A DNA stretch of 64,000 bases from Mesostigma viride (Eukaryota; Streptophyta; Mesostigmatophyceae; Mesostigmatales; Mesostigmataceae). The stretch covers positions 21,001-85,000 of the forward strand of contig RPFO01001137.1 in assembly GCA_009746045.1 (NCBI GenBank), in the 5' to 3' direction. Position 1 is the stretch's first letter. Each line of letters starts with the position of its first letter. Below the pieces are notes generated by a model that ran no database searches, was not told the DNA's origin, and was given only the letters and a program-made list of their open reading frames with translations. A program made the position numbers and the translations under genes. This document shows positions 1 to 64,000 of the stretch, in pieces.

Positions 1-114
1 GCTTGGACTGCTATGCTGAACAAGAAGAGGTGGAAGACGATTGTCCAGGCTCACACGCAAGCCCCTGTGGGCCAGCCCCCTCCCCCCAAGAGGAAGGGGC
101 GCTTTGCTGCATGA
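1..114 (+). CDS. C-terminal tail of an unidentified reading frame (partial)
   Basis: Frame 1 is open from the first base to a TGA at 112-114, giving 37 residues rich in lysine, arginine and proline, including a basic PPPPKRKGR stretch near the end. The start lies left of the window. I do not recognise a family. The position directly upstream of a retrotransposon terminus at base 260 and the basic tail would suit either a transposon protein or a host exon. Bases 115-259 hold no further coding signal that I can see. Confidence 0.3.
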   Translation, partial: AWTAMLNKKRWKTIVQAHTQAPVGQPPPPKRKGRFAA

Positions 115-259
115 GTATAGAGTAGCTAGGGTTTTCTCGATTAGATTAGCTTAGAGTTAGATTATAGCCGATCGGTTTCGCGGCTTCGCCCACCGGCTCC
201 ATCCATCCAGCAAGGGAATATGTGCTACATGATCTCCCAACGGAGTCATGTTATAATTT

Positions 260-713
260 AATCGTGGTTCTCTGGACATATTTTCTTTAAAGTGAGATGG
301 AAGGGTTCCTAGCCGCTATAGCTAGGTTGTTGTGTTCACGTGACATCCCTTTTGAGGCCGGTGCGGCCTGATCCGGATCAATCGGGGCCAAAACTTTGGC
401 CATGCAGTTTTTCTTGGCCAGGTGGCACGTTGAGATATAAACCAAACCTGCCACTGTCTAGGTTTCTTGGCTAATGGCGTAGTAGCTAGTGGCTAGTGGC
501 TAGTGGCTAGATCTAGATTCCTTCTCTCACGCAATATGTGACCTAATAGCCCCGGCAGCCTTACGTAAGCTGCCGGCAATTAGAACGCCACATTGCGTCA
601 TTTGTTCAGACGCAACATTTGCGTGGCGAAAAAATGCCGTCCGGGCCAAGGGCGCATGACACGCAAAAAAGGATAAAAACAAACCCACCTATAGCTAAGG
701 TCGGCCTCTTTTC
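260..713 (+). repeat. Split direct repeat A1 (left terminus)
   Basis: About 454 bp almost identical to 9386-9833, starting AATCGTGGTTCTCTG and ending at GGTCGGCCTCTTTTC. Small differences include a triplicated CTAGTGG motif near 484-508 that is absent from the right copy. Confidence 0.9.
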
Positions 714-1065
714 TTTTCACGAGGGCGGCGACAGCAAGCCAGGGGAAACGAACCTCTGGTTTGACGAACCTGTACTGTCGGAGCCATTTTTGGCCCTGAG
801 CAGCAATGCCGAACGGGGGCGCAAGGCTACAGCAGGGCAGGCAGCGCGCGGGGAGGACGGGACGCCCACACCGCGGGCTGCTGCCGCCAGTCACGCGCCA
901 GTCGCCTAGCTTCAGCGCCAAAAAGAATTAAGCAGCTCGCCACTCTGCTCGCCAAGTGCATCAGCCCCGCAGAGGCGGTGGGGGCAGTCGAGCAGGTCTT
1001 CGGTGCCGAGGACTGGGTGACGGACGCCAGCTCGATCGTGGAGCTCGAGCCAGCTGAAGTCTGTC

Positions 1066-1875
1066 GTGCAGTTGCTGGCCGATCACGTTGATGTTGGCGA
1101 CGTGTTGGACGCACGTGACCCAAACGGAACGTTGGTGGCAAAACTGCTGGCCGTGGCAGATCTCGCGGCGGACGAGGAGGAGGATCAGGCGCTGCCACCA
1201 ACGACACCTGCGCAGCGAAAAATGGCCAAGCCGAAAGGCGCGGCCAAGGTTTCGGCAGGTGGGGGGGCTGTCGGAAAGGAAATGAGGGCGAGGTTGGCGA
1301 CATTCGTTGGGGCACCTCCGGAAACCGAAAATCAGGACGACGAGGAGGACGAGGAGGGGGAGGTCGCAGCCGAGAAATTCATGCAAGGTTTGAAGGCAGC
1401 GCTGGGAGGAATGGAGGGGGCGGGAAGCCACTTCAAGGCCTCGAAAGGGGTGGCGCTGCCAAGCCGAGCCAAGAGCGTGAAATATCGGGTTTCGGAGCGG
1501 GTGCTGCCGGGGGTGTTGGAGGACGCCAGCGACAATGGGATGGGAATCCGGTCGTGGGTCATGACGGTAAAGCCTGGAAATTGGCGGAACATGGAGAACA
1601 GGAAAATTGTCATGAACATTGCATTGGCCATGGACACCCTTCTCAAGGAGCTGGGCTCAGCAGCCGGGGAGCTTGTGGGCATGGAGTACCTAATGAGGGT
1701 GGTGGCGGCCTTGCTGCAGGTGGAGGGGCAAGGAGGGGGGGGGTGGAAGGTGGCCAGCCACCTCCTGCCATTGGGGGAGGAGGCTGCACTGTCAGCCACC
1801 CCGGCTGTCAAGGCAGCTCTCCAAACTGCCATCCTCTTGGACAAGCTCAGCAAGGCTCAACAAGTAGGGAAATAG
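1066..1875 (+). pseudogene. gag-like protein of the PAT-like element
   Basis: An open frame of about 269 codons ends at TAG 1873-1875. The product has an acidic linker (DDEEDEEGE near residue 92) and an alanine/leucine-rich helical C-terminal half; no zinc knuckle is visible. The first codon at 1066 is GTG, and the preceding about 150 bases read as a plausible helical N-terminal part in another frame (from about 900), so a frameshift near 1065 probably separates it from the true start. The assignment to gag rests on its position in front of the reverse transcriptase, not on a recognised family. Confidence 0.5.
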
Positions 1876-2029
1876 AATCCCAGCGGGACCGCTCCCTTTT
1901 CCCGCTGCCATACCCACTTAGGCCAGCGTACACCGCGTGGGGCAGGGTGAGATCGGCACGCCGGCGACAGCGTGCCACGCGCCGCCACCGCGAGTACACA
2001 CTGCAATGCAAGGTAGTGCGTTGGCTTAA

Positions 2030-4705
2030 TTGGCTGTGGGGGGGGGGCAAGACCCTCCTCCTAACCCTAGAGGGGCGTGCTCTAAGGGGAGGGAGGAGGC
2101 CCTTGCGAGGGTCAAGAGGCACTGCACCTGGCACAGTCGCCGCGTAGGGGGCGTTGCGACAGGCCAGGAGCAAGAAGGTGCTGATGCAATATATGGGAAG
2201 CAGAATAAGTATGAACAACTGCGCGCGGACGCGGTGAGTCTACCAAAGGCGGAGGTGGCGGGGAAGGCACGGCTGCTCGACCTGTTGTTGGCTATGCGGC
2301 CGAGCTGGCGGGAGATATATGCCAGCGAAGAGAACTGCATCAAGCCAGCGGTCGTGGCGAGCGCAAAGTATTGGAATGTGCCCAAGCCCAGCCGGGGATG
2401 CTCCATGGCTGAATGGGGCAAGCTCATGAGCCGGGCAGCGGGCGTGGGCATGGTGGCGTTCCGGGAGAGGCGGCCCAAGTGGGTGGATGGCTGCTTTGGA
2501 GTGGCCAAGGGGGTGGGTGAGCTTCGGTTCATCGTCAACAGGAAGCTGGGCAACCTGCTGTGGGTGGACCCCCCCAAGATCCTGCTACCCCACCTGGGCA
2601 TCCTCGTGGAGGTCTACATCAAGGCTGGTGCTACTGCGCCAAGAGCGACCTCGTGTCATACTACTATTCCATCGAGGTGCCCGAGTGGTGGTGGGACTAC
2701 CAAGGGCTTCCTAGTGTGTGGTCGACTAGCGTAGGTCTGGCAGGGCCCAGGCGGAAGGTGTGGCCCGTGCTCAAGGTGCTGGCCATGGGACATTCCCATG
2801 CGGTGGCGCTGGGGGAGGCCATCCATGAGATGGTGCTCTACATGACCGGTGCCCTGGATCCGAGGCGCCAGGTCAACTACCTCTCAAGCGCAGGTGAGCT
2901 CACCTTGGTGCGCGACGAGTGTGGCCAGCCACTGCGCTTGGCCATCGAGTACAAGGAGGAGCGCGCCGGGGAGCTTCAGATTGACCTGGAAAACCCCCCT
3001 GCCCCCATGCTGTCCATCACCATTGATGACTTGGTGGCCAGCAACGGGCGGACCTGCGAGGCGGTGAACCAGCTCATCACGCGCGCTATTGAGGAAGGCT
3101 ACCTCCCTAACAACCTTGTGCCGTCTAAGGAGAAGACTAAGATGGCGAGCCTGGAAGGGGACGAGCTAGAAGCCCTAGGGGTGGTGCACCGACGGAACGG
3201 CGTGCTGGAACCAACGGTCAAGCAGCTCAACCTTGTGATCGCCCACACGCAGGCTATACTCACTCGAGGCCGAGCTACGGCCGAGGGGCTGGCTGCCGTC
3301 TTGGGGCGGTGGTTGTGGCTGCAGATGTTAAGCCGCAGCTGCTTGTCCATTTGGCAGCAATGTTTCAAATTCATCAGCCTGCAAGGGTGGGGGCAGCGAT
3401 CCTGGGTGCTGTGGGCCGGGGTGCGGGAGGAGTTAGAGTGTGCCCTGGCCTTGGCTCCCATGCTAAGGGTTGACCGAAGCGCACCTTTGGCCCGTGAGGT
3501 GGTTGCATCTGACGCGTCCACCTACGGGCAAGGTGTCGTGTACGCAACCATGGAGCCGGGCGATGTGACGGAGCTGGCGAGGGCACGAGAGGTGCGGGGG
3601 TACCCGACTTTGCTCATACCAAGTGAGGTGGCCTACGCTGGCCCTAGGCCACTGAGCGCGCGGGCGCAACAAGCAATCACTAGCCAGCAATGGCGGGTTG
3701 GGGTCCGGAGTCGTTGGCGGGATCCGGGGATGCACATCAACGAGAAGGAGGTGCGGGCTGCAGTGAAGGGCGTGGAGAGGAGTGCGCGCAGCTTGGCAAA
3801 CCGAGGCAAGCGGGTGGTGAGGTTGGTGGACTCCACCGCGGCGTTGGGCTGCTTGGCTAAGGGGCGGTCCTCATCCCACAAGCTCAACAAGCAGTGCCGC
3901 CGCTTGTGCGCGCTGACCCTCGCCACGGGGAGTCGTTCCCAGTGGGTGTGGACGCCGAGTGCACTTCAACCAGCCGATGGCGTTTCTCGCGGCCAATCCA
4001 TGGCGACTTTCTTGGCAGGCTGGGTGCGCGACCTGACCGCGGAAGGCATCCATCCTAACCCGGGGCCCCCTGCACCTGTTAGCTACCTTCCATTGCTAGA
4101 GGGGAAAGTAAAGCCGGCTACTTTGCTGGCCTACCGTCGTGGTCTTGATTCCCTCTTGACTTGGTGGGAGGCTGGTGGGCGGGCGGACGGGTCATCGTCA
4201 CGAGCTGACACCCTTGAGGAGACATTTTGTGCGTATGTCGCCTGGGCTCATTTTCGGGGATACAGCCGCCAGATGTGTGTCAATGCCTTGATGGGGTTGC
4301 AACTTTATTATCCCGGTATGGTGAAGCGGCACATGGGACTTGGCCCGTGGCGTCCTCGCTGGGTGGAAAACACTTGTGCCCCCCCGTGCCCCTCCTCCCA
4401 TTCCATGGGAGGCGGCGTTTGCACTTGCCAGCACGATGGTCGATCATGCAAGGTCAGCACCTTGCGGGCCTGCTGGTGGTCATCGTGTTCTGCCATTACC
4501 TGCGAGTCTCGGAGGCGCTGAACCTCCGTGTTGGCCATGTGCGCCTCCAGCCTGACGTTCGGCTTGGGCCGGCTCAACGGGGCGCCCTACTGTTGAGGTC
4601 TATATATACCAAGACCTCTAAGGGCAAGACTCAGTCAGTGGTGGTAGAAGATGTGATGTCTGAAACCATCCTCCGTCACATCAGTCCGGCGCCGCGCCTT
4701 GCACA
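2030..4705 (+). pseudogene. Reverse transcriptase - RNase H - tyrosine recombinase (N-terminal part), frameshifted
   Basis: The reading starts in frame 2 (2030 to about 2625), moves to frame 1 (about 2625-4330), briefly to frame 2 (about 4345-4445) and then frame 3 (about 4450-4705), so at least three frameshifts are needed. The reverse transcriptase shows LRFIVNRKLGN, a palm motif A region DLVSYYYSIEVPEW and the ITIDD catalytic box near 3022-3036. RNase H follows: DAS near 3510, INEKEV near 3738, VDSTAALG near 3828 and PADGVSR near 3972 mark the D-E-D-D set. The recombinase begins after a VKPATLLAYRRGL stretch (about 4110) and keeps the first catalytic arginine in LRVSEALNLR near 4500. This is the DIRS-type order. 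The recombinase stops abruptly near 4705 where foreign DNA begins. Confidence 0.8.
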
Positions 4706-5686
4706 CCCCGGTAATTCCCGCGCGAAAGTTGACGAAATTCGGTGCGCGCGTGCAATGTTGACTGAAATTCGGTGTGCACGGCTATGGTGACGCGAAAATT
4801 TATTGCGAGCTGATTACGCAACCATTTTGGACGTTATTTCGCTTGTTCGGACGTTGATTACATAAGGAAAAGTATCGTACATTAAAAAACCTGAAAAACA
4901 GTTTCTTTTTTTTCTGCAGCGAGGGCACGTGGGCAGCAGGCGGGCGTTTTGCACACCAACCGGCCCGACCCGTGTGTGTGCAAGGTAAAACACAGACAGG
5001 AAAAACATGCTCTCGGCTGTCATGAACACATTCTACCAGTTCCTAACATCATTTCAAAGAAACCCAGCGATGGATTTCCCTTAATTTTGCGTTTCCGATT
5101 TTTACGCCCCTTCCGCGAAAAAGTGAGAATTATAGGAGCGCTGACAGGGGCAACACTGCATGTCGTGCTTTTAATCGCTTTTACGTCTTTTCTTGCAGCT
5201 ATATGACTTCCCTTGGGCGCAGCAACATCGCCCGGTGTTTATCCTGCGGGCGGGGCTTGCTGGCCCCGTCCGGAGTGTGCTCGGGGTGCGGGAAAAACCA
5301 CAGCTACTGGTTTATAACGTCGACAACCCCCCATTTTCTGGTCATTAACCGGCGTATTCTTGTGGTTTAAGCTTCCGGCGACGGGCGAAAAGAGCTCTTA
5401 CCATGACGGCATGCTCTGGGGAGGCGTTCCGAGAAGGACTGGGGCGGGCAGGCAAATTTACACGCGACAGTGCCCGCACGTCGCCTGCGCACCCCGGCGT
5501 ACAAGGCAAAGCGCAGTGTTTCCCTCCTGGACGGCCCATCGCTGCCTTTGCCGGGCGGCATGTTGGGGAGGCGGCTCCTTCTTCCTTTCTTACCGCCCGT
5601 TTCATAGTTCATACCCCGTGAGTTTCCCAACGGAGGCGTGTTAATGATGAGCGGCTGCATGCATGAATGAACGGGTGTATGAATGA

Positions 5687-7221
5687 GGGAGGGGGGGAGG
5701 GAGGGAGGGAGGGAGGGAGGGAGGGAGGGAGGGAGGGAGGGAGGGAGGGAGGGAGGGAGGGAGGGAGGGAGGGAGGGAGGGAGGGAGGGAGGGAGGGAGG
5801 GAGGGAGGGAGGGAGGGAGGGAGGGAGGGAGGGAGGGAGGGAGGAGGGAGGGAGGGAGGAGGGAGGGAGGGAGGAGGGAGGGAGGGAGGGAGGGAGGGAG
5901 GGAGGGAGGGAGGGAGGGAGGAGGGAGGAGGGAGGGAGGGAGGGAGGGAGGGAGGGAGGGAGGGAGGGAGGGAGGGAGGGAGGGAGGAGGGGGAGGAGGG
6001 AGGGAGGGAGGGAGGGAGGGAGGAGGGAGGGAGGGAGGGAGGGAGGGAGGGAGGGAGGAGGGAGGAGGAGGGAGGGAGGGAGGGAGGGAGGGAGGAGGGA
6101 GGAGGGAGGGAGGGAGGGAGGGAGGGGGAGAGGGAGGGAGGGAGAGGAGGGAGGGAGGGAGGGAGGAGGGAGGGAGGGAGGGAGGGAGGGAGGGAGGGAG
6201 GGAGGGAGGGAGGGAGGGAGGAGGGAGGGAGGGAGGGAGGGAGGGAGGAGGGAGGGAGGGAGGGAGGGAGGAGGGAGGGAGGGAGGGAGGGAGGGAGGGA
6301 GGAGGGAGGGAGGGAGGGAGGGAGGGAGGGAGGGAGGGAGGGAGGAGGGAGGAGGGAGGGAGGGAGGGAGGGAGGAGGGAGGGAGGGAGGGAGGGAGGGA
6401 GGGAGGGAGGGAGGGAGGGGGAGGGAGGGAGGGAGGAGGGAGGAGGGAGGGAGGGAGGGAGGGAGGGAGGGAGGGAGGGAGGAGGGAGGAGGGAGGAGGG
6501 AGGGAGGGAGGAGGGAGGGAGGGAGGGAGGGAGGGAGGAGGGAGGGAGGGAGGGAGGGAGGAGGGAGGGAGGGAGGGAGGGAGGGAGGGAGGGAGGGAGG
6601 GAGGGAGGGAGGAGGAGGGAGGGAGGGAGGGAGGAGGGAGGGAGGGAGGGAGGGAGGAGGGAGGGAGGGAGGGAGGGAGGGAGGGAGGGAGGGAGGGAGG
6701 AGGGAGGGAGGGAGGGAGGAGGGAGGGAGGGAGGGAGGGAGGGAGGGAGGGAGGGAGGGAGGGAGGAGGAGGGAGGGAGGGAGGGAGGGAGGGAGGGAGG
6801 GAGGGAGGAGGAGGGAGGAGGGAGGGAGGGAGGGAGGGAGGGAGGGAGGGAGGGAGGAGGGAGGGAGGGAGGGAGGGAGGGAGGGAGGGAGGGAGGAGGG
6901 AGGGAGGGAGGGAGGGAGGGAGGGAGGGAGGGAGGGAGGAGGGAGGGAGGGAGGGAGGGAGGGAGGGAGGGAGGGAGGGAGGGAGGGAGGAGGGAGGGAG
7001 GGAGGGAGGGAGGGAGGGAGGGAGGAGGAGGGAGGGAGGGAGGGAGGGAGGGAGGGAGGGAGGGAGGGAGGGAGGGAGGGAGGGAGGGAGGGAGGAGGGA
7101 GGGAGGGAGGAGGGAGGGAGGGAGGGAGGGAGGGAGGGAGGGAGGGAGGGAGGAGGGAGGGAGGGAGGGAGGGAGGGAGGGAGGGAGGGAGGGAGGGAGG
7201 GAGGGAGGGAGGGAGGGAGGG
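5687..7221. repeat. (GGGA)n array, about 1.5 kb
   Basis: Almost uninterrupted GGGA tetramers on the plus strand, with scattered GGA trimers that shift the phase. The purine/pyrimidine strand split is near total and guanine runs recur every four bases, so triplex or quadruplex forms are plausible. The long frames it opens on both strands (Gly-Arg-Glu rich and Leu-Pro-Ser rich) are artefacts. Confidence 0.97.
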
Positions 7222-7447
<226 letters not shown>

Positions 7448-7494
7448 TTCTCTGCTTAGGCGTTGGAGCACACGCATGCACTGGAGGAAGGGGG

Positions 7495-7728
7495 TGATGA
7501 AAACCCAGACCAACTGTCGCACCCACCCCTCCACCTTCACCAAGCGTAAGGCCAAGCGTGCCATGGGGGTAGGGTAGCTGACGCAAGTCACCAACGTCAG
7601 GGTGCTCACCAGGCTGGTGGATGAGAAGATGGGGGGCAGGCCCCTGTCAGATGCAGAGAAGAAGAAAAGGAAAAGGATGCAGCAGGGCCGTGAGAACGTG
7701 CCCCCGGGTGTGGCATTAGCCACTATAT
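7495..7728 (+). pseudogene. Lysine/arginine-rich coding relic
   Basis: From an ATG at 7495 one frame reads 26 codons to a TAG at 7573-7575 and then continues open for another 50 codons to a TAG near 7728. The second part has a basic run, [16 protein letters not shown]. Composition and context suggest the tail of a transposon-encoded protein with one nonsense codon, but I do not recognise the family. Confidence 0.3.
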
Positions 7729-7875
7729 AGCTAGCTAGCTGGCTAGAGCTGTGTTATTAATGCATTGTACTATAGGCATGTGCCCCCAAGTATGCCTTCC
7801 TGCATTGTCAATATGATGCATAATGTAATGATGTGTTGTTTGGAACCTTCTGTACACCAAGGTGGAATGATTGCC

Positions 7876-8640
7876 ATGAAACCCTTGGAAGAACAATAGA
7901 AAGCTGCTTTTTCTGTGGTATTTATGCTAGCATCTGTCACCAGTTTGTTATCCAACCAGCCTGAAGCTTTGTGGGCAGGCTGCATAAGATGTGTTTCGAA
8001 CATGTGCCAAGTTCCAGGTCCAACTGAGTTCATTTGATGTCATTATATATGCACATGTGTGATGAAACCCTTGAAAAACCATGAAAAACTGCATTTTTGT
8101 GGTATTTATGCTAGCATTTGTCACCAGTTTGTCATCCAACCAGCCTGAAGCTTTGTGGGCAGGCTGCATGGGATGTGTTTCGAACATGTGCCAAGTCCCA
8201 GGTCCAACTGAGTTCATTTGATGTCATTATATATGCAAATGTGTGATGAAACCCTCGGAAAACCCTGAAAAACTGCATTTTTGTGGTGTTTATGCTAGCA
8301 TCTGTCACCAATTTGTCATCCAACCAGCCTGAAACTTTGTGGTCATGCTGCATGGGATGTGTTTAGAACATATGCAAAGTTCCACGCCCAACTGAGTTCA
8401 TTTGGTGTCATTATATATGCATATGTGTGATGAAACCCTTGGAAAACCCTGAAAAACTGCATTTTGGGGGTATTTATGCTAGCATCTGTCACCATTTTGT
8501 GATCCAACCAGCCTGAAACTTTGTGGGCATGCTGCATGGGATGTGTTTATAACATGTGCAAAGTTCCAGGCCCAACTGAGTTCATTTGATGTCATTATAT
8601 ACGCATACATGCCAGAAAGTGCTGAAAAATCGGTATTTTT
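7876..8640. repeat. 184-bp tandem satellite, about four units
   Basis: Units begin ATGAAACCCT at 7876, 8062, 8246 and 8430, giving spacings of 186, 184 and 184, with a fifth decayed partial unit after about 8613. Each unit carries TTTATGCTAGCAT, CCAACCAGCCTGAA and CATTATATATGC. Divergence between units is visible, so the array is not recent. Bases 8641-8835 show no further feature. Confidence 0.93.
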
Positions 8641-8835
8641 ATGCTAGCAAATGTCACCATGTTACCATGCTGCCGACTCCCAAAAAATTATTTGACCACA
8701 TGCCACCATAAGATATCTGATTAGGCACCTTGGTGCCAAATTTGAGGCCAAACTAATCATTAGCCTATCCTAGAATAATTTTCAGGGTGGAAAAATGGCT
8801 TTTTGGAATGATGTGGTCACTGCATCGCAGGTACT

Positions 8836-9345
8836 GAAGCACGCTCGATCGGGAGGCCGTGTTCCATTTCACCGACCCGCAATTCAGGCGCATTTGGCAG
8901 GCCGGATGCAACTCAGGCCTTGGGGGTCGCCCAGATTTTCACTATTCACGGGCTGCGGCATGGGGGTGCCACTCATGATTTCCTCGCGGGTCGCAGCATG
9001 GGGGACATCCAGGGCCGGGGGCGCTGGCTTAGCAGCTCCACGGTCGCCCATTATGTGGGCTTGCACCGCAGTTTGGAGGTGGAGTTTCCTGAGGTTCTTC
9101 TTCGGGCCATGGCCGCCTGCCCCCCTCGGGCCTGGCAGGCTATTTTGAAATTGCCCTCCACCTATTTTGGTTGTTCATTTCTATGTCATTATGCTATAGG
9201 TTCTTTGCGGCCCCTGGCATGGATCGCCAGGGAGGGATATAAGGGTAAGCCTAAGGCTAGCCTTTGCCAAGCAATAAGTGTTCCCATGAGCATCGGCGGC
9301 CGGGATGTGGCCTGCCTTTTGTATGTGCTCCACTCATTGTTTTAA
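8836..9345 (+). pseudogene. Tyrosine recombinase, C-terminal catalytic part
   Basis: Frame 3 opens after a TGA at 8833-8835 and reads FTDPQFRRIWQAGCN. At the GGGGG run (8922-8926) the similarity moves to frame 1, which continues with FTIHGLRHGGATHDFLAG, then GRW and AHYVG. These supply the H-x-x-R pair (HGLR), the later H/W position and the nucleophilic tyrosine of the family. Together with the arginine in the upstream fragment they complete the recombinase active site, but the gene is broken by the 4.1-kb insert and by a one-base frameshift. The frame stays open to a TAA at 9343-9345; the real C-terminus is probably near 9150. Confidence 0.85.
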
Positions 9346-9385
9346 TATAAAGAGTCTGGTTACCCTGGAGTTCCACGGTTAATAG
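9284..9385 (+). repeat. Split direct repeat B1
   Basis: About 100 bp starting CCATGAGCATCGGCGGCCGG and ending TTAATAGAAT. It is repeated at 9834-9946 with A2 between the two copies. Confidence 0.88.
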
Positions 9386-9833
9386 AATCGTGGTTCTCTG
9401 AACATATTTTCTTGATAGTGAGATGGAAGGGTTTCTAGCCGCTATAGCTAGGTTATTGTGTTCACGTGACATCCCTTTTGAGGCCGGTGCGGCCTGATCC
9501 GGATCAGTCGGGGCCAAAACTTTGGCCATGCAGTTTTTCTTGGCCAGGTGGCAGGAGCTACGTTGAGATATAATAAACCAAACCTGCCACTGTCTAGGTT
9601 TCTTGGCTAATGGCGTAGTGATTAACTAGATCTAGATTCCTTCTCTCACGCAATATGTGACCTAATATAGCCCCGGCAGCCTTACGTAAGCTGCCGGCAA
9701 TTAGAACGCCACATTGCGTCATTTGTTCAGACGCAACATTTGCGTGGCGAAAAATGCCGTCCGGGCCAAGGGCGCATGACACGCAAAAAAGGATAAAAAC
9801 AAACCCACCTATAGCTAAGGTCGGCCTCTTTTC
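9386..9833 (+). repeat. Split direct repeat A2
   Basis: Near-identical copy of the left terminus 260-713. Its first bases overlap the end of B1, sharing AAT at the junction. The overlap of A and B sequences is what a circular intermediate would use for recombination. Confidence 0.9.
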
Positions 9834-9946
9834 CCATGAGCATCGGCGGCCGGGATATGGCCTGCCTTTTGTATGTGCTCCACCACTCATGGTTTAATTA
9901 ATAAAGAGTCCAGATGGTTACCCTGGAGTTCCACGGTTAATAGAAT
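9834..9946 (+). repeat. Split direct repeat B2 (right terminus)
   Basis: Second copy of B, ending TTAATAGAAT at 9946, where similarity to B1 stops. It differs from B1 by a few small indels, for example CACCACTCATGG against CACTCATTG. The piggyBac element starts 12 bases further on. Confidence 0.88.
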
Positions 9947-10334
9947 TTGATTTAATTTTAACCCCTAAATGGTATTGCGGCCGATTTTCCGCCAAAAATC
10001 GAGTTCCAGCCGATGCATCGGCCCCTTCTCGGGGGACCAGATGCCGCGAAATCTATGTATTGAGAATTAGGAAAAGTTTAGCTGAGAAGATCGAAAGTTT
10101 ATTATAAGTTTCTTCACAGCGTGGTACTAGGGTTTGCATACTTTTGACAAAGTTTAACCCATGTTCTGGACCGTCCAAGGTGGGGGGGTATAGGGTTTTT
10201 TGGGTCGTTTTGGGTGCAGTCGGTACCGACATACGACGCAAAATTCACGTTCGCACGTGATTTTACTGTGTGACATGCAGCCTGTGCATGGCTGCCGCGC
10301 CCACGACCATGGCAGCCGCAGGGCGGCTCATTAG

Positions 10335-12775
10335 GGGCCTTCGAGTTATAGCGTTCCTGCGGTCCTGTTCGGGGCTGACTGGGCAGAGGAGAAATATGGT
10401 GAAAATTATGCGAATGTGCGCATACCGGGGACAGTAACGCGGGTGACACGAGACAAATCGCAGGCATTTTGCTTGTTCGATGGCGATAAAAGGCCGCTCC
10501 CACTCACGAAGGACCAGGTTTTTGAGTATCTGGTGGCTGCTGACGATGTGGGGGATGGTGCTGATGAAATTCCTGGCCCGGCAGAGTCGCGGGAGGCGAC
10601 CCCTGAGGCGGATGAGGTGGAGCAGTCGGACGCTGGGTCTGAGGAGGAATACGAGGAGGAGGAGGAGGATGACGGCAAGGATGATGAGGAGGACATCGAG
10701 GAGTCTCCGGTGAAGAAGCGCAAGCGTTCACGAGCCAAGAAAGCTGCCAATATACCCTCCCGGCGCCAGAGGATCGCTGTGGGCAGAAAGAAAGGCAAGA
10801 AATCGATGGGCGCGCGCGGGAAGAGGAATCTGACCCGGAAGAGGAGGAACATCTGCAAAAGCAGGGCGATGGCGTGGAGGACATGCCTGAGCAGGATGTG
10901 GCCGATCCGGTGCTAAGCGACGATGAGCTTGCTGATGAGGGAAGTGCCTCGGATCCTGCACGAGGGTGGGTTTTGGGGGTGGGAGCACCCGACTACCACG
11001 TGCAGTCTCTGTCGACCAACATTGCCGTCGACGTTGCCATGCCTGTTCCTGAGCAGGCCAAGCTGCCTGGCGGCAACCAGACAAAGTACCAGGAGAGCCC
11101 TGTCGACATCTTTGCTCTGCTGTGGACACGAGATGATGTGCTGGGCCCTATTGTGGAGGAGACCAACAGGTATGCCAACATGAAGCTTGCCACTCTGCCA
11201 CCCCAGGCACGTGAGTGGGCGCCATTGACCATCCATGAGCTGGCCAAGTGGTTGGGCATCCTGGTTACCATGGGCCTTGGGCGCCTGCCTAACGCACAGC
11301 TCTACTTCGTTGACCGCAAGGTGGGCATGGCCACAGCCCCGGGCCTTCAGCACGCCATGCCATTCAAGCGTTTCCAGCAGATCACACGCTTCCTGCACTT
11401 CAGGGACAGTGCCTTCAAGCCAGCCAACACCGACTCCCGCGAGTACCGCCTCTACCAGTTCGAGTGGCTCGAGATCCACCTCAACAAGGCGTACAAGAAG
11501 TACTGCACGCTCGGGGGGAAGTGCGCCATCGACGAGCGCTGTGTGGGCACCGGCCACAAATACTGCATGATTCGCTGCTTCAACCCACTGAAGCCAGCCC
11601 CCTTCCACATCCTGGGGTACTCTGCGTGTGGCCACCCCAGCGGCTACCTGTGGCACTACCACACCTACGACAAGCTGCCGGAGGAGCAGCACACGCTCAA
11701 GGTCGTGCAGCTCCTTGGGGAGACCCTGCCCCACTCCATGGACGTGGCCATGGACAGGTGGTACACCAGCCGGCCAGCCGTGGAGTGGCTGCATGAGCAG
11801 GGCCACAACGTGGTCGGCACGGTTGTGCCCAACCGCAGGGGCATCCCCTGGGCTGAGCTCAAGATGCTCATCCCCAAGGGCAAGGCACTCAAGCAGGGCT
11901 TCTACGCGTGGGCAGTGCACGAGGAGACGGGGCTGCAGGCGCTTGTGTGGATGGACCGCAAGCTCGTGTACCTGCTGCAGAAGGGGTATGGCCTGCAGGA
12001 GATCATGGTGGACCGCCATGGCGGGCGTGGCAATGCCAGGGTGAACGTCCCAGCACCGTCAGCCGTCCCCAACTACTGGTCATGCTACAAAGCAGTCGAC
12101 CTGTTTGACCAGCTGGCTGCCGAATACGACGTGGGCAAGGCCCTGGTGAGCAAGGTGTGGTGGCACAGGGCCTTTGGGGCCCACCTGGTGAATGCCATCA
12201 CCAATGCATACCTGCTGATGACCTTTGTCAACCGTTCACAGTCGATCGATCCTGCATGAGCCACTACACCTTCCTCAGTGTCACTGCTGGCAGATCAGCT
12301 GGGCAGCAACAAGTGGCCAGGGGCGCCTGCCCCTGTGAGGCAGCTCACCCTCATCCCACTCAGGGAGGGACGGTTTGATGGCAACCACCAGGCCCAGCGC
12401 ATTCCATTCGCGGTCGAGGCCGACTGCGCGGTCTGCGCTGCCACAACCACCACCGGCGATCGCAAGCGCACAAGCTCGTGGTGCCCAGAGTGTGACATTG
12501 CCCTGTGCAGCAGCGTGGAGTACCCGTGCTTCCAGATTTTCCACTCAGGCCGAGTGCCAGGGATGGACGAGATCGAGGGGGAGCCAGCACCTGACCCCAG
12601 GCACTCCAAGCCACTCACCCAGAAGGGCGTGAGGGGGAGGGAGTGGTTGGCGGTGAGGCAGACCCGCGCAGGGGCAACGCCTGGTTCCACCCTGCAAGGG
12701 AATGCTAGGAAGGCCTGGCTGAAGGCCCACTGCCCCATCAACAAGAACAAGAACAAGAACAAGAAGAAGAAGTAG
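10335..12775 (+). pseudogene. piggyBac transposase, frameshifted and with an internal stop
   Basis: The N-terminal part (frame 3, open from 10335, no in-frame ATG visible) is acidic and then strongly basic, with a nuclear-localisation-like KKRKRSRAKK. A frameshift in the GCGCGCGCGGG run near 10805-10817 leads to frame 2, where another acidic stretch precedes the DDE_Tnp_1_7 core (10874-12259). Candidate catalytic aspartates, counted from the ATG at 10874, are D220 (AIDERCVG), D294 (AMDRWYTS) and D409 (VDLFDQ). A TGA at 12257-12259 ends this frame, but the same frame continues to 12775 with the expected C-terminal cysteine-rich zinc domain (CAVC, CPEC, CSS, CFQIFH) and a lysine-rich tail. One nonsense codon and one frameshift make this copy inactive unless both are read through. 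Confidence 0.85.
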
Positions 12776-13583
12776 AAGTCCACCTCCCCATAGGCCAGCA
12801 GGTCATGCTATTGTATCACACACCATAGGCAGTTTGCACACTAGTGGCTCCTCTTGACAGGCTTGTGTGTTGCTTTTTTTCAGTTTTGCATGTGTGCCCT
12901 GTTTGGTAGTGCATGATGATCTGATTGCTGTATGGAATAGCATGTCAGTGGTGTCATGTGCATGGTGGTGTGGCTCACCACGTGTAGCTTGATAGCTGAC
13001 AGCCCCACTAGTGCTTGTAAATGGCAGTCAAGCATGCAGTGTTTGCATGACTCTAGCCAGTTTAGTTTACATGGCCACCTTGGTTGTAACTGCAACCATT
13101 TTGAGCTTGGGGGAATAATAAATAGGGTGGGGAACTGGGGATATACCCTTGTGTCCCAGCGTGTGCCAGCACCCACTCCTTTAATTACGCATGTCTTTGC
13201 CAGCATAATAAAGACTTTTATTGCAAACATTCAGTCCAAACTGTCAGAGATATTCATGCATTATGTGTATGCAAGTAATTGAGTCATTGGACTCACAATA
13301 ATGGTGGCAACCATGAGAAATGATGCATTATGTAAAAATGACAGTTTCGGCCGGTTTATGGGCTGCTGGGTGTACAGGGTGTAACTGCTGGCATACCCAT
13401 CCAACCATTGACCCCAGTGGCTCAAACTATTCACCAACTAACTTTTCACCATCCCTGAAGTGGTAGGAGTCTAGGTCTTATAACATAATTCGAAATGTAC
13501 ATTCTACCAAAAATGAAAAAGCGCGTCTTGACCCCCCTGACTTTGATGGCAGTTATATATGGCCTACCCTGCATATATGTAAG

Positions 13584-14835
13584 CTCCCTCCAGTCGGCCT
13601 TGGCGCAGCTGGTCCCGGGCCCCGACCTGCCGCCACATGCTATTCGCATTGCCTCCCTGCCTGCACGGATGGGTGGCTGTGGTCTGACTCGTGCCGCCCG
13701 GCTGGCCCCAGCAGCATTTTTGGGCTCCGTCGCTCAGTCGTGGGCGGAAAGCTGCCGGCTCCTGCCCCTTTTGGCAACGGCAGCGCCTGACCTCCTGGAC
13801 CCCAGCAGCCCTTTGCCCTTCGTCACCGCCATCCAGGAGGCCTATGCTGAGATCCAGCAGGCCTGTTCTCCCGTCCGTGCCGCTCAGGCGGTACAGCGCC
13901 ACCTCCCTCGCGGCACTCCCTCGGTCGCCTCAGTTCAATCTCCCGCCGCATTCCCTGCTCGCGTCATCGATAAACACCAGAAAACCTACGCGGGTATTCT
14001 GCACACGGCTGATTGGATTGCTCTTTTCGCGGACCTCAACGCTCAGGGACGTGCGTGGCTGTTCTCGCTTTCCTTGCGGAGTGTGGGCTCGGCGTACCTT
14101 CGTGCTCTTCCGGCCATGGCCCCCCCATTCGCCTTGGCTCCCAGCCACTACTCGGTGGCGCTCCGGCACCAGCTATTTGCCCCGCAGCCTCTTGTTCCGG
14201 CCGGGCGGCCTTGTGGTAGCTGTGGGCAGCCGCTGGATCCCACGGGGACTCACTACCTTGCCTGCATGGGGGGCCAACAGAATCAGAATTGGTATTTGTA
14301 TTTGCACACTGTCCTCCTGACGGTGGTGCTCGCCATGATTCGGTCGGTTTTCCCCCACGCGAACATCCGGTCCGAGGATGCGGATGGCGCTGCCTTCTAT
14401 TCCCCCACCAACCACCGGCCTGACATCGTGGTGCTGGACTTTGAGGGGGGTGGCCGGCATCTGCTTATTGACGTTTCGGTGGCGCGGCCCTTGGCTCTTA
14501 GCCACGTGGCTGGGGCCTCCCTCACGGCAGGTTACACGGCGGACCGGGCGGAGCGGGCCAAGCTCCTGGCCTACGGCGACGTCGGGCACCATCGTGTGGT
14601 GCCCTTTGTCCTGGAGGAGTTTGGGGCCATGGGGCCCCTGACCTCCGCCTTCTTCAAGGAGTGTTGCCGGCTCCGGGAGGACCGGCTGGACCTGGAGGGC
14701 CAGCGGGCCCCATGGTCGGCGCGGACCTGGACGTCATATTGGCGTCAGCGCTTGTCGGTGGCGCTGACTCGGGCCATGGCGGACATCATGCTCCGCCGTA
14801 CGCGGGCTGATTTTGCGGTGCAGCAGGGCTCTTAG
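13584..14835 (+). CDS. LINE C-terminal region: zinc finger and restriction-like endonuclease
   Basis: This is the intact 3' part of a LINE protein, about 416 codons to TAG 14833-14835; the reverse transcriptase core is missing because of 5' truncation. A helical region with MGGCGLTRAARLAP precedes a zinc finger CGSCGQPLDPTGTHYLAC (C-x2-C-x9-H-x3-C). After it comes an endonuclease-like fold: RPDIVVLDF, then LLIDVSVARPL and a lysine/tyrosine pair (AKLLAY), in keeping with the R-PD-(D/E)xK nuclease of R2/CRE/Dong-type LINEs. The frame happens to stay open upstream to 13495 through host sequence, which should not be counted as protein. Confidence 0.75.
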
Positions 14836-14968
14836 GTTCCTCCCGTTAGGAGTTTCCATTGGTCTTATGGTAGTATAGAGCTTTGACATGGCTCTGTATA
14901 TAGGTTTATAGCTGGGCGTTTGCTTTGGTTTGAGTGATTTCACTCTGCTGTAAGTAATTATATTTTTA
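13584..14968 (+). mobile_element. 5'-truncated LINE (restriction-like endonuclease type), copy 1
   Basis: The body is flanked by a perfect 11-bp duplication ATATATGTAAG at 13573-13583 and 14969-14979, so the insertion is precise and fairly young. It contains the C-terminal half of a non-LTR retrotransposon protein and a 3' UTR ending TATTTTTAAT. No poly(A) tail is present. It lies inside the piggyBac element, so it arrived later. Three further copies of its 3' part occur at 18.15-19.92 kb. Confidence 0.85.
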
Positions 14969-15460
14969 ATATATGTAAGGTTGTGATATACCAAGCCGAA
15001 GGGCAACTCATGGACATGCTTGCCCCCCAAGGACAGCCATTGGATATGGGTAGGTTGGATGGCATCTGGTTTGCAAAATTGTGAAGATCCAGCCGATTTA
15101 TCGGCAGGATCTCGGCTCATTTAGGGGTTAAGGGCCACACTGGCTAAGGGCCACCCCTGGACCCCCAGCCCCCACCCCATGCAGCATTTTGCTGCAATTT
15201 GGTTTGAAATGTCCAGATTAATACATTACAGGTGGCAGCGTAGCCGGTAAGGGAAGGGCCCCAGCGGTTGCGTCCAGGCCATGCCGTGATTCGATCCATC
15301 CAGCTGCAAGCTTGTTGTCGGTCGTTGCTTCGCATACCGCGCCGTACTTACTTGCACCCCTTGGATTAGCAACGCACTTTGCACATGCAAGGGTACGTGC
15401 TCCGCATCGAGCTCGACACGCAGCTTGTTCACTGTTCCATAAAACCGGCGTTCATTCACC

Positions 15461-15787
15461 ATGACGACCACAAGCCATCGAGTCGTGATGTCCAGCGGAC
15501 GTCACCCTGAAAGGTTTGGCGTATTACAGTACGATAATCACGGCGTGCCAGTACAGTATGTAGAGGTTGCTGCTGGCTGGGAGTTGAAGCCAGGAAATCC
15601 TCGCGACAAAAATGCTATCGCAGTTTCGTTAAACGGCGACAAAGTAGGCTACTTATAACTTAGCCGTGGAGGAGGCAAGCTTACTTACATGTTGGCTCCG
15701 CTGTACGTTCAGGGCCGGCTCGATCACCATGGAGCTTGCATGGTTGGGACAATGAAGTCCCACCCGTATCGATGGCAGATCCTTTGA
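15461..15787 (+). pseudogene. HIRAN-like domain fragment with one internal stop
   Basis: From ATG 15461 the frame reads 65 codons to TAA 15656-15658 and continues open in the same frame to TGA 15785-15787. The part around residues 30-65 (AAGWELKPGNPRDKNAIAV, then GDKVGYL) matches the HIRAN pattern E-x-x-N-P-x-D-x-N-A-I-x-V ... V-G-Y-L, and the part after the stop (LTYMLAPLYVQGRLDHHGA) fits the rest of that domain. HIRAN domains bind DNA 3' ends in HLTF-type helicases and also occur alone. A single nonsense codon splits the domain here. It could also be a small exon of a larger gene; I see no partner exons. Confidence 0.5.
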
Positions 15788-16084
15788 GCTACATTTACCA
15801 TTGTACATGGAAATGTAGGTGACATTACCCGGCAGCTTGCTCGATGAGTTGGGAAATGCGCTTTGCATTGGTTAAGCTATCTCTTGTATGCTTCGTCAAA
15901 TGGACTTGATAATTTGACATGTATTGGGCTTGACGTGGTCCCATCTTGATGTACTTGTGAAATGTGAAGGTAATTTTCATGCTGGTGAAATTTAGAGGCT
16001 TTCAGCTATGAACATTGACAGTAGTGTGAGCTTAGCAAGTACCACCAAAGTTACTCTTACGATGCAAACATTATCAAGTTTCTA

Positions 16085-17092
16085 GATATCCTTCTGCCCT
16101 TGCCCTTGCCATTGCCCTTGCCCATCGATCATACAGCTTGCAATTGCCCTTGCCCTTGGCCATCATACTTGCCCTTGCCCATCATACTTGCCCTTGCCCT
16201 AAGTTGCCCTTGTCCTTGCCCTTGCCCTTAATTGCCCTTGCCCTTGCCCTTGCCCTTGCCCTTGCCCTTGCCCTTGCCCTTGCCCTTGCCCTTGCCCTTG
16301 CCCTTGCCCTTGCCCTTGCCCTTGCCCTTGCCCTTGCCCTTGCCCTTGCCCTTGCCCTTGCCCTTGCCCTTGCCCTTGCCCTTGCCCTTGCCCTTGCCCT
16401 TGCCCTTGCCCTTGCCCTTGCCCTTGCCCTTGCCCTTTGTCCTTGCCCTTGCCCTTGCCCTTGCCCTTGCCCTTGCCCTTGCCCTTGCCCTTGCCCTTCA
16501 TTGCCCTTGCCCTTGCCCTTGCCCTTGCCCTTGCCCTTGCCCTTGCCCTTGCCCTTGCCCTTGCCCTTGCCCTTGCCCTTGCCCTTGCCCTTGCCCTTGC
16601 CCTTGCCCTTGCCCTTGCCCTTGCCCTTGCCCTTGCCCTTGCCCTTGCCCTTGCCCTTGCCCTTGCCCTTGCCCTTGCCCTTGCCCTTGCCCTTGCCCTT
16701 GCCCTTGCCCTTGCCCTTGCCCTTGCCCTTGCCCTTGCCCTTGCCCTTGCCCTTGCCCTTGCATGCCCTTGCCCTTGCCCTTGCCCTTGCCCTTGCCCTT
16801 GCCCTTGCCCTCTTGCCCTTGCCCTTGCCCTTGCCCTTGCCCTTGCCCTCTTGCCCTTGCCCTTGCCCTTGCCCTTGCCCTTGCCCTTGCCCTTGCATGC
16901 CCTTGCCCTTGCCCTTGCCCTTGCCCTTGCCCTTGCCCTTGCCCTTGCCCTTGCCCTTGCCCTTGCCCTTGCCCTTGCCCTTGCCCTTGCCCTTGCCCTT
17001 GCCCTTGCCCTTGCCCTTGCCCTTGCCCTTGCCCTTGCCCTTGCCCTTGCCCTTGCCCTTGCCCTTGCGCTTGCATGCCCTTGCCCATCATA
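16085..17092. repeat. (TTGCCC)n hexanucleotide array, about 1 kb
   Basis: Nearly perfect TTGCCC hexamers with occasional interruptions such as CATTGCCC, TGTCC and GCATGCCC. Long Leu-Pro, Ala-Leu and Cys-Pro frames arise from the repeat and are not genes. The complementary strand has GGG every six bases. Confidence 0.96.
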
Positions 17093-17842
17093 TGTTGCAC
17101 GGATGCAACATGCCGTTTGTGGTATTAAATTATCGATCCATCCCGGTCGATCGGCGCCGACCGTAATCCGGCGCCAGTGCCGAGGCCATAGTATAGTTGG
17201 CAGCCGAGGCAATCCGCCGTGTGGAAGTAAGTGTAGAAGTTTTGCTGACGAACTTGGCCTTTGCGCCGTAGGCAGACCTAGCGCCTGAACGGGAGTTACG
17301 GGACTGAGCCAAGTGGCACTGCACACGCGTTATGATGGTACCTACGGACATTTGGATATTTTTCAGGAGAGGCCTCTAGCCGTACTGGCCTTTATTGTGT
17401 TCTAGACGGTTCGAGAAGCCCGTCCCCGCGGACCTGACGTCATGCCTGGTTGGCAGAGCTAGGCGCAGCCACCAACGGGGACGAAGGGACAAAATAGGCA
17501 AGGCACGAGCTATGCCAGCAATCCGGACCTTGTATCGTAATTTACCACGTTGCTCTACAGATTATTTACCATCGCTTAATCCTGGAGTGTGATTCTCCTG
17601 TGGGCTCGAGTGTGAATCCCTCGCCTACTGGGTGTAAGTCTTCCCGCATTGAGTGTTTTTATCTGTGTGGTAACATTGTAAAATACGAAACCGGTTTTCC
17701 GGGTTTGAGCTTATTCGTATTGTGTGACAAGTATTCTTAAGCCACCATCGTGCGCTGTGACGCATAGGAAGTCAAACGTCTTTCGCATTCATTCTCAATC
17801 ATTAAGGCGCTATTTTAAATAGCCATACATGTTAAATCATAC
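17093..17842. other. Unassigned spacer between two TTGCCC arrays
   Basis: No coding region, RNA gene or repeat that I can recognise. It separates the two hexamer arrays. Confidence 0.4.
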
Positions 17843-18092
17843 TTGCCCTGAATTGCCCTTGCCCTTGCCCTTGCCCATCATACTTGCCCTGAATCGCCCT
17901 TGTCCTTGCCCTTGCCCTTGCCCATCATACTTGCCCTGAATTGCCCTGAATTGCCCTTGCCCTTGCCCTTGCCCATCATACTTGCCCTGAATTGCCCTTG
18001 CCCTTGCCCTTGCCCTTGCCCTTGCCCTTGCCCTTGCCCTTGCCCTTGCCCTTGCCCTTGCCCTTGCCCTTGCCCTCGCCCTTGCCCCGCAT
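17843..18092. repeat. Second TTGCCC array with a longer higher-order unit
   Basis: Hexamers are interrupted by a recurring CATCATACTTGCCCTGAA segment (near 17876, 17923, 17974), giving a composite unit of roughly 45-50 bp before a pure hexamer run from about 17990. Confidence 0.9.
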
Positions 18093-18156
18093 CGATTGGG
18101 CAGGGCGCGCGCAAGTTAATTGCCGTGGGTTGCGACGGGACAAGGGGACCCTGGCA

Positions 18157-18821
18157 TATATATGTTGTCCTCCTGACGGTGGTGCTCGCCATGATTCGGT
18201 CGGTTTTCCCCCACGCGAACATCCGGTCCGAGGATGCGGATGGCGCTGCCTTCTATTCCCCCAACCACCGGCCTGACATCGTGGTGCTGGACTTTGAGGG
18301 GGGTGGCCGGCATCTGCTTATTGACGTTTCGGTGGCGCGGCCCTTGGCTCTTAGCCACGTGGCTGGGGCCTCCCTCACGGCAGGTTACACGGCGGACCGG
18401 GCGGAGCGGGCCAAGCTCCTGGCCTACGGCGACGTCGGGCACCATCGTGTGGTGCCCTTTGTCCTGGAGGAGTTTGGGGCCATGGGGCCCCTGACCTCCG
18501 CCTTCTTCAAGGAGTGTTGCCGGCTCCGGGAGGACCGGCTGGACCTGGAGGGCCAGCGGGCCCCATGGTCGGCGCGGACCTGGACGTCATATTGGCGTCA
18601 GCGCTTGTCGGTGGCGCTGACTCGGGCCATGGCGGACATCATGCTCCGCCGTACGCGGGCTGATTTTGCGGTGCAGCAGGGCTATTAGGTTCCTCCCGTT
18701 AGGCGTTTCCATTGGTCTTATCGTAGTATAGAGCTTTGACATGGCTCTGTATATAGGTTTATAGCTGGGCGTTTGCTTTGGTTTGAGTGATTTCACTCTG
18801 CTGTAAGTAATTATATTTTTA
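18157..18821 (+). mobile_element. Truncated LINE, copy 2
   Basis: Begins at the ATATATATG junction (18155-18164) with the segment equivalent to about 14308 of copy 1 and runs through the endonuclease coding part (in frame to TAG 18686-18688) and the same 3' UTR, ending TTTTTAAT. It is nearly identical to copy 1, so the two are recent. Confidence 0.85.
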
Positions 18822-19138
18822 ATATATATGTTGCCGGCTCCGGGAGGACCGGCTGGACCTGGAGGGCCAGCGGGCCCCATGGTCGGCGCGGACCTGGACG
18901 TCATATTGGCGTCAGCGCTTGTCGGTGGCGCTGACTCGGGCCATGGCTGACATCATGCTCCGCCGTATGCGGGCTGATTTTGCTGTGCAGCAGGGCTATT
19001 GGGTTCCTCCCGTCAGGAGTTTCCATTGGTCTTATCGTAGTATAGAGCTTTGACATGGCTCTGTATATAGGTTTATAGCTGGGCGTTTGCTTTGGTTTGA
19101 GTGATTTCACTCTGCTGTAAGTAATTATATTTTTAATA
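18822..19138 (+). mobile_element. Truncated LINE, copy 3
   Basis: Only the last about 310 bp of the LINE, starting TTGCCGGCTCCGGGAGG right after AATATATATG, the tail of copy 2. The stop codon equivalent is changed to TGG (GGCTATTGG) and the 3' UTR is complete. Confidence 0.85.
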
Positions 19139-19911
19139 TATATATGTAGCTGTGGGCAGCCGCTGGATCCCACGGGGACTCACTATACCTTGCCTGCATG
19201 GGGGGCCAACAGAATCAGAATTGGTATTTGTATTTGCACACTGTCCTCCTGACGGTGGTGCTCGCCATGGTTCGGTCGGTTTTCCCCCACGCGAACATCC
19301 GGTCCGAGGATGCGGATGGCGCTGCCTTCTATTCCCCCAACCACCGGCCTGACATCATGGTGCTGGACTTTGAGGGGGGTGCATGGCCGGCATCTGCTTA
19401 TTGACGTTTCGGTGGCGCGGCCCCGGCTTGGCTCTTAGCCACGTGGCTGGGGCCTCCCTCACGGCAGGTTACACGGCGGACCGGGCGGAGCGAGCCAAGC
19501 TCCTGGCCTACGGCGACGTCGGGCACCATCGTGTGGTGCCCTTTGTCCTGGAGGAGTTTTGGGCCATGGGGCCCCTGACCTCCGCCTTCTTCAAGGAGTG
19601 TTGCCTGCTCCGGGCTCAGGACGGGCTGGACCTGGAGCCGGGCCAGCGGGCCCCATGGTCGGCGCGGACCTGGACGTCATATTAGCGTCAGCGCTTGTCG
19701 GTGGCGCTGACTCGGGCCATGGCTGACATCATGCTCTGCCGTACGCGGGCTGATTTTGCGGTGCAGCAGGGCTATTAGGTTCCTCCCGTTAGGAGTTTCC
19801 ATTGGTCTTATCGTAGTATAGAGCTTTGACATGGCTCTGTATATAGGTTTATAGCTGGGCGTTTGCTTTGGTTTGAGTGATTTCACTCTGCTGTAAGTAA
19901 TTATATATTTA
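19139..19911 (+). mobile_element. Truncated LINE, copy 4
   Basis: Starts GTAGCTGTGGGCAGCCGCTG right after the ATATATATATG tail of copy 3, covering the zinc finger, endonuclease and 3' UTR. It has several small insertions (for example near 19195, 19381 and 19424) and a TAG at 19684-19686 that break the frame, so it is more diverged than copies 2 and 3. It ends AATATATATG before unrelated sequence at 19921. Confidence 0.85.
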
Positions 19912-20069
19912 ATATATATGTAGGAGGACTGGTGTACGTCTAGCTGGCTGGCCATGCAGTCCTAAGCCGGCCGCCCGCAGATCGAGCCCACAGATCGGTA
20001 TAATAAATATAAATATTTCACCTGCATGGTCTGTGCGGGCAATTAAGGTGGCCGGCAAAGAGGCGGCGG

Positions 20070-21992
20070 TGTCGGATGGTACGTATGGGTGACAACAGGG
20101 AGATTGCAGCAGAGCTCGACCCGGCACACCTGGAAATACCGAAGAGCGGTGCGGCGCTCTTCAATGGCAGCGGACGACGAGGATGTGACGGAGCATTCGA
20201 GTGACAGTGCCGTCTTGCTCAGTTCCTGGCAGCTGCTGGAGTGCTGGTCCACCGCTGGTCCATGGTCCACGCCTCGCAGCCGTAAAGGAGGATGCTGAGG
20301 ACAAGGGAACCGAATGCGCTTGCATGCATGAGCCGCAGTCACTCATGCATGCAGTAGCGACATGTCCAGAACCTGTCGAGGCGGCGGAGGGCCGCCCAGG
20401 CCTGGCCAGTGCGGGTGTTGATGTCGTCGGCTGTGGAGGGGAGCCAGCTGCATGCCAAGGAGCTTGAAGCGAGTCGCCGGGGGGACGGGGCTTCCGTGAT
20501 CCAGCAGGAGGAGGGGGGTGGGGTGGTCCCAGCGGGCAAGCCGACGGCCATGACCTCCGTTTCAGTCTTGCTGATCGATCATCATGCCCCATGCACCGCC
20601 CGTGCTTCGAGCTAGTGACAAGCTCCAGTGACAAGTTAGCTATATCTAGCTGGCCAGAGTTGGGCGGACTCCGGACTCCGGTCTCCACGAGCGTCGTGTC
20701 ATCAGCGTACATAGATCAGATCGCTCAGTCGTCATAGGGTGCATGGGTCAACCCCGCCGTAGCTGCAGTGTACTCCGTGATCTCGATCCTGCGGCGGGCG
20801 CCCCTCCACCCGGGCAACGCGGGCTTGTGCACGCCTCATAATATAGTCCACCATAATGATGAATACATATGGGGAAAGCACACATGCAACCCTCCCACAC
20901 TCCTGTGTGCAGGGGGAACGCCGGAGTGACGCCGTCAGCGGTACAGACCTGGGCTTCAGTGGGACCCGCTTCAAAGAACTGGCGGTTGATCTCAACAATG
21001 TACGATGGGACATGACGGAACAGGTGGAGGACCACCCATTATTAGGGCGCGTCCCATATACTGACGGCCGCATGTCCGTATCGAATGCATGCATGCCTTG
21101 GTCACCAAGGCATGGTGTAATCCACGAAGATCGATCAATAGCAATGGCAAGAGGCGGGTTCCAGGCGGGCATGCCCGGCCATTTCCTTGATCATGCAGGC
21201 GGCGCGCGGTCATGGTGACCACCATATTTACATAATTGCGACCAACACGAAAGCCCATCTGGGACTTACCTAGAGGGGAATCAGGCTGGCACGCATGCGG
21301 AACTCAGCAGGAGACGCATGAAGACTTTCAGCGCACACACGGCTTTGGAGGAATATTCGCCGCGGTAGTTGCCGGTATCCGCGGCGAACCCCTTGTCCTT
21401 GTAGAGCATGCCCCGGCCGGACAGCGGTCTTCCAATACATAGGAGGGGGGAGGCCATCTCGTAGAATCCGGTTGCAAATATGCCCGGCTGGCCCGGGCGC
21501 GGAGGAAAGGCTCAAGCTCAGGCATCTTAACCACCTCCGGTGAAATATTGTCCACTCCCATGGCAGCATTGTTGCGGAGGGTGGAGATGGCAGCAGCCCA
21601 TTCCCGGGGGGTCCACTCGTCGCGGGGGCCGGCCGTCCGCCACTGAGGCCCAGCTGGAGAGAGGTGGGACCAAGTAGTCCGTTTCGCGGGTGGGCGCCTG
21701 CGGGGGCTCAATCTAGGTCCGCCGTGGCTAGCTAGCCGCAGTGCGTGCAGTGACAGCGGGGTCGAGCGGGGCCGGGGGCCGGGGCGGTCCAGGCCGGCGG
21801 CGCCCCCGATAGTGTGGCCTGGCCGGAGCTGAACCAAAGCGCAAGGCGTTCACTGGGGGTGCCCGGGATGTCAGCCCATTGTTTTTCCCGCCGTCCGGCA
21901 CGAGACATAGAGTCGAAAGACCGCCATGCCGCCTTGTGCTGGGGTCTTCTGGATGCAGCCTTCACAATCGATTTCTGGCCTGCGCTGACCAT
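20070..21992 (-). pseudogene. Decayed non-LTR retrotransposon reverse transcriptase
   Basis: Pieces in all three minus-strand frames line up with a LINE reverse transcriptase from high to low coordinates: NNAAMGVDNISPEVVK near 21560, GYRQLPRRIFLQSRVC near 21370, MGFRVGRN near 21255, CVLSPYVFIIMVDYIMRRAQ near 20850, the catalytic YADD at about 20710-20699, and LSILLYGCEAW near 20250. Many frameshifts and stops exist, so it is an old dead copy. It is not the same family as the copies at 13.6-19.9 kb, being on the other strand and with a different sequence. Ends are approximate. Confidence 0.75.
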
Positions 21993-22141
21993 TGTCTCTT
22001 TGATATGTATCCCCTGCCACCTAGTACTATATGCGCTGGTTGTCTCCTTGATAGAGTTGGAGGGCCGGCATGCATGATGCAGAAATTAAATCTTTGTCTG
22101 TTTTTAATTTACTTACTTAATTTGTGTAAGTAAGTAAGTAA

Positions 22142-22651
22142 GTACTTGGGTGTCATGCGCAAAGGCATGCCACGGAGTACTATGCTAATCTCATTAGAAA
22201 AATAATTACACAAAAGTTTAAACAAATATGGTCTGCATCATCCCCCAACCATTAAGCACTAGATGGGGATGTAATCCTCATCCGAGCTGTCCTCTACTGT
22301 AATGGCAGACGAGGCGGTAGTGTAGCGGCTATCCTCAGGACCAATAACCTCCACCTGCGGACTTCTACCCTGGCTAGCAACGGGCCGCGGGGCCCGTGGG
22401 GAGAAAACAGGAGCATACCCCTCAGGAAGGTGCTTATCGCAGATGGCAGCCCATGTCTCCTTGTCAATCATGTGGGCGCGGAGTACGGATAGTCCCAGAA
22501 ACCCTGCATCTTCAAGCAGTTGTGTCACATAGGTTTTAATTTGTGTCACATAGGTTTTAATTTGTGTCATTATATTTGAAATCATATAATGAGATTAGCA
22601 TATAGTACTCTGCGGTATGCATGCTTATATTTGCGCATGGCACCTAAGTAC
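22142..22651. mobile_element. About 510-bp terminal-inverted-repeat element
   Basis: Left end GTACTTGGGTGTCATGCGCA and right end complement GTACTTAGGTGCCATGCGCA pair over roughly 55-60 bp, down to TACTATGCTAATCTCATTA on the left. No convincing target duplication is seen. It carries one minus-strand frame (22259-22585). The size suggests a non-autonomous DNA transposon or a deleted copy. Confidence 0.7.
22259..22585 (-). CDS. Hypothetical 108-codon frame inside the TIR element
   Basis: Reads from about 22585 to a TAG at 22259-22261. It has a short duplicated TQIKTYV start, a LLEDAGFLGLSVLRAH stretch and an acidic C-terminus EDSSDEDYIPI. No family recognised. It lies wholly between the inverted repeats, so it may be the end of the parent transposon's protein. 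Confidence 0.35.
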   Translation of the reverse strand: MISNIMTQIKTYVTQIKTYVTQLLEDAGFLGLSVLRAHMIDKETWAAICDKHLPEGYAPVFSPRAPRPVASQGRSPQVEVIGPEDSRYTTASSAITVEDSSDEDYIPI

Positions 22652-22664
22652 GTACATACATGTA

Positions 22665-23579
22665 CAGTCATACCCGCGTTAAGTTACGATCGCCGCCAAT
22701 TTCAGGGCGTCGTAACTTAACGCGGGTAGTAATTTAACGGTAGAATTAGGCTAGCAGCCCACCCCCTCCTCCTCTGACGGACTTCTATACGGCAATCGAC
22801 AGCTCTCGTCAAGCCCGATCCAGCTGCAGCATCAAAGTCGCCGAAAGTCCATTTTTCAGGCTAGATATTTTGGTCAAGGCCGGCGGTGAGGTATACGCCG
22901 GGTGTACTGGTGTAGCAACACAGTGCCTGCGTTTTTTACCAAACTACCGTGTTTCAACCCATAAGCCGACAACTAGACTCGGTAGCGGATCCCCATTAAT
23001 TCCAGCCGGCCTCACATTTGCTTGCAGTGGCAAAACAATGGGGACAGTGGTGAGGGAAGCGTCCTTCACTGTCAATGGCCTGCATGTCAACCGAACAATA
23101 ATAACGTTGCAGCTGACGGCGAGGCATGCGTCCTTGTCAGGGAACGGGACAACCCGTGGTTAACAGCGCCTTCCATTTATCATGGACATTGTCCCCGGCC
23201 TCCGTCATTTTCCTTGTCTTTGCCCTTCTGTGCTTTCGGCATGACGGTACACTAGTGTGATGTGACTTGCCTCATTGCGGGCAACCTGCATGCACCTGGC
23301 TAAAAGGATTTTTATCAGTTGAAATCAGTTGTACTTTGCCGCCGAAACGTCAGATTGCAAAACCATCACAGTACGTGGCGGGTTCCTTCGTCCGGACTTG
23401 TCCATTTTCGCGGTCAAAAGTGGCCATGTACGCCCAGGTTACGCCTTCAAATTGGGCCATACCCGGGTTAAGTTACGGTGGCACCCAGGCTTAAGTTACG
23501 GTCGCCGCCCAAACTTCGGCGTCGTAACTTAACGCGGGTACGTAACCTTCAGAATCGTAACTTAACGCGGGTATGACTG
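22665..23579. mobile_element. pogo/Tigger-like (Tc1/mariner superfamily) non-autonomous element
   Basis: Left end CAGTCATACCCGCGTTAAGT at 22665, right end its complement ending at 23579, flanked by TA at 22663-22664 and 23580-23581. Additional internal copies of the CGTAACTTAACGCGGGTA motif occur near both ends (22705-22728, 23464-23543). The CAGTCATAC-type end with a TA target duplication is typical of pogo/Tigger elements. The 915-bp interior has no recognisable transposase. Confidence 0.82.
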
Positions 23580-23581
23580 TA

Positions 23582-24329
23582 CTTACATTGCGCGTACACG
23601 GGCTAAACTGCATCTTATGAGCATCCCTCCTGTGCGCATGCATGCAGCATGACCAATGTCAGAAAGGCCCGCTTGAATTGAAAAAATACTACTAGTAGTG
23701 TACTTTTCATGCATATATTGGGCTAGTGGTGGGTATTTTACTGCCCTTAAACCAGGCTGCAAGGGCCAGCGTGAGCACTGTCATAAATATAAAAGGCCAT
23801 AATCGTGCATGGACATGGAACTGAGCATTTCACGCATGCATGCATGCTTAGTTGGAGATGCATGCAGCATGGCATGGGCAGATCAAAGGCCAGCGGACAT
23901 ATGCATGACCAAACTTGACATGGGGATTCCCCACAGACCTGGATCAGTTATTGAGCAGGGCAAGAGCTGTGCAGTATGGAAACCACACAAATCATCCAGC
24001 ACCGCGCTAGCCTGAGCTCCTGTAACCAAATAAAAACCGGGATAGTGCAGAAACCGAAATTCAGCCAAATGGAAACTAGGGCAGGCTGTTGCAGCGCCAA
24101 GCCACTGCCCGTCTCGTTTAACTTTACCAATAATTAGCTAGTGCTGTCCATGTACGTTCACCATCATGCCTCTTTGGCAATATGTCACAAATGTAGTAAC
24201 TGGACACGTCCCCGTCTGACATCCATCATGTACGTGATGTACAGCCTCCTGGTGGCTGCTGTTGCGCTGTCTAAGGCCGTGCGCATTACACAGGTTTGTG
24301 GACAAAAGCAGCACAGCACTGAAGCTGCC
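23582..24329. other. Non-coding stretch downstream of the carrier gene
   Basis: No gene recognised. It includes several ATGCATGC runs. On the minus strand TGTAA occurs at 24290-24286, about 40 bases past the carrier stop codon; TGTAA is the usual polyadenylation signal in chlorophyte algae, so this may be the mRNA 3' end. Confidence 0.35.
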
Positions 24330-29700
<5,371 letters not shown>

Positions 29701-30683
29701 TCTTGAAAATAAACCGCCGGCAGGAACTCTCACAAGGTTGCCCTACGACGCGAAAGCGGCCGACATGAATGGCGAGCACTGAGGCAATAAATAAATATCG
29801 GCCTTCCGGTTGCATCCGGCTACGCTAGCAACAATCACACGTGTGCGGCCTGCAGCAGAAGGCGACCGGCGTTATAACAGCCCTTTCCCGCCACCAGAAG
29901 GCATGCAACGGGCGTTAGAATAAGCGAGAGTCCGATGACGAAGCATCCGGCAATGCATGGCACGTGGCGAGGAGGGAGCCTTCTTTCGCCAGATCGCAAC
30001 CGAAATGTATGGCGCACCCAAGTACCCTCCAACCTGACGGCGTCCGTCGTACACTTAAGCGATTATTCAAGGTGACCGGGGTGTCAGCACGTATACTGAG
30101 ACGTTTGGGGCCGGCGACTGCAAAACGCCGAATCAATAATTCATGGCGTGCTACGAAAATCCAGTGTCTGTTTCACTGCTGGGCGACATGGAAGTGTGAA
30201 CTGCGGGCCGAACTGACATTGGGTTTTTCTATATTATTTGCCATCGTTTCGGGGGGCATCATCCAGCAGGGCATTTTGCCGACAATTTCTTGGCGTCGTC
30301 CAAGACGCAAGTGAGCAACTGATCTGAGCATTCTGGGATGGGACTACGTGTAGAAGGCTGTCTTAGCTCGCAATCCGTGAATGTTTTTGGTTCATTTGTG
30401 AAATGCTCGTCGCCAGATGCTGTTCGCATGGCTATCGACATGCATTTTTTACGAGCTGCCCTTACACGATGTTCAGCAAGCTGATTGCTCAGATCAATTG
30501 ACAGGTGGATAACTGCCGGGTTCGCTCCTTCTTTTCTGCGATGATTGAAACTTAACAAATTGTGCTTGCCCATCTTTTCTAAATGCGGCCTTTGGGGGGA
30601 ATGCATGTAATGTGCACGCAGGGTTCGTGTCGTAAGTGTATTCGCAAGGCGCTGCGGGTGCTTTAGCAGCGTGAATACCGCGA
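29701..30683. promoter_or_regulatory. Divergent intergenic region of the carrier and ankyrin genes
   Basis: The two ATGs face away from each other across 983 bp, so promoters for both must lie here unless an upstream non-coding exon exists. I see no clear TATA box or named motif. No gene of its own is evident. Confidence 0.4.
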
Positions 30684-33600
30684 ATGGCACTCGTCGAAGC
30701 ATGTCGCAAGGGAGACGCTGTCGCTGTGGAGTCGCTCCTTTCGGCTGGCGAGCCAGTGGACCACCTGGTGGACAGGGTAAGAGGCAGGCGGAGGAGCCTG
30801 TTGATGGTTGACAATATGAAATCCAGTGTTACCTGCCCCAATCGATCACATTTATACTACCTAAACGTAGTACGTAACTGTAGAGGGAGGGCTGGCTGAC
30901 CACCGTCACGGACGTAATCGTCCTGCTTCCATTACTTCGACGTCTGGGCTGTGGACACTGGCCAAGGGCACTTTGGAGTACCCACACTATGTTGGCGTGG
31001 TAGCTGTGGTTGGATAAGTACTAGTGCAGCGGATTCCTCATGGTAGGTAATGGTTTGCCATGCTTCCCATGCAAGAGTGTCAGAACAGGAATCTAGACTT
31101 GAAGGCAGCATGCACAAGTGCAACATTTGTACTGGCAGTCGGTGGAGGAACTCCTGGCAGTTGGCCGATGCATTTCTGGCCCAAGCACTGAGTCTGCCAG
31201 CAGGATTGTCGGGGACGTTTTCTTTCCCACAAGACAATCACCAGAGATGCCAAGACTCAATAGAGACAGTGCGATGTAATATATCTACCTGGCATAGCTA
31301 CCTTAATTAAGGTACCATACATAGCTACCTCAATTGCGTTGACTAGGGGGTATGCTAATAAAGCCTCAAGGGTACATGGCATGCAGCACCAGTGCATATC
31401 ACCCATTGAGCAGTTTGGGCCTCTCTAGCAGCCCAGCCAGTTGCCGTCCTTCGACCAACACAGTCAGCGAGGCACTGGCCGAGTCCAAAAACCTAATTTT
31501 GCCACTGAAGCATCGTAACGCATGCAGTTTTCCTGATGCTCGTTGATGTGCTATCTTTCATCCCTGGCTGGTGTGTTACACTTTGTTTCTTCTGCAGTGA
31601 AAGATTTGGTGCGACAATATTTGCTGTGATCATATGCATCTGCTGTGTTGCGTTCATGTGGTATTGGACCTCACTGGGTTCAAATTCATGGTGCCTGGTG
31701 CCCAGTTCGGCAACACCACCCCGGTTGCTTGTTTGACGACACCATTCTTACTTCCTTGTTTGGCAACGCCACCCGTCTTGCTTGGTGGTTGCTTGGTGAT
31801 GCGACCGCCCTGTGCAACAACGCCATGCTGCACCTGGTGGCACGGTGTCAATCGTTCTTGTGCTGTGCTTCCATGGCTAAGGGATCGTTCTTGCCTAGTG
31901 GGACCTGTGCCCCAGCTTGATAACTCCATCCTTCCTTGCTTGTTTGACAACACCAAACCGCCTTGCCTGGTGCTATTTTTGGTAACAATGGATGCCCCAG
32001 TTTGACAACACCATCCTCCACCTGGCCGCGGCCAAGGGACACGTCGCCGTGGTGGATGTGCTGCTGGACTTTGGCGCCGCGCTCAACGCACGAGAGCTGA
32101 TGGTGGGTCGCGTTGTTATAGTGAACTGAGCTCATGGTGAGTATTCATTACAACCTAGTTAAAACAGCTCATCGCAAGTTTACAAAGTACTTCTCTAGTA
32201 GTGGCAAGTCGTAATCACGCAGTAACAATGCTGGGCCTTGGGACCACGCTCAACGCACGAGAGCTCATGGTAACAGTTCAATAGATAGCAGCAATATGAT
32301 AATAGTTATTAGAGGAATAATATGATCGATACATGTAAGGAAAATGATTAGATACATGTAAGGGTAAGGAAAATGATTAGATACATGTAAGGGTAAGGAA
32401 AATGATTAGATACATGTAAGGAAAATGATTATATACATGTAAGGACATTGATTAGATACATGTAAGGCAAATGATTAGATACATGTAAGGGAAATTATTA
32501 GATACATGTAAGGGAAATGATTAGATACATGTAAGGAAAATGATAAGATACATGTAAGGGAAATGATTAGATACATTTAAGGGAAATGATTAGATACATG
32601 TAAGGAAAATGATTAGATACATGTAAGGAAAATGATTAGATACATGTAAGGAAAATTATTAGATACATGTAAGGGAAATGATTAGATACATGTAAGGGAA
32701 ATGATTAGATACATGTAAGGAAAATGATTAGATACATGTAAGGAAAATGATTAGATACATGTAAGGGAAATGATTAGATACATTTAAGGGAAATCATTAG
32801 ATACAAGTGCATCAGTTGCGTTGGCCAGGCACATGGCTGGTCGCTCATGGGGGCCTCAAGGGTGGGGTTTGGGGGTTGGGGTTTTGGGGTTTGGGGTTTG
32901 GGGTAATAAACATTTCTTTGATGGTTCATGGAATGCGGAGTATTAGTACAGTGGCGCTTACAGCTGGATGCTCCTAGCTGCTAGGAACAAGCGCAAGAAG
33001 CACGCGAAGTTCTTTGCAGCGAAACCGCTTAGGTCTTGCTCTGATCGCTTGCCAGCTACGTACAAGGCTACACACTTTCAACTCCGTTCATCTCCATCAT
33101 CCTGAACAGCTTGATGAATGCGGTTATGGTAATGGCATGCGCGAGCTACTGTGGTCCGGGCTCTCCCGACTTCTGGCCTGCGCTGGTTGTCTCATTGAGC
33201 GTGTGGTCACTATAGTATGTACATGTATGGTAATGCCATGGTATGTATATGGTAATGCCATGCCTGCGCTGGCTGTCTCATCGACAATATGGTCACTATA
33301 ATACTTAGTATTGCCATGCCTGCGCTGGCTGTCTCATCGACAACATGGTCACTATAATACATAGTATTGCCATGCCTGCGCTGGCTGTCTTATCGACAAT
33401 ATGGTCACTATAGTACATAGTATTGCCATGCCTGCGCTGGTTGTCTCATCGACAATATGGTCACTATAGTAGATAGTATTGCCATGCCTGCGCTGGCTGT
33501 CTCATCGACAATATGGTCACTATAGTACATAGTAATGCCATGCCTGCGCTGGTTGTCTCATTGACAGTAGAGGCATCAGAAAGTTTCTAAGGGCCGGGGA

Positions 33601-36600
33601 ACATCCGTGTGGGCGTACCTTCCCTCGCAGACGCTGAGCACCCCCCTGCACAAAGCGGCACGCGAGGGCCACGCCACCGTGGTGGAGCACCTGCTGACAG
33701 CGGGGGGAGCGCTGGACTCGGAGAACAAGGTGTGTGGGGAGGAAGGTAGTGGGAACAAGGTGGGTGGGAGGAAGTGAGAACAATGTGCGCGGCAGATGCA
33801 ATCGCTCAATAGTCAGAGTAAAAGCTAGCATCGGCTCGGTCTTGACAAGCTGTGCGTTTTACAAACTACAGCGCTCCGTTCTAGGCAAGATATGTGCATG
33901 CTGTCAGCATCAAGTTTCAGATGCAAGCTGCGGTGGGCCACTGGACCCAACGTGAGAAGTAGACATAAATGAGTCAACCACATAACAAGGACGAGTAAGG
34001 AAGGTCTTCGTGATGGGTTTCGGCCGTAAAATGAGGTAGACTGCGGACGTGCAGCGTGTGTGTCTACTGAGCAAGTAGCTGCTCAATGTACTAAGTTCTC
34101 TGCCTTCATTCTTCCGTGGCCTCATGGGTGTTGTCAGCAACCGTGCGCACGGCGTCAGCCGCATGCGTGATGTCAGCAGCAGACGTTTTCCCCCTGGCTG
34201 CCGAGGAGTTCTCAGCATCACGCCCCTGCGTGGCCATTTGGAAGGCACATTATTCGGGCAAGCGCGGGTCTAGTCTTGACAGTGCGCATCTATAGCAAAT
34301 GCGTGGCTAGCCCAGATGTCAAATGAGACAACCAGCGAAGATATGTATTCCGGACTTGTGACTATAATCTAATCAATACATATAATCCATAGTAGTATAT
34401 ATTTAAAAATATAATTACTAATATAATCCATATCAATATAGTATAAAATATAATCCATGTATATAATGCATGTGTTACAGAGCGAACCAGCCACAATCCA
34501 TCTCATGTCATAAGTCCATCGATCGAGGACAAAAAGGTGTGATGAGAACAATGTGATGTGAACTGTACTTTTTCTAATACTCTTCCGTCCCGTTTTCTAA
34601 TATTCTTCTGACCCTTTTTTCTAATATTCTTCCGTGCTTTTTTCTAATATTCTTCTGTCCCTTTTCTAATATTCTTCTGACCCTTTTTTCTACTATTCTT
34701 CCGTGCCTTTTTTCTAATATTCTTCTGTCCCTTTTCTAATATTCTTCTGACCCTTTTTTCTACTATTCTTCCGTGCCTTTTTTCTAATATTCTTCTGTCC
34801 CTTTTTCTAATATTCTTTGGTTCACTGGGCTGGCTGCCTGCATATCGTGCGCGTGCTCTCCTGCACCGGAGGCATTTCCACCCAGATCTGTTGGGCCTGG
34901 ATGACATGGCTTGACGTAAAGCTGTTCTTTTACTAGTAATTGCTGATGTCTTCCTGTTCACAACGTTTTGCCACTCACCGGTTTACCTTCCCGCGGGGCA
35001 CAGTCGGGCAATCGGCCGCTGCATGAGGCCGCGGAGACGGGTTCGGTGGAGGCGATGAAGGTGCTGCTGGATGCTGGCGCACGCCCCGATGCCACCAACA
35101 AGGTAAAGCGAAACGCGGGGATAAAGAGATGATTAGAACAGGTGCTGCTGGATGCTGGCGCACGCGTGGATGCCACCAAAACGTAACTTGAAGGGCCCAT
35201 AGTAACAAAGTATAATTTGCTAAGTTATCAAAGATAGGGGATCAAACAAACGGCTCTGCAGAATATAATGGCTGCGGTGGTTGTCTTGTGGCCACTGATC
35301 TGCTCGCGCCGATGTTCAAGGATGAAAGCACGCGACTGCTGATGGGTTGGCGGAGCGAGACTCACTGACTGGCTATCACAAATAGATTGCGAATGTGCCC
35401 ATAGGTTGACAAACAACAGACACACAAGAAGAGAGCCGTACGCATGCGTGCCCCCCCCCCCAGCCTCCACCCCACCCCACCCCACCCCACCCCACCCCAC
35501 CCCACCCCACCCCACCCCACCCCACCCCACCCCACCCCACCCCACCCCACCCCACCCCACCCCACCCCACCCCACCCCACCCCACCCCACCCCACCCCAC
35601 CCCACCCACCCCACCCACCCCACCCACCCACCCACCCCACCCCACCCCACCCCACCCACCCCACCCCACCCCACCCCACCCCACCCCACCCCACCCCACC
35701 CCACCCACCCCACCCCACCCACCCCACCCCACCCCACCCCACCCCACCCCACCCCACCCCACCCACCCCACCCCACCCCACCCCACCCCACCCCACCCCA
35801 CCCCACCCCACCCCACCCCATCCCACCCCACCCCACCCCACCCCATCCCACCCACCCCACCCCACCCCACCCCTCACCCACTGGTTGCCAGCTGGTGCAA
35901 ACTATTGCTCTACTGCTTATCATCGCACGCTGTCCTCGTGTTTTCGTGGCCTGTATTTTGTACTCTTGTTCTTTATTCTCCTGCCATACTTTCTCTGAAC
36001 TATCTATTTCAACAACAACAAAAAAAATAATTCCAATGATAAGTACCATTAGAAGCAGCAGTAAAAGTACTGACTGGAACATCTGCGCTTGTCTTCCATG
36101 GGCCCCTCTTGTCTGAACCGCCTTTCCGTCCCCGCAGCTGGGCCTGTCCCCCCTCCACTGGGCATCCTGGATGGGCCATGCGGCCGCCGCACGCTTGCTG
36201 CTGGACCACGGCGCAACCATCTCGCTGCGCGACGAGGTAGGAGACTGGGTAATGGGTGGTGGGTGTTCGCCGGTGCCCCACAGGGATTCATTAATTAAGC
36301 CCAATAGGGATGAGTGGGGGACGCACGGTACCTTGGCCATGCACACGGTGCTGGCGCATCCATCGCACGGCGCGATGACTACTTTGGTTACACACCTAGC
36401 GTTCCTAAGATGAGTACAACCTGACACAGGGTGTACCTGCCCTTAAGAACACTAAGCTGCAACTGTAAAGATAGCCGATCACAGCATTGCTGCTTGTGCA
36501 TGCCCCTCGGTGCTAAGGCCTCGTGTTTATAGCCTCAATGACGCGAATTACAAAAAAGGCCGCGATCGAGGTGTGTGCCCGACCAAACTTCTTATTACTG

Positions 36601-39600
36601 GCCATAGGATTGACTTGTTCTGTGCATCTTGAGTGGCTTTGTGGCGACCTTGTGATGCCGATGGGTCATCGCTTGGAAAGCAACGAGGCACAACCTGTAA
36701 TGAATGCAACAATGCGTCCATGCCATTTCCATGGCACCCTGGGGTCAGGTACCTGTTTCTGTTTTGATGGAAGGCCTTCGTGGTTGTCGGGGGGGTGGGG
36801 GGGATGAGCAGGAAGGGGAGGCGCCCCTGCATTATGCTGCCGAGTATGGCCAAGAGGAAGTGCTTTCTCTTCTGCTCTCGGCGGGAGCTGAAGTGGACCC
36901 CTTAAACAAGGTCAGCCTTTCTCCCAGCGCAATCATTTTCTTGCAAATGCTCTGATGGCGTGTTTGTGCAGCTGTAGCAGACATTCCCACATGGATGCCC
37001 TAGCTGGCTTCAGCCCACGTGTAGCGCTGCTTGGCACTCAGTGTTACTGTACATACCTTGCTGTAACCGGACATACCTTGCTGCACATGTGGTTAAATGT
37101 GTCGGCTCCTCACTGAGTCGTACATCCGTGGGTTATTTATATCAATGCGCTGGTCGTACATGGCAGCATAGCGCAGGCAATACAGTGCACGCAACACAGA
37201 CAGCTGTGCAATAGCGCAGTGCCACAGCCGTGGGCAATAGGTAGTCCCAATGAGCAATGCCCGCTCCCTCTTTTCGATGCTCTGAACACAGACAATCATT
37301 TGATCTTTTATTGCCCATGGGCCTACCGCCTCATTGAGAGATCGATACGTGTACCGGTGTCATGAGTGTGCCATGGTATACAATACCAACTTGTCACCTA
37401 GTCGGTTGGGGACTGCTTCATTATTTGTATCGTGTGTTACCAAGGCAAACTGACGAGGCAGCCCGAGAACGTATTGTTTGCTCGGCATCGTAATTGACCC
37501 AGTGCTAAAATAAATCCCTGGATTAACTGGCCATGTGTAATGTGAAGTCTCCTGGAGCATCGTACCACCTAATGAGATCTACTATCCGCTCCTGGGTTTC
37601 GTTTCTCTGTGCCTTTGTACGACCTCTCTTCTTGCCTGTTTCCGTGCCCCGGCTCTGTGCCCGTTTTCATGTGCCTCCTGTTGTATCTTCCCACAGCTCT
37701 CCTAACAACTTCTCCTAATAGAGTTTCCCAGATCATTTCCTCACAAACCTTGTTCTTTGTGTTCCTTTGTCCCTATTTCGTTCGTCACCAGAACGGCAAC
37801 ACCCCTCTGCTTAAGGCCGCACGCAACGGCCACACCGAGTGCATACGCGCGCTGCTTGATGGTGGGGCGAACCCGCTGCACCAGGAGCAGTGGGTGCGTG
37901 TGATTTCTAGCTCAATCCTGCACGCTGCGTTGGCCTTTTTCAGTGCTGCACTAGAGCAGCATTAGTGCTGGACGTGTGTCAGTGCTAATTAAACCCGTCT
38001 GACTCACTAGTGCCACTGGCATCAATGCCACTCTGCATTTTCCCCCTCGTCAAGGTGCTCTCAGATCGTCTCCATGAATGGTTCAGGTCTACCAGCCGCT
38101 CACTACTCTAAACCAGCAGAACTTTGAACTTTGTACCTACGCAGAGATTTTTGAAAAGCCATACCTTCAGCTGTTGTTTAATAGTAGTAGATTCATAAGA
38201 AAACCCCCTATCGGCTATTCAAGACCCTCAGACCAGAGTTAGGGTGGCCTTGCGAACCGGTATTAGCAGCTCAGAACTCGTGTGTTGATCATGCAGACAC
38301 CATTGCGCCTTCCAAAAACCGAGAACCATGGTTTTGCAAGGATCGCGTGGAATCCGACTGTTAATTAGTTCATTTATTGATTGACCAAAGAATTAATGTG
38401 GAATCATGACGCTTGCTCCGCTTGACGTTACTGCTGTCAGTCGTGCACCGGCGTGATTCTTGCTGGCCTTGCATCGGCTCGATTTTAACCTTTGGGCACT
38501 GGCTCAATCTGCCTTCCGTCGATGGCAGGGTGGCTGGACGGCACTGCATCTGGCCGCGTACAAGGGACACCTGGCGGTGGCGGAGCTCCTCTTTGAAAGG
38601 GGCGCGTCGAGCTGCCTTGCCGTGCGGGATAAGGTGAGTGCTTGCTTGATGTGTGGCGGGGGGGATGTTTGCGGTATTCCTTGTCGTGCGAGATTAGGTG
38701 AGGGCTCGCCTCGTCCCTGTCGGTTTTCTACTGCGCCCTCCTTCCCTGTGCGGGAGGGGGGTTGGGTTGGGGTTGGGGGCTGGTGGGGAAATTCATGAAG
38801 TCCTCGGGAACTCCTGTGAAGGTGGAGTGGTAGACGATGGGTAACCCACCTGAATGGATGGCTCATTGGCTCGACCCTGTGAGGGGGAGCCTTACGTGTT
38901 TTGCCATCGGCGCATCATCCGCTAGTGTACAACGCACAGGAAGCAGTCGGTCGAAGTGCGAGCCTTAACATCACGTTGTCCTTGCAATTCGTCCTTCCAT
39001 GGACGCGTGTCAGGGGGCATGTCAGGGATCATGTCCGTTGCTGTGATCGACGAAAAGGGCTCCACCAGAATCGGCATTGGGCCCGGTGTCGCATCCACAT
39101 CCGGGGGGCCTTGGGGGGAGCACATGGCGCGCAGGATGGGAAAGACAGCGATTCGTCTATTTGCATTACCTACGGGTGGGGTCAATATGATCATAGAGGT
39201 GCATGGTCCATGGTCCACTGTTACTTGCATGCTGCATGTGCTGTGTGGCAGAACGCGCTAGGAAAAGTCTATTCACAAACAGCTCGTTTCTAATTCCTTG
39301 GCATGCATGTGCTGCGTGGCAGGACGGGCGAACACCGAGGGAGCTGGCGAGGGAAAAGGCGGTCATTGATTTCTTGGATGCACATGCAAACGGTACGAGG
39401 GATGACATCGACCTGCAACCTACCTTTCCTCCCCCTCCCCTCCTGTATGCATCATGGCAATTTTTTCTCCACAAGCACCATTCTTCGTGCAAAAATGGAC
39501 CTGGGGAATGGGCTGTTGCTACAGACGTTCTGTGGCCCGTTTCTCAGCTCACTGCCGCTGGCAAACGTGCATGGATTGCCAGTGGCGAGGCAGGGCTGCA

Positions 39601-42600
39601 GGGCTTTCATGGTCAGGACAGCTTTTTTTCTGGATGGCATCCGATGTCCAATCGAGGACAGGTCTAGACTCCATTTACCGAAAAGCACCTGCCATCTTGG
39701 CACTAATGGCGACGGTTGTGAATTTCGCATGTCGACAGTTTGCCACGTCATCGCAGCCAATCTTGCTTCCATATGACACCGACATCATACTATCCTGCAT
39801 GCTAGTATATAGCTGATGGTCGCAGGGAGATACGAAAGCACTTCATTTAAAGTCTCCTACAACAAGCTACTTGTGGCAGTTCCTTTCTCTCCATTATTTT
39901 CATCTTTATTCCAATTCAGTAACAAGGTTGCGTTGCTGCTGCTCCATTCTTGCCGTGGACGCAGATTTGCCGGCGGCCCCCCCGGCTCCTGCCAAAGGCA
40001 CGCTCCGCGAATACAGCGCCGCACAGCTGGACGCCGCCACCTCATCGTTTGCCAACAAGGTGTCCGAGGACGCCCTCTTTGAGGTGTGGGAAGGGACGCT
40101 GGACGGCAAGCTGGTGGCGGTCAAGCGGGCCAGGGGGGTCAACTCGCTGGCACAGATGTCCCTGGACAAGGAGGCCCAGGTACTGTGTGTGTGGAGGAAC
40201 TTCTATACATTTTGTTCTTATGACTATCATCCCATCATCAAAAAGACGTACGGAAGCACATGTGCAAGGGCTCATTTAACTGCCAGATTCAACCAATCCA
40301 TGTTCCATGTAGTGCTTATCCATATTATCCTTCCTGGACAAAGATTCCTCTAGAATAGAGCTGGCATTATGAGCCTAATTGCATCAATCCAGATACGTCT
40401 ACAGTAGGTTAAGTGCACCTGCTTTTCTGGGGCGAAGGGACGAGAACAGGGCTGGGGGCAGGGCACAAGGATACCTACGGGATAACCGTTTTGTATCACT
40501 GTGGGAAAACAGAAACGGGAGATGGTGGAGGTGGTTCGGGGGCGGGAAGGAGGGGAAGGGGCGCAGGAGGGAATAAGTAGGCATGGAACCTAAATGTTGG
40601 AATAGTGGCCACGTACTGCAATTAGGCACCAACCTGGACACCATGTGGGAGAGAGGCTTTGCCTGGAAGGCACCTGGAAGACATATGCACTCTGCTTGTG
40701 CGCTGGCCAGTGGAGCTCTGGCAACGTTTGACTGGAAAGTAGTTGTCTATCCTGGCAGTAGATATGTGCCAAATGTGCTTAACATCCCAAACCCTGCTTC
40801 TGCTCCGTTTTTGGGGTAGTGGGTAAACCTGCTCGTATTTGGTAGCCTACTGCCTATTCGCTTTGGACTAATATATTAGAGGACAAGGACTTATTAGGAG
40901 AATTCGCAAAGCTCGGGATACGTTGGGAAATTTCGTGTGACGGCGCTGTTTGTCGTACGACAGTAAAAAGTTTCCAGGCTGAGTGTCGGATGTATTTCGA
41001 GCTTGGTGCTGCGCGATGTTTTTGGGCGTGAGCTACGCCAAGCGTCAACCTTGGCCAACTTGTGGGCCGAATTGTATGCATGACGTATGTGACTACATGG
41101 TCTAGTGTTTGGCATGGTGTATGCCATGATGTGGATTTAATTTCATGTGTGTGGAGTCGCTCCACATGAGCGTGGCGTTAGTAGTATGAGCGCCACGCCG
41201 CGCAAGTGTTTTGGTTTTCACGGTGCTAGTGATTTCGGTACAAAGCCTGAGCCTTAGTAGCCTTGCCCGCCTGGGAAAGAAATCAGTACTGGTAGAGTAC
41301 CCGGCGCGGCGCTACATTTTCAGTCCTTGTGCATGCATGTGTGTGCATGCGCATGTGTGTCTCCATGAATCCGACCATCTAGAACGCGCCGCTACCAATC
41401 GGGCGGCTGTTGTGCGTTGAGTGTTGCGACCTGCCTTTGGCGGCGTAGCATTTAGCCTGGACCTAGCTCCTTTGCAACTCACGCTTATGGCCTTATTTTC
41501 ACGCATTCCAGCATGGGCGTGAACATTAAGCGTCGGCATTTTGTGAATGGATGATGCGTTCCTTTAAAGCATTATTAGTAAACCAAAGATCATTTCCTCC
41601 GATCAGCTGGTTATGGCAAAATGCGACATGGTATCGGGTTGACTGTTTGGGAAGGTTGCTTGTGTTGGGGACGCCCATTTCTTTTGTGCAGGCTCTAGGC
41701 CCTCAGCTTTCACCTTTTGAGCCAAATCTTCTGGATTGCTTCTCCCCCTGGGAGAGGTGCAAGTTTTTTTTGAAGGAGCCATCTGCAGTGGCCTGGGCTG
41801 TGGTCTACTAAGGCTCAGGCTTTGTACCGAAATCACTAGCACCGTGAAAACCAAAACACTTGCGCGGCGTGGCGCTCATACTACTAACGCCACGCCCACG
41901 TGGAGCGATGCCACACACATGAAATTAAATCCACATCATGGCATACACCATGCCAAACACTAGACCGTGTAGTCACATATGTCACGCATGCAATTCGGCC
42001 CACAAGTTGGGCAAGGTTGACGCTTGGCGTAGCTCACGACCAAAAATACCGCGCAGCACCAAGCTCGAAATACAACCGACACTCAGCCTGGAAACTTTAT
42101 ACTGTCGTACGATAAACAGCGCCGTCACACGAAATTTCCCAACGTATCCCGAGCTTTGCGAATTCTCCTAATAAGTCCTTGTCCTCTATACGACAAACAG
42201 CGCCGTCACACGACATTTCCCAAAGTATCCCGAGCTTTACCAACTCTCCTAATAAGTCCTTGTCCTCTATACGACAAACAGCGCCGTCACACGACATTTC
42301 CCAAAGTATCCCGAGCTTTACCAATTCTCCTAATAAGTCCTTGTCCTCTATACGACAAACAGCGCCGTCACACGAAATTTCCCAAAGTATCCCGAGCTTT
42401 ACAGATTCTCCTAATAAGTCCTTGTCCTCTATACGACAAACAGCACCGTCACACGAAATTTCCCAACGTATCCCGAGCTTTGCGAATTCTCCTAATAATT
42501 CCTTGTCCTCTATACGACAAACAGCGCCGTCACACGAAATTTCCCAAAGTATCCCGAGCTTTACCAACTCTCCTAAAAGTCCTTGTCCTCTAATATATTC

Positions 42601-45600
42601 GTCCAAAGCGAATAGGCTACAAAATACGGGCAGTTTTACCCGCTACCCCAAACACTCCCACCTGCCATCATCGTGCCCTATTCAAGACCACATCTTATTC
42701 ATGGCCTAACGTATCAGTATAATCATGGCCTAACTAAGCAGTTTCGTCTCCTGCCATAATAGCTGCCCCCCCTGCATCGCGTCACCTGACCAAACCATCC
42801 TGCCCCTTTCTGGTGTCTTGTCGCCGAACCCCTTTCATCCCATCGTTTCTTTCGCTTGTCGCCCACCCCGTCCTTTGTCCTTATCACATGCTTTCACCCC
42901 CCTGCCCCAGGTCTACGCCCAAGAGGCTGCCCGATCCTGCCCCTATTTGTCGCGGCTCATCGGCAAATGCGTGTCCCCGGACGGCCACATGGCCTCCCTC
43001 GTGTTCGAGCGGACAGCTGGCGCCCGGCCGTTGTCCGATGTGCTGGCGACCGACACAGGCCGGGCTGCACTCCCCTGGTCCGCACGCGTGGCGTCCCTGC
43101 TGCATGCGGCGCGGGGCTTGCAGTGCCTGCACACCGCCGGCAGTGGTCGGGGAGCGGATGGCGCTGATCCCACGGTACGCATGTCCATATACTGTAGTAG
43201 TATGCATACTATATAAACCCTATAGTGGTATGAGTTCCTATTTCGGGCTTCATTCATGTTGCCGATCCCACGGTACGCATGTCCATATACTGTATGCGTA
43301 CTCGATGCACCGCATAGTGGTATTGTAACATCTGTTTGTGCAAGGGCGAATGCTAAAGCCACAGTCAGTAAACCACCTGACGTGTCGGGTGGTTTGACAA
43401 ACGGTCGAATTTGGCCAATGTCTGCTAGTGCAAGGGTTGTATCGAATACTGGACCGAGTATCACCCGAATACCAAATCGAAAACCAAATCGAAAACCAAA
43501 TCGAAAACCAAATATATTTGGATACGGCGGACACAGCGCCGACCCGAATATATTCGAATTCGAATACGGCAAAGGTGATCATGAACAGGATACATTCCAT
43601 TCGAATACGAAAGAACCTGCAGTTAAAGAAACTGTGGCTGAACTGTGGTTCAGCCTGCACTGATTGATATCTACAGAGGAAGTAGTCATGTTAATCAATA
43701 GGTTTTCGTTGCTGGTTATGGATACCAGCACAGAATGCACGAAGCACGTGAGAGCCGTCGCCGAAGGTGCGAGGACACAGGTGCAGGGAAAGTGGTGCTA
43801 CCAAGTGGCAGCGCCCTGCTCGTTATATACTAATTGTATATTTTGTGCCTTGACCAAGTTGCCTCACAAGTATGCTGAGCAATTTAAGCTCCTCTATAAG
43901 CTAATGAGCTCCTCTGTGTGAGTTGAGCTATTCCAGTTTGAGTTTTGAGTTTGGTGACTGTTGGGTGAGAAGAGCTTACATAGAGCTGGGCTCTGTTATG
44001 CTGAGAGCTGTGATGCTCTGAGGGCAGTATTGCTCTGTGTATATATATATGTATATTACCGTGTATTTTATGTGATGCTCTGTCATGCAGCATGATGTTT
44101 GGTTGGGGGTTTGCCCTCAGTCTGAGGTTTGTCTCAACCAAAGGGATTTTATAGGACGGGGTTCGATTCCCTGGGGCTGCTTAGGCGTAGTTTCCCGGAT
44201 TGGCTGGCCCATCAACCTTGCTGGTGAGGTGGCGACAGGTCCCCCTAGTTTTGTCCCAGACAGAGGAAGGGGGTTTGTAATGTGCTTAATATATTTTGTG
44301 ATGTGCTATTTCTCAGTCCATGGTGGGCGCCAGTTCTGATAACTATCAATGTCTACCTGATAAGGTCTTGTGGGTAACTTGTGGGGTTCCAATCAGGAGC
44401 CAGTATGGTGATGATGCCATTTTGGTCATTATTCTGGTCAGCCACACGCTGCTATTCAAACGTTATTGTGGTTCCAGAGACAACGAGCGGTAACAGCCGG
44501 GACGTTAAGACTTCCGATCCTAACAAAACTATACTTTTAGACGAAGCTTGTCCCAAAAAGAATTGCTGCTGCGCTACTTGCAACGCTGACGTACATGTGC
44601 ATATCTGTTTGCACGGAAAAAGGTAAATTTACCTTTTTGTCATTCCGTGCAAACAGATATGCACATGTACGTCAGCGTTGCAAGTAGCGCAGCAACAATT
44701 CTTTTTGGGACAAGCTTCGTCTAAAAGTATAGTTTTGTTAGGATCGGAAGTCTTAACGTCCCGGCTGTTACCGCTCGTTGTCTCTGGAACCACAATAACG
44801 TTTGAATAGCAGCGTGTGGCTGACCAGAATAATGACCAAAATGGCATCATCACCATACTGGCTCCTGATTGGAACCCCACAAGTTACCCACAAGACCTTA
44901 TCAGGTAGACATTGATAGTTATCAGAACTGGCGCCCACCATGGACTGAGAAATAGCACATCACAAAATATATTAAGCACATGACAAACCCTTCCTCTGTC
45001 TGGGACAAAACTAGGGGGACCTGTCGCCACCTCACCAGCAAGGTTGATGGGCCAGCCAATCCGGGAAAATCCGCCTAAGCAGCCCCAGGGAATCGAACCC
45101 TGCCCTATAAAATCCCTTTGGTTGAGACAAACCTCAAACTGAGGACAAACCCCCAACCAACATCATGCTCCATGACTGAGCATTACATAGAATACAGTAT
45201 TATACATATATATACACAGAGCATTACTGCCCTCAGAGCATCACAGCTCTCAGCATAACAGAGCCCAGCTCTATGTTAGCTCTTCTCACCCAACAGTCAC
45301 CAAACTCAAAGCTCCAACTGGAATTGCTCAACTCACACAGAGGAGCTCATTAGCTTATAGAGGAGCTTAAATTGCTCAGCAGACTTGTGAGGCAACTTGG
45401 TCAAGGCATCAGCAGGATTCTCAGAACCTGGAAGATGTTGGATATCTACCACACCTGCCAACTCCTTCAATAGGAGATAATCAAGATCTTTGCTTCTGGC
45501 CGACTGTCTCTGCACAAACTGGACCATGCCCATGTTATCTGAAAGTATCAAAGTCTCCAACTGAAGAGTATGAGGAGTCACTGAAGCCATAGCTAGCAAC

Positions 45601-48600
45601 AGCTCCTTGATGTACAAACTGGACTGAATACCTTCACAAATGGCTCTGCACTCAGAGACATCTGAACTCACAGCAGCCCTCCTTTGAAGAGGATTGTACC
45701 AGGCCACAAGGCTAGGCCTGTGTTGCAGAAGCACAAACAAGCCAGCTGATCTGCCTCTGACCTTAGAAACTTGCCTGCTACTATCCATGGAGCTATCAAC
45801 ATAGATATCCAAGGAAAATGGCAAAGACAAATCAATCCCAGCTAAAGTAATACCAGGAGACTATTAACATGTGCAATAATCTGGGAAGGCTCCTCCAGAA
45901 TTAGCACATCATCAGGGGATCTGCTATGGACCATCATGTCAGGCCCACAAATGCTGCCATACCAGGCCAACTTGCCTTTCAGCTCAGGTGCAATGGATGA
46001 CGTCATGACCTCTGGAACAGATTGAAGAATGGTACTCTTGTAGTCATTGCCCGCCTGCAGCTTAATCAGCCACTGACTCCCCTCCTGAACCAATGTAGCC
46101 TGCATTCCACAGAACGTGACAGCCTCTCCAGGCTTCTGCCACAATTCTTTTCCCAAAGGAAATGCATCATTAATGATGGGCACAAACTGACTCAACCACT
46201 TAGTGGGAGCAATCAAGTGCAAGTCATCACCATGCAGGCTAGCATACACAGGTAAATCATGCCACCTACCCAGCAATAAACATGGGTCCACAGATGACAC
46301 CTTCAACCCACAGTGCTTAGTCAAGAAGTCTTCCAAGGTGAGCCTCCAAATGATGGGACTGGACCTGAGACCTTCTAGACCCTTCAGAATCAGCAGGTAG
46401 CTAGACTGGAGCTCTGCCTGCCAGGCTACAGGAACTGGCACATGAAATGGAGTTTCACAATGCCACACCTGCTGAGCCACACTGGGATCACCCTTCAGAA
46501 ATGCTCTCTTGAAATCTAGCAGAACTGAAGACATATCAGCACCCTGGTTCAGCATACCGACATACAGGCACAATAAAATACGCCATGTATCATGTAGCAT
46601 CCCAGGTGTATACAACTCCTCGCCCAGAAGATCCCCAGTACCACGGTATTCATTAGAACTGGACGCACATGGGGAATAGACACCCCCTACCTCCTTCCGC
46701 TTGATGACGAATCTGAGCTTCAACCGTGTACTGTATGGGGGAACTTCATTCACAGGCTGACAGCAGTCAAACTGCAACCACTCCTCTAGGCCTTGGCAAA
46801 TGCTAGCCTCCAGGCCTCAAACATCAGAGGAGAACTCATTTCCTGGACAAGCTGATCATAGCTAAGAGGAGAATGAGCAGCCAGTGATCTCTTAGTAATA
46901 CCAATACTGCTAGGGTGGAGAGCAGCTGGCATCACAAGACTGGAAGCCACAGGAATCTGATCCTCAGGCCACTGCACATTCTTGATCGCTTTCACAGAAT
47001 TAAATACACTGGCAAGGGAGGTTTTAAAATTGACCAAGGGTATGCTACCCCAGCCAAACTTTCTCAGCTTATCAGATGCCACAACAATTCTAGGAGAGCT
47101 CAGAAAATTTTGACCCAAGATGATAGGGCCATCATAATCTTCAAGCACAAGAAATGTGACATCCTCACCCATGAAGGGTACCAGCACCTCTCCCAATACC
47201 ATAATGTGTGTCCTGCCACTAAAGTCAGACACCCAAGCACAACTAGGCGAAAGCACCTGCCGTTGACCTGTATGTTGAGATCCCATAACAGAAACCTCAG
47301 CATTGGTATCTACCTCTAGGACAGCATCCTCGGACTCCTCCAACTGGCTGAGCTTGGACACCCGAGGTCCTTGCTTGGCTTTTTGCATAGCCAGCACCAC
47401 ATCTTTCAGGCCCACACCTCTATGCTTAGTGAGGCTAGAGGGGACCACATCTGCCTGTCCTAAGGATGGAGAGTTAACCGATCCAGGGGTCTGGCCAGGA
47501 CTTACCCGGGGATTACTTCCAGCTTGAACGTGATGATCAGGGATGACGTCATGACCAACTGGCAAGGTTGTCACATCAGGAGTACTGCCTCTGCTTCAGC
47601 ACCCCTTAGACGTACATATGACCACGACAGACGGTGCACATTCTGGGGAGGATCCTCCATCTTCACCCAGCACTTGTGCCCAGCTAGTTCCACCCTGGTC
47701 ACTACTCCAGGGTGCCAGCTACCACGCTTGCCTGCAAGCTTGGGCTCTTTCCACACAATTACCCTCTGGCCAACAACAGGTTTCAGAACACTCCAGCCCT
47801 TGTCTTTCTGCCTCAACTTGGCAAACTTGAACATAAGGCTATCTTTCCAGGCTTGCTCAACCTCAGTAGGGAGCTCCCGAAGATGCAATGATAATGGAGT
47901 CACAGGGACCTCTCCAACATACATGGATGCCCTGACATTCAATCTGTCCTCAACTGACCTTAACCAGGCCGTCTTGATAATAGCTGGAACCAATCTTGGA
48001 ATCTTCTTCTCCGTCAGCAGAATAGTCTTGAGTTCTCTGATTGTCCTCTCCACCACGCCTTGACTGCCATGGGACTCCCTGTGTACAATAAATAACTCAG
48101 GGAGGTCTTCATTCCCCATGCAGCACTCAAATTCTAAATCACACTGCAGCTGGATCACTGGTTTCATTCTGGATCTGATAGCCTGGAGCCCAGCCACCAA
48201 ACATGGCTTAGACTTGTCTTGCAACAGCTCCAGCACCTTGTACTTGGTGTATCTGTCAACACCAACCAACAAAATCAGTTTCCTGATTTCTTGGATATCA
48301 CATTGTACATATCCAGGCTGCAACACAGGTTGTCTGACATGAGACTTCTTAGGCTTGGGAGCAACCAGCCTACAGGAACAAGCCTCAGCAACCTGTTTTA
48401 CTGCATTAAACAAAGATGTCCCTCCCAGCCTCCTTGCAAACTGGAGTGCCTGGGCAGCATGACCAAACATGTGATGCAATCTCAATGCAATGTTTGACAC
48501 AAGAGACATTTTATTAAATACAGGTGAGGTGCTTGGAACAGCACGCTCACTTACAACCATGCTCCCCATTGCATCATTCAGGCCATCAGCCTCACACCTC

Positions 48601-51600
48601 CTCTAAAGGAGCTTCCTGCCCTAAGGCAGGACTTCCACGCTCCAACATTGAAGGAGTACGCAAACTACCTCCAAGAGCCATGTGGGAACGTTGTTGCCTT
48701 GTGGTAACTGCTTTCACCATGGTGACGTGGGAAGACCCAGTCACTACCCCATTGTGTTCTTCCTCCATGGATACCCTCAACCTGTGCAGGGGACTCTCAA
48801 CCTTAAGTGGGAGACTCTCAACCTGTGCAGGGAGCAAATCAACTTCAGTCCAGAGTAATTGGGGGGTCACTCTTAGCCCCCTCCCTGGCGGACCCTAGCA
48901 AGCCCAGGGAAGGCTGAGCCTGTCAGATTGGGTTGTTATATCCACCTTGGCCCCCTTGCCTACGCCAGCGAGGGCAGTCCTTACGGATGTGGCCCTGCTG
49001 TCGGCAGAAATAACACGTGACTCAAGGTGCCACAAACCCAGGTGGCCCCCGCTGGGGCCCCACCCTGTTAAAATCAAATGTGGGACGTTGAGCCGCTGGG
49101 TGCTCCTGGGAAGGACCTCCACGACGCTTGGAGCCACTGAATCCATTGGCACGGAAGCCCCCACGCTTGGGGGTCCCTGACCTGGCCGGGGCATAGCCGT
49201 TGGAGGGCTGTCCCCCCCCTTGGTTGGCCTTGACCTTGGGAGTACTACCCCCTGCTGCGGCTGCCCCCTCCACCTTGTCCTTCTCCTTCTGCTTCTCCTT
49301 GGCCTTGTCTGCCTGCTTCTTGCCTCCCACGTACTTGCCGAGTTGATATTGCCTGGCAAGCAATACTGTTATACTAAGCTACTTGGCTTGTAGAGATTCT
49401 ACTTCCGATTACTTCAATCCAAAAACGGGTTCATTCTGACAAGTATTGCTCGAGATATGAGCAAGATACTGTTCTACTACATTCTACTTGGATTCGGTGA
49501 TTCGACGGTAGTTCTTCAAGTGACGCGTGGCATACGGCGTCTTGTCACAGTGTACGATAGGACATTTAGTCTTCGACACTGCGGTCTAATCAATGCTATC
49601 GATTAGACGTAACAAATAATGACAGGACTTGTGCGACAGGACATTGATGTGACTATTTATGGATAACGAGCCGAACCATGCGGGACCAAAGTGAAGGAGT
49701 GTGATATTGTGAGATTATCTGTCCTATCAGTCATATGATGTGACTGGGTCACAATAAGTATATCACGAGCAGGGCGCTGCCACTTGGTAGCACCACTTTC
49801 CCTGCACCTGTTTCCTCGCACCTTCGGCGACGGTTCTCACGTGCTTCGTGCATTCTGTGCTGGTATCCATAACCAGCAACGAATACCTATTGATTAATAT
49901 AACTACTTCCTTCGTAGATATCAATCAGTGCAGGCTGAACCACAGTTCAGCCACAGTTTCTTTAACTCGAATTACAATCGAGTTCGTAATCTGCTGATTA
50001 CGGCATTGTTTTCTCGTGTCGTCAAAAGTTTACGGTGTTGTTCCATTACATGGGAAACACGCGTGAATTTCGTGAGCCATCTCCCGAGCGTGCATCGGCT
50101 CCTTCGTCGTCATTCTTCAATTTCAACGTTCAACGTACGGCATCTACTGCTGAGCTGCATTCGCGTGATGTTCAACCTACGCTGTCTCAAGCGCTCGTCA
50201 GCAGGCCGCCGGTTTCCAACGATCTGCATCAATTCGTCGACGACCTTACTCAGGATTTGGAAATCTGTCGGAAAATTCCCACATTTTCCGAAGGCTCGCA
50301 TCATCGGGACCAGAAGAGCAAACTCAAGTGATTTCGGCACTTCGTACCTACGGTCTGGGTGTTCGTGCGCTCGCAACGGCATGGTCTGGAATTTTGGCGA
50401 CTATTCCGGCTGTCGCTGTTCCAATTCGTAACGTCGAGTGGGCGTCTTCTGTCGACGGGATTATCAACGTTGCTGCTTCTATCGAGCGACTGTCAAACCT
50501 CGCGGAACCAGGCGAAGATATCGAAGGACTGCCCGAATTATATCCGGGCCTCGTGCAACAGATTTTGGATAACGTGCTTTAGCGTCTGCGCGAGGATCGG
50601 CGTTTGGATTAAATTTTCTGTTGTACATAACAGTTAATTAATTCAGGAATTTTTTTTTCTTGGTTCTGAGTGCGTCAGGAATTAATTTATTAATTTCCTA
50701 GCTATTTTCTTTCTTCGGCGTCGGCGTCGGCATCGGCAATTTTCATCGGCAGTGGCAGCAAGAATGGAGGGCTATGAAGACGGCGAGATTCGTGACGGTC
50801 GGCTGCGGGGTCAGAATAATAATCATTCTCCATGTCCAGCACCAGCAGCAGATCTTCCTCGCAGAGCCAAGGCCTAGGAGGGCTTTGCTATCCTGAATCA
50901 GATGCCCAGTCTCAAGGATCATTGGACTGTCAAGGATAAGGACATCACTATTAGGCACCTTAAGGGATATAAGGGCTTGTATAATGGTAACAATCCTCTG
51001 CAGGTCCTGTGCATTTCTCAGTATCTTCTTAAGTGTCCCAAGAGGGTGCAGAAGTATGTGAATGAAGTATGTCAAGTTTGAGGAGGGAGAAACTTGAGAT
51101 GAGTTTATCACTGATTTTGAGGTTATTCCTGGATGATAAGAGGGCTAGTGATGGGTCCTTTTGGAAAAAGGAGTAAATTGATTTCAAGGCTGAGGGCCTG
51201 ATCCTGCAGGCCTTTGAGGATTTCCAGGAGCTGAGGCACAACTGTGCTGGCAATGGGTATGTAGTGTCACATGAGATAGCCATGGATGACTTCCTAGGTA
51301 GCCTGGGCTTGGATGAGGTCGCCTTGGATAACCTGCAGGTGCACATGCGTACATGTACCACCTGGGCTGCTATGGCAGCCAAGGTCAAGGATTATTTCAG
51401 GGGCAAGTATGCGATGCGTGGGGCAGTGGGTGAGATGCGTGGGCAAGGAGGCAGACAAGGCCAAGGAAAAGTAGAAGGAGAAGGACACGGTGGAGGGGGC
51501 AGCCGCAGCAGGGGGTAGTACTCCCAAGGTCAAGGCCAACCAAGGGGGGGGACAGCCCTCCAACGGCTATTATGCCCCGCCCAGGTCAGGGACCCCCAAG

Positions 51601-54600
51601 CGTGGGGGCTTCCGTGCCAATGGATTCAGTGGCTCCAAGCGTCGTGGAGGTCCTTCCCAGGAGCACCCAGCGGCTCAGCGTCCCACATTTGATTTTAACA
51701 GGGTAGGGCCCCAGCGGGAGCCACCTGGGTTTGTGGCACCTCGTGTCACGTGTTATTTCTGCCGACAGCAGGGCCACATCCGTAAGGACTGCCCTCGTTG
51801 GCGTAGGCAAGGGGGCCAAGGTGGGTATAACAAATCCTCCTTCTTGCCTCCCACATACTTGCCCCTGAAATGATCCTTGACCTTGGCTGCCATAGCAGCC
51901 CAGGTGGTACATGTACGCATGTGCACCTGCAGGTAATCCAAGGCGACCTCATCCAAGTCCATGCTACCTAGGAAGCCATCCATGGCTATCTCATGTGACA
52001 CTACATACCCCTTGCTAGCACAGTTGTGCCTCAGCTCCTGGAAATCCTCAAAGGCTTGCAGGATCAGGCCCTCAGCCTTGAAATCAATGTACTCCTTATT
52101 CCAAAAGGACCCATCACTAGCCCTCTTATCATCCAAGAATACCTCAAAATCTGTGATAAACTCATCCCAGGTTTCTCCCTCCTCAAACTTGTCATAGACA
52201 TACTTCTGCACCCTTTTGGGACACTTAAGAAGATACTGAGACATGCACACGACCTGCAGAGGATTATTACCATTATACAAGCCCTTATATCCCTTAAGGT
52301 GCCTAACAGTGATGTCCTTATCCTTGACAGTCCAATGATCCTTGAGACTGGGCAGCTGATGCAAGATAGCAAAGCCCTCCTGGGCCTTGGCTCAGCGAGG
52401 AAGATCTGCTGCTGGTGCTGGACATGGAGAATGATTATTATTCTGGCCCCGCAGCCGACCGTCACGAATCTCGCCGTCTTCATAGCCCTCCATTCTTGCT
52501 GCCACTGCCGATGAAAATTGCCGGTGCCGACGCCGACGCCGAAGAAAGAAAATAGCTAGGGAATCGCCTGGTTATGCGAGGTTTGACTGTCGCTCGATAG
52601 AAGCAGCAACGTTGATAATCCTGTCGACAGAAGACGCCCACTCGACGTTGCGAATTGGAACAGCGACAGCCGGAATAGTCGCCAAAATTCCAGACCATGC
52701 CGTTGCGAGCGCACGAACACCCAGACCGTAGGTACGAAGTGCCGAAATCACTTGAGTTTGCTCTTTTGGTCCCGATGATGCGAGCCTTCGGAAAATGTGG
52801 GAATTTTCCGACAGATTTCCAAATCCTGAGTAAGGTCGTCGACGAATTGATGCAGATCGTTGGAAACCGGCGGCCTGCTGACGAGCGCTTGAGACAGCGT
52901 AGGTTGAACATCACGCGAATGCAGCTCAGCAGTAGATGCCGTACGTTGAACGTTGAAATTGAAGAATGACGACGAAGGAGCCGATGCACGCTCGGGAGAT
53001 GGCTCACGAAATTCACGCGTGTTTCCCATATAATGGAACAACACTGTAAACTTTTGACGACACGAGAAAACAATGCCGTAATCAGCAGATTACGAACTCG
53101 ATTGTAATTCGAGTTAAAGAAACTGTGGCTGAACTGTGGTTCAGCCTGCACTGATTAATATCTACAGAGGAAGTAGTTATATTAATCAATAGGTATTCGT
53201 TGCTGGTTATGGATACCAGCACAGAATGCACGAAGCACGTGAGAACCGTCGCCGAAGGTGCGAGGACACAGGTGCAGGGAAAGTGGTGCTACCAAGTGGA
53301 AGTGCCCTGCTCGTGATACACTAATTGTGATGCAGTCACATCCAGATGACTGATAGGACAGATAATCTCACAATATCGCAGTCCTTCATTGTGGACCAGC
53401 AGATCTCGGCTCGTTATCCATAAATAGTCACATCAATGTCATGTCGCACAAGTCCTGTCATTATTTGTTACGTCTGATCAATAGCATTGATTAGACCGCA
53501 GTGTCGAAGACTAAATGTCCTATCGTACACTGTGACTAAATGTCCTATCGTACACTGTCCTATCGTATACTGAGACGTCGTATGCCACGCGTCACTTGAA
53601 GAACCATCGTAGAATCACCGAATCCAAGTAGAATGCAGTAGAACAGTATCTTGCTCATATCTCGAGCAATACTTGTCAGAATGAACCCGTTTTTGAATTG
53701 AAGTAACCGGAAGTAGAATCTCTACAAGCCAAGTTGCTTAGTATAACAGTATTGCTTGCCAGGCAATAATAACTCCTACTATTCAGCTACATTCGGTTTT
53801 TCAGAATCGTATACTGCTGTAGCGAGGCTGGTGTCTGTCAGTTTAGGGTTTAGTCCATGTCTTACCACGCCGCGCCAGTCCCCAAGAGTGCCAGAGTTCC
53901 AGGATGTTCCAAGCCGGCTTTTGGCCGCTGGCGCAGCACGACAGGGCCTGGCATGCTCCGCAGTCCACATGGGCTACAACAGCCAAAGTTTGTACTAGTA
54001 CTAGGTATGTTCGATTCGGTATTAGGAAAGTGCAGGCTTTATTTTAGTATTCGATATGGTCAAGAGTCAGAGTGCCGAATATATTTGAAACCGAATACGG
54101 GTTCCCCTAGTGGTAATCGAATATATTCGAATTCGATACAGTGGACCCTGTGGAACCGAACTTTCGACACAGAACGCAAAGTTGTATTTGGTACAACCCT
54201 AGTGAATGGTGTTTCAACATGTGTTTGTGCAAGGGTGAATGTTTCATCATCTGCTTCCTCGTGCATACGATGCCCCATGCATGCACTGGCCCCATGGCCC
54301 TGCTACTGCTACTACAAGTTCCCAAATACTTAAATTGGTAATGAGTTTGGATTAAGTACTAGAACCTAACCCTCGTCTCCCAATCCCGACACCGCCACCG
54401 GCACCACCCCGGCCACACCGCTGCCACCACCACGGCCACACCGCTGCCACCACCACGGCCACACCGCTGCCACCATCACCAGCCCCTGGACGATGTCCAT
54501 GGTGCTTTTACTTCAGCGGCCATACTGGTGACAGCGGATGGTTCACACGCCCAAGTGCAAGGCGTAGGGGCAGGGCGTGTGTCTGCCCTCGCCTTACCCG

Positions 54601-54912
54601 CGGCGCTGCTGGCGTCCCGAGGGTCCTCATCGGCGACTGGAGCAGCGCGGCAGGGGTTGCCGGGGGGGGTGACGTCGCTGGCATACCTCGACCCCCAGTA
54701 CCTGACATCGGGTGAGTGGGTTATAGCGTGCAGGTATTACGGTGTGGGGATCCCTAAACCCGCGGTAATGGATGTCGGGGGGGTGGCGATAGCGCACGGG
54801 TGATACTGTCTGGCAACTCCCTCATAGAACTGTAGTACCTGACATCAGGTGAGTGACCCATGCCATTTCAGACATCAATGTGTGCACTGTGATCTTTCTC
54901 TCTCCCTCTTCC

Positions 54913-54968
<56 letters not shown>

Positions 54969-57900
54969 CCCCCTCTGTGTGTGCGTGTGCATTTGTGCGT
55001 TTTACAGGGTGTGCATCCCTCGTAATGCTGCCCTTCACGCACCCTCGATGCCCCCTCAATGCCCCCTTTATACCCCCTCGATGCCCCATTTACGCGCCAC
55101 CCTCCTTACGACCCCTTTATGCCCCACCCTCCTATGACCTGTGACCATGTGCTGCATCTCAACCCACGACCCCCCCCCCCCCTCTCGCCCCCAAAACCTC
55201 CCAAACCTTCTTTACACCCTCACCCGTCCTTCCCCCAATCCTCCTGACCCCATCGTCCCTCCCCCCCCCCCCCCCCCCAATCCTCCTTAACCCCCCTGGG
55301 CTGTGGCCTCCCACAGGCACCCTGTCCCCCGCCTCGGATGTGTTTGCGTTGGGTGTGGTGGCGCTCGAGATGCTCACAGGGGCCGCGCCCGCAGCACCGG
55401 GGCTGGTGGCGGCCGTGCAGGTGGGTAATACACAGTAGTAATGATTGTGCGTAGTGTGGTGGGCATACTTCAAGTATAGTTGCGCTGCCATAGTATCCTC
55501 TCTAACATACTATAGCAGTGTTGGGGATACTATAGCAGTGCCGGAGCTGGTAGCGGCCGTGCAGGTGGGGACACTATATCTACAAAACACATAGTGCTGT
55601 ATACTCCTACTATGCCAGGGACCAATCACCTCATTGATTCAACAATACCTTAATTGTGGCCCAAATTCATGCACTGTACCTGCAAGGGATGTATTAATCG
55701 AGTTCATGTGCGTGATTGGGCCAATTGTTTGGATGAGACGCCTCCGTGTGCGCGGCACCATTTGTACGTTGCGGGACGACGTTGGGCCATGACAGCCGTT
55801 GGCCGTGACAGTCTTCCAACTAGACAATGTAAGAGTAAAGGCAAGCCCTTTGCACAACCTCTCATCCAGGCCCTCGTGGCCTTTTCCTTCTTACTGTCAT
55901 CATCATAAGGAGCATAGAATGCTAATCTTTCTATCCACGTCTGGTGGACACGCGAGCAAGCAACCTAAAACAAGTCATGTTAACACTGAGGAATTTCCAT
56001 CTCCACCCATCCGAGCCAGGAGCTATTCTAGACACGTGATCGCGAGGTAAAGATACTTTTGCAATCAAAAGGAAAGCTGTCACTCTTCCTCGTTACATTT
56101 GTATCGGATGTTTTCTTTTTGAATTCACGTTTTGCGGATGGCAAGTACTCGTGCACAGAAAGCTGCTTTTGCCAAGGAATCCTCTCATGTTGTTGTCGTG
56201 ATGTCGTCGCTTTGAGAGCGATAGGACCTTGACGACACAATCGTATTAAACTATTACGTTGAGTAAAACCAAGGACGAGATATCCGGTGACGGCTCTTGT
56301 AAAGACACTTGAACTGCCGAAGGAAAGCAGCAACGAAGAAAATACATAACAGAGCTACGCATCTTTGTGGATGGTGGGCTGACTATCATCATGGCATTTC
56401 CAAATTCGCCAGCATGCCAATCCACCAACCCAATATGCGGCGCATACCATAATGTAGAGGAACATACCACCTGCCTCCAAGGGAGATAGCAATCACAGTC
56501 TGCCCCCACTCCCCTGACGAATGACAAGGAGTATGACCTTTCTGTAGGAGTATATCTTATACACATCGCGAAATACGGTCTACTCTCGTGTTGTGTGGCC
56601 AGGATAAGGGAGTCAGACCTGTTGGGGGGGCCTGAACTACCTCTTGTTGTTCCCAACCTGCTCCCATGTGGGGGATGCAGTCAGCTGGGAACCTCGAGTG
56701 TGGCTGGAGTTTGTATCCTTCCCGTGAGGCTTCCCTGTATCTTGGGTCGTCTTTAATGCAGAAATGTTTTTGGGGGGGGGGAGAGTGGATCCCAGATAAA
56801 CCGTAGTTAAGGGCCCCCCAACAACTGTACCTTAACCATGCAGGGTGGGCACTCTGGAGGGGTCTTAGGTGAAGTAGGGCAGCTTAAGGGCATGCTAATG
56901 GAAAGCATCAGCACCAAAACTGATGTACCCCAAGCTCGGCAGGGTCCCCGGCAAGAACGTGAACCCCCTAGTAGAAATGGGCAGGTCGTATGTATATGTC
57001 ATTGTGCCAAATACTGATGCGTGCAAGGCAGCTCAAGGGTAGTTGTAGACTTTTTCAGGAGTCAGCCACCAAACATACACCTACAAACTCAGGCAGGACC
57101 GCCAACACCAAGTGTCACAACTACCAACAGTCAACAGGAGTGGGCAAACACAGCTCATGTCTAGGCGCTGCAGCCGCTGCACGTAAAGCTCAATCATAGA
57201 TAGGCTTTCTAGTGAGCAGGAGCAAAGCACAGCCATGTCCATACAAGGCAAGATACCATGATGATAGACTTGTCAATACTCTCACAGGAGGAGTTCCAGC
57301 ACAGACTGCAAAGAAACGCTCAACGCCCATTGGAAAGGACAACAATCTGCATGCAGCTGTCACAAGGAGATATCGCTCGCAAGGTATTACTCCCAATCCA
57401 CTGCACTCAGGTAGACCAATGGAGCACCATAAATCCAACAGATCCCATCATCCAGTATTGTAGCTTCGTTGATCCATTACCACCCATATCCCAACAAGGG
57501 ACAGTTCTACCGAATACAGACAAGATGCTAGGTGCCCCCACGCTAGTAGTCACTTCCATACAACCACCATCTGCAGGGTTAGTGATCCTTTGCATTAGAC
57601 AGAAGCGCAAACAAATTGGTGAGGACCTAAGGCAGCCACATCCAATTCAACACTCGAAGTCTCTAGCAGATGGCGTAAAGGATAAGATAACCAGCCATCT
57701 TGGCATCAGTCATTCAAAGGGAAGTTAGCCCACAGGGTATGTCCATGTGTGCTTCTGCCTATATGCCATGACCCAAACTTGTGTGGGATACCATAACAAC
57801 ACTTTGTGTGTCAATTTTTATCTTTTTGGTATGCTTAGCTATGCATAGTTTGTAAGGATGATCTAGGATGATCTATAATACCACAACATATTAGGTCTTT

Positions 57901-59670
57901 GTGTTTATATTGTGTGGTATGCATATCGCGTGTTGTGCACCATACTATGCATGGTCCGTGTGCTAGCAGCGGCGGATGAGCGCCAACGCCTACGCCTCGA
58001 GCGACCAAGGCGGCGAGCCGAGCAGTGGCGCACTCGACCCGTCAGCCCGTTGGCCCGCCGATGCCGCCACCGCGGTGGCCTCCCTGGCCCTACGCTGCAC
58101 CTCCCTGATCCCCGCCGGCCGGCCATCGCTGGCCGCTGATGTCATCCCCGCACTGGAAGGATTGCTCCCTGAGGGCAGCAGGTATTGTACTTCCTTCACC
58201 CGCGAAGCTGTGTATAATTATATGACGACCTTACAAAGTGGAATGCTGCAGTTGGGAAACTTTAGCAGATCGGGTGTATGATCACTACAAACTGAGGGCA
58301 GCAAGTACGATGTAGAATAGCCAAGGCTGCATACAGTCACTGTATAATTTGAGGGCAGCGGGTACATTTAAGACGAGTCGAGGCTGTATATGGTCACTAG
58401 GATTAAGCAGCAGGGTAGCAACCTTGCATTATGTTGGCGTCATATGGCTACTAAGTTTTTGAGGGTGGCAGTGACATAATACTCCTAGACACTCAAAAAG
58501 TGGACTTGAGGTAGGGGGATGCAGCGTGTTGCCCCAACAGAGGCACGAGATTCAATTCGCATAAAGGGAGGTAAAACGTTTAAAGGAGCAGGGCAGGAGC
58601 GGGAGGGGGGCGGGGAGGGAGGGAAGGAGGGGAAGGGAAGGAAGTGGGGCATGGATTGGGAGCTTGGCATGTGAGGTGAATGGAATTTTTTGTTGACAGT
58701 GTGAGGATCATGGGCATTTTTTGTTGTTGGCTATAAACTGGTTCACTGATAGACATTAGTAGTATCTTTGCTCAGGGCCGAGTTCCATTCAGCACGTCGC
58801 AGCACTCCGCGTTTTACAAGAAGGCATGTGGCTAGTGCTACGACGACAATGTGGCCAGTGCTACGACGGCAAGAGGCGGTGGTGGTGGCCATGGGCATGA
58901 CCAGGAGGGTGTTCACAGGGGGCACACAAGCCCATGCTAGGTGCATGAGCCTCGGCACAGCTTCACAGCACTGGAAAAAAACCATTGAAACAATCGGGGT
59001 TGATACTTAGCAAAGTGACCCCAAAGTCCCCGGGGGTCACCCTCGCAAAGCGTTGGTCATATTATTTGTATTGCGCTGCATAGGATTATGGAAGGGGTAC
59101 AGGATGTGGAATGGGTAGCACGGCGCATCTGATTTGGTGCAAGGTTACAGCTGACTAGAGTAAAAAGGTGAACAGAAAGAAAGTTGGGCACTTTGTTGCC
59201 ACGTCATGAATGTTGGGGCACCCGTAAGGCTTTATTGTGGCGTGTTCATGCCGGTCGATTGTCAAAGCGTATGCCTTTTTCGCTTCCTGAGGGCATGACC
59301 GGCCACCCTGCCCGCTCTCCTCTCTCTCCCCTTCCCCCCACTCAATATACTCACAAACTTGCACCTGATGCTCCATCTTTATGTTCTCTCCTCTACCCTT
59401 CCACAACGGCAATGAGCCAACAGCGCACGAGCGCCGGAACTTGCTGCTCCCCCAGCCCAGGTGACCAAATCAAATGCAGGGGCAGCGACCAACGCAGATG
59501 GGTCCAAGCCAGCAGCAAGCAAGCCTGCACCACCACCGAGGCCCTCAGAAGCAGCAGGAAAGAAACTAGGCTTGCCGGATGGGGCTGAAAAGCCTGCCAA
59601 GGAGGATGTACCGGATACTGAGCCAAAGTCCGTCTCGTCCCTAATCCAACGGTTCCAGAACGCTGTCTAG
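30684..59670 (+). CDS. Ankyrin-repeat protein with C-terminal pseudokinase domain, 15 exons
   Basis: Exons: 30684-30776, 32001-32102, 33631-33729, 35004-35102, 36138-36236, 36812-36910, 37792-37893, 38529-38633, 39323-39392, 39965-40179, 42911-43174, 54483-54711, 55316-55420, 57970-58181, 59424-59670. Phases join throughout if one extra G in the GGGGG run at 55378-55382 is discounted, giving about 712 residues. Exons 1-9 encode ankyrin repeats, one per exon (for example TPLHKAAREGHATVVEHLL). Exons 10-14 encode a TKL/RLCK-like fold: VAVK lysine at 343, helix C glutamate 359, YLDPQY activation-segment end, SDVFALGVV helix F and RPSL near the end. The glycine loop is absent, HRD is HGA (455-457), the catalytic-loop asparagine is A462 and DFG is GVG (476-478). 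It therefore probably cannot transfer phosphate and would act as a scaffold. The last exon is a Pro/Ala/Lys-rich tail ending SLIQRFQNAV. Confidence 0.82.
31700..31960 (+). repeat. Series of degraded copies of the exon 2 acceptor region
   Basis: At least five segments resemble the real junction CCCCAG|TTTGACAACACCA (31996-32013): near 31700 (GCCCAGTTCGGCAACACCAC), 31729 (TTGTTTGACGACACCATTC), 31758 (TTGTTTGGCAACGCCAC), 31815 (TGCAACAACGCCATGCTGCA) and 31945 (TTGTTTGACAACACC). They lie in intron 1, 40 to 300 bases before the true acceptor. Confidence 0.65.
32225..32275 (+). repeat. Partial copy of exon 2 end and donor in intron 2
   Basis: CTCAACGCACGAGAGCTCAT followed by GGTAACA repeats the end of exon 2 (32081-32108) with few changes, including a potential GT donor. 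It is about 170 bases downstream of the real one. Confidence 0.8.
32329..32812. repeat. About 23-bp minisatellite in intron 2
   Basis: Around twenty units of GATTAGATACATGTAAGG plus a short A-rich link, with length variants. It lies wholly inside the intron. A separate G/T-rich stretch with TTTGGGG repeats follows at about 32868-32905. Confidence 0.92.
33170..33570. repeat. 56-bp tandem repeat in intron 2
   Basis: GCCATGCCTGCGCTGG recurs at 33257, 33313, 33369, 33425, 33481 and 33537, an exact 56-bp period, with an older degenerate unit from about 33170. It sits just before exon 3. Confidence 0.93.
34565..34818. repeat. Pyrimidine-rich TTTTTTCTAATATTCTTC minisatellite in intron 3
   Basis: About ten units of roughly 23-25 bp, alternating CTGTCCC, CTGACCC and CCGTGCC variants, so a higher-order unit of about 70 bp is visible. 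Confidence 0.88.
35142..35186 (+). repeat. Partial copy of exon 4 end and donor in intron 4
   Basis: GTGCTGCTGGATGCTGGCGC at 35142 repeats exon 4 from 35061, an offset of 81 bases, and ends CCACCAAAAC|GTAACT, matching the real CCACCAACAAG|GTAAAG. Confidence 0.88.
35463..35872. repeat. (CCCCA)n array in intron 4
   Basis: CCCCA pentamers with some CCCA tetramers on the sense strand over about 410 bp. Frames through it are artefacts. Confidence 0.95.
40810..42651. mobile_element. Foldback-like element with long inverted repeats in intron 10
   Basis: Left arm about 40810-41265 and right arm about 41804-42651 are inverted copies: TTGGGGTAGTGGGTAAA at the left pairs with TTTACCCGCTACCCCAA at the right, and the match runs inward to CTTTGTACCGAAATCACTAG. 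Interior 41266-41803 has no recognisable protein. The right arm is lengthened by an 81-bp tandem repeat. Long arms around a short non-coding core resemble foldback or MULE-type non-autonomous elements. Target duplication not resolved. Confidence 0.75.
42177..42600. repeat. 81-bp tandem repeat in the right arm of the foldback element
   Basis: CCTTGTCCTC recurs at 42177, 42258, 42339, 42420, 42501 and 42581. The left arm has a single unit (about 40880-40960), so the amplification happened on one side only. As 81 is a multiple of three, the array keeps frames open on both strands, which is not evidence of a gene. Confidence 0.92.
43612..43830 (-). repeat. 3' LTR remnant
   Basis: About 220 bp matching the right-hand end of the 5' LTR (53110-53330), with TTTCTTTAAC as the shared end. 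The missing LTR portion was lost where the palindrome 43855-45408 formed. Confidence 0.7.
43855..45408. repeat. Palindrome, arms about 775 bp
   Basis: Left arm 43855-44628 and right arm 44632-45408 are inverted copies with few mismatches, meeting at GGTAAATTTACC. The arms cover the end of RNase H and the downstream non-coding part of the retrotransposon. Confidence 0.9.
45333..45830 (-). CDS. Copia-like RNase H and C-terminus
   Basis: About 165 codons to TGA near 45333. YVDSSMDSS, SECRAI, LSDNMGMV and NPADALTKL mark the D-E-D-D catalytic set and the Copia-type ending NPADxLTK. The last 25 codons are repeated in inverted orientation at 43844-43921 as part of the palindrome. Confidence 0.8.
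   Translation of the reverse strand: MSLPFSLDIYVDSSMDSSRQVSKVRGRSAGLFVLLQHRPSLVAWYNPLQRRAAVSSDVSECRAICEGIQSSLYIKELLLAMASVTPHTLQLETLILSDNMGMVQFVQRQSARSKDLDYLLLKELAGVVDIQHLPGSENPADALTKLPHKSAEQFKLLYKLMSSSV
45842..46777 (-). CDS. Copia-like reverse transcriptase
   Basis: About 311 codons. RLKLRFVIKRK matches the finger region, VLLDFKRAFLKGD is palm motif A (Copia DVKTAFLNG type), and SLHGDDLHLIAP carries the catalytic double aspartate, with HGDD in place of the usual YVDD. The frame runs into the RNase H section after a short gap at 45831-45841. Confidence 0.8.
   Translation of the reverse strand: MQFDCCQPVNEVPPYSTRLKLRFVIKRKEVGGVYSPCASSSNEYRGTGDLLGEELYTPGMLHDTWRILLCLYVGMLNQGADMSSVLLDFKRAFLKGDPSVAQQVWHCETPFHVPVPVAWQAELQSSYLLILKGLEGLRSSPIIWRLTLEDFLTKHCGLKVSSVDPCLLLGRWHDLPVYASLHGDDLHLIAPTKWLSQFVPIINDAFPLGKELWQKPGEAVTFCGMQATLVQEGSQWLIKLQAGNDYKSTILQSVPEVMTSSIAPELKGKLAWYGSICGPDMMVHSRSPDDVLILEEPSQIIAHVNSLLVLL
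46786..47574 (-). CDS. Retropepsin-like (aspartic protease-like) region between integrase and RT
   Basis: About 262 codons beginning with GTG inside the integrase stop. Residues near 90 read AVLEVDTNAEVSVMG, close to the D-T/S-G-A active-site loop with the glycine replaced by asparagine, and about 65 residues later PIILGQNFL matches the I-L-G-x-D-F-L end of retropepsins. In ordinary Copia elements the protease lies between gag and integrase, so the position is odd. It may be a relocated protease, a decayed one, or an unrelated tether domain. Confidence 0.45.
   Translation of the reverse strand: MTTLPVGHDVIPDHHVQAGSNPRVSPGQTPGSVNSPSLGQADVVPSSLTKHRGVGLKDVVLAMQKAKQGPRVSKLSQLEESEDAVLEVDTNAEVSVMGSQHTGQRQVLSPSCAWVSDFSGRTHIMVLGEVLVPFMGEDVTFLVLEDYDGPIILGQNFLSSPRIVVASDKLRKFGWGSIPLVNFKTSLASVFNSVKAIKNVQWPEDQIPVASSLVMPAALHPSSIGITKRSLAAHSPLSYDQLVQEMSSPLMFEAWRLAFAKA
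47571..48569 (-). CDS. Copia-like integrase
   Basis: About 332 codons. The N-terminal zinc site HHMFGHA ... CSC (HHCC type) is followed by the core with CDIQEI and VGVDRYTKYK, a later QCDLEF, and GVVERTIRELK around the expected glutamate, giving a D-D-E set. It ends at TGA with a one-base shift into the next frame (overlap at 47571-47574). Confidence 0.75.
   Translation of the reverse strand: MGSMVVSERAVPSTSPVFNKMSLVSNIALRLHHMFGHAAQALQFARRLGGTSLFNAVKQVAEACSCRLVAPKPKKSHVRQPVLQPGYVQCDIQEIRKLILLVGVDRYTKYKVLELLQDKSKPCLVAGLQAIRSRMKPVIQLQCDLEFECCMGNEDLPELFIVHRESHGSQGVVERTIRELKTILLTEKKIPRLVPAIIKTAWLRSVEDRLNVRASMYVGEVPVTPLSLHLRELPTEVEQAWKDSLMFKFAKLRQKDKGWSVLKPVVGQRVIVWKEPKLAGKRGSWHPGVVTRVELAGHKCWVKMEDPPQNVHRLSWSYVRLRGAEAEAVLLM
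48895..49345 (-). pseudogene. Copia-like gag, C-terminal part with zinc knuckle
   Basis: Reads KYVGGKKQADKAKEKQKEK, a Gly/Pro/Arg-rich linker and then a zinc knuckle CYFCRQQGHIRKDC (C-x2-C-x4-H-x4-C), the nucleic-acid-binding motif of retrotransposon gag. It resumes gag precisely where the N-terminal part stops at 51864. It reads through to a stop near 48930. Confidence 0.8.
49346..51843 (+). mobile_element. Inverted partial copy (LTR, leader, gag) of the same retrotransposon
   Basis: Plus-strand LTR (49346-49964), leader frames (about 50047-50580) and frameshifted gag (50760-51843, including CYFCRQQGHIRKDC near 51750). It interrupts the minus-strand gag. The target TTCTTGCCTCCCAC and the following nine bases are present on both sides (49317-49339 and 51841-51863), a 23-bp duplication with one mismatch. 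Confidence 0.8.
51864..52500 (-). pseudogene. Copia-like gag, N-terminal part
   Basis: A minus-strand frame of about 170 codons down to 51864 has the helical gag pattern (LKDHWTVKDKDITVRHLKGY near the start, later EGETWDEFITDFEVFLDDKR and AAKVKDHFRGKYVGGKK). At KYVGGKK it is cut by the inverted copy; the continuation of the same protein is found at 49345. Confidence 0.7.
53110..53766 (-). repeat. 5' LTR of the Copia-like element
   Basis: Starts TGCCTGGCAAGC at about 53766 (minus strand) and ends TTTCTTTAAC at 53110. An inverted copy is at 49346-49964 and the last 220 bp recur at 43612-43830. Confidence 0.65.
54834..54856 (+). repeat. Copy of exon 12 end and donor in intron 12
   Basis: AGTACCTGACATCAGGTGAG repeats the real junction AGTACCTGACATCGGGTGAG (54697-54716) with one change, 137 bases downstream. 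Confidence 0.85.
55541..55567 (+). repeat. Copy of exon 13 end and donor in intron 13
   Basis: GAGCTGGTAGCGGCCGTGCA then GGTGGGG matches the real exon end GGGCTGGTGGCGGCCGTGCA then GGTGGGT at 55401, 144 bases upstream. Confidence 0.85.
55568..57969. other. Remainder of intron 13, no gene recognised
   Basis: About 2.4 kb of non-repetitive intron sequence without any coding or RNA feature I can identify. A few frames up to about 156 codons are present on the plus strand near 57258-57728 but lack recognisable motifs or splice context. Confidence 0.4.
58290..58480 (+). repeat. Degraded copies of the exon 14 end in intron 14
   Basis: GAGGGCAGCAAGTACGA (58293), GAGGGCAGCGGGTACAT (58351) and a weaker GAGGGTGGCAGTGACAT (58459) resemble the real GAGGGCAGCAG|GTATTG at 58171. 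The rest of the intron to 59423 shows nothing further. Confidence 0.6.
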
Positions 59671-60813
59671 TAGAGGAGTTTGAAAACTGACTATGCAGCA
59701 CTGGCAGGCAATTGGTTGCCTGCATGGTTGTTCCCCTCGCCTAGTAAATTGCTTAGCTTGAAATCATATATGCCCGATGCTGGTGGGATTGTCGTTTCAC
59801 TTGTGTTATAAATGTCAAAATTACAGGGCCACTGCGCACATTGCGCAGGGTGAGGCAGGCATTCTTGAAGGGTAATTTTTTGGGGCCTGCCAGCGCTGTC
59901 ACTCATCGTTCTGTTTGCATGGTACAACAGAACTTTAGGCTTAATATAATATGCATGTAACTGCGTCATGTGGGTGCTGGAATACAAAGTAAAAAGAACC
60001 TAAGTAAGTGTGTGAACATGCACTGAAGGCATGCCACGGAGCACCTGATGAGGGACTTTTCTACGCGGATACTTCGATCGCCCGCGAAGGCAAGTGGCGC
60101 GACTCACTCGCCCAGGTCTGGAGTCGTGCAAGATAGCAACTCCGCGTCATCCGGACTATCCAAGACGACTGTACGCTCGGCCATGATGGCGGGGGTGGGG
60201 GTAGGTTGCATGCTAACCCCAAATAGCCCAGGAGAATATACAGGCTTCTCCCGGAGCCTGAGGGGTAATTTAGGGGCATACCCAGGGTTCACCCACAACC
60301 CCAAAAAGAACCTCCAACCCCTGTACACATCGATCTAGACGGAGGGGGGCCGCGCCCTCGACTAGCATGCACTAGTTTCTCTCTCTGCCACAGGTGGGCA
60401 GGCCACAGAGTTACCGCTAGCTCTCTCCACATCATGTGTGCGTGCGGGCGCAACTGTACGTGGGTAGAATACAACAAGAAATAGGTGGACGCATAGCAGA
60501 TGTCAGGTGGGCTCGAAGCGTAGGCTTAGCCGCAAGCCGATGGCCACAAGGAGCCAGGGCTTATCTAAGTTACTATAAATCTGATTTAATGTCATTCCAA
60601 GACGTGCAATAATGCCTAAGCTATCCCATTTATGCAATTGACCCCAGAGAGACTACTAGCTTGAATGCTCTATCCCGGGGAATCCTCTTTCCCGCAGTCA
60701 TCTGCTTATTGAATAATCCCAGGGGTGCCCGGGGGGGCTTCTGCAGTTTGTTGTTGACATATCGGTCCCTGCCTCGCCAGTACACGTGACATACTAGCTG
60801 CTAACAAGTCAAG
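59671..60813. other. Intergenic region between convergent genes
   Basis: No gene recognised. TGTAA at 59956, about 285 bases past the ankyrin gene stop, is a possible polyadenylation signal. AAGGCATGCCACGGAG at 60026 matches part of the TIR element at 22161, so a fragment of a related element may lie at about 60000-60330. Confidence 0.35.
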
Positions 60814-63873
<3,060 letters not shown>

Positions 63874-63948
63874 CTGTTTCATGCGTGGGCGGAGGGGACA
63901 AGCAGCAATGCGAATAGAGAAAAGAGTCGTGTAAGTGGGTATGCTTGT

Positions 63949-63972
63949 ATCTCCGCGCTAACTTCCTGGAGG
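63949..63972 (-). repeat. Copy of the RF1 exon start and acceptor upstream of the real exon
   Basis: On the minus strand CCTCCAG|GAAGTTAGCGCGG resembles the true AAACAG|GAAGCTAGCGCCG at 63873, 92 bases away. Using it would run into a TGA within about 28 codons, so the lower copy is the real exon. Confidence 0.8.
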
Positions 63973-64000
63973 GGGGGGATATGTTCGGGTACGTGGGGGT

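Follow-up and report, generated by a model that had tools for sequence, protein, structure and literature searches.

In the model of intron gain by tandem duplication, a short segment bearing AG|GT is duplicated, one copy is spliced out and the protein is unchanged; the new intron carries a copy of the exon end at its 3' end and a copy of the next exon's start at its 5' end. In a potato RdRp gene (PMC4974935) the duplication extends across a splice junction and some of the copied exon sequence has turned into intron, with the new intron arising at an intron-exon (acceptor) boundary. The stwintrons of the fungus Lipomyces (PMC7138796) carry a functional donor duplicated within its intron by tandem duplications of 4-7 nt, for which repair of asymmetric breaks has been proposed. 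In Drosophila, tandem duplication and intron sliding (PMC2891723) show that local exon duplication affects splice sites, there with novel intron positions. Source and copy also lie close together in repair-mediated capture of proximal DNA (PMC2671141), although the proximal human duplications have a greater length (median 147 bp) and are, in the available portion of that text, not tied to splice junctions.

The locus described here shares features with each of these systems and, as far as those accounts go, differs from all of them. The introns pre-exist, and neither a shift of their positions nor a new intron was seen; the copies are decayed, occur at many junctions, mostly at donors, and lie near the donor. 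The strong ones measure 22-52 nt and include exon, whereas the few adjoining donor bases that mark a stwintron were not what we found. Our literature searches returned no title or abstract opening on such copies of splice junctions.

Exon-end copies in three adjacent genes

The window analysed is a 64,000-nt stretch of Mesostigma viride nuclear DNA (contig RPFO01001137.1) with three adjacent genes, ankyrin/kinase, carrier and RF1, and all counts refer to these three genes at one locus in one assembly. Introns of this species are reported to be long, with a mean of 1142 bp, the second longest among the species compared in that report (PMC6947507). The joined exons of the ankyrin/kinase and carrier genes reproduce public proteins letter for letter, with GT and AG at every junction, so that 18 of the 20 donors agree with public proteins; the two RF1 donors (61854 and 63721) were placed by homology. 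Boundary changes of 1-3 bases (donor 37893, acceptors 35004 and 57970) left the donor, swap, antisense, 14-mer, stratified and stop-codon counts the same.

We call an echo a slightly decayed repeat of an exon end and its splice signal inside the following intron. Echoes had been listed beforehand, in a preliminary description of this DNA, at 12 donors, on two strands and in the three genes; all 12 were checked and found, seven of them strong, two moderate and three weak when taken singly (Table 1). For each of two of the weak donors, carrier 26537 and RF1 61854, three near copies of the 14-mer lie in the donor's own intron; the expected numbers are 0.00 and 0.06, respectively. The fraction of interior positions of the same intron that reach the donor's score is 0.244 for RF1 61854 and 0.051 for donor 58181, whose echoes look like a diverged array with units of about 58 bp when read by eye. 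Several copies are present at 33729, 58181, carrier 26537 and RF1 61854. At eight of the 20 donors (30776, 36236, 36910, 37893, 39392, 40179, carrier 29551 and carrier 28341) no convincing echo was found; 36236 has a marginal match (27 nt at 81%).

Table 1. Positions of splice-junction echoes in the window
Feature	Positions	Strand	Description
Echoes of acceptor/exon start 32001	31701..31955 (31701, 31731, 31817, 31908, 31942)	+	in upstream intron; five matches in one search, four in another
Source: ankyrin exon end, donor after 32102	32062..32104	+	
Second short echo of donor 32102	32129..32142	+	+1 base at 32137; 14-mer match
Echo of donor 32102	32229..32271	+	strong, ungapped: 41 exon nt + GT, 86% of 43 nt
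Donor 33729 with tandem echoes	33723..33792	+	moderate; echo donors 33760, 33785; 25-30 bp tandem repeat
Echo of donor 35102	35140..35186	+	strong; 44 exon nt, then GTAA past a one-base deletion; ungapped core 35140-35179, 93% of 40 nt
Echo of donor 38633	38679..38709	+	strong, ungapped: 84% of 31 nt
Echo of acceptor 39323	39233..39258	+	
Echo of donor 43174	43261..43323	+	strong; alignable to ~+57 of intron; ungapped core 43261-43294, 97% of 34 nt
Echo of donor 54711	54834..54855	+	strong, ungapped: 95% of 22 nt
Echo of donor 55420	55535..55569	+	strong, ungapped: 89% of 35 nt
Echoes of donor 58181	58280..58472	+	moderate; three 12-mer matches ending before 58305, 58362, 58472; 16-nt match
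Echo of carrier donor 25288	25162..25177	-	13 nt exact; weak taken singly
Three short echoes of carrier donor 26537	26392..26474	-	+1 bases 26466, 26423, 26397; 11 nt exact; weak singly
Three short echoes of RF1 donor 61854	61611..61831	-	+1 bases 61822, 61727, 61616; 11 + 17 nt; weak singly
Further short echo of RF1 donor 63721	63078..63091	-	14-mer match; another at 63480-63493
Echo of RF1 donor 63721	63609..63660	-	strong, ungapped: 46 exon nt + GTGAGC, 85% of 52 nt
Echo of RF1 acceptor 63873	63949..63968	-	

The strong copies are mostly exon-derived and lie 64-167 nt away; among the 20 echo donors listed, 19 are at 30-237 nt and one at 637. The copied block is centred on positions -12..+5 relative to the junction, where the match profile peaks, and the profile collapses at +1..+12. 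In six echoes (32102, 35102, 63721, 55420, 54711 and the marginal 36236) the right edge falls between 0 and +7, with no intronic part seen beyond it; their left edges are spread over -15 to -46. The joint probability of such right edges is 0.00015-0.013 if the duplicated units held 45 nt of intron, depending on the indel rate, and 0.007-0.097 if they held 20 nt. Intronic homology is present at 43174, 33729, 25288 and 38633 (12 nt in the last); four copies reach 12-57 nt into the intron. Judged by sources and offsets (30 to 237 nt), which differ, a single repeat family is an unlikely origin of the copies.

Copies at donors and at control positions

A local copy in the adjacent intron was found for 13 of 20 donors at a score of at least 22, for 12 at 24, 11 at 26 and eight at 30. 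At this last threshold only 5 of 1013 positions in the interiors of these introns had one, and swapping exon ends among introns gave 0 of 380; control positions that were heavily masked or had a short target were removed prior to counting. The donor exceeds every tested interior position in 12 of the 20 introns, three of them narrowly, and a stratified within-intron test gave p=0.00005. The 14-mer covering -8 to +6 recurs 18 times in the donors' own introns, at 10 donors, against 0.80 expected from other introns. The swap, 14-mer and interior-position tests rule out chance as the cause of the echoes; equally frequent matching of exon ends to other introns, which would have spoken against the preliminary description, did not appear. 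Resemblance to the donor consensus alone is likewise ruled out, since intronic GT sites of similar strength are far less echoed: the 14-mer matches per site are 0.85 for real donors, 0.12 for strong intronic GT and 0.065 for random intronic sites. Exon interiors are also poor in copies, with 4 of 496 40-mers from all 23 exons reaching 30, presumably because these four fall inside long echoes, and 0 of 224 when only exons longer than 105 nt are used. The proposed focus on splice junctions is supported, as donors surpass interior intron positions, comparable intronic GT sites and exon interiors. The background is not perfectly flat; intron probes at +8..+19 of donors gave 4 matches versus 0.89 expected.

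The geometry is equally restricted. A search of each gene region with its own exons (21 exons, all but the first and last of the ankyrin gene) gave 15 intron matches scoring at least 27. All were in sense orientation and in the adjacent intron, no more than 300 nt from their own junction, with a source offset of at most 4 nt from it; no copy at this score was found in any more distant intron of the gene concerned. None of the 15 lies at the far intron end, and the earlier link to AGGT intron gain was not sustained. Antisense copies were found for 0 of 20 donors, and every antisense test run gave zero. Exon-end probes found nothing in the upstream intron and exon-start probes nothing in the downstream intron; limited to ten short exons, this wrong-side contrast is 4 versus 0, a sample too small to settle the point.

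An absence of focus would give a similar picture if local duplication were rampant throughout the introns and only copies with one arm frozen by selection in an exon stayed recognisable. Intronic minisatellites are indeed numerous: with these arrays unmasked, local copies are present at 139 of 1320 interior positions as well, the excess at donors falls to about 3-4 fold, only 7 of 20 introns have the donor as their highest-scoring position and the summed scores do not reach significance (p=0.17). A frozen arm does aid detection, but raises it only 1.5-1.8 fold, against a far larger excess in the masked comparison, and even with arrays unmasked the donor count is 8 versus 2.9 (p=0.00015). Low-copy, diverged duplications are scarce in intron interiors, and 9 of the 15 strong local repeats between 22 and 64 kb touch an exon, while exons make up only 3635 nt. 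We therefore regard this explanation as unlikely. The same figures bear on relaxed selection on junction-spanning duplications, suggested earlier as an alternative; it is insufficient alone, because duplications in intron interiors should be at least as tolerable and yet low-copy ones are rarely seen.

Origin of the copies

We tentatively favour the possibility that short direct, tandem-type duplications across splice junctions recur at this locus, more at exon ends than in intron interiors. After such a duplication the exon suffix and donor would be present twice, with some intronic sequence between them. The protein would be unchanged because the upstream donor stays intact and in use, and the second copy would turn into intron; selection would then preserve the real copy in its exon and splice consensus, and decay would affect the echo together with the intronic part of each copy. 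The copies lie in the adjacent intron, on the same strand, with the source block at the junction, and this placement, with the zero counts on both wrong sides, is the geometry that tandem duplication requires; 33729 and 43174 are the clear cases. Several results count against this reading: the right edges at 0 to +7 in six echoes, the non-significant score sum when arrays are unmasked, and the unshifted distribution of acceptor scores. The focus itself may arise because exon ends are a mutational hotspot or because duplications are better retained at them. At the DNA level, no cause of a hotspot was found beyond the step in G+C at the junctions, from 0.656 in exons to 0.499 in introns.

The sharp right edge of the copied block would suit an RNA-linked process. 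Pieces of nascent or spliced RNA with their end at the 5' splice site, either exon ends protected by U1 or exons joined to an intronic AG|GT, would be reverse-transcribed and inserted into breaks nearby in the gene they came from. The right edges at 0 to +7 with scattered left edges in six echoes, the collapse of the profile past the junction, the sense orientation of all matches and the much weaker echoing of comparable intronic GT sites are consistent with it. More broadly, and speculatively, a process could write exon ends into their own introns by recognising the 5' splice site as such, by way of splicing RNA rather than DNA sequence, each intron then being a fossil record of donor copies; we consider this improbable. 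RNA-linked copying does not, however, predict the acceptor echoes upstream of exons, four copies extend into the intron, and decay may partly explain the sharp right edge. We know of no described process of this kind, and rate it as unlikely.

That the copies seed decoy donors, as the preliminary description had it, agrees with our counts: GT directly follows the copy in 10 of 13 exon-only matches, and the 20 echo donors match the consensus at a mean of 6.85/9, against 7.05/9 for the paired real donors. These are candidate donors, the upstream one being used in the ankyrin/kinase and carrier genes according to the public proteins, and presumably in RF1. Selection for echo donors would account for the kept GT and near-normal consensus, and neutral interior copies would vanish, as observed; but it does not need exon identity over 30-46 nt. 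Read-through runs into a stop codon on the way to 16 of the 20 listed echo donors, so that splicing there would in most cases do harm if it were not regulated; eight donors lack a convincing echo, and ascertainment favours well kept copies. Such selection thus seems quite improbable. An artefact of assembly or of misplaced exon boundaries, conceivable with a single assembly and RF1 boundaries set by homology, is very improbable, as the longer copies are 3-19% diverged from their source, the window holds no N and the two larger gene models match public proteins with canonical junctions.

If the junction focus holds genome-wide, duplications at splice sites would form a record that can be counted, and would offer a way for introns to lengthen and for decoy or shifted donors to arise; whether exon ends become mutation hotspots through transcription and splicing could then be tested on this case.

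Copies at acceptors

Echoes of three acceptors (32001, 39323 and RF1 63873), absent from the earlier list, were also observed. The whole distribution of acceptor scores is not shifted (p=0.99); at a score of at least 30, acceptors have copies in 2 of 21 cases versus 8 of 1002 interior positions (Fisher p=0.016). With an intron-side acceptor probe (-24..-12), 4 matches were obtained where 0.50 are expected, RF1 62108 accounting for three.

Splice junctions and gene models

The junction set comprises 20 donors and 21 acceptors, with all data coming from three genes at one locus; 18 of the donors are consistent with public protein sequences. We take the database label Mesvir1 to be Mesostigma viride, a streptophyte alga, consistent with the genome papers. 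The carrier gene (minus strand) is identical to EukProt jgi/Mesvir1/2044/Mv14787-RA.1 at 100%, and the ankyrin/kinase gene (plus strand; its junctions are cited by window coordinate alone) matches jgi/Mesvir1/2045/Mv14788-RA.1. The corrected exon joins, of 295 and 712 aa respectively, equal these two proteins letter for letter, with GT at all donors and AG at all acceptors. The RF1 fragment (minus strand) can be aligned over its exon junctions to solved RF1 proteins; the alignment has a gap of one residue, placed three residues past the first junction. Ankyrin/kinase exons 32001-38633 carry about one ankyrin repeat per exon of roughly 100 nt. Ahead of exon 57970 stands a tandem acceptor, TAGCAG, whose downstream AG is the one reflected in the public protein; splicing at the upstream one would insert an extra glutamine.

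Donor echoes in the window

Echoes, slightly decayed copies of an exon end and its GT donor inside the neighbouring intron, are present as the preliminary description had claimed for 12 of 20 donors: at seven donors the copies measure 22-52 nt, with 84-97% identity and an offset of 64-167 nt, two (33729, 58181) have tandem or multi-copy echoes, and three (carrier 26537, carrier 25288, RF1 61854) have short copies only. A convincing echo is absent at 8/20 donors, among them the marginal 36236.

A fixed test was performed in which 50 exon plus 15 intron bases were compared with the next 500 intron bases, with arrays and low-complexity stretches masked. A best local match scoring at least 30 was obtained at 8/20 donors versus 5/1013 interior positions of the same introns, 0/380 pairings of exon ends with other introns and 0/20 antisense comparisons. 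When one interior position was drawn per intron, 20,000 draws never gave 8 (p=0.00005). The donor outscored all tested interior positions in 12/20 introns; at three of these, 37893, carrier 26537 and carrier 25288, it led by only 1-2 points. Own introns contain 18 copies of the 14-mer spanning -8 to +6 versus 0.80 expected (10 donors involved), and copies per site were 0.85 for real donors, 0.12 for strong intronic GT, 0.065 for random intronic sites (2.4 fold over the other-intron expectation) and 0.058 for exon interiors. These results confirm the echoes, which are statistically strong inside this window.

The main caveat to a junction focus is that local duplication is frequent in these introns, as their minisatellites show. 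With these unmasked, local copies appear at 139/1320 interior positions; the donor count is still in excess (8 vs 2.9, p=0.00015), the sum of scores shows no significant excess (p=0.17), and in 7/20 introns the donor ranks first. RF1 61854 and 58181 show no excess over interior positions of their own introns. Acceptors as a group show no score shift (p=0.99), with 3/21 reaching score 26 and 2/21 score 30, and four of five exon-start 12-mer matches come from acceptor 32001. Exon-interior queries gave 0/224 for exons >105 nt, and 40-mers from all 23 exons gave 4/496, which presumably fall within long echoes.

Anatomy and origin of the echoes

In the first gene model (21 exons), all 15 exon-to-intron matches scoring at least 27 are sense, at most 4 nt from their own junction and in the adjacent intron within 300 nt, antisense matches being considered from score 30. 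Within 700 nt, exon-end probes had no upstream-intron match and exon-start probes no downstream-intron match. A sliding 12-base probe gave 3 matches at -24..-13, 13-15 between -12 and +5, and 2 at +1..+12, with a minor rise to 4 at +9..+20 (0.4-1.3 expected). GT directly follows 10 of 13 exon-only probe matches, and one more after a one-base shift, versus 2/11 in other introns.

Homology extends 16-57 nt into the intron at 43174, 33729 and carrier 25288, and 12 nt at 38633; it ends at 0 to +7 at 32102, 35102, RF1 63721, 55420, 54711 and 36236. In simulated decay such a stop was unlikely for units reaching 45 nt into the intron and not unlikely for units reaching ~20 nt with many indels. Since the latter could yield it, a sharp right edge at the splice site as an original feature is suggested, not proven. 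By eye, the distant RF1 copy 63037-63062 (minus strand) shares with echo 63609-63660 two bases absent from the exon, so that it looks like a copy made from that echo.

We tentatively favour recurrent short direct duplications across the junction. These would arise repeatedly, with a bias to exon ends that may be either mutational or by retention, and the copy would then decay. In support of a tandem type, exon, intron piece and copy stand in that order, probes gave no match on the wrong side, and some cases are clearly tandem. G+C steps from 0.656 in exons to 0.499 in introns at exon ends.

Uniform duplication with neutral decay, in which exon-arm copies merely stay recognisable longer, is unlikely, since a frozen exon arm extends recognition time just 1.5-1.8 fold, which is insufficient. 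The junction focus proposed earlier is partly supported within this window: donors exceed interior positions, and relaxed selection alone does not suffice. RNA-linked copying of exon ends into their own introns would account for an edge at the splice site but leaves acceptor echoes (the exon-start counterparts) unexplained, and we consider it slightly more doubtful. Selection for decoy donors is improbable: it would account for the retained GT but not for the long exon part, and read-through meets a stop codon before 16/20 listed echo donors.

The portions available to us of accounts of intron gain by tandem duplication, potato RdRp duplication (PMC4974935), stwintron donor duplication (PMC7138796), Drosophila novel intron positions (PMC2891723) and repair-mediated proximal duplication (PMC2671141) describe parts in common with the echoes; in those portions, none of the five systems shows numerous donors from several genes each repeated within its own intron. 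A literature search, thin for subscription journals, found no report of splice-junction echoes.

Other elements

Features of the window
Feature	Position	Detail
Intronic minisatellite	32328-32805	unit 23 bp
Intronic minisatellite	33245-33566	unit 56 bp
Intronic minisatellite	34569-34817	unit 24 or 70 bp
Intronic minisatellite	42108-42592	unit 81 bp
Tandem acceptor	57964-57969	
Long intron	43175-54482	11.3 kb
Inverted arms in long intron	44271-44618 / 44643-44990	348 nt, 99% complementary, 24 nt apart
Open frame	10688-12259	PF13843 (DDE_Tnp_1_7), E 3.8e-40

The long intron contains long open frames that appear Copia-like by eye; Pfam gave no family for the four frames tested. Two more inverted pairs flank its inverted arms, forming a large nested palindrome. 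The domain of the separate open frame is a transposase domain associated with piggyBac elements.
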